Shown: in pieces, positions 1 through 64,000 of the stretch
Layout: every line of letters begins with the position of its first letter
How positions within the stretch are numbered: the first letter of the stretch is position 1
Assembly: GCA_026027325.1 (NCBI GenBank)
Contig: JAMSLZ010000007.1
Span: 1,116,001-1,180,000 of the forward strand
Length of the DNA: 64,000 bases
Direction of reading: 5' to 3'
Source: Actinomucor elegans
Lineage: Eukaryota; Mucoromycota; Mucoromycetes; Mucorales; Mucoraceae
Made by a program: the position numbers and the translations under genes
The notes under the pieces: model-generated
What the model saw: only the letters and a program-made list of their open reading frames with translations
Databases searched by the model: none
What the model was told of the DNA's origin: nothing

Positions 1-1562
1 TGGATCATGGCATTAAATTCATCTGTAATGCAGCTATCATCATCACTTTTTCAGACCGTTTAATGCAGATTTTTTACAAACTGCATGATAACATTTAGCA
101 ATGTTTTAATTTTAAGGTTTGTTTCTTTTATTAAAATGTCAAAAGAAACTACATGTTTCAAAAGTAGTGTAATACGGCATCATTAACAGTATTGCTTAAT
201 CTACTCTAAATAAATAACAATACGGTTCTATATGGCTACCTGCTTATCTGTTTAATGCGAAAAATTAAGACCAATAAGAGTTGCTAGTTGGTAGCCTTGA
301 TATATGCATATCAGATACCTAAAAATTGAGCGGTAAACCTAGAAGCGCATGCTGAGGCAAACTAATATAATAATAAACGATAATGAGAATACTTATCAAT
401 GAAAATGAAAGAAAAGTTAACTGGTATTTTATCTCTTACCTGACACTTATTCTACCTTTATTGCTATAAAGAAAGAAAAAGATCATTCCCTAAATAAAGA
501 TCTGCTATTTCCTAAGTATTCTTGTAATATTAGTATGTATTTCGATTAAACAAATGTGCTCATTTTTTATATATATGCAATAATACCTTAAACTAATACA
601 TATATTTTATATTAATTTATATTTTGAGAAGCAGCATGTTTGGTTCAAACTATGATGAGTAGATCAAATAATATTGCGATGAATATACTACAAGCAATGG
701 GTTATATCATAATAACTTACCTTTAATGAATTAAATGAAAAAATAAAAGAAAGAGAAAAAACGAGAGAAACAAGGAAGTGTACATTCTTAAATAAAAAGC
801 AATATGAAACCATTGTAGGAGTTTTATAACCCATTGATAATGCAGATGTTTGAATCAAAACATTGTAGCGGGCATAATTATTCATATAGAGAGCTGTGAT
901 AGAAGTGCAGTTAGCTATTCGTTCAATTTTACAGTGAAACTACTGTAAAGCCTATTATTAATAATAAAAGACTAGCAGTAGGAGAATAAGTATCTCGATT
1001 TTCTGCCTCGTTAATTATTATTTTAGTTGATAAATATTTAATAAGGAAGTATCTCTCAAACATTATATAAAATTGTTAACATTACCAAATAAGCTCAATA
1101 ATAAATGTAAAAACTCACCTCCCTATCAAATGGTCTGTACATCACGATATGGTCTTTTTGAACGGTAGAATTCATTTTAATTAGGCGTTTATGCGTGTTT
1201 TATTTTATTTTTCAAATTGTTAATTTAAAACTACAAAAAATTACAAAAAACTACAAATTTATTCTCTAAACAACTGTATGAAATAAAACTAGATTATAAA
1301 CAATGACTCTAGAATAGGTTTTTATTTTTCGAAAAAATAAAGACAGTAGAGCCCCATTAGGCGCTAAAAATATGCCCTTTGGAAAAAAAAATTCATTTTG
1401 AACATCTCAATGCATCTCATTCAAATGTCGCATCTGATCTGCAATGTATGTTTGAAATGAACTGTGGAGCTTAATAAACCGTTATTTATGTCAATAGTAA
1501 CTAGTATTTTATACTTTTACGGAAGACAGTAGATTGCATACACTAAATGTGAAATAAGGTCT
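1..1562. other. AT-rich intergenic stretch, no gene seen
   Basis: No ORF with convincing codon content, no RNA gene and no complete repeat unit was recognised. A 15-bp string at 1418-1432 recurs at 2097-2111 on the far side of the solo LTR, and the following ~90 bp are loosely similar, which hints at an old duplication. Confidence 0.5.
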
Positions 1563-2065
1563 TGTTATATCCGGTGCTAAAGACGAAGGATATAATTTAA
1601 AATACAATAATAAAAGAATAGACAGTAAATGGAATCAGCTATCCTGATAGTAAAAGTTATTCTAATGTTTATTCACAATTCAAAATCAAGTCTTCTTTAT
1701 ATACATTTCATCAGAGCTTAATAGTGTAGCATTCAATATCTATCAGCACGCATGGCCGTACAACGGAGTCCAATCCCAGCAGCCACTAATAAGCCTTTCA
1801 ACCACGCATTGTTGTAATTGTATAACCCACGCGTTATTCGATATTCAGGTCTTATCTTGAGATACACTCGATACTACTCGATAGTATGATGCCGCGTGTT
1901 TCTTGTAAGGATTATTGGCTAATAGTTCTAAGGATGACACATCGCTTGTATTTATGCAGGCCTCGTTAATCTGATTGGGTTATCAGATAGAGTCCGTGTA
2001 TGACATAAATGAACAGTTGATTCCTTACTATTATGTCGATGCAAAATAGTAGGTGGAATACAACA
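1563..2065. repeat. Solo LTR, family H (503 bp)
   Basis: The unit starts TGTTATATCC and ends GGAATACAACA, so it has TG...CA ends. It is flanked by the perfect 5-bp target duplication GGTCT (1558-1562 and 2066-2070). There is no internal coding sequence, so this is an LTR left after LTR-LTR recombination. No other copy of this family was noticed in the window. Confidence 0.8.
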
Positions 2066-2070
2066 GGTCT

Positions 2071-2531
2071 AATGATTTCTAAATCTCTCTTAATTTCATT
2101 CAAATGTCGCAATTGGCTCCAGTTAATTATATTCAAAATAAATAACAGTATATATATTGAAGCATTTATTTAAATCAAAAGTAACCAATGTATATATTTT
2201 TTCATTAACTAAGTGGTATCAAATTGCGTTATGTATAGCTCTTCATTCAGAGTACTAATCCTACAGCGAATCAAAAAGAATAAAAATATTTTGAACCCCT
2301 CTTAAATATACAAGTTTTAAGGGTTAAGTGGCACTGAGGATTAAAGCGGTGATTTACGCAAGACGTTACTAATTTCCTTACATAATCAATTATGGTATTA
2401 TTGTTGATATCTCGACAACCAATATAGCATACTGGACGAAAAAAAAAGTATTTTATAATAAAAAAAAGGCTACTATTCATTTATTGATTAAAATAGTCAT
2501 TATTTCAACAAAAAAAATAAAACCTGTAGAA
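2071..2531. other. AT-rich spacer, nothing recognised
   Basis: AT-rich sequence with homopolymer runs. No gene or repeat unit was recognised apart from the 2097-2111 string shared with 1418-1432. Confidence 0.5.
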
Positions 2532-2536
2532 CTACT

Positions 2537-2838
2537 TGCGGTAAAATTAAAATATAAAAGCAGGTAGTAAGTCGATTATAACTTGGTTATAGTTTATTCA
2601 ACTTAAATGTGATTAATTCTTTCTAACTAGTTTTTCTAGCTTGTATTTATACTCGTTGAATTGTGACTGAAGGTTATTTACTTGTGTTCATATAAAAAGT
2701 ATAAGAAGGACGTATCTCTGTTTAAGGACTGTATCGCTGTATAAGGTAATCAATGATGCTTTAGTATGTATGTGCTACAGCTAGGGCGCACAGGCCTCTA
2801 GTCTGTCTGTACTTCAATTATGTGGCTATTTCACCACA
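2537..2838 (-). repeat. Chr1 3' LTR
   Basis: 302-bp LTR, TGCGGTAAAA...TTTCACCACA on the plus strand, matching the copy at 8274-8575. It is the 3' LTR because the element reads on the minus strand. Confidence 0.95.
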
Positions 2839-2853
2839 TGCTCCCCCACTAGA

Positions 2854-2905
2854 GTCAGTGCACACTGAGTCGACATTAGGTCAGTGCACACTGAGTCGAC
2901 ATTAG
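2854..2905. repeat. 26-bp tandem duplication beside the Chr1 polypurine tract
   Basis: Two exact 26-bp units (2854-2879 and 2880-2905), each containing CAGTGCACACTGAGTCGAC, lie between the end of gag-pol and the 3' LTR. Each unit contains the palindrome CAGTGCACACTG (one mismatch). Function unknown. Confidence 0.85.
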
Positions 2906-3125
2906 TAAAGAATAACAAGAAGTTGTATCTACGTGTTATGTTGTTTTTTGTTCTCCAGTGATTCAATTTTACCAGGTTTATTTTTACTGTAGTATGATAT
3001 CAACTGCTGAGATACAATTTCCAAGGCATAACTGCGTGACAGTATATTATTATATTTTTTTTGTTTAGTTTTGTATATTGACCGGGCAAGTGAGAACTTA
3101 ATGTTTCTTTCACTGTTGCGTGTCA

Positions 3126-6100
3126 TTACTTCCTGCTTCTTTTACTGCGTCTAGTCTGTGATATGGGATGATTTAAATCAGTTACCTCACCAGTTCGCAT
3201 TCTCTTATTATTCGACACATTATCAGATTTTTGATCAGTAATTGTTTTCTTAGTTGGTGATTTGGTATGAGTTTTCTTTTGGTAAGTGTCTTTCAACCTT
3301 TCCTTTGCTAATCGCTTTGAATGTCTAACCTTTTCCCAATACTTTTCGATAGTGGCAGGAGACGAAAATGCATCAACTGAGATCCAGTCATTTTCTCGTT
3401 CACCATAGCCTACCCATTTTACAAGATATAACCTTTGGCCATTTTCATCTTTATGGTCTCGTATCTCCTCGACTTCAAACAGTTCTTCTTCTATAGCAGA
3501 TTCGTCAATAGATACGACTTTGAGTTCTGAGGGTACATATTCACGATGTAATAGTTCATTCGACTCGTCCTTCAATACATAGGTGCCAGCACGTGTCTTT
3601 CGAACTACAGTATATGGCCCATCATATAGAGGCGATAACGATGTTGGTCGACCACCTTGTAATTTGACCATTACAGGAGTGTCTATTGGGATATCAAGAA
3701 TGCGATGCTTCTTGTTGAAATCCTCATTGTACTTTTCGACGATCTTACGTGTTCTCTCTTCAACAGCAGGAAATACAACGTCAGCCATGTAGTCAGCTCT
3801 CTTTACCAGTTCTTTTACTGATACAGGATTCTTTTTGCCCTTCATTTTAGGATCATGATTTGTGCTCATCAAGTCTACTTGTCTAGCAAACATTAACGAA
3901 AATGGTGTACTAGCAGTGCGATCTCTTACTTTGATATTGCAGCATAATTGTACAAGTCCTAGCCTCTCGTCCCAGTTACTTGTATCATTACCACAGAGTT
4001 TCCGCAGTGCGTTTTTCACCATCTGCACGGATCTTTCAGCAGCACCATTGGATTGAGGATAATAAGGTGTAGAGAATCGGTGCTGGATGCCCAAGGTATT
4101 GGTTAATGTATGCATCAATCCGTTCCTGAATTCCCTTCCGTTATCGCTACCAATGATGTCAGGTAATCCATAGTCAGCAAAGATATTAATCAAGGCTTTA
4201 GCTACGGTATCACTTTGTTTGTTGGGTATAGGTCTAGTGATAATATATTTGGTGCAAATATCGACAAGTACTAGCCCATATATGTTACCAGCCTCAGTTA
4301 CAGGAAGTGGTCCAAAGAGATCCATTGTTACATGACTGAATGGTTCGAATGCAACTATAGATTTTTGTGGATTGAAACCCTTCTTGGATACATTGTGAAG
4401 TGCACATTCTTTGCAGCGTGAAAGGATATCTTTACAGTCAGCGTAGATAGTATTCCAATGTAACCCCTGGTAAGTGTGGATGTGCTTTACTACACTCTCA
4501 ATACCGAAATGTCCAAGTGCATGTGCATCGTGGATGATTTGATCTCTCTCGTGGGCTGGAGGACAAGCATACTCTGTTCCTTTAGATTTGAAGTCTTTAC
4601 TATTAAGCTTCACCGCGAGGATGTTCAAACGTTTATCTTTCGAGTAGATCTTCTTTTTATGAATAAATCTATCTTTGTCATTGTTAGATGAAGCTCTTCT
4701 TAGTAAGATGCATTTCTCTAATCGTTTAATATTGCGATCCTGCTCCCCCTCCAGCGTTTGGTCTTCAATAATAGGAGGGTAAACGCGAGATAGTGCATCA
4801 GGTAGTTTATTGGCAATGCCTTTTAAGTGAACTACATTCAGATTGAATTGTCCAATAACATCCATATAAGATTGTAATGTACTGTTCAACGTGGTAGACG
4901 TGAACATGTAAGTAAGAGCCATATGATCAGTGAGCACCTCGATAGGTAATGGATGCCCCCATAGCAAAGGTCTAAATCTGATCAATCCGAATACAATTGC
5001 AGCAGTTTCGCGTCTATTGGTGGACCAATTGCGCTCAGCCGAATTGAGAGACTTGCTAATGAAAGCAATGTGTACAGTTCTATTAAATTCATCTCTTTGA
5101 GTGAGTGCACAAGCTATCCCATATACAGATGCGTCTGTCTCCAGATAAAATTTCTTGGATAGATCAGGCTGGTGAAGCACGGCATTAGACACAAGAATCT
5201 GTTTAATCCGATTGAATCGATCAGTATGTAAAGACGTCCATTTGGTTTGTACATCCTTATCATTACGTAGTTGATCTAAAGGTGCAGCTACTTTACTAAG
5301 CATAGGACAGTAATCCCTTAAATGAGAAACCACACCCATAATACTTCGTACTTGTGCAGCGTTTTTAGGAATTGGCCATTTATCAATGTTTGAAAGTCGT
5401 CTGTGATCGATCTTTGTAATGCCAGGTCCAACAATAAAGCCCAATAAATATAAAGCCGTTCGAAACCATGTGCATTTGTCGGGATTGATCTTCAAATTTA
5501 CAGAAGTCAATCTTTCGAGCACTGTGTTTATCAATTTAATATGTTCTTCTTCTATCGTTTCACTATAGAGTACACAATCATCTACATATGTTTCTACTCC
5601 TTCTAAGTCTCCCAAGAGGATGTTCATGACCCTGCAGTATTGGCTTGTAAGAAAGCTTAATCCGAAGGGCGCGTGGCACCATTTGTAGTTTATATGATTA
5701 TAAGAGAATGATAATACTTCTCTACTAGCCTCATCAACAGCGAAAGAGTAATAAGCCTGTTTGAGATCAATTTTAGACATGATTTTTGCCTTTTTTGAGA
5801 CTCTATCGAAGATCTCAGTAATTTTTGGTACAGCAAAATTTTCTTGTAAGTCTTCTGAAATAGATGCGTTGATTTTTCTCAAATCACAACAAATGCGTAG
5901 CTTTGTGAGTTTGTCATTTTCATCCTTTTTAGGTACAGCTAATAATGGTGAATGAAATCTAGCGCTAGGCTTGGATTTTTCAACTATACCGTTGTCCAAC
6001 CACTCTTTGAGTTGTTTCTCTATTTCTGCTTTCGCATGAACAGGTAATGGGTATTGTCTTACATAGCAATTAGCGCCACTTTTCATCGGAATCTTCACAA

Positions 6101-8243
6101 TTGATTCAGGTATAGTGCATACCGCTTTAGGTTTTATAGTAGCATTTTTGTTAATTGAAGCCTGAATCATTTTCATATACTCTTTTCTTTGTTCAGTGTT
6201 TCCGTATAGTGCATTGTCAGGGTCATAATGCTTGTCATTATCGAAGTTAACGTTTTCAAACTGTTTACTTTCTTTTGCAATGTCATTAGGCCAGTTAAAA
6301 GCAACGCCTCCAAGATAGATATTCATCTTTGGTAATATATCAGTACCTAAGAGTACGTCAAATTCAGTTTCCATAACGTCACTAAATTCTACGACTTCAA
6401 AAGCATGTTTAAAGGATATATTATTTGTGTATGTAATAGTCATAGGTCGTGTTTTACCGATCCTTTTAGCTTTACTATTTTTGCCTTCGTTATTGAGTGC
6501 TAAAAAATTTAGATAACCATTCACTTTGTTTATGTGTATATCAGAAAAGTCTTTATTCAATATCTTTTTATTAATACAAGCTACATCACTCCCGCTATCC
6601 ACCTTGGCAACGAGTCTACGACCCTCTATATAAATGGGTGTCATTAGATTAAATGTACTTCTTGTATTATGTGATTTATCATCATCGAACTTACAGTCAT
6701 AATTGAGGTCTTCCATCGCCTCTTTGACCTTCTTATCTTCGTCTTCCTCCGAGACCAGAGTGTCAGCACGAATTGCAAGAACTGAGGGACCAGGATGGTT
6801 AGCCCTCATGGCTTGTCTGTATTCTTGGCAAGAATGCCCTCTGAACCAAGGCTTCTTGCAAAAACGGCAGGGATTGTTACCGTTTGCCCTTAAAGGTGCA
6901 TTGTTATTCCCCAAAAATGTAAATGGTCTAGACCCAGATGGTGTCATAGATCCAGCACGACCAGAAGAAGAAGAGGACGAAGAAGCGTGCTTGGCAATGC
7001 TGAAACAGTTGCGTTCATCATGGTTGGATAGCTTACCACCATGGCGAGGGCAGTAGAAACGATCAATCGTGGACGCAGAAGTGGGACTGGTGGTACGTTT
7101 GTGATGATAAAAATCTTCAGCCTTACGTTTGCCTTTGTTGATGTTATGTGAGCCTTGAGGCGAGGCCATATCAGCGCCGAAACCACCCTTGGATCTTGAC
7201 AAACCATTTTCATTGGCTAATGAACCAGGGACTTGTTGGCCATACACATTGAGAGCAGCTGCAGCGATATCACTTACAATCCAAGTAGTAGAGTTCTTGC
7301 CATTAGAATGCAATACTGTATTAATTGCGGGTTGCCAAGCTTGGGGAAGTGCATACATAAAAGCATCAGCAATGGTATTGTCAAACTTGCTGTAGCCTGC
7401 TTCACTTGCAGCACGAGTAAATCTCAAGTTGAATGAGTTGATTGTTTCATTGGTGCGAATACGCATATTCATCACCAAACGCCTAGCATCCAGTTTGTCT
7501 TGAGCCCCACCAAAGGTATCCAAGAATACTTTTCGAGCCGTTTCCCAAGTATCTTGTACAAGCAAATCACCTTTCATCCATACGTCATAATCCATAGCTA
7601 GAGTACCTTGAATGTACTGCTTCCAAGTGCGTTCAACATCATTGCCAGTTGAAATAAGAGTCTTTTCAAATGTGCGTAAAAAGTGTTCTACTGAGTTGTA
7701 TACCGTTTCGCCTGGGTAGTAAACAGTATCACCAGCCAGTTGGAACTTGGGCAGATCTCTGGGAGCCAAACGCATGAGGATAGTAGTATCACCGTTATTA
7801 GTAGCAGGAGCTCTCTCCGTGGGCATGGCTTCGGATACAGCTTTGTGGATTTGACTTTTCCTGTTGGCGGTCACCATTACATCGATATGCTTATTGTAGG
7901 TATCGATGCACTTGATCAGCCTTTCCATTTCACGGTCATACGCCTCGGGATCATTACCAAGAAGTTCAGCACCATCAGAGATGAGGAGACTAGCATATCT
8001 CTGAGAAGCTACAGTTCGGCGATCCATTAAAATATTGATAGCTAGATCACCAATGGGCCCCTTTTCCTCTTTATGATCCTCAGACATAGCCATGACTGAT
8101 TCAGTAGTCTTAGCCTGACTAAGTTCGGATACATTACCAGTTTCAATACCTTCCATAGTTTCTTCAGCAGCACAAGTAGCAGTGGGAGTATTAGCCAGAA
8201 GGTCAGGTACAGTAACCGGAGTGGTAGAGTTGTTTTGAGACAT
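3126..8243 (-). CDS. Chr1 Gag-Pol polyprotein with C-terminal chromodomain
   Basis: Single ORF of 1705 residues encoding the whole Ty3/gypsy machinery. Gag fills about residues 1-500 and ends in two unusual zinc knuckles, CPRHGGKLSNHDERNC (near 398) and CRFCKKPWFRGHSC (near 458). The aspartic protease motif VDSGSD is near 548. Reverse transcriptase carries YVDD near 887. RNase H begins with LETDAS near 1037. The integrase has an HHCC zinc finger near 1238-1285 and the catalytic residues in MDLFGP, SDNGRE and SNGAAER (about 1308, 1367, 1400). A chromodomain (YLVKWVGYGERENDW) lies at about 1588-1640, followed by a basic tail. Chromodomains of this group bind methylated histone H3 and steer integration into heterochromatin (family knowledge). 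The ATG follows the 5' LTR by about 30 nt. Gag and pol share one frame, so protein ratios must be set by processing. Confidence 0.95.
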   Translation of the reverse strand: MSQNNSTTPVTVPDLLANTPTATCAAEETMEGIETGNVSELSQAKTTESVMAMSEDHKEEKGPIGDLAINILMDRRTVASQRYASLLISDGAELLGNDPEAYDREMERLIKCIDTYNKHIDVMVTANRKSQIHKAVSEAMPTERAPATNNGDTTILMRLAPRDLPKFQLAGDTVYYPGETVYNSVEHFLRTFEKTLISTGNDVERTWKQYIQGTLAMDYDVWMKGDLLVQDTWETARKVFLDTFGGAQDKLDARRLVMNMRIRTNETINSFNLRFTRAASEAGYSKFDNTIADAFMYALPQAWQPAINTVLHSNGKNSTTWIVSDIAAAALNVYGQQVPGSLANENGLSRSKGGFGADMASPQGSHNINKGKRKAEDFYHHKRTTSPTSASTIDRFYCPRHGGKLSNHDERNCFSIAKHASSSSSSSGRAGSMTPSGSRPFTFLGNNNAPLRANGNNPCRFCKKPWFRGHSCQEYRQAMRANHPGPSVLAIRADTLVSEEDEDKKVKEAMEDLNYDCKFDDDKSHNTRSTFNLMTPIYIEGRRLVAKVDSGSDVACINKKILNKDFSDIHINKVNGYLNFLALNNEGKNSKAKRIGKTRPMTITYTNNISFKHAFEVVEFSDVMETEFDVLLGTDILPKMNIYLGGVAFNWPNDIAKESKQFENVNFDNDKHYDPDNALYGNTEQRKEYMKMIQASINKNATIKPKAVCTIPESIVKIPMKSGANCYVRQYPLPVHAKAEIEKQLKEWLDNGIVEKSKPSARFHSPLLAVPKKDENDKLTKLRICCDLRKINASISEDLQENFAVPKITEIFDRVSKKAKIMSKIDLKQAYYSFAVDEASREVLSFSYNHINYKWCHAPFGLSFLTSQYCRVMNILLGDLEGVETYVDDCVLYSETIEEEHIKLINTVLERLTSVNLKINPDKCTWFRTALYLLGFIVGPGITKIDHRRLSNIDKWPIPKNAAQVRSIMGVVSHLRDYCPMLSKVAAPLDQLRNDKDVQTKWTSLHTDRFNRIKQILVSNAVLHQPDLSKKFYLETDASVYGIACALTQRDEFNRTVHIAFISKSLNSAERNWSTNRRETAAIVFGLIRFRPLLWGHPLPIEVLTDHMALTYMFTSTTLNSTLQSYMDVIGQFNLNVVHLKGIANKLPDALSRVYPPIIEDQTLEGEQDRNIKRLEKCILLRRASSNNDKDRFIHKKKIYSKDKRLNILAVKLNSKDFKSKGTEYACPPAHERDQIIHDAHALGHFGIESVVKHIHTYQGLHWNTIYADCKDILSRCKECALHNVSKKGFNPQKSIVAFEPFSHVTMDLFGPLPVTEAGNIYGLVLVDICTKYIITRPIPNKQSDTVAKALINIFADYGLPDIIGSDNGREFRNGLMHTLTNTLGIQHRFSTPYYPQSNGAAERSVQMVKNALRKLCGNDTSNWDERLGLVQLCCNIKVRDRTASTPFSLMFARQVDLMSTNHDPKMKGKKNPVSVKELVKRADYMADVVFPAVEERTRKIVEKYNEDFNKKHRILDIPIDTPVMVKLQGGRPTSLSPLYDGPYTVVRKTRAGTYVLKDESNELLHREYVPSELKVVSIDESAIEEELFEVEEIRDHKDENGQRLYLVKWVGYGERENDWISVDAFSSPATIEKYWEKVRHSKRLAKERLKDTYQKKTHTKSPTKKTITDQKSDNVSNNKRMRTGEVTDLNHPISQTRRSKRSRK

Positions 8244-8273
8244 AGTGTAGTTGTTAAGTTTAATCGAAAAAAA

Positions 8274-8575
8274 TGCGGTAAAATTAAAATATAAAAGCAG
8301 GTAGTAAGTCGATTATAACTTGGTTATAGTTTATTCAACTTAAATGTGATTAATTCTTTCTAACTAGTTTTTCTAGCTTGTATTTATACTCGTTGAATTG
8401 TGACTGAAGGTTATTTACTTGTGTTCATATAAAAAGTATAAGAAGGACGTATCTCTGTTTAAGGACTGTATCGCTGTATAAGGTAATCAATGATGCTTTA
8501 GTATGTATGTGCTACAGCTAGGGCGCACAGGCCTCTAGTCTGTCTGTACTTCAATTATGTGGCTATTTCACCACA
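8274..8575 (-). repeat. Chr1 5' LTR
   Basis: 302-bp LTR matching 2537-2838. On the minus strand it is followed directly by seven T (8267-8273) and no tRNA-type primer binding site. Confidence 0.95.
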
Positions 8576-8580
8576 CTACT

Positions 8581-9203
8581 AATTCTACAACTGTAGAACT
8601 CCTAGTTCTACAACCTGTAAAAGTACTGTAAAATCAGATAAAATTTGCAGTGAAAAAATAGTGAGTGAAATGCGACATCATTCAATCCAGACACGCAACA
8701 ACTGTCAGCGAAAGTTCGAGAGCAATTCCCTTGGTCCGAACAATGCCTCGAACTAAGCGTCGCTTTAGCCCTTTGGCACCTTCTAGAACAAAACGACATA
8801 AACTATACCATACTCCTTTGGCAATCATAACTTCTAGCACCTTCCAGATAGAATTAAAAATAATATATATATATACTGTGTATTAATTTAAAAAGAAGAC
8901 AACAACTAATAAAAATATCATTATTCAAAACTACATCGTTATACTCTTCTCTTATTGGATAATACTAATCTCAGCTCGTCACGTGCTCTAGTTTACTGAC
9001 TGTCCGGTTTATTTAAATTATCGAAAGACACAACTGATAATGTGGGGTTTTGCTCTTTATGTTTACCTTGTATGAAAAATAAATGAAAGGATAAACACGT
9101 ATATAAACAATAATGATACTAGACTGAAAGATATATCAATTGAATATATAGAACAAAAGTGTAATAAAAATTAGGTGTAAGCTTCAAAAGACAGTGAAGG
9201 ATG
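8581..9203. other. Spacer with palindromes and a worn Trn1-like LTR scrap
   Basis: 8589-8609 holds an inverted repeat of GTAGAACT/AGTTCTAC type that continues the palindromic site hit by Chr1. A short arginine-rich ORF (ATG at 8743) has no recognisable relative. From about 9031 the sequence resembles the start of the Trn1 LTR (CAACTGATAATGTGG, then TTTATGTTTACCTTG) but is diverged and stops before the Tc1 element. No gene can be supported. Confidence 0.35.
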
Positions 9204-9205
9204 TA

Positions 9206-9400
9206 CAGTGACCAGCAAAACTGTTACAATGTTTTCAGTTTTTGAACATAATCGCTTATATCTCCACAAGATCGCATTCATACTAAATGAGAAATAGCTT
9301 ATTCTGAAGCCCAAGTTATCGGCTTTATTAAGAATGTTTCGGATTTGTGACTGCGTTAGTATTTTCGGAGAAACAGATTGAGAAATGAGAGGACAACATT
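9206..9400 (+). repeat. Left long terminal inverted repeat of the Tc1-like element
   Basis: Matches the reverse complement of 21221-21416 with a few differences. It is interrupted at its inner edge by Dch1 and resumes at 11904, where CATTGTAACAGTTTTGCTG is an inverted copy of the outer tip. Each end thus has an inner and an outer copy of the same tip sequence. Confidence 0.85.
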
Positions 9401-9621
9401 GAAGAACATTTAGTATTACAGAAATATGTTCAAAATAGTACAATATATAAAAAAATTAGGAAATAATAGATTTTTTTGAATACAAATAATAATATAAATA
9501 AATTTTATTCTAAAATAGAACAAGTAACCAACATTTTATTTATGGATAAAAAGGCAACATTATATTTATGCCTTGATTTTTTAGGAAAGTTAAAAATATT
9601 AAGTAGTTGTAAATGTTTATC
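9401..9621 (+). repeat. Dch1 left direct terminal repeat
   Basis: 221 bp, starting GAAGAACATTT and ending AAATGTTTATC. The two ends are imperfect inverted repeats of each other (9 of 11). A stem (AAGGCA...TGCCTT) lies near the middle. It matches 11683-11903. Confidence 0.9.
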
Positions 9622-9776
9622 TTGTCCTATTTTTAGACTTCCATTGCGTTTAATCACATTGAGAAATCTAAAAACAACTTCCTTGGCATCTAATTCTTGG
9701 CATGATATTTTGGAAAATATAAAAGTATCTATAATATTTGAGAATTATTTTTAAAATAACATCAATATTATATTTA

Positions 9777-10145
9777 ATGGAAAAAATCTATTATTATGCT
9801 GTGGTTTTAACTCTAAATCCTGAAAAAAAAGATGTCAAGAATAAATCATCCGAAATATTAAACAAGAAAATACTGCAATGGGTTGGAAATATAAAAAATA
9901 TTGATAAAATTTTATATAGTGGTCCTTTCTATGATGTTGGTGAAAACAATACAAATATCCATGCCAATTTAGTGATAAAAACAATTTTAGATGATAACGA
10001 AAAAGTTAGAAATGAATATTTCAAATCCTGGTGTTTAAGAAAAGGATATGTTAGTATTAAAGAAATTTATAATTTTAAATCATGGTTAGATTATGCAAAA
10101 AGAAATCATAAGTTCTTGGAAAATATAGAAAATATTAAAAATTGA
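9777..10145 (+). CDS. Small Rep-like protein (possible HUH endonuclease domain) of Dch1
   Basis: 122 residues from ATG 9777. There is no closer family I can name with certainty. Three features sit in the order and spacing of the nuclease domain of rolling-circle Rep proteins: a beta strand ending VVLTLN (residues 8-13, motif I-like), NIHANLVI near 62-69 (motif II-like, one His followed by Asn where HUH has His), and WLDYAKR near 107-113 (motif III-like, Tyr and Lys three residues apart). No helicase domain follows. The stop codon overlaps an AAAATTGA box that begins the transposase leader, and a 29-bp stretch including that box is repeated 52 bp downstream. Dch2 and Dch3 lack an equivalent ORF. 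The role could be nicking during transposition, but the match is by eye only. Confidence 0.4.
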   Translation: MEKIYYYAVVLTLNPEKKDVKNKSSEILNKKILQWVGNIKNIDKILYSGPFYDVGENNTNIHANLVIKTILDDNEKVRNEYFKSWCLRKGYVSIKEIYNFKSWLDYAKRNHKFLENIENIKN

Positions 10146-10197
10146 ATTTTCATATATAAATAAAAGTTTATTAAATATAGAAAATATTAAAAATTGA
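10138..10197 (+). promoter_or_regulatory. Duplicated AAAATTGA box upstream of the Dch1 transposase
   Basis: AAAATTGA occurs at 10138-10145 and 10190-10197 within a 29-bp direct duplication (10121-10149, 10173-10201). The second copy is followed by TTTATATAAA and lies 38 nt before the ATG at 10236. It is the same arrangement as in Dch2, Dch3, Mer1 and Mer2. Confidence 0.55.
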
Positions 10198-10235
10198 ATT
10201 TCTCTTTATATAAAAATACATCATTTTATTTGTTT

Positions 10236-11671
10236 ATGAACACTCATATAGACTTATTAATTGAAAATGAATACAGAAATATTTACAATAGGTATTGGAA
10301 ATTTATGAAAAATGAATATATATATAAAGTTGAATTGAAATATCATAGATCTAAAATAACGAGTATACCAAATATTGATAGAATTAAAAAAAATATATAT
10401 ATTAAATTAGGAAGTATTGCTCCATTTGTATTTTTGACAGATTTATGTAACAATATAAAACTACCAGGTCCATATATAACAGCAGATAAAGTATTGATAT
10501 TATTAGAACATTTATTAAATGGAAAATCTATAAATGAAATGGAAATGTATATTCCATCTACTAGTTTTTATAAATTATATCAATCATTATATATAAATAA
10601 TTATGATTTATTGGAAAAATGGATAAATAATAAATTAGAAAAATGTTTTTCTACACATACATTGAGATTACTTTGTGCTAAGAAATTTAATCCAATGATG
10701 TTAGATAATGTAACATTACTAATTGATGGTCACCATAATCGTATAACATATCAAGATATTAATCTAGATAAAAAAGAGTTATTCTCGTATAAATTAAAAA
10801 GAAATGGATTAAATACACAATTTATTATAGATATTAATAGAATATGTGTTTATATATCTGATTCCTTACCTTGTAGAAATAATACTGATGATAAAATGCT
10901 TTTAGACATAAATATCAATAAGTTTTATAATGAAATAGATTGTATATGTTTTGATGGATTATATGAAAACACAGTAAAAGAATTTATAGAAAAATTTAGT
11001 AATATTGGATTTAATATATCCTTGAAAAATTTTTGCTATCCTATAAAAAAGATAAAGGAGTTGAATTAACCATAGATGAAAAAAAATTCAATGAAGAATT
11101 AGGTGGATTAAGGTCAAAAATAGAAAAATATTTTGCAGAATTAGGTAGTATTTTTAAAAGATTTAGTGGGCAAAATAAGATTAGAATAACAGATAATAAG
11201 ACATATAATATACAGCTAAAATTAGCAATAGTATTACTGAACATAAAATATTTTACAGAGTTATTTGGAATTGAAGAAAATGCCCATTACAACAAATGGC
11301 TAAATGATAATTTTGATTATTATTATAAAAATAATATTGAAATGAATAAAGAAGTAACATTAAAAACACAATATAAAATAGAAAATATCGTTGATATAAA
11401 ATCATTACAAAATCAATTTTTAAATAATTTAAATATAAATGAAGTGAATATAGATATTATGGATCAAATGGAGGAAGATATCACTAGTAATAATGATCAA
11501 AATATATATGAAATACAATATATAATTAAACACAAAAAAGTAAAGAACTTATATGAATATTTTGTAAAATGGAAAAAGTATGGTAAAGAACATAATTCAT
11601 GGGTAAAAGAAAAAGATTTTACATCACATGATACTATTTTGAATTATTGGAAATCAATAGAAAATAATTAA
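10236..11671 (+). CDS. Dch1 transposase: DDE domain plus C-terminal chromodomain, with a -1 shift
   Basis: Read from ATG 10236, with a -1 shift at 11045-11051 (A_AAA_AAG), the product is 478 residues; Dch2 gives 483 and Dch3 480. Likely catalytic acidic residues are in IDGHHN (about 163), CFDGLY (about 239) and SKIEKYF (about 294). The block YKLKRNGLNTQ...ISDSLPC follows the first Asp, as in the DDE_Tnp_4 (PIF/Harbinger, IS5-like) fold. A chromodomain fills about 424-478 (YEIQYIIKH, FVKWKKYGKEHNSW, ILNYWKS). The DDE domain should cut and join DNA; the chromodomain may guide insertion to marked chromatin (inference). Without the shift the first frame ends after about 277 residues, cutting off the third acidic residue and the chromodomain. 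The shift may be programmed, a mutation or a sequencing error. Confidence 0.7.
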
Positions 11672-11682
11672 TCAATTAATAA

Positions 11683-11903
11683 GAAGAACATTTAGTATTA
11701 CAGAAATATGTTCAAAATAGTACAATATATAAAAAAATTAGGAAATAATAGATTTTTTTGAATACAAATAATAATATAAATAAATTTTATTCTAAAATAG
11801 AACAAGTAACCAACATTTTATTTATGGATAAAAAGGCAACATTATATTTATGCCTTGATTTTTTAGGAAAGTTAAAAATATTAAGTAGTTGTAAATGTTT
11901 ATC
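11683..11903 (+). repeat. Dch1 right direct terminal repeat
   Basis: 221 bp, a near-perfect copy of 9401-9621 in the same orientation, starting 11 bp after the transposase stop codon. Confidence 0.9.
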
Positions 11904-13027
11904 ATTGTAACAGTTTTGCTGCTATCATGAAAAATTAAAAAAATGGAATACCACAACTTGGCTATTCCTCTTAGAGCCCACAGATTCAAGCCGAATACTT
12001 TTAAAATCGTTAAAAACACTGTACTATAACTTTAGGTTTTTTTACTCAGTAAATTTGTGATTTTATAACAACTTAACTCTACCTATGCGCGCAATCTCTG
12101 TCTCTCAACGTAATCGCATTGTTTCTCTTTTGAAATCAGGCGAAACTATTCGGAAAGTATCCCAAAAGGTCGGCTTTACTACCGCTACTGTGTGCCGAAT
12201 CGGAAAGCAAGCTTGTTCGGACCGTAAAATGAACAAAGGCGGCAGACCACAAGCCCTGTGTCACATGCCGATGAAAGGTATTGCTCGCGCCAAATCACCA
12301 CAGGGAAGTTGGATAACGCTGTGAAGGTCAAGAAAGCATTAAGAAAGGACCTTGGTATCCTTGTGAGCCCCGATACGATTAGAAGAGCCCTTCGTAGAGC
12401 AGGCTTGGGTGCTATTGAGAAGCCTAAGAAGCCATTGCTTAGTAAGAAGAACATCCGCAAGAGGCTTGAGTGGTGCAAAGCCCACCGTGACTGGACCATT
12501 GATGACTGGAAACGGGTTATTTGGTCTGATGAGACCAAAATCAATCGATTTAACTCGGATGGCCGTGTCTGGGCTTGGATTAGGGACGGGGAGCAGCTTC
12601 AACCTAAACATGTCAAAGTTACACTCAAACACGGTGGTGGTAGTATCATGATCTGGAGCGCCTTAACTTATGCTGGAACGGGTTGGATGTGCAAGATTGA
12701 TGGTAATATGGACAAAACACTGTACAAAGAGATCTTACAAGACGAGCAAGATCGGACAATCAACTTTGCGGCAGAAGAATTGAATCTTAGGCGCGACCAG
12801 ATGGTGTTCCAGCATGACAATGATCCTAAGCATACGTCGAATTTGGTACAGGAATACCTCGAAAACCAAGAATATCAAGTATTAGAGTGGCCCCCACAAT
12901 CACCAGACCTCAACCCAATCGAGAATATGTGGCGGTTATTAAAAATAAGGTTGAACGAGTATGATACTCCTCCTAAGGGCATGCAAGAGCTTTATGAGAG
13001 AGTCACCAAGGTTTGGTACGACGTTAT

Positions 13028-13391
13028 TGTTATATCGAATATAATAAAGACTGTAAAAATAACCAGACTGATAAAACGAATTAATTTATTAAAGCATTAA
13101 AATGATGAGCTATTTATACAAAATTGAAGTTCGGATTTAACTTGATATTATAGACGATTGAGTTAGTCAAAGACTGCGCTCATGGAGTTAACAAGGATTT
13201 ATAGTAATCCATTCTAGTACGACTTTATATTCGGTGATAGATAGTTTATGAAGGTTAGCTGCACTAAGCATTGATTTCCATATATATCTCTTAACCGACG
13301 TTACAAAGCTGTCAAAGCACAAGCTGAGTATAAGCATTGTCGAACATTGACCTGATTGGTGACGGACACTGAACAAGTCATGTTTACAACA
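13028..13391 (-). repeat. Chr2-A 3' LTR
   Basis: 364 bp, TGTTATATCG...TTTACAACA, same family as the LTRs at 20706, 22849, 31038 and 51206. Confidence 0.95.
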
Positions 13392-13620
13392 TTGCCCCCT
13401 TCTAGACAGTTGCTTATACTAAGAGTGTTTGCATTGTTACTAGGTATAGTCTATAATGTGCATAAGTTAATAGGAAGTTACATACTTCGGTGCGTGTCCT
13501 TTCGCCTTGTAATGAACTGATCGTAGTTATTCCTCGATAAAAACCTTATGTAAAAAACCCGTAGGATAAAAGTGAAGGAAAAGAAGAATAACAAACAAGA
13601 CTGTATAAAAAGTCTATGAT

Positions 13621-16600
13621 CTATTGTTGGTTTCTACTGCGTTTGTTCCGAGTAGCTATCTTACGTGTATTGACTGTCATAGGAGCCTTACGTTTCTTGG
13701 AAGAGGATTGCTTATGATCAGCATTGCGACGTCCCCAATATATTTCAATTGGTTTCTTTGAATCGAAGTGTGATGGAGGTTCCCATGTATCATCTTCATC
13801 GTTTGGATATCCTTTCCATTTGACTCTGTATAAATAATTACCAGGTGAACCAGAATGATCAATGACTGCTTGTATTTCAAAGTGATCTTCTTTAAGCTTT
13901 TGATATTCTTCAGTAGATATATTATCTGAGGAGATGAATATAATATGCGATGTAGGTACATCTCTAGATAAGAGAGTACCCGCTTTATCTTTCAAGATAT
14001 AGCTACCGTTCTTTGTGATTCCATGTATATAAAATGGACCGAGATTACGCGCATCTAATTTGCTTAATCGTGTTACATTCTTAATCATAACTTTACTTCC
14101 AACAGGAAACTGCTTAGTTACAATCCTATGCGTTTTTACGAATCTGTCGTGATCACGTTCTTGCGTATCTCTTATGCGTTTAGACAATGCTGGTATAACG
14201 ACTTCATTGACAAATTTGAATTTTTCATCAATCATTTTCGTGTCAGTTTCTTCTAGTTGCAATACAGGTTTAGTATTTGAGTAGTCTTCAAAGCCATTTG
14301 GTTGTCTATTGAATAACACTGTATAAGGACGAGACTTATGTAACCGTGCGTATTTACAATTCATAGCGTATTGACAATAATTCAAATAATAATCCCAGTC
14401 AGCGCCTTTACCGCGTAATTCCTTAACAATTGTACGTTTTGCCAAACCGACATATGCTTCGTTTACCGAGTTACCCGTAGGAGAGTATGGTAATGAAAGT
14501 CTTCGATCAATGCCACTCATCTCAATCATTTTTGCTACAATATCAGCTGTGAACTCTGCACCATTATCCGAATTCAAGATCTTTGGAAAGCCAAATAACG
14601 AGAATATAGATAAAAGTTCGGCAGCGATAGTCGTACTATGTTTATCAGGTAATGCTCTAAGAACAGTAAACCTTGAATAATAGTCTACCATGACTAACAT
14701 AAAGTTATTGCCGCGGGAAGAGGTGACATCAAACGTACCTAAATCCATACACCAATGATCAAGTGGTTGATCAGGCAATACAGATTTTGGTGGGTGATAA
14801 CCAACTTTGGATATGTTGAACCTATTGCATTCAGTACATTCGCCCAAGATTCGTTGAATATCTTTTCGCATGTTTGTCCAGTGAATACCATCATGGTGTA
14901 ATTGGTTCTCGATGCTTTGTAAACCATAATGTCCTAAAAGGTGTGCTTTAAATACGAGATTATCACGTTCATTTTTAGGTGGTGTAATATAATCCGCAAA
15001 CTTTAATGTTCGAAGAATCAGGTCTTCATCGTCATTAGAAGTTTGTTGTGGAGATATAGTAGCGCAAGTATCATTACTCTGATCAGTAAGTAATATTGGT
15101 ACTGTTGAAGAAGAAGCTAAGAGAGAAGTATTATTTTTATAAATACTAGGGCGTGACTGTTGAGCAAATTGCTTTTGCTTTTAGCCATAGATCCCTTTTC
15201 ACTATCTTTCAAGCTTTTCTTTTTGTTTGAAATGCTACCAACATCACCAAGCGCGACTATATCGAGACAACTACCCCCCTCCAGAACATTAATCGGTTGA
15301 TCCTCGTCCGTATAAAGGCGTGAGAGAGCGTCAGGAATAAGATTTTTGAATCCAGGCAGGTGAACTGTATTGAACGTATAGCCAAAAATACCCTCATACC
15401 AACCAGCCATTAAAGCATTAGGTACTTCTTGAGTCTGCAAGTAAATGAGACTTTTATGATCAGTATGCAACGTAAAGGGAATGAGATACAGCCACTTGTG
15501 GAATTTCGCAAATGCATAAACGACAGCTAACAATTCACGTTTGGTAGTGCTATAGTTGCGTTCGGAAACACTAAGCTTTCGAGAAGCCAAGGCAACAAAC
15601 TTAACTTCATTATCGATAATTTGATACAGCATAGCACCAATACCAGACACACTTGCATCTGTTGCAACATGAAATCGTTGACCGATAACTGGAGGCGAGA
15701 TAACAGGAGCATTGGCCAGAGCGTATTTAAGAGCTGCAAAAGCTTGTTCGTGTTTGTTTGACCAGACTTTAGTAATATCTTTTACGTTACGTAGGTCATC
15801 TAAATCAGCAGCGAGTTTAGCAAAGAAAGGAATGGATGAACGGAAGAAGTTCATAAACCCGAGAAACTGTTGGATATGACGTCCAGTAGTCATTTTAGGC
15901 CAGCTTTCTAAGCTTGCTACTTTGCGAGGATCAGGGATCAGTTTACCTTTTATCAACGACCATCCCAATATGTGTATGCTCTGTTGAGCGAATACGATCT
16001 TATCAGGATTCAGTACGAGATTAGCACTAGTAAGACGTTTGGTCACTTCAGCAACGCAATCTGCATGATATGATAGCGGAGGAAATGTAGAAACAACGAT
16101 GTCATCTACATACACGTTGACGTAAGGAAGATCTTCAAAGAGTGTTGTCAGATTGCGTTGGACGACCGATCCAACGAAACTTATGCCATAGCACGCTTTG
16201 ATAAAGCGCATCTGCCGATTGGTATAGGGACATGTAAAGGACAGTTTCTCGCGATCTTCATCAGCAACTTTAAAACTTGTAAAGCAAGCATGAATGTCCA
16301 ATATAGTGTGGATTGGAGCAGAGCCAATACGTTGATGTATTTCTGAGATGAGAGGTAGTTGTTGTCTATCATTTACAATCAGCAATTGGTTAACTAGACG
16401 AACATCACAAACCACTCTAGGTTTAGCATACGTGTAATTACCGAATGAGTCCTTCTTTTTGACGCAAAGGATTGGACTATTCCACGATGTATGAGAAGGA
16501 GCTCTTTCAATGACACCTTCCTGTAACCATGTTTCTATTTGGTCAAGGACCGCAGAACGATATGCTTCAGGCAATGCGTATTGTTTTCTGTAAGCAACAC

Positions 16601-16784
16601 TTCCAGGCTTCGTTTTGAGATGAATAATAGCACCCGGTAAATTGCAGTATGTACTTTTCATATCAATAGAAGAATTGACCTGTAACAACTTGTTTATTTT
16701 ATCAAGTAAAGGCTTTCGCTCAGTAATCGTTCCGTATGGATTATCATTTGGTTTGACCTGATCAGGATCAATTGGGTCTGGGAG
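13621..16784 (-). pseudogene. Chr2-A Pol, one frameshift
   Basis: Same content as the copy B pol: reverse transcriptase (VYVDDIVV), RNase H (ATDASVSG), integrase (HLLGHYG zinc finger, then MDLGTFD, SDNGAEF and GNSVNEA), chromodomain (YRVKWKGYPNDEDDTW) and a basic tail ending at 13621. It differs from copies B and C by a T5-to-T4 contraction near 15177-15180, which breaks the frame between RNase H and the integrase. The C-terminal basic tail, lost in copy B, is intact here. The frame continues upstream to the UGA that ends gag at 16785-16787. Confidence 0.9.
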
Positions 16785-18723
16785 TCAATGGCCAATTTGT
16801 TCAAAGTGTGAACTAACAAGACCAGTGATACCAATGTTCAATTGAGGTAAGATGTCAAGACCAAAGCAAATAGGAACATCTTCATGAGTAAAGAAAGGAA
16901 AAACTTCAAAAGTATGGTAAAAAGATTTTTTATTATAGAATACTTTTAGAGTGCAAGACCCTATTCTACTGATCGCATTATTGACGTGGCCAAGCTGGAT
17001 TGTGCCTTCTTGCTTCACCAAAGGAATAGGTGGAACAAGTGAGTTAAAAAACTCTGGCGTAACCATAGAAAAGCTCGAACCCGAATCGATCAAACTGTAG
17101 GTAGTAATATTCTCTATAATAGCCGGTACAAAGAGAGAATTAGAAATCTGTCTTGGTGGCAATGAAAATCTTTTGTGATACTTACAAGCTTGTGCCTGCG
17201 CGGCGACCAGAAGCGATTCTTCATCTGAAATATCCATATCATTGATGCGTTGTGTGGCAACAGCCACAGCAGAAGAAGAAGAAGCATTGGTTGATCCAGC
17301 AGAAGAAGCAACAGAAGTATTAGTCTCGACGGTAGTGGAAACCGGAGCACGAGGAGCAGCAGAAGAAGTAGTAGTAGTAGTGCGAGAGGCAGAAGAGGAA
17401 AAACGTTCGGGCGACGTGGACATAGCTCTCATTACCAGATTACTGGCAGATTTACCAACACCATTCACTGCAGCAGATGAATCACAGCGATGTGATGGGT
17501 TCCAATTCTTAGCGCCACAACGACGGCAGTCACCAGGACCAGGCTTGGGTACACCTCCCAGTTTAGCAGCGCGACAAGAGTCCGTGCTATGCGTAGTCGA
17601 TCGGTGGAAAGAACAGAACAACCCTTTCTTTTCTCTTGTACTAGACGAAGAAGAAGGTTTTGATGCGTACTTCGAGGCAGCAGCACCATTAGGAAACGAT
17701 GACGACGATGGTTCATCAGAAACCTTTGACTTTTTCGTGCCAAGAGATTCCCTTTGATCGTCACCAGTACGCTTGTTAGCACGCATAGAAGCCAAACGAC
17801 TGTCCAAGTTACGAGCCACAGCGCAAACATACTCGAGATTCTGCGTCTGAGTTTCAGTTCCCATATTCATAGTATATGCCATACGTTCTTGAAATGAGTC
17901 AGGCAATCCACGCAAGAAGGTAGATATTAACAAGAACGAATCATTCAAGTCAGCACGACGACGTAACGCGTTAAAGCGGTCAATATACTGTTCAATTGTC
18001 TCGGTTGACCGTTTAGTGATGGCCATGAGCTCGTTAGCAGCAGTAGAGCGATCTACACTTGCATTCACACCAAACTTCTTCAAAAAGGCATCTTTTACAA
18101 TGGACCAAGTAGCAGCAACACCAGGCACAAAGAAGGTTTCTTTCAAGAATGTTTGATGATCCTCGTTTAAGCAACAGTACTTAAGTAGGCGAGCACCATT
18201 GACGTCCAAGTCAAGACCATGACACTCTACAACGACTTCGAAGCGAGAAAGACAAGTACGCAAGTCAGTGAAGATGGTAGACTTGTTGTCAGAAACCATA
18301 CCAACCCATTGGATAATAGGTAAGTCATTGGGCACAAACTCAGTACGTAACATAGTACTCTTAGTAGGACCCAGAGAAGCAGAAGCAGGACTAGCAGCAG
18401 AGCTACCAAGGGATTCTTCCATAGCCAGAAGAGATTCCTTGAATAACTTCAAATCCTTTTGTCGAAGAGCAAGATCACCACGAAGTTTCTTGGCAGCTTC
18501 TTCAGAGAGAACACCAGGAGTCACCAACTGGATAGTCATCTTGGCGATTTGAGCAGAGGCTTGACGGATAGCGTCCTTGATCACCTCAACGGAGTCAGAT
18601 ACGGATAAACCGTCATCACAGTTGTTCATCTCTACGTCTTGATCAGCAGAGGAGGATGTATCCCAAAAGAACTCTCAGGTTTATTATTAAAACTCCGAAA
18701 TCATTTTAATTTTTGTTTTATAC

Positions 18724-18731
18724 AAAATTGA
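18724..18731 (+). promoter_or_regulatory. AAAATTGA box before Mer1 transposase
   Basis: AAAATTGAATTTT, followed by TTTTATATTTAAAATATAA, 50 nt before ATG 18782. Same layout as the other Dch and Mer genes. Confidence 0.5.
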
Positions 18732-18781
18732 ATTTTGTTTTATATTTAAAATATAACTTAAAAAGGTTTTTATAGAACTAT

Positions 18782-19662
18782 ATGTTTATAGAACCATACA
18801 AATCTTTGAAAAAAATATTTGATGATGAGAAGGAAGCACTATTGTATTTAATTGAAAACAACTATGTTAACCATTATGAAAAGTGTTTAAAATGTAACCA
18901 TGATATTAAATTAAATATAAATAAAAAATTATATGTTTGCAGATTTTATAAATGTAGAAAAGCTATATCACCTTTAAAAGGTACAATATTTAATAAATTA
19001 ACATTATCATTAAATATACAATTACATATACTATATTATTTTCTTGGAAAAGTGCCATGTTCATTTACTGCATCAACATTAGGAATATCAAAGAATACTG
19101 TGTCATCTTATAATAAATTATTTAGAAAACATTTAAAAAATAAGCAATTATTAAGTAATAGAAATATTAAAATTGGGGGTAGAAATAAAATTGTAGAAGT
19201 AGATGAAAGTAAAATAGCTAAAAGAAAATATAATAGAGGTCATAGAGTAGAAGGTGCATGGATTATTGGAGGTGTAGAAAGAAGTATGTTAAAAAATAAA
19301 ATAAAAAACGAAAATAAAAAAACTTTTTTTGTCCCTATTAAAGAAAGAAATATTGATAATATAGATTTAATTATTAAAAAATATGTAAAAAAAGGAACCA
19401 CAATATATACAGATTTATGGAAAGGATACAATAATTTAAAGAATATAGGATATAAACATATGACTGTAAATCATTCCAAAAATTTTAAAGATCCAATAAC
19501 AGGTGTACATACTAATACTATTGAAGGTACTTGGAATGGATTAAAACAGAGTATAATACCCAGACATAGAAACAAAAAGATATATTATTGTTTTTAAAAG
19601 AATATCAATGGAGGAAAAAAAATAGGGAATATAATTTATGGAAAAAGTTTTTGACAGATTAA
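18782..19662 (+). CDS. Mer1 transposase (Merlin / IS1595-like DDE), frame break near the C-terminus
   Basis: Read with a -1 shift at 19573-19579 (C_AAA_AAG), the product is 293 residues, exactly the Mer2 length. Without it translation stops at 19597 and 22 C-terminal residues are lost. An N-terminal zinc ribbon (CLKC near 32, VCRFYKC near 52-58) is followed by the DDE domain: VEVDES (about 139), IYTDLWKGY (about 209) and HTNTIEGTW (about 246), the signature of ISXO2/IS1016-type transposases. The family cuts and pastes DNA and makes 8-bp target duplications, as seen here. The ATG at 18782 is the first after the leader box and matches the start in Mer2. Confidence 0.88.
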
Positions 19663-19773
19663 AGTTTATATATAACTTGATTAAATACAATTTGATTTTT
19701 TTATAAAAATGTAATATGACACGAAATATATTAAACTTAAAATGCATTTTGAAAGTTTATTTCAATTATTAAT

Positions 19774-19786
19774 ATGATCTGATCAT
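19774..19786. promoter_or_regulatory. 13-nt palindrome between the two Mer1 genes
   Basis: ATGATC-T-GATCAT, perfect 6-bp arms around one base. Mer2 has a different perfect 13-nt palindrome (CTGACT-A-AGTCAG, 61919-61931) at the matching place, flanked by similar sequence (AAATGCAT upstream, TAAACT downstream). The shape is kept while the letters change. Confidence 0.4.
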
Positions 19787-20173
19787 GTTATTAAACTGAT
19801 TTATTAAATATTATATAGTTATTTTATTATAAACCTAAAAAATTTGTATATAAGTATATTTGAATGATTATCTTTAATAAAATAATTCATTTCATATTGT
19901 TCTAATAATTATTCTTATATTACATACATTGATTATAAATTTAATGAATCTTACATCGTTGAATATACTTTTCAAGAAAAGATTTATTAATCAATAATAT
20001 ATATAACTTTTATTTTAATTATTTTCAATAATTATATTATAGATTCCTTTTTTTAATATACATATTATTATAATATAGATTTATTTTCTAGTAAAATTAA
20101 CTTTTCTAATATGTTCTCGGCGTTACTTAATAGTATGAATTGGATTAGATATAATGTCAACATAAAAAATTTA

Positions 20174-20181
20174 AAAATTGA
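20174..20181 (+). promoter_or_regulatory. AAAATTGA box before Mer1 second ORF
   Basis: AAAATTGA, then ATTATATAG, 21 nt before ATG 20203. Confidence 0.5.
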
Positions 20182-20202
20182 AAACAATTATATAGAAAAA
20201 TA

Positions 20203-20499
20203 ATGAACATATTAGATTTAATAGCCGATGATAACTTTAAATATAATATTAAAAGAAGTATGATTGTAAAAAAAATAAAAAAATATGATTTAAGTGAATT
20301 TAAAATTAAACAAAAAGATGGGTGTTTTGAAATTTATATTAAAAAAAATGGATCAAATAAAAAAATAAAAAAAGTTTATGAATTTAAAACATATAACAAA
20401 AGTAAAAAAAGCAAAAGAGTATATGAAAACAATGAGGAAGATATATTTAATAATGTTAATAACAATATTGTACCTGTTCTTAAAAAAATAAAATTATAA
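20203..20499 (+). CDS. Mer1 conserved accessory protein, 98 residues, unknown function
   Basis: Not recognised as a known family. The protein is very lysine-rich and short. It contains the core IKQKDGCFEIYIKKNGSNKK (about residues 34-53) and KVYEFKTYN (about 56-64), shared almost exactly with the Mer2 protein (62065-62361), while the DNA around the genes has diverged widely. Both proteins are exactly 98 residues and end KKxKL. It has its own AAAATTGA leader and lies downstream of the transposase in the same orientation. The alternating hydrophobic pattern plus basic charge would suit a small DNA-binding or transposase-partner protein (inference). No membrane segment or signal peptide is visible. 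Confidence 0.7.
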   Translation: MNILDLIADDNFKYNIKRSMIVKKIKKYDLSEFKIKQKDGCFEIYIKKNGSNKKIKKVYEFKTYNKSKKSKRVYENNEEDIFNNVNNNIVPVLKKIKL

Positions 20500-20705
20500 A
20501 TTTATAAAATAAAATAATCTTAAAACAATATATTCTATTATCACGTGATGTGAGAGCTCGTTTGATAATCATCCGCAGAGGATTCAATAGCAGCAGGAGG
20601 ATTAATGACAGCGTCATTAGAACCAGAAACAGTGGAGATAGGAGCAGACATATTGAGTAGTAAGTGTGTAATAAACCAAAAAGTAGCAGATAAGGTTAAA
20701 AAAAA

Positions 20706-21069
20706 TGTTATATCGAATATAATAAAGACTGTAAAAATAACCAGACTGATAAAACGAATTAATTTATTAAAGCATTAAAATGATGAGCTATTTATACAAA
20801 ATTGAAGTTCGGATTTAACTTGATATTATAGACGATTGAGTTAGTCAAAGACTGCGCTCATGGAGTTAACAAGGATTTATAGTAATCCATTCTAGTACGA
20901 CTTTATATTCGGTGATAGATAGTTTATGAAGGTTAGCTGCACTAAGCATTGATTTCCATATATATCTCTTAACCGACGTTACAAAGCTGTCAAAGCACAA
21001 GCTGAGTATAAGCATTGTCGAACATTGACCTGATTGGTGACGGACACTGAACAAGTCATGTTTACAACA
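20706..21069 (-). repeat. Chr2-A 5' LTR
   Basis: 364 bp, matching 13028-13391. On the minus strand it is followed by eight T (20698-20705) rather than a tRNA primer site. Confidence 0.95.
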
Positions 21070-21206
21070 GTTATAGACAAGGAGGAGTGCCGAAATGTCA
21101 TACATAGCATGTCACGTCGTATTGAACAATGTATCAGAAGAAAAGGGCACTGGACTGACTATTAAAATTGAATAAAGTGACTTAGTATAATAATGAGCCT
21201 AGCCGT

Positions 21207-21416
21207 GCAAAACTGTATTACAATGTTGTCCTCTCATTTCTCAATCTATTTCTCCGAAAATACTACCGCAGTCACAAATCTGAAACATTCCTAATAAAGC
21301 CAATAACTTGGGCTTCAGAATAAGCTATTTCTCATTTAGTATGAATGCGATCTTGTGGAGATATAAGCGATTATGTTCAAAAACTGAAAACATTGTAACA
21401 GTTTTGCTGGTCACTG
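21207..21416 (-). repeat. Right long terminal inverted repeat of the Tc1-like element
   Basis: Uninterrupted partner of 9206-9400 plus 11904 onward. Its inner edge carries GCAAAACTGTATTACAATG, an inverted near-copy of the outer tip. Confidence 0.85.
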
Positions 21417-21418
21417 TA

Positions 21419-21923
21419 TATCAGAAAACTTGATAAAAGTGTGTAAAAAAGATATCAAAAAATCTTAATGTAAGAAAAGTTCTTCTTTTTTTTTTATTCT
21501 TCCTTAAACTATCAACCTTTTATATCTTTTCTATTGATTTACTGTTGATACTCTTCTTTAACCTTGATCCATCGGGCTTTTGTAGGGAAAGGGCCCAGAG
21601 CGGGAAGGTCCAAACTAAACATAACTAAAAAAATTGCTATGTCAAAATTGACCCCTATTCTCACCCCGAACACAGACCATCCGATTGGTTAAAGAGAGCT
21701 CGACCTATATACTCCGAACAAAAATGCTGATTGGCTAAACTTGTTTCCATTGTATCTTGGGAACCAAGCGTCACCAGAACTCCAAACAAAAACGACACAA
21801 CTTCTTTTACCCTCGTCTAAGCATTCAACTTCTTTCTTTAACATTTTTTATAGTAGAAACCCTAAAAAACTGTCACTGAACGAGCGAGATCAGCGAATCA
21901 ACAAACTAGACACATATCACAAC
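21419..21923. other. Former 5' flank of the tRNA-Gly gene, no gene seen
   Basis: Removing Trn1 joins this stretch to the tRNA-Gly at 39937. It holds a T-rich tract near 21486 and two ATTGG (inverted CCAAT) motifs near 21683 and 21731. A 61-codon ORF (21741-21926) has no recognisable relative. Confidence 0.4.
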
Positions 21924-22084
21924 TGATATTGTGGCTATGTTCTTTTATGTTTACCTTGAATAGAGAGAGTAAACAATATATATATAATTGTGTAATAGAA
22001 GACTGTAAAGACTATTATTATATATATCGAACAGATCCAGAAAGGGCTTTAGGTGTGTTCGCTTTAAAAGACAATAAAGCAAGT

Positions 22085-22393
22085 TGTTATAGAATAGAGA
22101 CTATTGTATGAATAATAACTTATTCATTATCAATCTCATCTTTACGGAAGCACTTATGAGTTGATATGTTTAAGATTCATGTCTCAGATGGATATATATC
22201 TAGAACATAGACCTATAACATAACATCTTCTTAAATCCTCTTCACCACTCTTAGATAGACGATTAGTATAAATAGGTTTAGTTTAGACATAGTTATAGGA
22301 TCTTCATCTTTATATTCATCTTTGTTAATAAAGCACAGTCTCAAAAAGTACTCTTTTTAGTCTTCTTTATTATTTCACTGTGCAAACACAACA
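22085..22393 (+). repeat. Solo LTR, family G
   Basis: 309 bp, TGTTATAGAA...CAAACACAACA, flanked by CAAGT (22080-22084, 22394-22398). A second copy lies reversed at 37811-38107. Confidence 0.9.
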
Positions 22394-22848
22394 CAAGTAA
22401 AAGAAAAAGTGATAAAGTAAGGGAAGAAAGACCCAAAAATTGAATTATCGTTTATTGACAAGCACGATTGATCTATCTTATATAGACATCAATCTGCCTT
22501 CTACTTCTACTACATAACTTAACATTCTACAAGTACAACCGGATAAACCATCAGCAACTTCAATAACTGGCTTCTAATCACAACATATACAATCACCAAT
22601 CTAAAGACCATTAGATTGTGAATACTGAAGCATCAGAAACATAACCAGCGTAAAACATTCATCTTCTGCAGCAGAGCACCGAGTAACTATCCAGAGTCAA
22701 TGCATTTGATCTGCGATCACTCGAGAACAATAAGAATCTAGGTGTAACACTAGATCAAATGTCAAATTCGAGGGACCGAGACATTGAATGGATCTACGAT
22801 AATATATACAAAAGGGGAAAAAGGAAAAGACGGGAAAAATGGAAAAAG

Positions 22849-23212
22849 TGTTATATCGAATATAATAAAGACTGTAAAAATAACCAGACTGATAAAACGA
22901 ATTGATTTATTAAAGCATTAAAATGATGAGCTATTTATACAAAATTGAAGTTCGGATTTAACTTGATATTATAGACGATTGAGTTAGTCAAAGACTGCGC
23001 TCATGGAGTTAACAAGGATTTATAGTAATCCATTCTAGTACGACTTTATATTCGGTGATAGATAGTTTATGAAGGTTAGTTGCACTAAGCATTGATTTCC
23101 ATATATATCTCTTAACCGACGTTACAAAGCTGTCAAAGCACAAGCTGAGTATAAGCATTGTCGAACATTGACCTGATTGGTGACGGACACTGAACAAGTC
23201 ATGTTTACAACA
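22849..23212 (-). repeat. Chr2-B 3' LTR
   Basis: 364 bp, same family as 13028-13391. The polypurine tract lies just inside (23214-23224). Confidence 0.95.
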
Positions 23213-23536
23213 TTGCCCCCTTCTAGACAGTTGCTTATACTAAGAGTGTTTGCATTGTTACTAGGTGTAGTCTATAATGTGCATAAGTTAATAGGAAGTT
23301 ACATACTTCGGTGCGTGTCCTTTCGCCTTGTAATGAACTGATCGTAGTTATTCCTCGATAAAAACCTTATGTAAAAAACCCGTAGGATAAAAGTGAAGGA
23401 AAAGAAGAATAACAAACAAGACTGTATAAAAAGTCTATGATCTATTGTTGGTTTCTACTGCGTTTGTTCCGAGTAGCTATCTTACGTGTATTGACTGTCA
23501 TAGGAGCCTTACGTTTCTTGGAAGAGGATTGCTTAT

Positions 23537-23937
23537 GAGCAACGTTAAAAATAAAAAAAAATAAAAATTAGTTTTTAAATTAAATAGTGTTTTTTGTAAT
23601 TATATTTTTTTTGTTTAACACTTTTTTATTGTAATTTTTGAAAGTTTGGTAATTAACGTAAAAATAAGAAATTGCAATAATTATGCAAAACTTATAAAGA
23701 TTAAACTTTTATATTACTTTTCAATACAATTAAACTTTTTTTTTTCATAATATTTCACACCAGATCGAAACCCTGTTGTGCGACAATTTTTTTCTTTTAA
23801 AATTGATTAAAAAGCACGTCGTAAGTTTTTTAGCAACTTACAACTTGATAAATAAAGAAAACTATATAATTTTAATTTAATAATATAAAAATAATTATAA
23901 TATATATATTAATTATTAATGGTATGTAATGTAGCTC
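23537..23937 (+). repeat. Dch2 left direct terminal repeat
   Basis: Starts GAGCAACGTTA and ends TAATGTAGCTC, whose reverse complement GAGCTACATTA makes imperfect inverted ends. Near 23826 it holds a stem GTAAGTT...AACTTAC. Confidence 0.88.
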
Positions 23938-24082
23938 TTATATAAAAATTGCTCTTTGTTTTTGATTCATAGTATCAATTTTTATTTTATTTTTTGCCAA
24001 ATGTTTGAATGTTTAATATTAAAATAATTATAATTATAATCATTTCTGTAACATTAATTCAAACTCAATTACTTTTTTCTAA

Positions 24083-24090
24083 AAAATTGA
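24083..24090 (+). promoter_or_regulatory. AAAATTGA box before Dch2 transposase
   Basis: AAAATTGAATT, then ATTATATAAATAAA, 31 nt before ATG 24122. Confidence 0.5.
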
Positions 24091-24121
24091 ATTATTATAT
24101 AAATAAAAATAAGAACATCTT

Positions 24122-25572
24122 ATGACAATTGAAATAGAGGAACTATTAGAAAATGAATATGAAGAGATTAAAACAAATTATTGGAAATTTTTAGATAATA
24201 CATATAAATCTAATATTGAAAAACAATATCATAGAAGTAAAATAGGAAATTTTATTAACATTCAAAATATAAAAAAGAATTATATGAACTATTAGGTGCA
24301 ATTCCTATATTTGTATTTTTAACAGAAATTTGTAGTAAAATTAAAATGCCATCACCAGTATATAATGTAGAAAAAGGAATTTTGATTTTAAAATTATTAG
24401 TAGATGGTTGTTCCATTAATGATATGAAAATTTATGATGAGAATGATTCTTTTTATAGAATTTATAAATCTGTTTTTATTGATAATATAGATTTTTTAGA
24501 AAATTGGGTTAATAATACGATGTTTTATTGTTTTAGCAACAGCATTACTAGATTATTATATAGTAAATTATACAATCCTAAAAATTTTGAACATTGTACA
24601 TTACTTTTAGATGGAAGACATAATAGAATAGTAATTGAAGATATTGATTTAAATAAAAAAGATTTATATTCTTATAAATTAAAGAAAAATGCATTAAACA
24701 CCCAATTTATTATAGATTCAGCAGGATATATCATCTATGTTTCAGAATCATTACCATGTAAATTTAATAATGACGATAATATGTTTATTAATAATATAAA
24801 TTTAATGAAATTTTTTAAACTGACAGATTGTTTATGCTATGATGGATTATATGAAAATGTATTAGATGAAATTTTAAAAAAATATAATAATGTAGGATTA
24901 CATATTACAGAAAATAACTTTTGTTTTCCAATAAAAAAAGAAAAAAATATTGATTTAGATGTTGATGAATTAAATTTTAATAAACAATTAGGATCATATA
25001 GAAGTACCATTGAAACTTTTTTTGCAAAATTTTCAAATATATTCAAAAGATTTAGCTACAAAGCCAATGCAAGAATTACAAAAGAAAAAACATATAACAT
25101 TCAGATTAAATTAGCATTAGTTTTATTTAATATCAAAAACTTTGTAGAAAAAAATAATATAGAAGAAAAATCTTATTATAAACTATGGATGGAAAAAGAT
25201 TTTGATTTTTTTGATACTATTAAGGATTTTAATATCGAAACTAAATCAATAAAGGCGGTATATAAAAAAGAAAATATAATGAATATGAAAAGTTTACAGG
25301 ATGATCTTCTAAATAAACTTTTATCTGATAATAATTTTAAAATCAGCTTAACTAAAAATAAAATGCAAATTGATAATGATGATAATAATACTAGTACTGA
25401 TAAAAATGTATATGAGATACAATATATAATACAACATAGAAAAATAAATAATGAATATGAATATGAGGTAAAATGGAGAAATTATAAAAAACAAGTAAAC
25501 AGTTGGATTAAAGAAAGTGACTTTCAAACAAAAGATATTCTAAAGAATTATTGGGATTCTATCAATGTCTAA
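24122..25572 (+). CDS. Dch2 transposase: DDE domain plus C-terminal chromodomain, with a -1 shift
   Basis: Read from ATG 24122 with a -1 shift at A_AAA_AAG (24271-24277), the product is 483 residues. Without it the first frame stops after 57 codons, and the rest could only start near 24346. The probable acidic triad is in LDGRHN (about 163), CYDGLY (about 240) and STIETFF (about 296). The conserved block YSYKLKKNALNTQ lies between the first two. The chromodomain is at about 430-483 (YEIQYIIQH, YEVKWRNYKKQVNSW, LKNYWDS). Identity to Dch1 and Dch3 is clear along the whole length but the DNA is diverged, so these are separate lineages. The role is as for Dch1: cut-and-join recombinase with a chromatin reader. 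Confidence 0.72.
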
Positions 25573-25972
25573 GAGCAACGTTAAAAATAAAAAAAATAAA
25601 AATTAGTTTTTAAATTAAATAGTGTTTTTTGTAATTATATTTTTTTTGTTTAACACTTTTTTATTGTAATTTTTGAAAGTTTGGTAATTAACGTAAAAAT
25701 AAGAAATTGCAATAATTATGCAAAACTTATAAAGATTAAACTTTTATATTACTTTTCAATACAATTAAACTTTTTTTTTTCATAATATTTCACACCAGAT
25801 CGAAACCCTGTTGTGCGACAATTTTTTTCTTTTAAAATTGATTAAAAAGCACGTCGTAAGTTTTTTAGCAACTTACAACTTGATAAATAAAGAAAACTAT
25901 ATAATTTTAATTTAATAATATAAAAATAATTATAATATATATATTAATTATTAATGGTATGTAATGTAGCTC
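25573..25972 (+). repeat. Dch2 right direct terminal repeat
   Basis: 400 bp, differing from 23537-23937 by one base in an A run. It starts 3 bp after the transposase stop codon, ATGTCTAAG then AGCAACG. Confidence 0.9.
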
Positions 25973-28949
25973 TATGATCAGCATTGCGACGTCCCCAATA
26001 TATTTCAATTGGTTTCTTTGAATCGAAGTGTGATGGAGGTTCCCATGTATCATCTTCATCGTTTGGATATCCTTTCCATTTGACTCTGTATAAATAATTA
26101 CCAGGTGAACCAGAATGATCAATGACTGCTTGTATTTCAAAGTGATCTTCTTTAAGCTTTTGATATTCTTCAGTAGATATATTATCTGAGGAGATGAATA
26201 TAATATGCGATGTAGGTACATCTCTAGATAAGAGAGTACCCGCTTTATCTTTCAAGATATAGCTACCGTTCTTTGTGATTCCATGTATATAAAATGGACC
26301 GAGATTACGCGCATCTAATTTGCTTAATCGTGTTACATTTTTAATCATAACTTTACTTCCAACAGGGAACTGCTTAGTTACAATCCTATGCGTTTTTACG
26401 AATCTGTCGTGATCACGTTCTTGCGTATCTCTTATGCGTTTAGACAATGCTGGTATAACGACTTCATTGACAAATTTGAATTTTTCATCAATCATTTTCG
26501 TGTCAGTTTCTTCTAGTTGCAATACAGGTTTAGTATTTGAGTAGTCTTCAAAGCCATTTGGTTGTCTATTGAATAACACTGTATAAGGACGAGACTTATG
26601 TAACCGTGCGTATTTACAATTCATAGCGTATTGACAATAATTCAAATAATAATCCCAGTCAGCGCCTTTACCGCGTAATTCCTTAACAATTGTACGTTTT
26701 GCCAAACCGACATATGCTTCGTTTACCGAGTTACCCGTAGGAGAGTATGGTAATGAAAGTCTTCGATCAATGCCACTCATCTCAATCATTTTTGCTACAA
26801 TATCAGCTGTGAACTCTGCACCATTATCCGAATTCAAGATCTTTGGAAAGCCAAATAACGAGAATATAGATAAAAGTTCGGCAGCGATAGTCGTACTATG
26901 TTTATCAGGTAATGCTCTAAGAACAGTAAACCTTGAATAATAGTCTACCATGACTAACATAAAGTTATTGCCGCGGGAAGAGGTGACATCAAACGTACCT
27001 AAATCCATACACCAATGATCAAGTGGTTGATCAGGCAATACAGATTTTGGTGGGTGATAACCAACTTTGGATATGTTGAACCTATTGCATTCAGTACATT
27101 CGCCCAAGATTCGTTGAATATCTTTTCGCATGTTTGTCCAGTGAATACCATCATGGTGTAATTGGTTCTCGATGCTTTGTAAACCATAATGTCCTAAAAG
27201 GTGTGCTTTAAATACGAGATTATCACGTTCATTTTTAGGTGGTGTAATATAATCCGCAAACTTTAATGTTCGAAGAATCAGGTCTTCATCGTCATTAGAA
27301 GTTTGTTGTGGAGATATAGTAGCGCAAGTATCATTACTCTGATCAGTAAGTAATATTGGTACTGTTGAAGAAGAAGCTAAGAGAGAAGTATTATTTTTAT
27401 AAATACTAGGGCGTGACTGTTGAGCAAATTGCTTTTTGCTTTTAGCCATAGATCCCTTTTCACTATCTTTCAAGCTTTTCTTTTTGTTTGAAATGCTACC
27501 AACATCACCAAGCGCGACTATATCGAGACAACTACCCCCCTCCAGAACATTAATCGGTTGATCCTCGTCCGTATAAAGGCGTGAGAGAGCGTCAGGAATA
27601 AGATTTTTGAATCCAGGCAGGTGAACTGTATTGAACGTATAGCCAAAAATACCCTCATACCAACCAGCCATTAAAGCATTAGGTACTTCTTGAGTCTGCA
27701 AGTAAATGAGACTTTTATGATCAGTATGCAACGTAAAGGGAATGAGATACAGCCACTTGTGGAATTTCGCAAATGCATAAACGACAGCTAACAATTCACG
27801 TTTGGTAGTGCTATAGTTGCGTTCGGAAACACTAAGCTTTCGAGAAGCCAAGGCAACAAACTTAACTTCATTATCGATAATTTGATACAGCATAGCACCA
27901 ATACCAGACACACTTGCATCTGTTGCAACATGAAATCGTTGACCGATAACTGGAGGCGAGATAACAGGAGCATTGGCCAGAGCGTATTTAAGAGCTGCAA
28001 AAGCTTGTTCGTGTTTGTTTGACCAGACTTTAGTAATATCTTTTACGTTACGTAGGTCATCTAAATCAGCAGCGAGTTTAGCAAAGAAAGGAATGGATGA
28101 ACGGAAGAAGTTCATAAACCCGAGAAACTGTTGGATATGACGTCCAGTAGTCATTTTAGGCCAGCTTTCTAAGCTTGCTACTTTGCGAGGATCAGGGATC
28201 AGTTTACCTTTTATCAACGACCATCCCAATATGTGTATGCTCTGTTGAGCGAATACGATCTTATCAGGATTCAGTACGAGATTAGCACTAGTAAGACGTT
28301 TGGTCACTTCAGCAACGCAATCTGCATGATATGATAGCGGAGGAAATGTAGAAACAACGATGTCATCTACATACACGTTGACGTAAGGAAGATCTTCAAA
28401 GAGTGTTGTCAGATTGCGTTGGACGACCGATCCAACGAAACTTATGCCATAGCACGCTTTGATAAAGCGCATCTGCCGATTGGTATAGGGACATGTAAAG
28501 GACAGTTTCTCGCGATCTTCATCAGCAACTTTAAAACTTGTAAAGCAAGCATGAATGTCCAATATAGTGTGGATTGGAGCAGAGCCAATACGTTGATGTA
28601 TTTCTGAGATGAGAGGTAGTTGTTGTCTATCATTTACAATCAGCAATTGGTTAACTAGACGAACATCACAAACCACTCTAGGTTTAGCATACGTGTAATT
28701 ACCGAATGAGTCCTTCTTTTTGACGCAAAGGATTGGACTATTCCACGATGTATGAGAAGGAGCTCTTTCAATGACACCTTCCTGTAACCATGTTTCTATT
28801 TGGTCAAGGACCGCAGAACGATATGCTTCAGGCAATGCGTATTGTTTTCTGTAAGCAACACTTCCAGGCTTCGTTTTGAGATGAATAATAGCACCCGGTA
28901 AATTGCAGTATGTACTTTTCATATCAATAGAAGAATTGACCTGTAACAA
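25944..28949 (-). CDS. Chr2-B Pol (RT, RNase H, integrase, chromodomain), C-terminal tail replaced
   Basis: Pol is in frame with gag. Counting from Met 28949 it has 1001 residues, but the frame is open upstream to the gag UGA (29046-29048), so the true product probably starts by read-through. Domains: RT (YVDD near 195), RNase H (ATDASVSG near 342), integrase zinc finger (HLLGHYG near 585), catalytic MDLGTFD, SDNGAEF and GNSVNEA (about 648, 708, 743), and chromodomain YRVKWKGYPNDEDDTW (about 925-980). The last nine residues come from Dch2; the native basic tail seen in copies A and C is cut off. All core domains are intact, so the loss may or may not matter for activity. Confidence 0.93.
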   Translation of the reverse strand: MLQVNSSIDMKSTYCNLPGAIIHLKTKPGSVAYRKQYALPEAYRSAVLDQIETWLQEGVIERAPSHTSWNSPILCVKKKDSFGNYTYAKPRVVCDVRLVNQLLIVNDRQQLPLISEIHQRIGSAPIHTILDIHACFTSFKVADEDREKLSFTCPYTNRQMRFIKACYGISFVGSVVQRNLTTLFEDLPYVNVYVDDIVVSTFPPLSYHADCVAEVTKRLTSANLVLNPDKIVFAQQSIHILGWSLIKGKLIPDPRKVASLESWPKMTTGRHIQQFLGFMNFFRSSIPFFAKLAADLDDLRNVKDITKVWSNKHEQAFAALKYALANAPVISPPVIGQRFHVATDASVSGIGAMLYQIIDNEVKFVALASRKLSVSERNYSTTKRELLAVVYAFAKFHKWLYLIPFTLHTDHKSLIYLQTQEVPNALMAGWYEGIFGYTFNTVHLPGFKNLIPDALSRLYTDEDQPINVLEGGSCLDIVALGDVGSISNKKKSLKDSEKGSMAKSKKQFAQQSRPSIYKNNTSLLASSSTVPILLTDQSNDTCATISPQQTSNDDEDLILRTLKFADYITPPKNERDNLVFKAHLLGHYGLQSIENQLHHDGIHWTNMRKDIQRILGECTECNRFNISKVGYHPPKSVLPDQPLDHWCMDLGTFDVTSSRGNNFMLVMVDYYSRFTVLRALPDKHSTTIAAELLSIFSLFGFPKILNSDNGAEFTADIVAKMIEMSGIDRRLSLPYSPTGNSVNEAYVGLAKRTIVKELRGKGADWDYYLNYCQYAMNCKYARLHKSRPYTVLFNRQPNGFEDYSNTKPVLQLEETDTKMIDEKFKFVNEVVIPALSKRIRDTQERDHDRFVKTHRIVTKQFPVGSKVMIKNVTRLSKLDARNLGPFYIHGITKNGSYILKDKAGTLLSRDVPTSHIIFISSDNISTEEYQKLKEDHFEIQAVIDHSGSPGNYLYRVKWKGYPNDEDDTWEPPSHFDSKKPIEIYWGRRNADHRATLHTINN

Positions 28950-29045
28950 CTTGTTTATTTTATCAAGTAAAGGCTTTCGCTCAGTAATCGTTCCGTATGG
29001 ATTATCATTTGGTTTGACCTGATCAGGATCAATTGGGTCTGGGAG

Positions 29046-30983
29046 TCAATGGCCAATTTGTTCAAAGTGTGAACTAACAAGACCAGTGATACCAATGTTC
29101 AATTGAGGTAAGATGTCAAGACCAAAGCAAATAGGAACATCTTCATGAGTAAAGAAAGGAAAAACTTCAAAAGTATGGTAAAAAGATTTTTTATTATAGA
29201 ATACTTTTAGAGTGCAAGACCCTATTCTACTGATCGCATTATTGACGTGGCCAAGCTGGATTGTGCCTTCTTGCTTCACCAAAGGAATAGGTGGAACAAG
29301 TGAGTTAAAAAACTCTGGCGTAACCATAGAAAAGCTCGAACCCGAATCGATCAAACTGTAGGTAGTAATATTCTCTATAATAGCCGGTACAAAGAGAGAA
29401 TTAGAAATCTGTCTTGGTGGCAATGAAAATCTTTTGTGATACTTACAAGCTTGTGCCTGCGCGGCGACCAGAAGCGATTCTTCATCTGAAATATCCATAT
29501 CATTGATGCGTTGTGTGGCAACAGCCACAGCAGAAGAAGAAGAAGCATTGGTTGATCCAGCAGAAGAAGCAACAGAAGTATTAGTCTCGACGGTAGTGGA
29601 AACCGGAGCACGAGGAGCAGCAGAAGAAGTAGTAGTAGTAGTGCGAGAGGCAGAAGAGGAAAAACGTTCGGGCGACGTGGACATAGCTCTCATTACCAGA
29701 TTACTGGCAGATTTACCAACACCATTCACTGCAGCAGATGAATCACAGCGATGTGATGGGTTCCAATTCTTAGCGCCACAACGACGGCAGTCACCAGGAC
29801 CAGGCTTGGGTACACCTCCCAGTTTAGCAGCGCGACAAGAGTCCGTGCTATGCGTAGTCGATCGGTGGAAAGAACAGAACAACCCTTTCTTTTCTCTTGT
29901 ACTAGACGAAGAAGAAGGTTTTGATGCGTACTTCGAGGCAGCAGCACCATTAGGAAACGATGACGACGATGGTTCATCAGAAACCTTTGACTTTTTCGTG
30001 CCAAGAGATTCCCTTTGATCGTCACCAGTACGCTTGTTAGCACGCATAGAAGCCAAACGACTGTCCAAGTTACGAGCCACAGCGCAAACATACTCGAGAT
30101 TCTGCGTCTGAGTTTCAGTTCCCATATTCATAGTATATGCCATACGTTCTTGAAATGAGTCAGGCAATCCACGCAAGAAGGTAGATATTAACAAGAACGA
30201 ATCATTCAAGTCAGCACGACGACGTAACGCGTTAAAGCGGTCAATATACTGTTCAATTGTCTCGGTTGACCGTTTAGTGATGGCCATGAGCTCGTTAGCA
30301 GCAGTAGAGCGATCTACACTTGCATTCACACCAAACTTCTTCAAAAAGGCATCTTTTACAATGGACCAAGTAGCAGCAACACCAGGCACAAAGAAGGTTT
30401 CTTTCAAGAATGTTTGATGATCCTCGTTTAAGCAACAGTACTTAAGTAGGCGAGCACCATTGACGTCCAAGTCAAGACCATGACACTCTACAACGACTTC
30501 GAAGCGAGAAAGACAAGTACGCAAGTCAGTGAAGATGGTAGACTTGTTGTCAGAAACCATACCAACCCATTGGATAATAGGTAAGTCATTGGGCACAAAC
30601 TCAGTACGTAACATAGTACTCTTAGTAGGACCCAGAGAAGCAGAAGCAGGACTAGCAGCAGAGCTACCAAGGGATTCTTCCATAGCCAGAAGAGATTCCT
30701 TGAATAACTTCAAATCCTTTTGTCGAAGAGCAAGATCACCACGAAGTTTCTTGGCAGCTTCTTCAGAGAGAACACCAGGAGTCACCAACTGGATAGTCAT
30801 CTTGGCGATTTGAGCAGAGGCTTGACGGATAGCGTCCTTGATCACCTCAACGGAGTCAGATACGGATAAACCGTCATCACAGTTGTTCATCTCTACGTCT
30901 TGATCAGCAGAGGATTCAACAGCAACAGGAGGATTAATGACAGCGTCATTAGAACCAGAAACAGTGGAGATAGGAGCAGACAT
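29046..30983 (-). CDS. Chr2-B Gag-protease, ending in a UGA in frame with Pol
   Basis: 645 residues from ATG 30983. The N-terminal third is low-complexity and acidic. The middle holds the capsid-like region around WSIVKDAFLKKFGV and IEQYIDRFNALRR. Two atypical zinc knuckles follow: CSFHRSTTHSTDSC (near 364) and CRRCGAKNWNPSHRC (near 399). The aspartic protease motif LIDSGSSFSM lies near 546, so protease is made with Gag. The ORF ends CAT-TGA-CTC, and the same frame stays open into Pol. UGA followed by C is a known leaky stop context (established for several viruses), so read-through is the likely Gag-Pol mechanism (inference). The Ser/Ala/Thr-rich linker creates long spurious antisense ORFs. 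Confidence 0.92.
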   Translation of the reverse strand: MSAPISTVSGSNDAVINPPVAVESSADQDVEMNNCDDGLSVSDSVEVIKDAIRQASAQIAKMTIQLVTPGVLSEEAAKKLRGDLALRQKDLKLFKESLLAMEESLGSSAASPASASLGPTKSTMLRTEFVPNDLPIIQWVGMVSDNKSTIFTDLRTCLSRFEVVVECHGLDLDVNGARLLKYCCLNEDHQTFLKETFFVPGVAATWSIVKDAFLKKFGVNASVDRSTAANELMAITKRSTETIEQYIDRFNALRRRADLNDSFLLISTFLRGLPDSFQERMAYTMNMGTETQTQNLEYVCAVARNLDSRLASMRANKRTGDDQRESLGTKKSKVSDEPSSSSFPNGAAASKYASKPSSSSSTREKKGLFCSFHRSTTHSTDSCRAAKLGGVPKPGPGDCRRCGAKNWNPSHRCDSSAAVNGVGKSASNLVMRAMSTSPERFSSSASRTTTTTSSAAPRAPVSTTVETNTSVASSAGSTNASSSSAVAVATQRINDMDISDEESLLVAAQAQACKYHKRFSLPPRQISNSLFVPAIIENITTYSLIDSGSSFSMVTPEFFNSLVPPIPLVKQEGTIQLGHVNNAISRIGSCTLKVFYNKKSFYHTFEVFPFFTHEDVPICFGLDILPQLNIGITGLVSSHFEQIGH

Positions 30984-31037
30984 ATTGAATAGTAAGTGTA
31001 TAATAAACCAAAAAGTAGCAGATAAGGTTAAAAAAAA

Positions 31038-31401
31038 TGTTATATCGAATATAATAAAGACTGTAAAAATAACCAGACTGATAAAACGAATTGATTTATT
31101 AAAGCATTAAAATGATGAGCTATTTATACAAAATTGAAGTTCGGATTTAACTTGATATTATAGACGATTGAGTTAGTCAAAGACTGCGCTCATGGAGTTA
31201 ACAAGGATTTATAGTAATCCATTCTAGTACGACTTTATATTCGGTGATAGATAGTTTATGAAGGTTAGTTGCACTAAGCATTGATTTCCATATATATCTC
31301 TTAACCGACGTTACAAAGCTGTCAAAGCACAAGCTGAGTATAAGCATTGTCGAACATTGACCTGATTGGTGACGGACACTGAACAAGTCATGTTTACAAC
31401 A
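31038..31401 (-). repeat. Chr2-B 5' LTR
   Basis: 364 bp, matching 22849-23212. Followed on the minus strand by eight T (31030-31037). Confidence 0.95.
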
Positions 31402-31452
31402 AAAAGGACATCGAATAAAAGAAAAGGGAAAATAAAGATTCACAATGTGAAT

Positions 31453-31953
31453 TGAGATGTTTCCTGAGATGTTCGTAATTAGTTAGGTACGTGTTTAATT
31501 AACGAGACAGAAAACAAGAGAGAGATTTATTCTACCACTGCCCGCCTTCTGTTATTAATAGGCTGGGTGGTGGTTACATATAGTAAATATAACTAGTCAC
31601 GATTACACAAGTTAGGAGGTCATACAGATACTCGCAATTGTTGTACAATTACTCGTACAGGTTCTGGGTTAGTGGATGACCGGGTGCAATAGAATGTGGT
31701 TATACAATATGTCTCCGGCATTCCAAATATTTCTAGCCGTTTTAAAAATTGGAAATAGCCATTTAAATGGGTACACATATCCAGAGAACATCACAGCAGC
31801 CAAAAATATGCCCATGAGTAAATACCTAAGGTCATCCACTAACCCAGAACCTGTACGAGTAATTGTACAACAATTGCGAGTATCTGTATGACCTCCTTAA
31901 CTATTCAGGCCACTTCTATTACTATTCTATGTAAAGTAGTTATGTCCACTACA
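31453..31953. repeat. Solo LTR, family I, carrying a MITE
   Basis: TGAGATGTTTCC...GTCCACTACA, flanked by TGAAT (31448-31452, 31954-31958). Comparison with the intact Trn1 LTR confirms the clean insertion. Without the MITE and its duplication it is about 216 bp. Confidence 0.8.
31615..31896. mobile_element. MITE with 67-bp perfect inverted repeats
   Basis: Arms 31615-31681 and 31830-31896 are perfect inverted repeats starting GGAGGTCATACAGATACTCG. The element is flanked by TTA (31612-31614, 31897-31899), the classic PIF/Harbinger target. The 148-bp middle has no ORF of note. It is a 282-bp non-autonomous element, perhaps moved by a PIF/Harbinger transposase. Confidence 0.8.
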
Positions 31954-32140
31954 TGAATGAAATGAGTGAAATGAGTGAAATGTACAAAAGAAAACTGAAT
32001 GAAGGGAATATAATACTAAAAGTAAAGGGAATAACAAATATAATAAGAAAATATATATAAAAAGGAAAATGTGTCAGAAAAATACAATGGTTTGAGACCA
32101 GGCCAAGAGAGATAGTAACTTGAAACCTTGCTTATTCCAG

Positions 32141-32372
32141 GACGGACATCTTGTTTCATATAAATTTGGTACGTATATTAGGAGAAAGCATAAATATAAT
32201 ATTGCTTTTTCATGCAAAATGGAACAGTTGCCTTCTTGATAATGTTTATTATACTTAATAATAATTTTAATTCATGAAAAAAAGTTATAAATTATAAAAT
32301 ATATGGATATATTAAAAAAAAATAGGACATATACAATAGATTTAAAAGATATATTAATTGTAGATATCCGTC
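32141..32372 (+). repeat. Dch3 left direct terminal repeat
   Basis: 232 bp, starting GACGGACATC and ending GATATCCGTC, so each repeat has 10-bp inverted ends with one mismatch. A stem GAAAGCA...TGCTTT lies near 32190. Confidence 0.92.
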
Positions 32373-32750
32373 TACTATAACCATAGAGAAATGTTTCTGT
32401 TGCTATAAAATTCTGAATTATAAAATCAGCTTAACACTACAATTCTTTTCAAATTATCAATTTGTTTGTCATTCCATGAAAATTAAAAATGTTCACAATT
32501 TGTGAACTTTTTATATTTTCTATTTCTTTAAAACAATTAGGATTTATTATATTTTGTGTAACACAAAATATTTATAAATCTGTCTATTAATAAAAAGTTC
32601 AAAAAAAATAATTGATTTTACAATTTTGCTGACTAAGCAAAATATAAAATTAATAAATTTTAGAATTACTTCAAACTTTTCAAAATAAAAAATGTTTTCT
32701 AAAACATAATAATGTATATATATTATTATTAATTTTATTTTAAGTTATAA

Positions 32751-32758
32751 AAAATTGA
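32751..32758 (+). promoter_or_regulatory. AAAATTGA box before Dch3 transposase
   Basis: AAAATTGAATTT, then CAATATAAAAAA, 26 nt before ATG 32785. Confidence 0.5.
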
Positions 32759-32784
32759 ATTTATCTCAATATAAAAAAGAACAA

Positions 32785-34226
32785 ATGGATAATATTAATA
32801 ATGTTAAGGATACTTTATTAATGGAGTATCAGATTCTAACAAATGATTATTGGAAATTTTTAAATTATGGTTGGCCAGAGATTGAACAAAAAAATATCAC
32901 ACTAAAAAGATTATATCTATTAAAAAGATCAAAGAAATTAAAAAGATTTTATTAGAAAAGTTAGGAATAATACCTGTTTATTTCTTCCTAGTTATATTAT
33001 TTGGAGATAGAGATTATAGAGGACCATATAATAATATAGAAAAAGGCTTATTGATATTATATTTTATAGTAGAGAATATATCAATTGAAGATATGGATGA
33101 TTATATATCAAAAAGTACTTTTCATCAAATATACAGACAATTTTATTCATCAGATAGAATGTTAAAATTAAATAAGATTTTAAGTTTTTCTTTACAAAAC
33201 ATGTTTTCAAATATAAAAATTAGACTTTTAAATGGAATGATAGAGAATCCAGATTTGTTTAATCAAGTAACAATACATTTAGACGGCCATGATAAAAGAG
33301 GTATGGTATATGGTGCAGAAGATAAATCCATATATTATAGTTACAAACTTAAAAAAAATGGGTTTAGAACACAAGTTGCAATAGATACAAATGGTATGGT
33401 ATTATTTGTATCAGACAGTCAACCATGTAGTACTAATAATGATGGATCTATGCTTATAAATATGAATATTGAAAATAAACTAAATTTGATGGATTGTATT
33501 GCATTAGATGGAGGATATAGCCTATACGTAGATAATATAATAAATAGTTCTGATCTAAATGACTATAACTTCGTATATCCTATCAGAAAAGATAAAAATA
33601 TAAACTTAAATGAAATTGAAATAAATTATAACGATCAATTTGGAAGTTTTCGGTCTAAAATGGAAAAAACTTTCTCAGATTTGGGATGTATCTTTAAAAG
33701 ATTAAATAACAAAAAACCTTTTTTAACTACTAATATAAATATATATAATATTCAACTAAAAATTGCATGTGTCCTTTTTAATTTAAAAAAATATATTAAA
33801 CTAAACAATATAGAACATAGTGATTTTCATTCATATTGGATTAATGATAGCTTTGATTTTAAATACAAAAATGATATTTTGAATAATAATGAAAATTATA
33901 AATCACTTCCAAAGTTAAATGAAAGAATAAACAATTTAGATAAAATGAAATTATTACAGCAACAATTTTTAGGATTAGAATTATCAAATATTGCTCATTT
34001 TAAAAATAATAATATTTATAATAATGAGAAAATGGACTTGGAAATAGATATAGATAATAATGAAAGTTATGAAATTGAAACTATTTTGGATCATAAAGGG
34101 TTAATAGTCGAAGATAGTTATTACCTTGTGAAATGGCAAAACTACAGTGATGAGGATAATTCATGGATACATTACAGTAAATTTAATAGTTTTGATTGTA
34201 TTAATATATATTGGAATAGTAAGTAA
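32785..34226 (+). pseudogene. Dch3 transposase: DDE domain plus chromodomain, frame broken near residue 40
   Basis: With one base restored in the A run near 32904-32908 the product is 480 residues. As written, the first frame stops at 32955 and the remainder is open from about 32960 to 34226. Acidic triad candidates: LDGHDK (about 165), ALDGGY (about 241) and SKMEKTF (about 291). YYSYKLKKNGFRTQ and FVSDSQPC match the other two Dch proteins. The chromodomain is at about 427-480 (YEIETILDH, YLVKWQNYSDEDNSW, INIYWNS) and is the closest of the three to chromovirus chromodomains. Unlike Dch1 and Dch2 the break is not at A_AAA_AAG, so recoding is unlikely here; mutation or base-calling error is likelier. 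Confidence 0.75.
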
Positions 34227-34247
34227 CTAATTTAAAATGTTATAGAA

Positions 34248-34479
34248 GACGGACATCTTGTTTCATATAAATTTGGTACGTATATTAGGAGAAAGCATAA
34301 ATATAATATTGCTTTTTCATGCAAAATGGAACAGTTGCCTTCTTGATAATGTTTATTATACTTAATAATAATTTTAATTCATGAAAAAAAGTTATAAATT
34401 ATAAAATATATGGATATATTAAAAAAAAATAGGACATATACAATAGATTTAAAAGATATATTAATTGTAGATATCCGTC
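34248..34479 (+). repeat. Dch3 right direct terminal repeat
   Basis: 232 bp, apparently identical to 32141-32372, starting 21 bp after the transposase stop. Confidence 0.92.
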
Positions 34480-34767
34480 CAGAGAGATCTTGAGTTTACA
34501 GCCAAAGGAGCGAACGCAATTTCATTGGCTGAGAGCGGAGATAACGAACGTCCTTCATTGGCTGAAAACTAAAATGCAAAAATCTCGAGCTAGAGATATG
34601 CTAGAGACTTCAAACAAAAATGGAGCAATTCCTTGTAATTTTCTTCAATATGTATCAAATTCTTGACTATACTTGTTACTTGGCATTTCGAAATTGTGAA
34701 TGAAAAAGCGGTAATAACCAAATGCAACATGCAACACGTACACCCCACTTAGCTTCGAGTTCACCAT

Positions 34768-35699
34768 TTAGAAATCAGCGTAGTCTTCTACTACCTTGAC
34801 ACACGCATTCAGTCTTGAATTCACCCATCGTTGAAACTGCTCATTTGCCTTGGACACCATAACATCAGGAACCATAGACTTCACCTCACGAGTAAACAAC
34901 TTCAATCGATCACCGTTTACAGCATGCTTGAGCCTTAAACTGTTTCTTCCAGTCAAGTAGTAAGTACCAGACTTCTCGTTCACGGACAGAATCGTATAAG
35001 GACCTTCCCACTTATCACCAAACTTAGACGTAGGCGTTGGATCCAGCAACAGAACTTCTTCACCAACTTCAAATTGCTTTCTAAAGACCACCTTAGCGTC
35101 GTAGCGCCTCTTAGCCTTGGCTTTTCTCTCATCAGAAACTTGCCTTGCTTCAGCACGAACATTCTTCAATAAGTCTTGCACCATCGCTACACGTTCTTTT
35201 AACTCTTCTTCTTCTTCACCTTTTCAATATTTCTTTCACCGGGAGAAGTACCATTTTTGCCGATTTGATGTCCAAGGTATTCAACATTCTCTTTACCAAA
35301 GAAACACTTTTTCCGTTTCAACTTGAGATTTGCTTTTTCACATGCTTGAAACATAAGTTTGAGATGGATTTTATGTTCCTCCATGTTCCTTGAGTACACC
35401 AGTACATCATCCAGAAAAACCAATATAAACTTGCCAATATATTCCTTGAATATGCTTGAGACTACAGATTGGAAACCAGATACCCCAATGCAAATACCCA
35501 TTGGTAACACCTTATAACGATACACGCCACGTTTACCCACAGAAAAACCAGTGACTTCAGCAGAAGCAGCATCTTTCAAAGGCAATTGGTGATAACCAGC
35601 GGACATATCACAAGTAGTAAACACGCATGCACCAGCAGTAGCTTCCGTTAATTCCGATACCGTGTATGTTGGAAAATTGGTTTCTACAATCATCTCATT
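34768..35699 (-). pseudogene. Trn1 Pol, 3' half: RT palm fused to post-integrase tail by a deletion
   Basis: 35199-35699 encodes the RT palm (CDMSAGYHQLPL, FLDDVLVYS, YLGHQIGKNG). It stops in a lysine run beside a (CTT)n tract at about 35190-35215. 34768-35184 then encodes only the C-terminal part that normally follows the integrase core (GPYTILSVNEKSGTYYL, ending near WVNSRLN). All of RNase H and the integrase core, roughly 2 kb, is absent. No chromodomain is present at the end. The element could spread only with helper proteins. Confidence 0.85.
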
Positions 35700-35957
35700 G
35701 AAGAACAATTCAAATTAAAAGATGTATCTATTATTTTTTTTTATTTTTTTCACTTCTAATTTTATATATTAATATAATTATAATTATACTTCGGATTTAA
35801 AATACCCCTAGTTTCGTACCAGCCACATATGTACGAGAACCTTTCTCTAAGAGAAAGAACCATAAAGAGTCGCGGTGCAAGTTTTTTTGCAATTTACACC
35901 TTAAAAACTAATACAAAATTAAAAAATATATACAATAATGGAGTTTAATGGATTCTC
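35700..35957. repeat. 258-bp solo unit of Dch type inside Trn1 RT
   Basis: Starts GAAGAACAATTC and ends TGGATTCTC (GA...TC), flanked by ATT (35697-35699, 35958-35960) where Trn1 pol should be continuous. It has no gene. The size, end letters, 3-bp duplication and an internal GCAA...TTGC stem near 35880-35895 match Dch terminal repeats, although the sequence is not that of Dch1-3. Confidence 0.6.
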
Positions 35958-35960
35958 ATT

Positions 35961-37538
35961 TGCCTTCCGGTAATCAATCACACAGCGACCAGAACCATCA
36001 CGTTTTGGCACCATAAATGCCGGACTTGTCCAAGTACCATCCGATTCTTCAATGAGATCCAGAGCTAACATTTCATCTACATACTTATTTAGCTCTTCTT
36101 CATCCGACCAAGATAAACGAAATGGCTTCGTTCTTACAGGCACCGCGTTTTCCTTCAAGTTTATAGCCAAAGAGTAGCCCTTTATCTTTGTCAGACCAGA
36201 TACCTCAGAAAAACAATGGGCATATTCTTCTACCACAGGGGCCAACAGATCATGTACACCCGAACTGATATTGTTGATATCATATATCAACTCCTTCACG
36301 GGATCACCTTCTTCATAACCAATTGGGACAATGCTTTCTTCCAATGTCTCCGTATACTTCTGCGATACCTTGATATGGTAAACTTGCTTCAGCTCCTTCA
36401 AGTTTGCATCTAGCCTTGTCAACCTGGCTGCTTTGTTATCTACTTTGCTTACTTGACCAGGTAAACTTGTAGTATAACATGGCAGAGAAACCACACCAGT
36501 CGTTGAGGGTATCTTTATGGTTGACGAACCCAGATTTATTTCCACCCCATACGACTTGAACCACGGGATACCCAGGATGCACAGTTCGTTACCATCGTCA
36601 GTGTCTTGAATACACATATGTTCGGGCCTGATCTTGCCTGCAACATTTATTGGGACATCCAAGACAATCTTGCTTCTTGTTGACGGCTTTTTGTTATCAA
36701 AACCAACTAGTTGCAAGCTGTCGTCGATAGGAACCAAACCCAGAGATTCACATAAGTATTTTGATAGCACCGATATACTTCCACCAGTATCAAAAATACA
36801 TTCGACCGCCTTGTTACCGATCTTGATCATACCTTTCAGTGGTGAACTAGCTCTCATCTTGTTTAAATCGTATGGATATCGATAAACAGACTCAGCTTCA
36901 CTGAAATTGAGATCATCATCTTCATCCACAGTGGCGAATTCCGACTCCAAAGACTTGACCGAAGAAGAACTTGTATGATCTGAATCATAATCTGTAGTAG
37001 TATCCGAGTCATAATCGCTTTCGTCTTCTACCAGGTTGATCTCCATTACTTGATGATCTGCGTTTAGATGCCTTTTGTATCGTTTTGGCCTTTGTACTCG
37101 CAAATCACGCAAACCATCCACCAGATCTCTTTCTGCATTCTTGTCAATAGCTACCCAGTCGAGCATCGACAAACCAGAATCCAGTTTAGCCAATCGGTCC
37201 CATACCTTCAGTGTCTTGGTCTCGACTTGCAAACGTCTTGGGGTCCTACGTTTCTTTTTTGGAACCAGAACTTCGGGTGGTGACGGATCAATTTCCACTG
37301 GCACTTGTTTCATGGCGGCCTTTCCTTTGTTTCGAGCAACCCTTTTTGCTGGAGGAGCAGAATTACCTATCACCGGGGGAGCGAATTGGACAACTGTCCC
37401 ACCAGGTATCTGATCTTCCATGGTTCTCTTGACGCCAGTACCATAAACCTCGTTGGGGCCATCATCTTCACCTATAGTATCAACCATATTGACTATTGGC
37501 GGTTTCAGAGGATTTGAAATTTTTGGAGTACCAGTCAC
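35961..37538 (-). pseudogene. Trn1 Pol, 5' half: protease and start of RT
   Basis: The frame is -1 relative to gag and overlaps its end; the first in-frame start-like codon is GTG 37538, so a -1 shift from gag is likely. The aspartic protease reads CIFDTGGSISVLS (about residues 240-252). The RT opens with TSPAFMVPKRDGSGRCVIDYRK and is then cut by the 258-bp solo unit, resuming at 35699. Long basic and acidic linkers precede the protease (KKKRRTPRR, DYDSDTTTDYDSD). Homologous to Trn2 pol along the whole length. Confidence 0.85.
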
Positions 37539-37540
37539 CT

Positions 37541-38772
37541 CTAAGACTGATACTCGTTCCCTTTTCCCTGATCGATGGGAACAGCATTACTACCAGTTGC
37601 TACCGCACCAACATTTTGCCTATTTTGCTGGGATAAATACTCCGGGCAGTCATACTTCTTATGACCTTCCTTATCGCAAAAGAAACAGACAAACCGACGA
37701 GTAGGACCAGTATTAGGAGCAGAAGTCTTCATAGCCGTAAAATTTTGAGCCTTTCCAGATGACTGACTCAAATTCACCAGGTTAATACTTAACCGTTCCA
37801 GTTTATCTACTGTTGTGTTTGCACAGTGAAATAATAAAGAAGACTAAAAAGAGTACTTTTTGAGACTGTGCTTTATTAACAAAGATGAAGATCCTATAAC
37901 TATGTCTAAACTGAACCTATTTATACTAATCGTCTATCTAAGTGTGGTGAAGAGGATTTAAGAAGATGTTATGTTATAGGTCTATGTTCTAGATATATAT
38001 CCATCTGAGACATGAATCTTAAACATATCAACTCATAAGTGCTTCCGTAAAGATGAGATTGATAATGAATAAGTTATTATTCATACAATAGTCTCTATTC
38101 TATAACATCTACCAATGAGAACATGCTTGACACAGCTGAAGCCTCAGAACTTCTAGAAGAGCTAACATTCTCCTGAGCGGAACCAGTACCAGGACCAAAA
38201 TCATGGTTCATACCGCGAGCACCATACTTCTTGAGACTCTTCTCAATTTGTTGCGCTTTCTCCTTGGCATGTTCAAACGTAGCAGGGGTACCATCCTTCT
38301 CAACTTCAAACGCAACATTTGGTTTGATCGCATTCAAAAAGGTGCGCACTTGGTAACTTTCGCTCTTGTTACCCAACCACGAAAACAATTCTTGCATCTT
38401 GAATGCTACGTCGGTTACCGTTGGATATTCAGACCCTTGAACCAAAGTTTGGAGCTCTTGCCACCATTGATCCTCTTGATCAGCCAAGTAGTGTTTTCTG
38501 AATTCCTTGACAAATTCATCCCAAGTTGTAGCTCTTGATCCCACTACATTCCACCAAGTTTCCGCCTTGCCAACCAAGTGATCGCCTACCACAAAAAGGA
38601 TCTCTTCATCCGTGAACTTGGTAGTTTTTCTTAAACGATCCATCTTGTTGAGCCAAACCATAGCTTCGTTAACCTTATTGCTTTCTCCAGCAAAATCCCT
38701 AGGTTCATTCATGAAGCGAACATTGGCACCACCACGTCTTGGTACAGAATTAACAGTAGAATCAGACATCAT
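37541..38772 (-). pseudogene. Trn1 Gag, split by a solo LTR
   Basis: Starts at ATG 38772 or 38769. A retrotransposon Gag domain (AMVWLNKMDRLRK, GKAETWWNVVG, DEFVKEFRKHYL) runs to 38113. The solo G LTR (37811-38107, duplication TCTAC) interrupts it, and the remainder 37541-37810 holds one canonical CX2CX4HX4C knuckle (CFFCDKEGHKKYDC). It ends in TAG at 37541-37543. Similar to Trn2 Gag and unlike the Gag of Chr1-3, which have two odd knuckles. Confidence 0.88.
37811..38107 (-). repeat. Solo LTR, family G (reversed)
   Basis: 297 bp, TGTTGTGTTTGC...TCTATAACA, reverse of 22085-22393 with small length differences, flanked by TCTAC (37806-37810, 38108-38112). Confidence 0.9.
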
Positions 38773-38844
38773 ATAATATTCTCTAAAATAACTTGAAAGG
38801 AGAGACATCTTTAGCACTTGAATCTAGGATACAGCCGGACCAAC

Positions 38845-39927
38845 TGATATTGTGGCTATGTTCTTTTATGTTTACCTTGAATAGAGAGAGTAAACAATAT
38901 ATATATAATTGCGTAATAGAAGACTGTAAAGACTATTATTATATATATCGAACAGATCCAGAAAGGGCTTTAGGTGTGTTCGCTTTAAAAGACAATAAAG
39001 CAAGTAAAAGAAAAAGTGATAAAGTAAGGGAAGAAAGACCCAAAAATTGAATTATCGTTTATTGACAGGCACGATTGATCTATCTTATATAGACATCAAT
39101 CTGCCTTCTACTTCTACTACATAACTTAACATTCTACAAGTACAACCGGATAAACCATCAGTAACTTCAATAACTGGCTTCTAATCACAACATATACAAT
39201 CACCAATCTAAAGACCATTAGATTGTGAATACTGAAGCATCAGAAACATAACCAGCGTAAAACATCCATCTTCTGCAGCAGAGCACCGAGTAACTATCCA
39301 GAGTCAATGCATTTGATCTGCGATCACTCGAGAACAATAAGAATCTAGGTGTAACACTAGATCAAATGTCAAATTCGAGGGACCGAGACATTGAATGGAT
39401 CTACGATAATATATACAAAAGGGGAAAACGGAAAAGACGGGAAAAATGGGAAAAGGACATCGAATAAAAGAAAAGGGAAAATAAAGATTCACAATGTGAA
39501 TGAAATGAGTGAAATGTACAAAAGAAAACTGAATGAAGGGAATATAATACTAAAAGTAAAGGGAATAACAAATATAATAAGAAAATATATATAAGAAGGA
39601 AAATGTGTCAGAAAAATACACTGTTTGAGACCAGGCCAAGAGAGATAGTAACTTGAAACCTTGCTTATTCCAGAGAGATCTTGAGTTTACAGCCAAAGGA
39701 GCGAACGCAATTTCATTGGCTGAGAGCGGAGATAACGAACGTCCTTCATTGGCTGAAAACTAAAATGCAAAAATCTCGAGCTAGAGATATGCTAGAGACT
39801 TCAAACAAAAATGGAGCAATTCCTTGTAATTTTCTTCAATATGTATCAAATTCTTGACTATACTTGTTACTTGGCATTTCGAAATTGTGAATGAAAAAGC
39901 GGTAATAACCAAATGCAACATGCAACA
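38845..39927 (-). repeat. Trn1 5' LTR, intact (1083 bp)
   Basis: TGATATTGTGG...CATGCAACA. It contains two ATTGGCTGA (CCAAT-type) motifs near 39714 and 39750. It ends 9 bp before the tRNA-Gly. It is long compared with the 302-364 bp LTRs of the other elements here. Confidence 0.92.
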
Positions 39928-39936
39928 ACAACAATT

Positions 39937-40007
39937 GCGCGGTTGGTTAAGTGGTATAATCTTCGCCTGCCACGCGAAGGGCCGGGGTTCGATTCCCCGA
40001 CCGCGCA
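39937..40007 (+). tRNA. tRNA-Gly (anticodon GCC)
   Basis: 71 nt. Acceptor arms GCGCGGT/ACCGCGC with discriminator A, anticodon stem-loop TTCGC-CTGCCAC-GCGAA with anticodon GCC, and T arm CGGGG-TTCGATT-CCCCG. No intron and no encoded CCA, as in eukaryotic nuclear genes. A TTTATTTTT tract follows as a pol III terminator. Confidence 0.96.
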
Positions 40008-40058
40008 TTTATTTTTCCATGTACTACTTTCGGTAGTGCATTTAACGTTATTATCAAT

Positions 40059-40344
40059 TGTCGTGTGCAGAGTTATATATTTTTAAAGTAGATTGAAATA
40101 AGTTTATACAAAAGATTATATATGGGATAAAAGGGTGTCTTTTATTGTTTTCCATTTCATTTGATATTTATAATTGATTGAAGGTCAAACACAAGTCTGT
40201 GTGTACCTGACAGATGTATATTTTAGTGTAGATTTTTATATAAAAGTGTAATTAAGAGATAAAAGATGATCTTTATTCATTTAGCGTTCTATTTGATATT
40301 TATACTAATTAAAAGGTTACGCACAAATCTGTGTGTACCTGACA
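40059..40344 (+). repeat. Two short LTR relics 3' of tRNA-Gly
   Basis: 40059-40212 runs TGTCGTGTGCAG...TACCTGACA (TG...CA, about 154 bp). 40213-40344 is a 5'-truncated, diverged copy ending in the same TGTGTACCTGACA. Related pieces lie at 42362-42720 next to the other tRNA gene. Confidence 0.6.
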
Positions 40345-40604
40345 CTACCTTCCTCCCTGTTGTAAACGCTCATGATTATATTAATAAGAGAATACTGTAC
40401 AGATAGAAAATCGTATAGATATCCTTATATATAGCTGCAGAAGTGTATAAAGCATTATTACCAAGAACCAGAATGTAAATGACTGTATTTGATTATGTTA
40501 AAATATCTTTATTTATATATCACTCTGAGCAAGTAGACGCTAATTGATAAATACTATCTCTCACACCAAATATTACATCCAATACTATTTTACCTTTGAA
40601 TATA

Positions 40605-41102
40605 ATGATCCCGACACTCCTCGCCGCTAATCTTGGTCCGCTCATTTGGTTATTATCCCTGGTCTTCTTTATACGCAGTCCAACCTTGTTCCTGGCAAAT
40701 CGTAATATGAATTTAGAATCAAGTACCGATCGTGAAAAAGTATATAAGAGATGCGTTTTATCACCTTTTGACCAGTTTGCGGTAAAATTAAAAATAAAAG
40801 CAGGTAGTAAGTCGATTATAACTTGGTTATAGTTTATTCAACTTAAATGTGATTAGTTATTTCTAACTAGTTTTTCTAGCTTGTATTTATACTCGTTGAA
40901 TTGTGACTGAAGGTTATTTACTTGTGTTCATATAAGAAGTATAAGAAGGACGTATCTCTGTTTAAGGACTGTATCGCTGGCGCTGTATAAGGTAATCAAT
41001 GATGCTTTAGTATGTATGTGCTACAGCTAGGGCGCACAGGCCTCTAGTCTGTCTGTACTTCAATTATGTGGCTATTTCACCACACAGTTAATCAATTCTT
41101 GA
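40605..41102 (+). pseudogene. Small ORF with a hydrophobic segment, interrupted by a solo LTR
   Basis: ATG 40605 opens a frame (MIPTLLAANLGPLIWLLSL...) with a hydrophobic stretch at about residues 3-23 that could span a membrane. The solo Chr1 LTR (40778-41084) falls in codon 58; without it the frame ends five codons later at TGA 41100-41102, giving about 62 residues. It is less AT-rich than its surroundings, which is why I list it. No family recognised; it may be a first exon or chance. Confidence 0.25.
40778..41084 (-). repeat. Solo LTR of the Chr1 family
   Basis: 307 bp, TGCGGTAAAA...TTTCACCACA, flanked by CAGTT (40773-40777, 41085-41089). It differs from the Chr1 LTRs by scattered changes and a 6-bp gain (GGCGCT) near 40980, so it is older than the intact copy. 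Confidence 0.93.
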
Positions 41103-41199
41103 TCTATAATAAAAACTATCCACAGTTTTAAAAGTATTTCTACCTTTCAAAATCTCTATCTACCACCTTTACAACACTCCCAAAAAAAAAAAGTACAGG

Positions 41200-41974
41200 T
41201 GTTGTAAACATGACTTGTTCAGTGTCCGTCACCAATCAGGTCAATGTTCGACAATGCTTATACTCAGCTTGTGCTTTGACAGCTTTGTAACGTCGGTTAA
41301 GATGAGATATATATGGAAATCAATGCTTAGTGCAACTAACCTTCATAAACTATCTATCACCGAATATATAAAGAGCTACATTACATATCATTAATAATTA
41401 ATATATATATTATAATTATTTTCATATTATTAAATTAAAATTATATAGTTTTCTTTATTTATCAAGTTGTAAGTTGCTAAAAAACTTACGACGTGCTTTT
41501 TAATCAATTTTAAAAGAAAAAAATTGTCGCACAACAGGGTTTCGATCTGGTGTGAAATATTATGAAAAAAAAAAAGTTTAATTGTATTGAAAAGTAATAT
41601 AAAAGTTTAATCTTTATAAGTTTTGCATAATTATTGCAATTTCTTATTTTTACGTTAATTACCAAACTTTCAAAAATTACAATAAAAAAGTGTTAAACAA
41701 AAAAAATATAATTACAAAAAACACTATTTAATTTAAAAACTAATTTTATTTTATTTTTTATTTTTAACGTTGCTCAAAGTCGTACTAGAATGGATTACTA
41801 TAAATCCTTGTTAACTCCATGAGCGCAGTCTTTGACTAACTCAATCGTCTATAATATCAAGTTAAATCCGAACTTCAATTTTGTATAAATAGCTCATCAT
41901 TTTAATGCTTTAATAAATCAATTCGTTTTATCAGTCTGGTTATTTTTACAGTCTTTATTATATTCGATATAACA
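41200..41974 (+). repeat. Solo LTR of the Chr2 family, carrying a solo Dch2 repeat
   Basis: TGTTGTAAACATG...TCGATATAACA, the reverse of the Chr2 LTR, split at 41373-41775. No matching 5-bp duplication flanks it (ACAGG left, CCATT right), so it may derive from recombination between different copies. Confidence 0.85.
41373..41775 (-). repeat. Solo Dch2 terminal repeat
   Basis: 403 bp, GAGCTACATTA...AACGTTGCTC, reverse complement of the Dch2 direct repeat, inserted in a Chr2 LTR with the 3-bp duplication AAA (41370-41372, 41776-41778). It shows that one repeat unit can exist alone with its own target duplication. Confidence 0.85.
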
Positions 41975-42361
41975 CCATTCACTCAATAATATATATAGAG
42001 GAATTATCTGCTCCACTATCACGTATCAAGCATATTCACAAACCCAGAATATCATGATACCCCACCCACAGTCCAGAAGGTTGCACTTCGCTTACCTTCA
42101 CACGTCAGACTCCCTCACTGACCTTTTTGTTTATTTATTGATACAAATATGGTTTTAATGATATAATTAAGAAATTATTGATACACTTTTACATATTTTA
42201 AAAATAATTTATCATGTATTTAGTTCTTTTAAAAGTTGTATCTTTGGACCTTGTTTTATTATCTGAAAATATGCTTGTTTATAATACTGGTATAGATAGT
42301 TCCTCATATATAAATATATTTTAACTATAATAAACGATCAATTGGTTCTGATGCTACCAAA
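41975..42361. other. Spacer, nothing recognised
   Basis: AT-rich sequence with one GC-richer patch (about 42040-42120). No ORF, RNA gene or complete repeat seen. Confidence 0.4.
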
Positions 42362-42720
42362 TGTCATGTGCTGAGATATATGTTTTATAGTCGATTCCAA
42401 TAAACGTGTACAAAAAGTTATATATGAGATAAAAGATACTCTTTATTAAATTCTAAGATACAATTAATATTTATACTAGTTAAAAGGTTGTCATCTGCAG
42501 AGTTATATATTTTTAAAGTAGATTGAAGTAAGTTTATACAAAAGATTATATATGGGATAAAAGGATGTCTTTTATTGTTTTCTATTGTCAGGTACACACG
42601 GTCTTGATATGTAACCTTTTTAATTAGTATAAATTATCAATTGCATCTTAGAATAATAAAGAGTATCTTTTATCTCATATATCTCGGCACACGACACACA
42701 AATCTGTCACTACCTGACAC
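42362..42720. repeat. Mosaic of short LTR relics 3' of tRNA-Glu
   Basis: 42362-42488 starts TGTCATGTGCTGAG and 42489-42585 starts TGTCATCTGCAGAG; both resemble 40059-40212. 42586-42696 is reversed (TGTCAGGTACACAC...CACACGACA). These are repeated hits by one short-LTR family beside a tRNA gene. Confidence 0.55.
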
Positions 42721-42739
42721 TGGAGAGAAAAAAAAATAT

Positions 42740-42811
42740 TTCCCCAACGGGGAGTCGAACCCCGGCCGTATCGGTGAAAGCGATAAATCCTAGCCGTTGG
42801 ACCATTGAGGA
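42740..42811 (-). tRNA. tRNA-Glu (anticodon TTC)
   Basis: 72 nt on the minus strand. Acceptor TCCTCAA pairs with TTGGGGA (one G-T pair), anticodon loop CTTTCAC gives TTC, and T arm is CGGGG-TTCGACT-CCCCG. No intron and no encoded CCA. On the minus strand an A-rich then T-rich tract (AAATATTTTTTTT) follows and would end pol III transcription. Confidence 0.96.
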
Positions 42812-42821
42812 GATGGTATTT

Positions 42822-43168
42822 TGATATGCTGGGTAGTAGACGAGAATAGTAAGGGTAAAATTAAAGCCCCGATCACGTGAAGTGGGGATTAAAATGAAAT
42901 AGGAAGTAAGGTGGACCTCAAGTGGTATTAAACGGATCTACTTAGTCGTAAGAAATCTTTATAAACTCAATCCGTATATCAAAAATGGAAGGTTATACCT
43001 TAGTTATTATAAAAATTATAGTTAATTTAACGTTACATTATTATTATTGGAATCATATATATATCAGAATATTCTATTGAAAATAAAAAGAACATCTTAT
43101 CCTATAACAAAACACTAAGAAGGACTGAACCAACCTTTTTACATCCAGATCAAATTTCAAATATATCA
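42822..43168 (+). repeat. Trn2 5' LTR
   Basis: 347 bp, TGATATGCTGGG...AAATATATCA. Confidence 0.93.
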
Positions 43169-43171
43169 TTT

Positions 43172-43189
43172 TGGTGAGGCTACCAGGGG
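43172..43189 (+). other. Trn2 primer binding site
   Basis: TGGTGAGGCTACCAGGGG, 3 nt after the 5' LTR. The reverse complement ends in CCA, as a tRNA 3' end would. The priming tRNA was not identified. Confidence 0.6.
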
Positions 43190-43292
43190 TATTCATTTGT
43201 ATTGTTAGCAGAAGAAGTAGGAAAATATTGTCGAGTACTGGATTTATTGAAGATTATATATCATTTTGGAATCGTTTTGGAAATATATTATT

Positions 43293-44321
43293 ATGACGGA
43301 TAGTGAACAACAACCTTTAAGAAATTTGGAAAGGAATATGAACGACAATCAGAACAGACTTTTAAGCAACTTAATCGCAAAACCTGAAATCTTTACTGGT
43401 GAAAAGCAAGGTGAAAACCCTCTTTTGTGGATCAAACAATTGAATAGGCTTAGGATCGGACTGGAATTAACGGATAACAATATCTTATTCTTGGTTGGAA
43501 ATCATTTACGTGGTAAAGCCGAGGTTTGGTGGTCAACGTTAGAAGATGAAATTGATACGTGGGCCCAATTCGTGAAGGAATTCAAGAAGACATTTGCTCC
43601 TACCGAAATGCAAACTGATTTATGGTGGAACGAATTGGAAAACTTAAAACAACAGAATAACCAGAGTGTAGATGAAATCAAGTTGAAGATCGAACAATTA
43701 TCTGGTTTATTGAATATCGAGAAAAACAATGTCTTTAAGTTGCGTTATTTCAAAAATGCCTTACGAAAAGATATTCAATACGAACTTGACCGAAACCCAA
43801 TCAAAGATAATACCTGGGATGCGATTACTGAGGAAGCTATGAGAATCGAAATGGTCCATAAAAAGCACAATATTCCTGATAATTTTACGTATCAAGAAAA
43901 TCAAATGGTGAACTCATTCAAGATCCCAACTGTGTCTTCCGCATCTGTTATTAGTAATAAGGTTACTCCATCTCATTCAGCAAGTAATCATGTGGACGTT
44001 CAAAGTGCTATAACTAGTAAATTGGATAAATTATGTGATACTTTGGCCGAGCTTAAATTGTCTGTGGAAGGTGGAAGTGGTGTTAATGGCGTCACGAAAC
44101 AGCAAGAATTCAAAAGTCATGGTGGCACTTATGGAGGTAGACCTTCGTATAATACCAGTAGTTTCCAATGTTATATATGTGGTGATTCAAGACATAAGGC
44201 TGCTTTCTGTCCTCAGAATAGAATGAACCAAGGTCAACAACATGCAGAGGGTGTGAATAAGGGTGTAACAGTTGGTAACCAAGATATCAATAACCAGGGA
44301 AAAGGTATGGGGCGGCAGTAA
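43293..44321 (+). CDS. Trn2 Gag
   Basis: 342 residues from ATG 43293; the same frame is open a little further upstream without an ATG. The Gag capsid region (LLWIKQLNRLRIG, GKAEVWWSTL, FVKEFKKTF) matches Trn1 Gag. One canonical zinc knuckle CYICGDSRHKAAFC (CX2CX4HX4C) lies near residue 292. The frame ends at TAA 44319-44321 just after a GGGG run; with one more G it would continue into the acidic linker of pol, so either this is the true Gag end followed by a shift, or a base is missing. Gag forms the particle and binds RNA. Confidence 0.85.
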   Translation: MTDSEQQPLRNLERNMNDNQNRLLSNLIAKPEIFTGEKQGENPLLWIKQLNRLRIGLELTDNNILFLVGNHLRGKAEVWWSTLEDEIDTWAQFVKEFKKTFAPTEMQTDLWWNELENLKQQNNQSVDEIKLKIEQLSGLLNIEKNNVFKLRYFKNALRKDIQYELDRNPIKDNTWDAITEEAMRIEMVHKKHNIPDNFTYQENQMVNSFKIPTVSSASVISNKVTPSHSASNHVDVQSAITSKLDKLCDTLAELKLSVEGGSGVNGVTKQQEFKSHGGTYGGRPSYNTSSFQCYICGDSRHKAAFCPQNRMNQGQQHAEGVNKGVTVGNQDINNQGKGMGRQ

Positions 44322-47300
44322 ATGAGAGTGCTGTTGCCCACAACACAAATACCTTCGGTAATTATAGTAAAGCTCAAAACATAAAAACTAATAAGGAAAA
44401 TAATACAAAAAAAGAAAACGATCAGGGGGAGAATAGCACAATAGATAAAAACAAAGGTATCGAATTGAACTATATAGCTGTAGTACCGGAATACGAAGAT
44501 TTATCATCTATCGAAAATGAAATTTACTCTGTCGAAAAGAGGACAAGATCAATAACAAGTAACGATCAGGGACAATCTAATAATAAGTGTGGTGAAATCC
44601 ACATATAACATTCTGCATTATATTAAAAAGACGGGATTCATTTAATAACTATCCATCAAAAGAGGGAGTTTTGAATCACCGCTGAAAATACAATTAATGA
44701 AGAATGAACATAGATTAAAAAGACCTTTGATTGTTACTAAGAGACCATTTCTTTGGAAGTATAAATACAAGAGATACAAGCTAGATAGAAAAAACTTAAC
44801 TCACTTTGAATCAATAAAACCCCATAAAACGGTTCTAACTGATTCACTCGCTTTTACTTAATTTTTACCGCAATAAGAAAGCGAAGGTTGGTGAAGCTAT
44901 CGATGATGCATCAATTAGAGGGGTATCTGGGTCGAAACCGAAAATCAAAAGATTGCGTGCACCGCCTAGAAGAATACCGATTAAAAGAACAAGGCCGAGA
45001 CTTGGTATCTGGGAGATATTAGACAGAACAGAGGCCACAACCACCATCAAAGATATAATCTTAAACGATAAGGAGATACAAGCCGAATTAAGAGATGGTC
45101 TGCGTTTTATAATGGGAAGAAAGAAAACCAACGTAAAAAAAATGACACTGTAGCCAAAGTAAAGGGGAAAGAAGTCGATAGAAACAATGGTAATATAGAA
45201 AATCCCATGGAAATTAATGCAATAGGCAATGAAGACAAAGAAGACGACTATACAACAGAGGAAGAAGTGTTCTATGAGTCCGAGTCTGAATCTAGTGATT
45301 ATACTTCTACTGCAAGTGGGGATATAGAAGATATAAACCTTTTATCTGATAGCGATGATTCAGTATATGATTACCCGTATAACTTGAATGAAATCAAGAG
45401 ATCGACACCATTGAAGGCTCTCACTACAATCAAGGGGAAGGTTATTTCTACAGTGTTTGATTCAGGTGCAAGTCTATCATCACTGATCTCTCGAGCGTTG
45501 GCAAAAGAATTGAAATTGTTACCTAATGGTGATACCATTCCTATAGTCAGTGTAGATCACAAGAGAAATGGAAACGTGAAAATGGATCCGCGTAAACGAT
45601 CTGACATTACAGTGGATGTACCAGTACACGTGTTGGGGGTAAACTACGTCCAGAACACATGGTGATTAGTGATGATTGCGATCATGATACATTTATTCTG
45701 GGTATGACATGGCACAGAATGTATAAAGTGAAGACAAATTTAGAAGATGGGACTATTGAAATCCCTACGAAAAATGGAAGAAGAATCTTTATACAAGGGT
45801 CCAGTATGCTAAAAGAACCACCCAAGCAAGCTAGTGTATATTAGTTCTCTGTACGTATAAACGAAGGTGATTTAGATGAATATTACGGTGCAGAAAAAGA
45901 AACAACAAAAAGAAGTTTATTACACTATAATGAAGAAATATATGACAGTAGTGACGATCATGATGGTAATGAGAGAGAAAAAGATCCAGATACTAATGAT
46001 ATATATGAAGAAGCAAGAAAAAATATAGTAGAGAAGTTCAAACATTGTTTCGCTGAAAACGTCGGGATTGGACGTGTAGATCAGAAATATGCCCACAAGA
46101 TTGAATTAATCGATAAAAATAAGGTGATTCGTACTAAACCTTACCGTCTCACTTGGGAAGAAGATGAACACTTGATGAACGAGATTGATGATTTATTACG
46201 TAATGGGTTGATTCGGCCTTCAAAAGGAAGATGGACAAGTCCAGTGTTCTTCGTGCCAAAGAAAGACAATGGATTACGTTTGGTGGTGAATTATAAACAA
46301 TTAAATTCAAATACAAGAAAAACGTTGTATCCTTTACCTCATATCAATGAATTGTTGGATTCATTCGGTGGTGCAATCATATTTTCAACCCTGGATGCAG
46401 CTTCTGGTTATTGGCAAGTGCCGTTAGACGAAGAAAGTATTGAAGTTACCGGATTTGTGTGTAAAGCTGGAGTTTATGAATTTTTAACGATGCCCTTTGG
46501 TCTCTGTACTGCACAAGTGATACTTATCAATCAATGATGTCTTCTCTATTGGGCCCTTATATTGGTAAATTTGTGTTTGTATTTATTGATGACATTATAG
46601 TTTTCTCGAAGAGCTTGAAAGAACATATTGAACATTTGAAGAAGATTTTTGAGATCTGCAATGCCGCAAACCTCCGATTCAAATTATCCAAATGTAGATT
46701 TTTTGAGATGAAGGTGGAATATCTGGGTCATCAAGTGTCAAGTAAAGGGGTGGAACCAACAAAGAGAAATATCGAGAAGATTATGAAGATCGAACCACCT
46801 AAAGATGTTGGTGGGGTACGTACATTACTGGGACTAACAAATTATTACAGAAGATATATCGAATCCTATGCTGAACGGATGAGTCCAATCATTAAACTAT
46901 TAAAGAAGAATCAAGAATTTGTTTGGTGTGAAGAGCAAACTAAAGCTTTAGAAGATATTAAACAAGCATTGACAAATCCACCGATACTGGCTTATCCTGA
47001 CAGAAACACTGGTGCAAATTCTTACTACTGACGGATCGGGAATCGGGTTGGGAGCAATATTATCTCAATCACCAACTGGGGATCAAGAAGGTGAACAAGT
47101 TATTGCATATGCATCAAAAGCTTTAAAGGAAAATGAAATCAAGAAATTTAGTACCACGCATATTGAGGCTTACGCTGTTATTTGGGCTGTTCGGTATTTT
47201 CGACATTATCTTGCTGGGAAGAAGAAATTTATCCTATACACGGATCATTCTGCGTTGAAGTTTATATTGAACAATGAGATGCCATCGGCAAAGGTGAATC

Positions 47301-47395
47301 GATGGGCCGCTGCCTTAATGGGATACAACTATGAGGTACGGTATAGAAAAGGGACAGAAAACCCTGCTGATTTCTTATCACGAACAATAATTTAA
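44322..47395 (+). pseudogene. Trn2 Pol: protease, RT, RNase H with multiple frame breaks
   Basis: Pieces in order: acidic linker (44322-44587 and 44878-45138, joined in frame once the solo LTR is ignored), protease (VFDSGASLSSL near 45460, ending at a TAG 45842-45844), RT (VPKKDNGLRLVVNYKQ, FIDDIIVFSK, YLGHQVSSKG) and RNase H (TTDGSGIGLGAI, LYTDHSALKF), stop at 47393. Frame breaks lie at the GGGG near 44311, the A8 near 45134, the G5 near 45636, a missing C near 46514 and one near 47011. Four of the five are explained by one lost base in a homopolymer. All functional blocks of these domains are recognisable and in order. Confidence 0.85.
44588..44872 (-). repeat. Solo LTR, family J, related to the Chr1 LTR
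   Basis: 285 bp, TGTGGTGAAATCC...TTTTTACCGCA, flanked by ATAAG (44583-44587, 44873-44877). The tips match those of the Chr1 LTR (reversed), while the middle differs. Removing it and one duplication restores the Trn2 reading frame. Confidence 0.82.
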
Positions 47396-47654
47396 GTACA
47401 AACATATATACACAAAAAAAAAAAGAAAAAAAAAAAAAAAAATATACTTATTATTATATGGGTGGTTGGGAGGCGTACGAATTATAAATCATTTAGTTTA
47501 GAAAAGGTTATTGTTACATTATATATTACCCTTATTTATTTTTATTTTTATTCACATTTTTATCACCTTTACCCCCACTTTTACATTTATTATTATTTTA
47601 TTTTATTTTATTTTATTTTGTTTATCCTAAATTATTTGATCGACTGAGGTGAAC
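47396..47654. other. A/T homopolymer-rich spacer between RNase H and integrase of Trn2
   Basis: Holds runs of A (47416-47441) and repeated TTTTA units (about 47595-47630). RNase H and integrase are normally continuous in Ty3/gypsy Pol. The RNase H stop codon lies just before a GT and the spacer ends GACTGAG, but removing it as an intron would leave the stop in place. Confidence 0.5.
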
Positions 47655-48986
47655 ATGGACTACCCTGAATATGTGGCTCTATATTTCTATATTACAAGAG
47701 GTACTTATCCGGCGGACTCTACAACAATTCTCAAGAAAAGATTGCAAAGAAAAGCAAGAAAATTCGTGGCATACAAAGGAAAACTCTACAGGAAAAATGA
47801 AGATGATGAGGAAGAAACAAATATCTTAGGAAAAGAGTTATTACACGAAGGAAATATACTTGATATAATTACAAGGGTGCACGAAGAAGGTCATTTTGGT
47901 ATCAAAAACACATATACTAAGGTATCTTTACAATACGAAGGAAAAGGTCTATACGATATAACTACAAAAATGGTGAAGAGTTGCTTGGTATGTCAGAAGA
48001 GACAGAAGGTACAAAAGAAGAAGACTATAGTTATGAAGCCTATACCTACACCGTATAGACCATTCTATATGATCGGATTAGATGCTGTTGGACCTCTGGA
48101 GACTACTAAAAGGAAGAACAAGTATTTATTGGTGGCAATTGATTATTTAACTCGTTGGCCAATCGCTGCTGCTGTACCTGATATCACTGCAAAGACATCC
48201 GAAGAATTTTTGCATGAATACGTATTTCAATATCATGGTATACCTACTTATTTATTAACTGATCGAGGATCATCGTTCAAGGCCGAATACCTAGATTATA
48301 TCTTAAAGAGGTTAGAATGTAGACATTTGTTGACCTGTGCTTACAGACCGCAATCGAATGGAATGGTGGAGAGATTAAATCAAACTTTGGTGAATACAAT
48401 GGCAAAGTTGAGACAAGATGACAAGGTGAAAAATGAATGGGATACGTACGTGAATAAGGCGTTATTTTGTATCCGAACCATGGTGAATGAAGCAACAAAG
48501 GTCACTCCAGCAATGCTCTTGTATGGTTATGATTTGAGAACTCCAGCAACATGGCCAGCCCCAAGATATGATTACGTGGAAGGCGAGATTGAAGAAGAAG
48601 TCGAAAGACGAAGTAAATTGATCCAGGGAAACATTAGCAAACTACGTGAAGAAGCGGTGGAAAGATCAATGGAAAGAAAGAGGAAGATGAAATTAAAGTA
48701 TGATCAAGAGGTGAAGAGAACCATACAATATAAAGTTGGTGATATGGTGTTGATGAAAAATCATGTGCCAAACGATAAATGGGATTGCAAATATGTTGGA
48801 CCTTTTGAAGTGGTCAAGGTGAACAAAAATTCTACATATCATTTGGTGGGACCAAATTCGAGAAAATTGGATGGTGCGGTAAACGGAAATTATCTTTTGC
48901 CCTTTCAAGACGCCCAGAAGATGGTACCTGTCGTGAAGGAAAAATCCAAGTTATTTGATGCCGAGGTGTGGTTATCTAAGCAATGA
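47655..48986 (+). CDS. Trn2 integrase as a separate ORF
   Basis: 443 residues from ATG 47655. Zinc finger: HEEGHFG (near 76-82) with CLVCQKR (about 114). Catalytic residues are in GLDAVGPLE (about 143), LTDRGSSF (about 200) and SNGMVERLNQ (Glu about 239). The C-terminal SH3-like region (VGDMVLMKNH, YVGPFEVVKV) follows, and the protein ends VWLSKQ without a chromodomain. Integrase cuts target DNA and joins the cDNA ends. Position of the insertion beside a tRNA gene suggests it recognises pol III factors, as Ty3 does (inference). Confidence 0.88.
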   Translation: MDYPEYVALYFYITRGTYPADSTTILKKRLQRKARKFVAYKGKLYRKNEDDEEETNILGKELLHEGNILDIITRVHEEGHFGIKNTYTKVSLQYEGKGLYDITTKMVKSCLVCQKRQKVQKKKTIVMKPIPTPYRPFYMIGLDAVGPLETTKRKNKYLLVAIDYLTRWPIAAAVPDITAKTSEEFLHEYVFQYHGIPTYLLTDRGSSFKAEYLDYILKRLECRHLLTCAYRPQSNGMVERLNQTLVNTMAKLRQDDKVKNEWDTYVNKALFCIRTMVNEATKVTPAMLLYGYDLRTPATWPAPRYDYVEGEIEEEVERRSKLIQGNISKLREEAVERSMERKRKMKLKYDQEVKRTIQYKVGDMVLMKNHVPNDKWDCKYVGPFEVVKVNKNSTYHLVGPNSRKLDGAVNGNYLLPFQDAQKMVPVVKEKSKLFDAEVWLSKQ

Positions 48987-49027
48987 TGCGAGGCTTTGAA
49001 GGAATTTTACCTTAATGGTGGGAGATT

Positions 49028-49374
49028 TGATATGCTGGGTAGTAGACGAGAATAGTAAGGGTAAAATTAAAGCCCCGATCACGTGAAGTGGGGATTAAAA
49101 TGAAATAGGAAGTAAGGTGGACCTCAAGTGGTATTAAACGGATCTACTTAGTCGTAAGAAATCTTTATAAACTCAATCCGTATATCAAAAATGGAAGGTT
49201 ATACCTTAGTTATTATAAAAATTATAGTTAATTTAACGTTACATTATTATTATTGGAATCATATATATATCAGAATATTCTATTGAAAATAAAAAGAACA
49301 TCTTATCCTATAACAAAACACTAAGAAGGACTGAACCAACCTTTTTACATCCAGATCAAATTTCAAATATATCA
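49028..49374 (+). repeat. Trn2 3' LTR
   Basis: 347 bp, matching 42822-43168. The polypurine tract GGTGGGAGAT precedes it. Confidence 0.93.
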
Positions 49375-49378
49375 ATTT

Positions 49379-50473
49379 TGTTGCATGTTGCATTTGGTTA
49401 TTACCGCTTTTTTCATTCACAATTTCGAAATGCCAAGTAACAAGTATAGTCAAGAATTTGATACATATTGAAGAAAATTACAAGGAATTGCTCCATTTTT
49501 GTTTGAAGTCTCTAGCATATCTCTAGCCCGAGATTTTTGCATTTTAGTTTTCAGCCAATGAAGGACGTTCGTTATCTCCGCTCTCAGCCAATGAAATTGC
49601 GTTCGCTCCTTTGGCTGTAAACTCAAGATCTCTCTGGAATAAGCAAGGTTTCAAGTTACTATCTCTCTTGGCCTGGTCTCAAACCATTGTATTTTTCTGA
49701 CACATTTTCCTTTTTATATATAGTTTCTTATTATATTTGTTATTCCCTTTACTTGTAGTATTATATTCCCTTCATTCAGTTTTTCTTTTGTACATTTCAC
49801 TCATTTCACTCATTTCATTCACATTGTGAATCTTTATTTTCCCTTTTCTTTTATTCGATGTCCTTTTTCCATTTTTCCCGTCTTTTCCTTTTTCCCCTTT
49901 TGTATATATTATCGTAGATCCATTCAATGTCTCGGTCCCTCGAATTTGACATTTGATCTAGTGTTACACCTAGATTCTTATTGTTCTCGAGTGATCGCAG
50001 ATCAAATGCATTGACTCTGGATAGTTACTCGGTGCTCTGCTGCAGAAGATGAATGTTTTACGCTGGTTATGTTTCTGATACTTCAGTATTCACAATCTAA
50101 TGGTCTTTAGATTGGTGATTGTATATGTTGTGATTAGAAGCCAGTTATTGAAGTTGCTGATGGTTTATCCGGTTGTACTTGTAGAATGTTAAGTTATGTA
50201 GTAGAAGTAGAAGGCAGATTGATGTCTATATAAGATAGATCAATCGTGCTTGTCAATAAACGATAATTCAATTTTTGGGTCTTTCTTCCCTTACTTTATC
50301 ACTTTTTCTTTTACTTGCTTTATTGTCTTTTAAAGCGAACACACCTAAAGCCCTTTCTGGATCTGTTCGATATATATAATAATAGTCTTTACAGTCTTCT
50401 ATTACGCAATTATATATATATTGTTTACTCTCTCTATTCAAGGTAAACATAAAAGAACATAGCCACAATATCA
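49379..50473 (+). repeat. Solo Trn1-type LTR
   Basis: About 1095 bp, TGTTGCATGTTG...GCCACAATATCA, reverse complement of 38845-39927 with few differences. It starts four bases after Trn2, and ATTT lies on both sides (49375-49378, 50474-50477). Trn2 and this LTR therefore hit the same spot near the tRNA-Glu. Confidence 0.9.
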
Positions 50474-50759
50474 ATTTTGTCAGTTCTGTATCTTGTAATG
50501 GATGTCTGTAGAATCAGTTCTCTGTGACTATTCTACACGTGATCAAGAAGTATATTAAAGAAGTATTATAAAAGATACAATATAAGTATTTTTAAGATAC
50601 AAACTGAAGATAAGCTTTATTCAATGAAATTATAATGGTATTTATATTATTCTAAGACGGATGGATAATTATATATGGATATGCGCTTTGGATATTTATA
50701 AAGGAATATTTCTATAGTAGTATGATTTTCTAACAACCATCTTGGCAGCGGGCTTGAGT
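50474..50759. other. Spacer, nothing recognised
   Basis: AT-rich sequence with no ORF, RNA gene or repeat unit recognised. Confidence 0.4.
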
Positions 50760-50981
50760 TCATATAAGGTAAGTCAAGTGTACCTTAGTCTTCTTGCGAG
50801 TTGTATTGGTATTGGGCTTGAACTTCCTTTTTCGTTTTGCTTCCTTCTTTAATCTCAGCTCGACTTCTATTGGTACTTCTTCCATTGTGGAGTCTATGGG
50901 CTCGACAATTTTGTGAAGAAGGAGATTAGTTATATCAAACTCTCGCAGTATACTAGCTTGGTTAACCTCGAAGAGTTGAAC
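50760..50981 (-). pseudogene. Coding relic, minus strand (inverted pair, copy 1)
   Basis: Open on the minus strand from 50981 to a TGA at 50760-50762 (about 73 codons). It includes IVEPIDSTMEEVPIEVELRL followed by KKEAKRKRKFKP. An AG at the minus-strand position just before 50981 could be an intron acceptor. Family unknown. It is homologous to the ORF at 51005-51135 on the opposite strand. Confidence 0.4.
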
Positions 50982-51004
50982 CTATAAACATCCAAAACTT
51001 ACAA

Positions 51005-51135
51005 ATATTGTCGCGCCAGACGAATTAATGCAAGACGTTCCGCTGCATTTAGAAGTACGACTCCAAAAGGCACAAAAGAGGAAAAGGCATTTCAAACCGA
51101 TTTTACAAAATGTCAGGAGACGAAAAGACATATAA
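51005..51135 (+). pseudogene. Coding relic, plus strand (inverted pair, copy 2)
   Basis: Plus-strand frame reading IVAPDELMQDVPLHLEVRLQ, then KAQKRKRHFKP, to TAA 51133-51135. It aligns with copy 1 (IVxP...M..VP...EVxL.K..KRKRxFKP). The two lie tail-away in inverted orientation 24 bp apart. They are probably remains of one duplicated gene or element end. Confidence 0.4.
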
Positions 51136-51205
51136 AGTTTATCACGCTATTCACAATGATATATATATTATTAAGCATTTTTATCGTCATATATTGTATA
51201 ATTTA

Positions 51206-51569
51206 TGTTATATCGAATATAATAAAGACTGTAAAAATAACCAGACTGATAAAACGAATTGATTTATTAAAGCATTAAAATGATGAGCTATTTATACAAA
51301 ATTGAAGTTCGGATTTAACTTGATATTATAGACGATTGAGTTAGTCAAAGACTGCGCTCATGGAGTTAACAAGGATTTATAGTAATCCATTCTAGTACGA
51401 CTTTATATTCGGTGATAGATAGTTTATGAAGGTTAGTTGCACTAAGCATTGATTTCCATATATATCTCTTAACCGACGTTACAAAGCTGTCAAAGCACAA
51501 GCTGAGTATAAGCATTGTCGAACATTGACCTGATTGGTGACGGACACTGAACAAGTCATGTTTACAACA
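51206..51569 (-). repeat. Chr2-C 3' LTR
   Basis: 364 bp, same family as the other Chr2 LTRs, polypurine tract just inside. Confidence 0.95.
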
Positions 51570-51798
51570 TTGCCCCCTTCTAGACAGTTGCTTATACTAA
51601 GAGTGTTTGCATTGTTACTAGGTATAGTCTATAATGTGCATAAGTTAATAGGAAGTTACATACTTCGGTGCGTGTCCTTTCGCCTTGTAATGAACTGATC
51701 GTAGTTATTCCTCGATAAAAACCTTATGTAAAAAACCCGTAGGATAAAAGTGAAGGAAAAGAAGAATAACAAACAAGACTGTATAAAAAGTCTATGAT

Positions 51799-52614
51799 CT
51801 ATTGTTGGTTTCTACTGCGTTTGTTCCGAGTAGCTATCTTACGTGTATTGACTGTCATAGGAGCCTTACGTTTCTTGGAAGAGGATTGCTTATGATCAGC
51901 ATTGCGACGTCCCCAATATATTTCAATTGGTTTCTTTGAATCGAAGTGTGATGGAGGTTCCCATGTATCATCTTCATCGTTTGGATATCCTTTCCATTTG
52001 ACTCTGTATAAATAATTACCAGGTGAACCAGAATGATCAATGACTGCTTGTATTTCAAAGTGATCTTCTTTAAGCTTTTGATATTCTTCAGTAGATATAT
52101 TATCTGAGGAGATGAATATAATATGCGATGTAGGTACATCTCTAGATAAGAGAGTACCCGCTTTATCTTTCAAGATATAGCTACCGTTCTTTGTGATTCC
52201 ATGTATATAAAATGGACCGAGATTACGCGCATCTAATTTGCTTAATCGTGTTACATTCTTAATCATAACTTTACTTCCAACAGGAAACTGCTTAGTTACA
52301 ATCCTATGCGTTTTTACGAATCTGTCGTGATCACGTTCTTGCGTATCTCTTATGCGTTTAGACAATGCTGGTATAACGACTTCATTGACAAATTTGAATT
52401 TTTCATCAATCATTTTCGTGTCAGTTTCTTCTAGTTGCAATACAGGTTTAGTATTTGAGTAGTCTTCAAAGCCATTTGGTTGTCTATTGAATAACACTGT
52501 ATAAGGACGAGACTTATGTAACCGTGCGTATTTACAATTCATAGCGTATTGACAATAATTCAAATAATAATCCCAGTCGGCGCCTTTACCGCGTAATTCC
52601 TTAACAATTGTACG
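51799..52614 (-). pseudogene. Chr2-C Pol, C-terminal part (integrase end, chromodomain, basic tail)
   Basis: Encodes the end of the integrase from IVKELRGKGADWDYY, the chromodomain (YRVKWKGYPNDEDDTW) and the basic tail ending KRSRNQQ. The reading frame is cut by Chr3 (duplication GTACG, 52610-52614 and 58488-58492) and continues upstream at 58493. Confidence 0.92.
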
Positions 52615-52925
52615 TGTAGTAAATATAAGACTATCTATCTGACACGGCATAAAAATAATAGTGTATTTTATATCCTGTGTGACACCTAAGCTGGACATGT
52701 AATAATAATAACAATAATAACAATAACAATAATAGTAACACATAGGAGTAGTAGCAACAATGATGATAATAATACCAAACAAAGCTGGGAATAATTGAAT
52801 AGAATAGAAAGCATATAAAAGATGCCGAAGTAGAGGCATCGAAAAGGACTTTACTCTATTTTTGAATAAACATCATCCATAGAGGACTTTGAAGATATTT
52901 TCCAGTTTTATAACAATTGCTTACA
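52615..52925 (+). repeat. Chr3 5' LTR
   Basis: 311 bp, TGTAGTAAAT...TTGCTTACA, with a (AAT/AAC)n microsatellite inside (about 52700-52740). Confidence 0.95.
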
Positions 52926-52969
52926 TTTTTTATCTTCTCTCTCGGTGATTACAACTATTCTATTCTACT

Positions 52970-55900
52970 ATGGTTACTACAAGAAACTATACTCTGCTCT
53001 CTGAGGCTGGTGACTTGACTGCACCTGAAACGGTGAATGGAGTCCCTACAGGACAAGAATCAAGCCAACAAGGTGCTGTTGATGAGGACACGGTGATGCA
53101 AAGCAGCGAAGAGGCCGGTAGCAGCACCAGTGGCATAGCCGCGAATGTGGCGTCAACTCCTTTGGTGAATGTACCTGAATCATTCTCACCCTATGCTGCT
53201 GTGGTCATGCTCACTGATCAAAGGAGAACAAAACTAAACTTGCTGACGCGTCTGGTACTATCTGGGGCCACAGATATTAGCTCGATCAAGGATGTGCAGC
53301 ATGAAATTGACTGCTTGAGTGGTCTTATTGAAACATATAACCGCTCTCTGGGTGATCAATCACCTATGTTGAATGAAGCCAAGGTTCCTACTACTGCAGT
53401 CATTGATGAAAAGAAGGTCGGTCTTCCATTAAAGAGATATGATATCCCCAAATTCCAACTACGTGGACACTCGGTGCTACCCTTTCCTAAAGAAGACGCC
53501 TATGATAATGTTGAACATTTCCTTTGTCAGTTTGAGAAGGTTCTTCATTCTGCAATTATTGATATTGAGGTAAACTGGCGTTTTTATGTTCCTTTATCTT
53601 TTGCCTACGATCATGAAAGTTGGTGGCGTGAGGAGCTTTTACCGTTAAACAAAACGTGGTCAGATGCTCGCGAAGCAATTAAACTCAAATTTGGTAATAC
53701 TCAGAACATGGTGAACGCACGGAAAAAGGTGATGGCGATGAGAATGACATCTTCGGAAACAATCAACGACTTTGCAACCAGATACGTGAAAGCAATCAAG
53801 GAAGCACCTAATTACACTGTGAATGACCAAATTCTGGCTGATAATTTCTTATATGGCGGTATACCTCGGGAATTGCATGCAAATCTAACTACGGTGATGG
53901 CTACAATGAAGAGCAGTATCAACGCTGCATGGACAGTTGAAGAAATCAGAAGGGTCGCTGTCAACGTATATGGTGATCAAATCCTTGGGAAGATGTATCC
54001 TGATGTAGTATTTGAAGGTGATGAACATCGCAAGGCCCCTCGTCTTCTTTCTGTCTCCACGGCCATCAAACGTAAGGCATCTGGTGACCACTTCTGCCCT
54101 CGACATGGTGGAAAGATGGCAAACCACAACGAACAAGACTGCTATAGCGTTGGGAAATCTGAAGCTGGTCCTTCTAACGGAGGAAGAGTCAATACATTTT
54201 TGGGCGCCCGGAATGTTCCGCACAAGAATTCTCTTTGTAACTATTGCAATGCCAAGTGGTTCCATGGTCATCAATGTGAAGAATACCGACGTGCCAAAGG
54301 TATTAAAACCATGGGCAAGAAATTTAATATTTTAAGCATTCGTCAAAGAAACGAAGCCAAAAAGAATGATGAGGAAGATACTGACGAAGGGGAGATGGAT
54401 ACCACCTATGAATGTAAGTACTTCACTGAGTCAAAGAAAGATATAAATCCCTATCAACTAATCACACCAATTATTTTAGAGGGTGATAAGAAGCTACCTA
54501 TCAAATTACTGGCCATGATTGATACCGGATCTGATACAACCATACTAAACAAAAGCATATTTTTTAATAAACTAAAGCTGAATCACATACATCCAGTTGA
54601 AGGCTCTTTGAGTTTTATGTCCAAAGAAGTTGCAAGGATTGGCACGACCGATCCCATCAAAGTGACTTATCTGAATGGTATATCTTTTGAGCACACTTTT
54701 GAAGTGGCAAACTTTAACAGCGATATGTCAAAGTCTTTTCACATTCTACTTGGAACAGATATCTTGTCTAAATTAAACATATCCTTAACTGGTGTTGCCC
54801 ATAAGTACGCTGAGTCTGATGACGACAGTGACTCTGAACTAAAGAAAAAAGAAAATGATCAGTTTGAGAATTTGAACTTTGATACAAAAAGAAAATATAA
54901 TCCTGATAATGCCGACTTTGGCACTAAAGAAGAACGTGAAGCATTTCTTCAAGAGATTAAGAATGCAGTTCAAACTAATCAAAAGATTGAACCTGGATCC
55001 TTCTGCACTATTCCTGAATCAATAGTTACAATTCCTGTAAAAGAGAATGTGAATTATTATACAAAACAATATCCATTGCCATATCATGCATTACCTGAGA
55101 TTAAGAAACAGCTTGCAGAATGGCTAGAAAGCGGAGTGGTGGCAGAAAGCATGAAACCAAGCTCGCGTTTCAACACGCCGCTTTTGGCGGTTCCCAAGAA
55201 AGATAATAATGGTAAATTAACTAAACATCGTATCTGTATGGACTTAAGAAACATAAATCGACACATGGGAATAAGCCAAGAAAATTATGCAGTGCCTCAT
55301 ATTCAAGACATCTTTGATAGAGTCTCTAAAGAAGGACATGTATTTTCCAAGTTAGACTTACAGAGTGCATATCATTCATTTCAAGTACATCCTGACAGCA
55401 GAGAAGTGCTTAGCTTTACAGTGGACAATAAAACATATCATTGGAAAGGCTGCTGTTTTGGCTTACAACAAATCACGTCCCAGTTTTGCAAAATCATGAA
55501 TATGATTTTCCATGACATGGATGGCGTCGAATGCTATGTTGATGACATTTGTTTATTTAGTAAAGCTGAAGATCATGCGACACTAGTAAAGAACGTGATT
55601 GAAAGATTAACAGCTGTAAACTTGAAAATAAATGTTGAAAAATCATTGTACCTTAAAAGCTCAATCCTGATCCTAGGATTCCTGGTTGGACCAGGTATCA
55701 GAAAAATTGATACACGTCGATTGTCAATGATGGATCAATGGGATCAACCACCCAAAACATCCAAGCAAATCAAAAGTATTTGCGGTGTTATTTCATACTT
55801 AAGACAATATATACCTACTTTGTCCCGATTGATGGGCCCTATTGATTATCTCCGAAATGAAAAGAATATCAAAGATAAGTGGACTCAAATGCATACTGAT

Positions 55901-57985
55901 CGATTACAAACTATCAAAGAAGCCCTTATGACTGAAGGTTTACTCCATACACCTGACATGAGTAAACCATTCTATTTAGAAACTGATGCAAGTCAATACG
56001 GGATTGCTTGTGCATTGACTCAAAGGGCGGTCGATGGACGAACACTTCACATCGCACTGTTAAGCAAATCCTTAAATAGAGCACAACGGAACTATTCAGT
56101 GACACGACGCGAGTTAATGGCAATCACTGTGTTCTTAGAAAAACTCAGAGTTTTGCTGTGGGGACATCCCAATATTACAGTTCGTACGGATCATCGTGCT
56201 CTCGTATATCTACACACTATGAAATATCCTAACCGTGCAATGCAAAACTACATGGATATATTGCAAGAATTCAGCCAAATTCGGTATGAGCACTTGCCAG
56301 GATATACCAACACTCTGCCTGATTTATTATCTCGACTCTACGAACCATTCGCAGACGATCAGATCTTAGAGAGGGGTGATGATACCGGAAAAAAGGTCAT
56401 AAAATCTGAACGTCTACACCTGAGCAATAAAAAGCTCCAATCAGGACCAAAAGATAATAAAAGGATACACTTTGTAACAAGATCAAAAAAGATATATAGC
56501 TACGACAAGAAGCTTAATGCTCTCGCAGCAAAGATGAAAGACGCTGGAAATGAGCCAGTGGAAATGATGGCACCACCTATAGAAGAACGTAAATCTCTAT
56601 TAAAAGAGGTACATGCATTAGGGCACTTTGGAAGTTATAGCATTGTCAAACACCTACATAGTCAGGGCATTCATTGGACCAAACTATTCGATGAAGCTAG
56701 AGAGGTGTGCAAGAGCTGCATACAATGTGCACGACATAATGTTCAACGTAAAGGCTACCATCCAATAAAAAACATCGTCGCATATGCACCGTTTGATCGC
56801 ATTGCAATGGATCTAGCTGGACCATTCGAAATGACATACTCGGGTAATGTTTTCATCCTTGTAGTAATAGATATATGTACCAGATATGTGATTGCTCGTG
56901 CAATGCCTAACAAACAAAGCGATACAGTAGCATATACTCTCATTGACATATTTGGAGACTATGGATTCCCAACCTGCATTCAATCTGACAATGGTCGAGA
57001 ACTCAAGAACACTATAATGAAAACTATCACAGACACTCTGGGTATCGAACATCGGTTCAGTACACCTTACCATAGTCGATCAAATGGCGCGTGTGAAAAT
57101 GCGGTTAAAACAGTTCAAGAAGCAGTAAAGAAGATGACAGGATTCGACAAGAAGAATTGGGATAGACAGCTTAGCAGTGCTCAATTCTCAATAAATGCAA
57201 AAATCCGTCATCGTACTGAAAGTTCCTCCTTTTCGCTAATGTTTGCAAGACAGTTGAATGTTCTCCAGAAATATAATCAACCAGATAAAAAGAAGAACTG
57301 GCCTAATCGAGCTATGACTGAAAAAGAGCTTCTCGAGAAAGCCAAGTATATGTCAAATATTGTCTTTCCTGCAATCAAAGATCGAACCTTGAGAATCATT
57401 GAAGAAGAAGCAAAGAGGTTCAACAAAAAAAACTATATGATCCATATTAAGAATGGTGATTGGGTCATGGTGAAAATCCCTGAATCACAACGTGGTAACA
57501 AACTCCAACCCATCTATGAAGGGCCTTATCGAGTGGCGCATAGAAACAAAAATGATTCCACATATGTGCTAAAAGATGAAATGAACGAACTGCTACATCG
57601 AGAATATGCGCCGTATGAATTGAAGGTTGTATCGGTAGATGAGACAGCTATTGAAGATGAGATGTACGAAGTTGACTGCATTCGAGATCATCGTGGACCA
57701 CCTATGAATAGAGAGTATTTAGTTAAATGGAGTGGTTACGGTGAAAGAGAGAACACTTGGGAAACCGAGGCCTCGTTCAATAACCCACTGACGATTACGA
57801 AATATTGGGATAAGGTGAAAGAACTCGAACAATTAGAACAGGAGAGAAGGGCCAAGTTGTTTGCAGCTGGACCTGGATCCAAGAAGGAAGTCAATAAACA
57901 TGTGGAAAAGACTAGACGCAAACGCGCACTTGACAATAAGAAGGCTACTCAGAAAAGAAGCAAACGACTGAATACAGGACTATAA
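52970..57985 (+). CDS. Chr3 Gag-Pol polyprotein with C-terminal chromodomain
   Basis: Single ORF of 1671 residues starting 44 nt after the 5' LTR. Gag (about 1-470) ends with two atypical zinc knuckles, CPRHGGKMANHNEQDC (near 376) and CNYCNAKWFHGHQC (near 423), closely matching Chr1. Protease MIDTGSDTT is near 517, RT YVDDICLFS near 855, RNase H LETDASQYG near 1004. Integrase: HALGHFG zinc finger near 1214, then MDLAGPF (1280), SDNGRE (1339) and SNGACENAV (Glu about 1373). The chromodomain (YLVKWSGYGERENTW) is at about 1566-1620, followed by a lysine/arginine-rich tail. Chr1 and Chr3 are sister families with different LTRs. All catalytic residues are present. Confidence 0.95.
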   Translation: MVTTRNYTLLSEAGDLTAPETVNGVPTGQESSQQGAVDEDTVMQSSEEAGSSTSGIAANVASTPLVNVPESFSPYAAVVMLTDQRRTKLNLLTRLVLSGATDISSIKDVQHEIDCLSGLIETYNRSLGDQSPMLNEAKVPTTAVIDEKKVGLPLKRYDIPKFQLRGHSVLPFPKEDAYDNVEHFLCQFEKVLHSAIIDIEVNWRFYVPLSFAYDHESWWREELLPLNKTWSDAREAIKLKFGNTQNMVNARKKVMAMRMTSSETINDFATRYVKAIKEAPNYTVNDQILADNFLYGGIPRELHANLTTVMATMKSSINAAWTVEEIRRVAVNVYGDQILGKMYPDVVFEGDEHRKAPRLLSVSTAIKRKASGDHFCPRHGGKMANHNEQDCYSVGKSEAGPSNGGRVNTFLGARNVPHKNSLCNYCNAKWFHGHQCEEYRRAKGIKTMGKKFNILSIRQRNEAKKNDEEDTDEGEMDTTYECKYFTESKKDINPYQLITPIILEGDKKLPIKLLAMIDTGSDTTILNKSIFFNKLKLNHIHPVEGSLSFMSKEVARIGTTDPIKVTYLNGISFEHTFEVANFNSDMSKSFHILLGTDILSKLNISLTGVAHKYAESDDDSDSELKKKENDQFENLNFDTKRKYNPDNADFGTKEEREAFLQEIKNAVQTNQKIEPGSFCTIPESIVTIPVKENVNYYTKQYPLPYHALPEIKKQLAEWLESGVVAESMKPSSRFNTPLLAVPKKDNNGKLTKHRICMDLRNINRHMGISQENYAVPHIQDIFDRVSKEGHVFSKLDLQSAYHSFQVHPDSREVLSFTVDNKTYHWKGCCFGLQQITSQFCKIMNMIFHDMDGVECYVDDICLFSKAEDHATLVKNVIERLTAVNLKINVEKSLYLKSSILILGFLVGPGIRKIDTRRLSMMDQWDQPPKTSKQIKSICGVISYLRQYIPTLSRLMGPIDYLRNEKNIKDKWTQMHTDRLQTIKEALMTEGLLHTPDMSKPFYLETDASQYGIACALTQRAVDGRTLHIALLSKSLNRAQRNYSVTRRELMAITVFLEKLRVLLWGHPNITVRTDHRALVYLHTMKYPNRAMQNYMDILQEFSQIRYEHLPGYTNTLPDLLSRLYEPFADDQILERGDDTGKKVIKSERLHLSNKKLQSGPKDNKRIHFVTRSKKIYSYDKKLNALAAKMKDAGNEPVEMMAPPIEERKSLLKEVHALGHFGSYSIVKHLHSQGIHWTKLFDEAREVCKSCIQCARHNVQRKGYHPIKNIVAYAPFDRIAMDLAGPFEMTYSGNVFILVVIDICTRYVIARAMPNKQSDTVAYTLIDIFGDYGFPTCIQSDNGRELKNTIMKTITDTLGIEHRFSTPYHSRSNGACENAVKTVQEAVKKMTGFDKKNWDRQLSSAQFSINAKIRHRTESSSFSLMFARQLNVLQKYNQPDKKKNWPNRAMTEKELLEKAKYMSNIVFPAIKDRTLRIIEEEAKRFNKKNYMIHIKNGDWVMVKIPESQRGNKLQPIYEGPYRVAHRNKNDSTYVLKDEMNELLHREYAPYELKVVSVDETAIEDEMYEVDCIRDHRGPPMNREYLVKWSGYGERENTWETEASFNNPLTITKYWDKVKELEQLEQERRAKLFAAGPGSKKEVNKHVEKTRRKRALDNKKATQKRSKRLNTGL

Positions 57986-58176
57986 AAAAAAAAAAAAAAG
58001 AGAAAACAAATATATACATATAGACATATATAATAATGAAATAATCAGACAAAAGGACTGGTAATTCCCAGCAGGTGGCTTATAGAATACAACACAGAAA
58101 AGACAATAAATTCAGGTCTCTGAATATAATCATACATGCCAAGTCGTTCAACATTGTTGAAACTGGTGGAGGGCAA

Positions 58177-58487
58177 TGTAGTAAATATAAGACTATCTAT
58201 CTGACACGGCATAAAAATAATAGTGTATTTTATATCCTGTGTGACACCTAAGCTGGACATGTAATAATAATAACAATAATAACAATAACAATAATAGTAA
58301 CACATAGGAGTAGTAGCAACAATGATGATAATAATACCAAACAAAGCTGGGAATAATTGAATAGAATAGAAAGCATATAAAAGATGCCGAAGTAGAGGCA
58401 TCGAAAAGGACTTTACTCTATTTTTGAATAAACATCATCCATAGAGGACTTTGAAGATATTTTCCAGTTTTATAACAATTGCTTACA
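58177..58487 (+). repeat. Chr3 3' LTR
   Basis: 311 bp, matching 52615-52925. Confidence 0.95.
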
Positions 58488-58492
58488 GTACG

Positions 58493-60780
58493 TTTTGCCA
58501 AACCGACATATGCTTCGTTTACCGAGTTACCCGTAGGAGAGTATGGTAATGAAAGTCTTCGATCAATGCCACTCATCTCAATCATTTTTGCTACAATATC
58601 AGCTGTGAACTCTGTACCATTATCCGAATTCAAGATCTTTGGAAAGCCAAATAACGAGAATATAGATAAAAGTTCGGCAGCGATAGTCGTACTATGTTTA
58701 TCAGGTAGTGCTCTAAGAACAGTAAACCTTGAATAATAGTCTACCATGACTAACATAAAGTTATTGCCGCGAGAAGAGGTGACATCAAAAGTACCTAAAT
58801 CCATACACCAATGATCAAGTGGTTGATCAGGCAATACAGATTTTGGTGGGTGATAACCAACTTTGGATATGTTGAACCTATTGCATTCAGTACATTCGCC
58901 CAAGATTCGTTGAATATCTTTTCGCATGTTTGTCCAGTGAATACCATCATGGTGTAATTGGTTCTCGATGCTTTGTAAACCATAATGTCCTAAAAGGTGT
59001 GCTTTAAATACGAGATTATCACGTTCATTTTTAGGTGGTGTAATATAATCAGCAAACTTTAATGTTCGAAGAATCAGGTCTTCATCGTCATTAGAAGTTT
59101 GTTGTGGAGATATAGTAGCGCAAGTATCATTACTCTGATCAGTAAGTAATATTGGTACTGTTGAAGAAGAAGCTAAGAGAGAAGTATTATTTTTATAAAT
59201 ACTAGGGCGTGACTGTTGAGCAAATTGCTTTTTGCTTTTAGCCATAGATCCCTTTTCACTATCTTTCAAGCTTTTCTTTTTGTTTGAAATGCTACCAACA
59301 TCACCAAGCGCGACTATATCGAGACAACTACCCCCCTCCAGAACATTAATCGGTTGATCCTCGTCCGTATAAAGGCGTGAGAGAGCGTCAGGAATAAGAT
59401 TTTTGAATCCAGGCAGGTGAACTGTATTGAACGTATAGCCAAAAATACCCTCATACCAACCAGCCATTAAAGCATTAGGTACTTCTTGAGTCTGCAAGTA
59501 AATGAGACTTTTATGATCAGTATGCAACGTAAAGGGAATAAGATACAGCCACTTGTGGAATTTCGCAAATGCATAAACGACAGCTAACAATTCACGTTTG
59601 GTAGTGCTATAGTTGCGTTCGGAAACACTAAGCTTTCGAGAAGCCAAGGCAACAAACTTAACTTCATTATCGATAATTTGATACAGCATAGCACCAATAC
59701 CAGACACACTTGCATCTGTTGCAACATGAAATCGTTGACCGATAACTGGAGGCGAGATAACAGGAGCATTGGCCAGAGCGTATTTAAGAGCTGCAAAAGC
59801 TTGTTCGTGTTTGTTTGACCAGACTTTAGTAATATCTTTTACGTTACGTAGGTCATCTAAATCAGCAGCGAGTTTAGCAAAGAAAGGAATGGATGAACGG
59901 AAGAAGTTCATAAACCCGAGAAACTGTTGGATATGACGTCCAGTAGTCATTTTAGGCCAGCTTTCTAAGCTTGCTACTTTGCGAGGATCAGGGATCAGTT
60001 TACCTTTTATCAACGACCAACCCAATATGTGTATACTCTGTTGAGCGAATACGATCTTATCAGGATTCAGTACGAGATTAGCACTAGTAAGACGTTTGAT
60101 CACTTCAGCAACGCAATCTGCATGATATGATAGCGGAGGAAATGTAGAAACAACGATGTCATCTACATACACGTTGACGTAAGGAAGATCTTCAAAGAGC
60201 GTTGTCAGATTGCGTTGGACGACCGATCCAACGAAACTTATGCCATAGCACGCTTTGATAAAGCGCATCTGCCGATTGGTATAGGGACAAGTAAAGGACA
60301 GTTTCTCGCGATCTTCATCAGCAACTTTAAAACTTGTAAAGCAAGCATGAATGTCCAATATAGTGTGGATTGGAGCAGTGCCAATACGTTGATGTATTTC
60401 TGAGATGAGAGGTAATTGTTGTCTATCATTTACAATCAGCAATTGGTTAACTAGACGAACATCACACACCACTCTAGGTTTAGCATACGTGTAATTACCG
60501 AATGAGTCCTTCTTTTTGACGCAAAGGATGGGACTATTCCACGATGTATGAGAAGGAGCTCTTTCAATGACACCTTCCTGTAACCATGTTTCTATTTGGT
60601 CAAGGACCGCAGAACGATAGGCTTCAGGCAATGCGTATTGTTTTCTGTAAGCAACACTTCCAGGCTTCGTTTTGAGATGAATAATAGCACCTGGTAAATT
60701 GCAGTATGTACTTTTCATATCAATAGAAGAATTGACCTGTAATAACTTGTTTATTTTATCAAGCAAAGGCTTTCGCTCAG
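58493..60780 (-). pseudogene. Chr2-C Pol, N-terminal part (RT, RNase H, start of integrase)
   Basis: Open from the Mer2 junction at 60780 to the Chr3 junction. It holds RT (VYVDDIVV), RNase H (ATDASVSG), the integrase zinc finger (HLLGHYG, CTECNRF) and the first two catalytic regions (MDLGTFD, SDNGTEF). It keeps the T5 run that is T4 in copy A. A few amino-acid differences from copy B show that it is a separate insertion. The segment between the gag UGA and this part lies beyond Mer2 (62871-62932). Confidence 0.92.
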
Positions 60781-60851
60781 GGATGTATCCCAAAGGAACT
60801 CTCAGGTCCATATTGAAACTCCTACTACCACAAATTTTATTGTTATATGAA

Positions 60852-60859
60852 AAAATTGA
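60852..60859 (+). promoter_or_regulatory. AAAATTGA box before Mer2 transposase
   Basis: AAAATTGAATTTT, then A/T-rich sequence, 52 nt before ATG 60912. Confidence 0.5.
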
Positions 60860-60911
60860 ATTTTTTTTACAAATTAAAATTAAAAATAAAAAGGATTTAA
60901 TAAAATTGCAG

Positions 60912-61793
60912 ATGTTTATAGAACCATATAAATCTTTAAAAAAAATATTCGACGATGAAAAAGAAGCACTATTATATTTAATTAGTAATGATTACGTTAA
61001 TAAACATATAAAGTGTAATAAATGTGAACATGAAACTAAATTAAACTTAAATAAAAAATTATATGTTTGTAGATATTATAAATGTAGGAAAGCAATATCA
61101 CCATTGAAAGGAACAATTTTTAATAATTTAACTTTACCTTTAAATACTCAATTACACATATTATATCTTTTTCTTGGAAAAGCACCTTCTTCCTTTATAG
61201 CATCAAGTTTGCAAATTAGCAAAAATACAGTGTCATCATACAATAAAATATTCAGAAAATACTTGAAAAATAAACAATTGTTAGGTAACAGAAATATTAA
61301 AATTGGAGGTAGAAATAAAATTGTAGAAATCGATGAAAGTAAAATTGCAAAAAGAAAATATAATAAGGGGCATAAGGTAGAAGGTGCTTGGGTAATTGGT
61401 GGTATCGAAAGAAGTATGCTAAAAAATAAAATAAAAAATGAAAACAAAAAAATGTTTTTATTACCCATTGAAGAAAGAAATGTTGATAATATTGATTTAA
61501 TTATAAAAAGATATGTAAAAAAAGGTACAACAATATATACGGATTTATGGAAAGGGTATAATAACTTGAAAAATATAGGATACAAACATTTAACTGTAAA
61601 TCATTCAAAGCATTTTAAAGATCCAAATACAGGTGTGCATACAAATACAATTGAAGGCACATGGAATGGCTTAAAGCAAAGTATAATACCACGAAATAGA
61701 AATAAAAAAGATATAGTATTGTATTTAAAAGAATATCAATGGCGTAAGAAAAATAGAGAGTATAACGTATGGAAAAAGTTTTTAAAGGATTAA
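60912..61793 (+). CDS. Mer2 transposase (Merlin / IS1595-like DDE), intact
   Basis: 293 residues from ATG 60912. The frame is open further upstream into Chr2-C, but homology with Mer1 begins here (MFIEPYKSLKKIFDDEKEAL). Zinc ribbon CNKCEHE (near 32) and VCRYYKC (52-58), then catalytic VEIDES (about 139), IYTDLWKGY (about 209) and HTNTIEGTW (about 246). The C-terminus ends KEYQWRKKNREYNVWKKF, the part that Mer1 loses through its frame break. It cuts at the GGATG-type ends and inserts into 8-bp targets (family knowledge plus the duplications seen). Confidence 0.93.
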   Translation: MFIEPYKSLKKIFDDEKEALLYLISNDYVNKHIKCNKCEHETKLNLNKKLYVCRYYKCRKAISPLKGTIFNNLTLPLNTQLHILYLFLGKAPSSFIASSLQISKNTVSSYNKIFRKYLKNKQLLGNRNIKIGGRNKIVEIDESKIAKRKYNKGHKVEGAWVIGGIERSMLKNKIKNENKKMFLLPIEERNVDNIDLIIKRYVKKGTTIYTDLWKGYNNLKNIGYKHLTVNHSKHFKDPNTGVHTNTIEGTWNGLKQSIIPRNRNKKDIVLYLKEYQWRKKNREYNVWKKFLKD

Positions 61794-61817
61794 TTTTAAT
61801 TTACATAAAAAATGCAA

Positions 61818-61825
61818 AAAATTGA
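61818..61825 (+). promoter_or_regulatory. Third AAAATTGA box of Mer2, before a possible 31-codon ORF
   Basis: AAAATTGAATTTT lies just after the transposase stop. About 22 nt on, an ATG opens a short frame (MIENILIVINVKC...) that ends near 61940. Mer1 has only a diverged equivalent, so the ORF is doubtful. Confidence 0.25.
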
Positions 61826-61918
61826 ATTTTTATATTTATTAAAAATATGATAGAAAATATATTGATAGTTATAAATGTGAAATGCATATTTGATATTCAT
61901 TATTCTTATTACAAGGAC

Positions 61919-61931
61919 CTGACTAAGTCAG
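61919..61931. promoter_or_regulatory. 13-nt palindrome between the two Mer2 genes
   Basis: CTGACT-A-AGTCAG, perfect 6-bp arms around one base, at the position matching 19774-19786 in Mer1. Confidence 0.4.
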
Positions 61932-62033
61932 TAAACTAGCCTATTTAAGACACAATGATTATGTAATAGATCAGAGACAATTGGGTATTACATTATGAGT
62001 GGGATTAAATATATCTATTATAAAAAAATAAAA

Positions 62034-62041
62034 AAAATTGA
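62034..62041 (+). promoter_or_regulatory. AAAATTGA box before Mer2 second ORF
   Basis: AAAATTGA, then AATAATATAAAAAA, 23 nt before ATG 62065. Confidence 0.5.
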
Positions 62042-62064
62042 AAAAGTAATAATATAAAAAAGAA

Positions 62065-62361
62065 ATGGATGAAATATTTAATATTATTGTAGATGATAAA
62101 TATAAATACAATATTAAACGAAGTATAATTATAAAAGATATGAAAAAATATGATTTAGCAGAATACAAAATAAAGCAAAAAGATGGGTGTTATGAAATCT
62201 ACATGAAAAAAAATGGTTCAAATAAAAGATTAAGAAAAGTATATGAATTTAAGACATATAATAAAGATAAAAACAAAGGTATAAAAAGAAAAACATTAGA
62301 TAATAAGAATAATATGATACTTGATGAAATCGCACCCATCATGAAAAAACTTAAATTATAA
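62065..62361 (+). CDS. Mer2 conserved accessory protein, 98 residues, unknown function
   Basis: Same length as the Mer1 protein and sharing YKYNIKRS, KKYDL, IKQKDGCYEIYMKKNGSNK and KVYEFKTYN in the same order. Differences are mostly conservative, and the variable part is the C-terminal basic linker (about residues 65-85). Strong conservation of the protein against diverged flanking DNA argues for a real gene. Rich in Lys, no Cys pairs, no signal peptide or membrane segment. Possible transposase partner or end-binding protein (inference). Confidence 0.72.
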   Translation: MDEIFNIIVDDKYKYNIKRSIIIKDMKKYDLAEYKIKQKDGCYEIYMKKNGSNKRLRKVYEFKTYNKDKNKGIKRKTLDNKNNMILDEIAPIMKKLKL

Positions 62362-62862
62362 TTTAAATATATTTTCTAAATTAAATTTTTCAATATATAT
62401 TCCATTAATTTTAACATTTATATCATGCTGATAATTATTATCTAAATTAAATTTTTATTTTCTAAGTTTTTTATTTCTTCCTTCACAATATCTATTTCTA
62501 ATAAATTTTCATTATATTCATCATATGAGAAACATTTTAAATATAATTTTATTGTTATTATATATTTTTAATTAATATTTTTATTATCTATTACTTGATA
62601 TATAAAATTAAATAGTTTTAATAGAAAAACAAAATAAAATATTGAAAATAAAGGAAAAAGTAGAATTTATGATAAAAATATGAAAAAAAGAATTATTTTA
62701 GAAATTAGTAATAGTAATTATTTAAATACTTTTTGATATATTTATTGGTCATATTAAAAGCTTAAAAAACAAAAAATGTTAAGCATTTCCCTATGAAGTG
62801 TAAAATAAAATATTATGTATTATTAGTATAAATTAAATCTGAGACCTCGTTTGGTAATCACC
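62362..62862. other. Non-coding right arm of Mer2
   Basis: About 500 bp of very AT-rich sequence between the second ORF and the right end. It is much longer than the ~75 bp in Mer1. No ORF or repeat unit recognised. Confidence 0.5.
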
Positions 62863-62932
62863 CTCGCTCAGTAATCGTTCCGTATGGATTATCATTTGGT
62901 TTGACCTGATCAGGATCAATTGGGTCTGGGAG

Positions 62933-64000
62933 TCAATGGCCAATTTGTTCAAAGTGTGAACTAACAAGACCAGTGATACCAATGTTCAATTGAGGTAAGA
63001 TGTCAAGACCAAAGCAAATAGGAACATCTTCATGAGTAAAGAAAGGAAAAACTTCAAAAGTATGGTAAAAAGATTTTTTATTATAGAATACTTTTAGAGT
63101 GCAAGACCCTATTCTACTGATCGCATTATTGACGTGGCCAAGCTGGATTGTGCCTTCTTGCTTCACCAAAGGAATAGGTGGAACAAGTGAGTTAAAAAAC
63201 TCTGGCGTAACCATAGAAAAGCTCGAACCCGAATCGATCAAACTGTAGGTAGTAATATTCTCTATAATAGCCGGTACAAAGAGAGAATTAGAAATCTGTC
63301 TTGGTGGCAATGAAAATCTTTTGTGATACTTACAAGCTTGTGCCTGCGCGGCGACCAGAAGCGATTCTTCATCTGAAATATCCATATCGTTGATGCGTTG
63401 TGTGGCAACAGCCACAGCAGAAGAAGAAGAAGCATTGGTTGATCCAGCAGAAGAAGCAACAGAAGTATTAGTCTCGACGGTAGTGGAAACCGGAGCACGA
63501 GGAGCAGCAGAAGAAGTAGTAGTAGTGGTGCGAGAGGCAGAAGAGGAAAAACGTTCGGGCGACGTGGACATAGCTCTCATTACCAGATTACTGGCAGATT
63601 TACCAACACCATTCACTGCAGCAGATGAATCACAGCGATGTGATGGGTTCCAATTCTTAGCGCCACAACGACGGCAGTCACCAGGACCAGGCTTGGGTAC
63701 ACCTCCCAGTTTAGCAGCGCGACAAGAGTCCGTGCTATGCGTAGTCGATCGGTGGAAAGAACAGAACAACCCTTTCTTTTCTCTTGTACTAGACGAAGAA
63801 GAAGGTTTTGATGCGTACTTCGAGGCAGCAGCACCATTAGGAAACGATGACGACGATGGTTCATCAGAAACCTTTGACTTTTTCGTGCCAAGAGATTCCC
63901 TTTGATCGTCACCAGTACGCTTGTTAGCACGCATAGAAGCCAAACGACTGTCCAAGTTACGAGCCACAGCGCAAACATACTCGAGATTCTGCGTCTGAGT
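62933..64000 (-). CDS. Chr2-C Gag-protease, partial (runs off the window)
   Basis: The C-terminal half of Gag, open to the edge of the window. It contains both atypical zinc knuckles (CSFHRSTTHSTDSC, CRRCGAKNWNPSHRC) and the protease motif LIDSGSSFSM. It ends at the same UGA (62933-62935) with CTC after it as copies A and B, so the stop is kept in all three copies. The start codon lies beyond 64000. Confidence 0.9.
   Translation of the reverse strand, partial: TQTQNLEYVCAVARNLDSRLASMRANKRTGDDQRESLGTKKSKVSDEPSSSSFPNGAAASKYASKPSSSSSTREKKGLFCSFHRSTTHSTDSCRAAKLGGVPKPGPGDCRRCGAKNWNPSHRCDSSAAVNGVGKSASNLVMRAMSTSPERFSSSASRTTTTTSSAAPRAPVSTTVETNTSVASSAGSTNASSSSAVAVATQRINDMDISDEESLLVAAQAQACKYHKRFSLPPRQISNSLFVPAIIENITTYSLIDSGSSFSMVTPEFFNSLVPPIPLVKQEGTIQLGHVNNAISRIGSCTLKVFYNKKSFYHTFEVFPFFTHEDVPICFGLDILPQLNIGITGLVSSHFEQIGH

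Follow-up and report, generated by a model that had tools for sequence, protein, structure and literature searches.

The window, that is, the whole 64,000-nucleotide stretch of Actinomucor elegans DNA analysed here, carries three elements (E1, E2 and E3) with a common layout, TR-INT-TR, in which an internal region (INT) lies between two long terminal repeats (TRs) in direct orientation. Their features, with a solo TR of E2 in the same window, are as follows:

9401..11903, + strand: E1, full element (2503 bp; 3-bp target site duplication (TSD) ATT)
9401..9621, + strand: left TR of E1 (221 nt; own ends GAAGAACATTTA.../...TAAATGTTTATC)
9777..10145, + strand: ORF2 of E1 (putative accessory protein of 122 aa; matches 12 database proteins)
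10236..11069, + strand: E1 transposase gene, part 1 (frame broken in the window copy)
11015..11671, + strand: E1 transposase gene, part 2, with the chromodomain
11683..11903, + strand: right TR of E1 (same as left TR, 221/221)
23537..25972, + strand: E2, full element (2436 bp; 3-bp TSD TAT; sits within a Ty3 element)
23537..23937, + strand: left TR of E2 (401 nt)
24122..24295, + strand: E2 transposase gene, part 1 (frame broken in the window copy)
24259..25572, + strand: E2 transposase gene, main part (DDE_Tnp_4 and chromodomain; the right TR follows directly after the stop codon)
25573..25972, + strand: right TR of E2 (400 nt)
32141..34479, + strand: E3, full element (2339 bp; 3-bp TSD CAG)
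32141..32372, + strand: left TR of E3 (232 nt; ends GACGGACATC.../...GATATCCGTC)
32785..32955, + strand: E3 transposase gene, part 1 (frame broken in the window copy)
32886..34226, + strand: E3 transposase gene, main part (DDE_Tnp_4 and chromodomain)
34248..34479, + strand: right TR of E3 (same as left TR, 232/232)
41373..41775, - strand: solo E2 TR (98.3% identity; flanked on both sides by TTT)

The long direct repeats that the first-pass annotation proposed for all three elements are confirmed by these alignments, the two TRs of E2 differing in length through a single 1-nt gap. The same annotation described the elements as lacking inverted ends, and here it has to be corrected: every TR of E1-E3 has the form GA...TC with an imperfect inverted match of 10-17 nt, and short inverted ends occur at both edges of the TRs in six families, namely these three and the further families F6, F7 and F8. 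Because every TR is bounded by short imperfect inverted repeats, the outermost ends of an element form an inverted pair, which could be used by a DDE transposase. That the ends are not TG...CA was described correctly; in this they are unlike both complete Ty3 elements in the window, our control, whose ends are TG...CA and whose duplications measure 5 bp (2/2).

Each window copy of E1, E2 and E3 has one break in its transposase frame, and intact copies elsewhere in the genome encode 478 (E1), 483 (E2) and 480 (E3) aa, in agreement with the 478-483 residues first reported. Programmed frameshifting was considered and dropped, since the breaks, in runs of A, fall at three different places in the gene and intact copies exist. 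In a Pfam profile search both of the domains predicted earlier, DDE_Tnp_4 and Chromo, pass the cut-off in E2 and E3; in E1, whose gene was scored in two parts, only Chromo does so, DDE_Tnp_4 falling short of its threshold. Across 52 aligned proteins DDE_Tnp_4 is found in all and Chromo in 51, and the catalytic residues D164, D241 and E298 are invariant in 52/52. A C/DxxH motif, which in Kolobok transposases is located after the second D, occurs between the second D and the E in none of the 52, KolobokP itself (see below) being compared by description. The named database relatives are from Mucoromycota fungi, and E1-E3 belong to a fungal clade with a PHIS-like DDE_Tnp_4 transposase and a C-terminal chromodomain.

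Apart from the transposase, E1-E3 contain no ORF of at least 150 aa; this absence of a second long ORF means that there is no reverse transcriptase (RT) in the element, as had been noted. ORF2, present in E1 and the E3-like element, has one invariant His, and gave nothing above the Pfam cut-off and no Myb match. A Rep-like (HUH) nuclease was suggested by eye from TLNP, NxHxN and YAK, and was set aside after Pfam, PHROGs and PDB profiles gave no support. Outside the transposase gene, E2, E3, F6, F7 and F8 have no second unspliced ORF that reaches 100 aa; a 113-aa ORF is present in F5.

The duplications ATT, TAT and CAG are exact, as annotated. Genome-wide (36.5 Mb), a 3-bp TSD flanks 34 of the 39 full copies examined, two have 4 bp and three have none, while permuted flanks (2000 runs) gave a 3-bp duplication in a mean of 2.6 and a maximum of 8 copies. 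None of the 39 has 5 or 6 bp; the association of 4-6 bp duplications with a linked RT, named at the outset as the mark of ordinary LTR elements, was not encountered, two copies having 4 bp. The empty sites reported within the window stand for E2 and E3, with two each, at which the joined flanks match at 240/240 (100%) for E2 and at 99.2 and 98.8% identity for E3; that of E1 is weak, its match reaching only 13 nt past the junction. Three-bp TSDs also occur in F6, F7 and F8 (one copy read each) and in F5 (read by eye).

Insertions prefer C-NWN-G around the 3-bp TSD, with the flanking C in 18 and the flanking G in 19 of 33 distinct 3-bp insertions, copies with a 4-bp TSD (two) or none (three) being left out and a pair of E1 copies with identical flanks being entered once. 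Solo TRs resemble full elements in TSD length and in target: 3-bp TSDs flank 3/4 (E1), 9/9 (E2) and 3/3 (E3) of the solos read, with C and G each in 10/15. E3 sites lie within 100 kb of contig ends in 13 of 34 cases against 3.7 expected, three of 37 sites being excluded because their contigs are of unknown length; this clustering may reflect selection instead of targeting by the chromodomain.

A new observation is the concerted change of the left and right TR within an element. In each of the 16 E2 pairs, the left TR has the same letters as the right at four diagnostic sites, eight pairs having one haplotype and eight the other, and four differences in INT run in step with the TR haplotypes (10 copies compared). 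The pairs are letter-identical in 4/16, 11 have small indels, and one also has two substitutions in the left TR. This agreement could stem from one founding event per subfamily; the mixed haplotype of one E2 solo (L087) indicates that some exchange happens. The TRs of an E3-like element (L116) are 100% alike within the element and have about 82% identity to those of E3 (18% different), and in F6, F7 and F8 the left TR is identical to the right (one copy each). The E2 counts exclude three unpaired TRs (L073, L081 and L082) and the copy with L092, which is interrupted by the E3-like element; those of E1 exclude six unpaired loci (L042, L047, L051, L056, L059 and L065).

For E3, a census by sequence patterns (INT end exact, others with at most two mismatches, so that diverged copies are missed) found 24 INT copies, 61 TR starts and about 13 solo TRs. 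Left out of the E3 counts are 13 of 16 single-TR loci, which have INT on one side, and L001-L008. Among the 24 copies there was no INT end without a TR, no half-element and no multimer, and there is no sign that a lone TR moves, copies missing one TR being 0/24. The TR searches scored 40 of 111 (E3), 40 of 101 (E1) and 40 of 108 (E2) candidates. The TR pattern is LTR-like behaviour, but without RT in the element.

Copies lacking direct repeats, the observation expected at the outset to count against the proposal, do exist in part: of five further families, F6, F7 and F8 have direct repeats, while F4 and F5 have long inverted repeats instead. Among the eight families read, six have direct and two have inverted long repeats. 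F5 groups in the E3 clade of the tree. F4 was not retained as a clear inverted-repeat relative; its long inverted repeats enclose a 284-nt palindromic unit, but neither the outer ends nor the TSD could be established, and it is used for repeat orientation alone.

In explaining how two long repeats stay alike within each copy, we consider it probable that E1-E3 are DNA and not RNA elements, with TRs that are made alike either during the cycle or through recombination. This reading overlaps with one in which the TRs of an otherwise ordinary cut-and-paste element are kept alike by gene conversion in the host or by unequal exchange, independently of transposition. Such an explanation is a serious possibility, if short of an even chance: it invokes no novel biochemical step, the existence of solo TRs is suggestive of recombination between TRs, and the mixed E2 solo fits it; conversion must, however, outpace substitution in each lineage, yet the E2 subfamilies are unmixed in all 16 full pairs, and the multimers looked for among the 24 E3 copies are missing. 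An RNA route, with LTR-type elements copied by the RT of a resident Ty3 element and the DDE-chromodomain protein as integrase, we regard as improbable. RNA-templated replication also yields the LTR-like pattern, in which TRs agree within copies while lineages differ and solo TRs carry TSDs; the E3 census, with its solos and without half-elements or multimers, is as this route would have it, and the window also contains a Ty3 copy whose reading frames are long and open. Against it, E1-E3 encode no RT, their inverted ends of 10-17 nt are not TG...CA, their TSD is 3 bp where the two Ty3 copies have 5 bp, and the Ty3-type polypurine tract AGAAGGGGG is absent before the right TR; the purine fraction there is 0.33-0.67 against 0.73 in Ty3, a weak separation taken alone. 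No tRNA-type priming site was evident by eye after the left TR, either in E1-E3 or in the Ty3 copy, so that this feature does not tell the two apart. F5, with long inverted repeats and a 3-bp TSD in the E3 clade, also counts against an RNA route, because LTR-type replication does not make such repeats.

Bacterial insertion sequences flank composite transposons, and each TR might similarly be an independent MITE flanking a transposase gene by chance, the modules moving separately. The inverted ends on both sides of each TR, the solo TRs, which match full elements in their 3-bp TSDs and preferred targets, and the occurrence of both repeat orientations among the eight families are consistent with such an assembly, and in one clam family the long repeats of the animal KolobokP elements are excised singly (PMC9587614). 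We nevertheless think it slightly less credible even than RNA copying, as independent modules would be expected to diverge within an element, contrary to what is seen in the E2 pairs and in the E3-like element, half-elements are absent from the 24 E3 copies, and the layout common to E1, E2, E3, F6, F7 and F8 would require repeated assembly. Capture of a gene by an otherwise ordinary LTR retrotransposon, the alternative set by the first-pass annotation, would account for direct repeats and solo TRs, but is very improbable given the absence of RT, the 3-bp TSD, the conservation of the DDE gene across families and the inverted repeats of F5.

The mechanism that we favour for DNA elements is a cycle that would rebuild both TRs from one, perhaps through a circle with one TR. 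Joining of TR to TR would give a circle with a single TR. The transposase would recognise the short ends of this TR and make staggered 3' cuts at its two outer boundaries, on opposite strands, opening it into two 3' overhangs that would be linked to the target at positions 3 bp from each other. Gap filling would then produce two identical TRs, so that a single template supplies both TRs of the new copy, while solo TRs would also be produced by TR-TR recombination. The circle as the specific intermediate, its lone TR being template for both ends of the insertion, is a tentative proposal that we hold to be on the unlikely side. Chromodomains are best known as targeting domains from chromoviruses; here the fused domain would be a targeting domain on a DNA-transposon enzyme, and may direct insertion toward H3K9me-type chromatin. 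LTR-like ends are usually read as a mark of reverse transcription, and annotation pipelines may misfile elements of this type as LTR elements. With many near-identical copies and shared TR changes, how a DNA transposon keeps its two ends identical becomes a question that can be tested in a fungus with a small genome.

The structural features of E1-E3 have partial analogues in several known systems. With PIF/Harbinger (PHIS) elements they share the DDE_Tnp_4 catalytic domain (52/52 proteins) and, judging from the parts of PMC12730594 and PMC12477816 consulted, the 3-bp duplications made by several PHIS lineages. They differ in the C-terminal chromodomain, in the long direct terminal repeats (six of eight families read) and in the Myb/SANT second protein, which was not found in ORF2 or among the unspliced ORFs of E2, E3 and F6-F8; the TSDs also follow neither a TWA rule (3/34), the duplication of canonical Harbinger being TWA/TNA, nor an ANT rule (9/34), although other PHIS lineages have other TSDs. 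Ty3 elements resemble them in long direct repeats that agree within each copy even as the lineages grow apart, in solo repeats and in a C-terminal chromodomain (by eye in the Ty3 ORF), but have RT, TG...CA ends, a 5-bp TSD and another DDE family. Bacterial composite transposons, as discussed in PMC9587614, have modules with inverted ends, direct or inverted, around a central part, whereas E1-E3 have their transposase in that central part and show concerted change of the two modules.

The first-pass annotation knew of no described family with this combination, which no longer holds for the architecture: in the literature consulted, we found the TR arrangement described for one other group, the animal KolobokP, which has another transposase and an internal region between long terminal direct repeats (LTDRs; Kojima and Bao 2022, PMC9587614). 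In both, short inverted repeats bound every long direct repeat (11-18 bp in KolobokP, 10-17 nt here), the termini are 5'-RR...YY-3', TSDs are short (3-5 bp in KolobokP), solo repeats occur (here in E1, E2 and E3, one of them within the window) and the internal region encodes a DDE transposase. KolobokP differs in its Kolobok transposase, with C/DxxH before the last E in place of DDE_Tnp_4 and a chromodomain, in a His-Me homing nuclease, of which none was found in E1-E3, in repeats of about 450 or 660 bp against 220-401, in multimers of the form (LTDR-INT)n-LTDR, common there and seen in 0/24 E3 copies, in half-elements in one clam family, none being seen in E3, and in its animal hosts, E1-E3 being fungal; the consulted part of the paper makes no mention of concert between the two repeats. 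E1-E3 look like an independent second case beside KolobokP, with LTR-like ends on a second kind of DDE transposase and in another kingdom, and if the tentative one-TR circle is right, long terminal repeats would have arisen at least twice in DNA transposons without reverse transcription.

The two terminal repeats of these elements change in concert, and this is our main new result. In a survey of 36.5 Mb of genome sequence (27 contigs), E1, E2 and E3, the three DDE-chromodomain elements of the window, each consist of one transposase gene between long direct terminal repeats (TRs), which bears out the repeats described in the first-pass annotation.

Features in and around the three elements (window positions except for the last line)
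9401-11903: E1, 2503 bp, TRs of 221 nt
9777-10145: ORF2 of E1, a small accessory protein gene (122 aa; 12 database proteins match)
13028-21069, minus: Ty3 element, TG...CA ends, 5-bp duplication GTTAT
18782-19597: ISXO2-like (DDE_Tnp_IS1595) transposase ORF
22849-31401, minus: Ty3 element, TG...CA ends, 5-bp duplication AAAAG, with E2 inserted in it
23537-25972: E2, 2436 bp, TRs of 400/401 nt
31614-31897: 284-nt unit with 68-nt inverted ends
32141-34479: E3, 2339 bp, TRs of 232 nt
41373-41775: solo (lone) E2 TR, TTT duplication
60912-61211: 81% identical to the start of the ISXO2-like ORF
L116:1579-1881, minus: ORF2 relative in an E3-like element, after a transposase remnant and on the opposite strand to it

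The transposase frame is broken once in each window copy, in an A-run, by either mutation or assembly error; intact copies elsewhere encode 478 (E1), 483 (E2) and 480 (E3) residues, the lengths originally proposed. The assignment to DDE and chromodomain proteins held in full for E2 and E3, where both Pfam profiles score above cut-off, and in part for E1, whose gene, searched in two pieces, passed the cut-off for Chromo and fell below it for DDE_Tnp_4. In an alignment of 52 proteins (46 of 63 database matches and six from the same genome), DDE_Tnp_4 was matched in all 52 and Chromo in 51; D164, D241 and E298 are present in every one, and at the three chromodomain positions that we take to form the cage the residues are Y/F (52), W (51) and Y/F (51). 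By eye, the C-terminus of both window Ty3 elements is also chromodomain-like.

The elements had been said to lack inverted ends, which is incorrect: left edges match reverse-complemented right edges, so that every TR, and with it the whole element, is bounded by short imperfect inverted repeats.

Left edge / reverse complement of right edge, in E1-E3 and three related families (F6-F8)
E1: GAAGAACATTTAG / GATAAACATTTAC
E2: GAGCAACGTT / GAGCTACATT
E3: GACGGACATC / GACGGATATC
F6: GAGGATTGATTATTATA / GACGATCAATTATTATA
F7: GAGATACGTTT / GAGTTACGTTT
F8: GAGAAACGATTTTAT / GAGAAACGATTTCAT

Target duplications of 3 bp, proposed from the window, recur genome-wide, being exact in 34 of 39 full copies (11 E1, 16 E2, 12 E3) against 2.6 with permuted flanks; two copies have 4 bp and three none. 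Empty sites in the window, claimed for all three elements, were found twice each for E2 (240/240) and E3 (99.2 and 98.8%), and only partially for E1. The duplication reads TWA in 3/34 and ANT in 9/34, and the 33 distinct 3-bp insertions prefer C-NWN-G (C in 18, G in 19, middle A/T in 30), with solos giving C 10, G 10 and middle A/T 12 (n=15). E3 insertions cluster: of 34, 13 sit no more than 100 kb from a contig end (3.7 expected), and 19 have another E3 at that distance or less (7.1 expected). The 284-nt unit, flanked by TTA if its ends are GGAGGTC...GACCTCC, looks like a Harbinger-type MITE; it has many copies, some inside elements of another related family, F4.

Among the solo loci read, 3-bp duplications flank 3/4 for E1, 9/9 for E2 and 3/3 for E3. 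A genome-wide pattern census of E3 gave 61 TR starts, 24 starts of the internal region and 24 ends of it. A TR adjoins the internal end in 24/24 copies and precedes the start at the expected distance in 22/24; in the other two it is 1.9 and 7.6 kb to the closest upstream TR start, probably because nested insertions separate the two parts. About 13 solos are left over, and the 24 internal copies included no half-elements or multimers.

Four TR sites divide E2 into two subfamilies, and in 16/16 copies, eight per type, left and right TRs carry the same four letters (17 copies were paired, one with its left part missing being dropped; two copies have a left flank in common). Outside these sites, left and right match letter for letter in 4/16 pairs; small indels separate them in 11 more and, together with two substitutions, in the remaining one. 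Four internal sites vary in step with TR type over the first 1.5 kb of the internal region (10 copies, eight and two). Of nine E2 solos, seven have haplotypes absent from full copies, L087 among them with a mixed one; part of the solos are therefore older, and exchange may occur rarely. The two TRs of the defective E3-like element L116 agree fully over 232 nt and are ~82% identical to those of E3. For F6, F7 and F8 a single copy was read per family, and in each the left and right TRs are identical. The repeats of one element therefore share their changes. By itself, the E2 pattern might go back to a single founding event in each subfamily; the pairing of E3 with L116 adds a deeper split.

Protein searches distinguish at least nine families in the genome, by our own grouping of matches. 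Copies without direct repeats, which the first-pass annotation had held to indicate LTR elements with a captured gene, occur among related families: of five further ones, F6, F7 and F8 have direct repeats, while F4 and F5 have long inverted ones, with tentative outer ends in F4. F5 has two pairs (203 and 221 nt), with ATA on either side of the whole. At L097/L117 it forms two adjacent inverted-repeat modules inside one 3-bp duplication, the first with a 113-aa ORF; the pattern of matches suggests that the transposase module is flipped at four other places. An unrooted tree of 24 proteins separates E3, F4, F5 and the protein P0061 from E1, E2, F6, F7 and F8 (100/99), with P0061 on a long branch and F4 of odd composition; direct repeats are thus present on both sides, and at least two changes of repeat orientation are required. 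Named database relatives come from Mucor flavus, Mucor hiemalis, Thamnidium, Cunninghamella, Apophysomyces, Rhizomucor, Mortierella and kin, which makes a host within Mucoromycota probable. Many of the 120 E3 relatives listed have DDE_Tnp_4 without a chromodomain in precomputed domains, suggesting chromodomain gain or loss within the group. The ORF2 genes of E1 and L116 are 77% identical in DNA, unlike the E1 and E3 transposases, which are far apart; judged from these sequences, ORF2 has apparently passed from one family to another. Domain searches with this conserved protein of ~120 aa gave no known domain.

The case for E1-E3 as DNA elements rests on the transposase, the short inverted ends, the 3-bp duplications and F5, the relative with inverted repeats; the behaviour of the TRs argues that one TR gives rise to both TRs of a new copy. 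The concert is observed and its route inferred; one candidate is a circle with a single TR, which would be cut at the two TR edges on opposite strands, gap filling then producing two TRs from one template. Equalisation of the TRs could also be the work of host gene conversion, or of reverse transcription supplied in trans.

No fungal DDE-chromodomain transposon with long direct repeats is described in the titles and abstract openings searched, which cover the subscription literature thinly (background on PIF/Harbinger and relatives: PMC12730594, PMC12477816; further source: PMC10799480). The claim that no described family has this combination has to be narrowed, since KolobokP has the same architecture (PMC9587614); it differs in belonging to animals and in combining a different transposase with a homing nuclease. 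Like LTRs, the TRs share changes between left and right. The two complete Ty3 elements of the window differ from E1-E3 in their TG...CA ends and in duplicating 5 bp rather than 3 bp. E1-E3 provide a genuine, well-supported example of an architecture that is rare and new for this kind of transposase, and there is evidence that their ends change in LTR-like concert.
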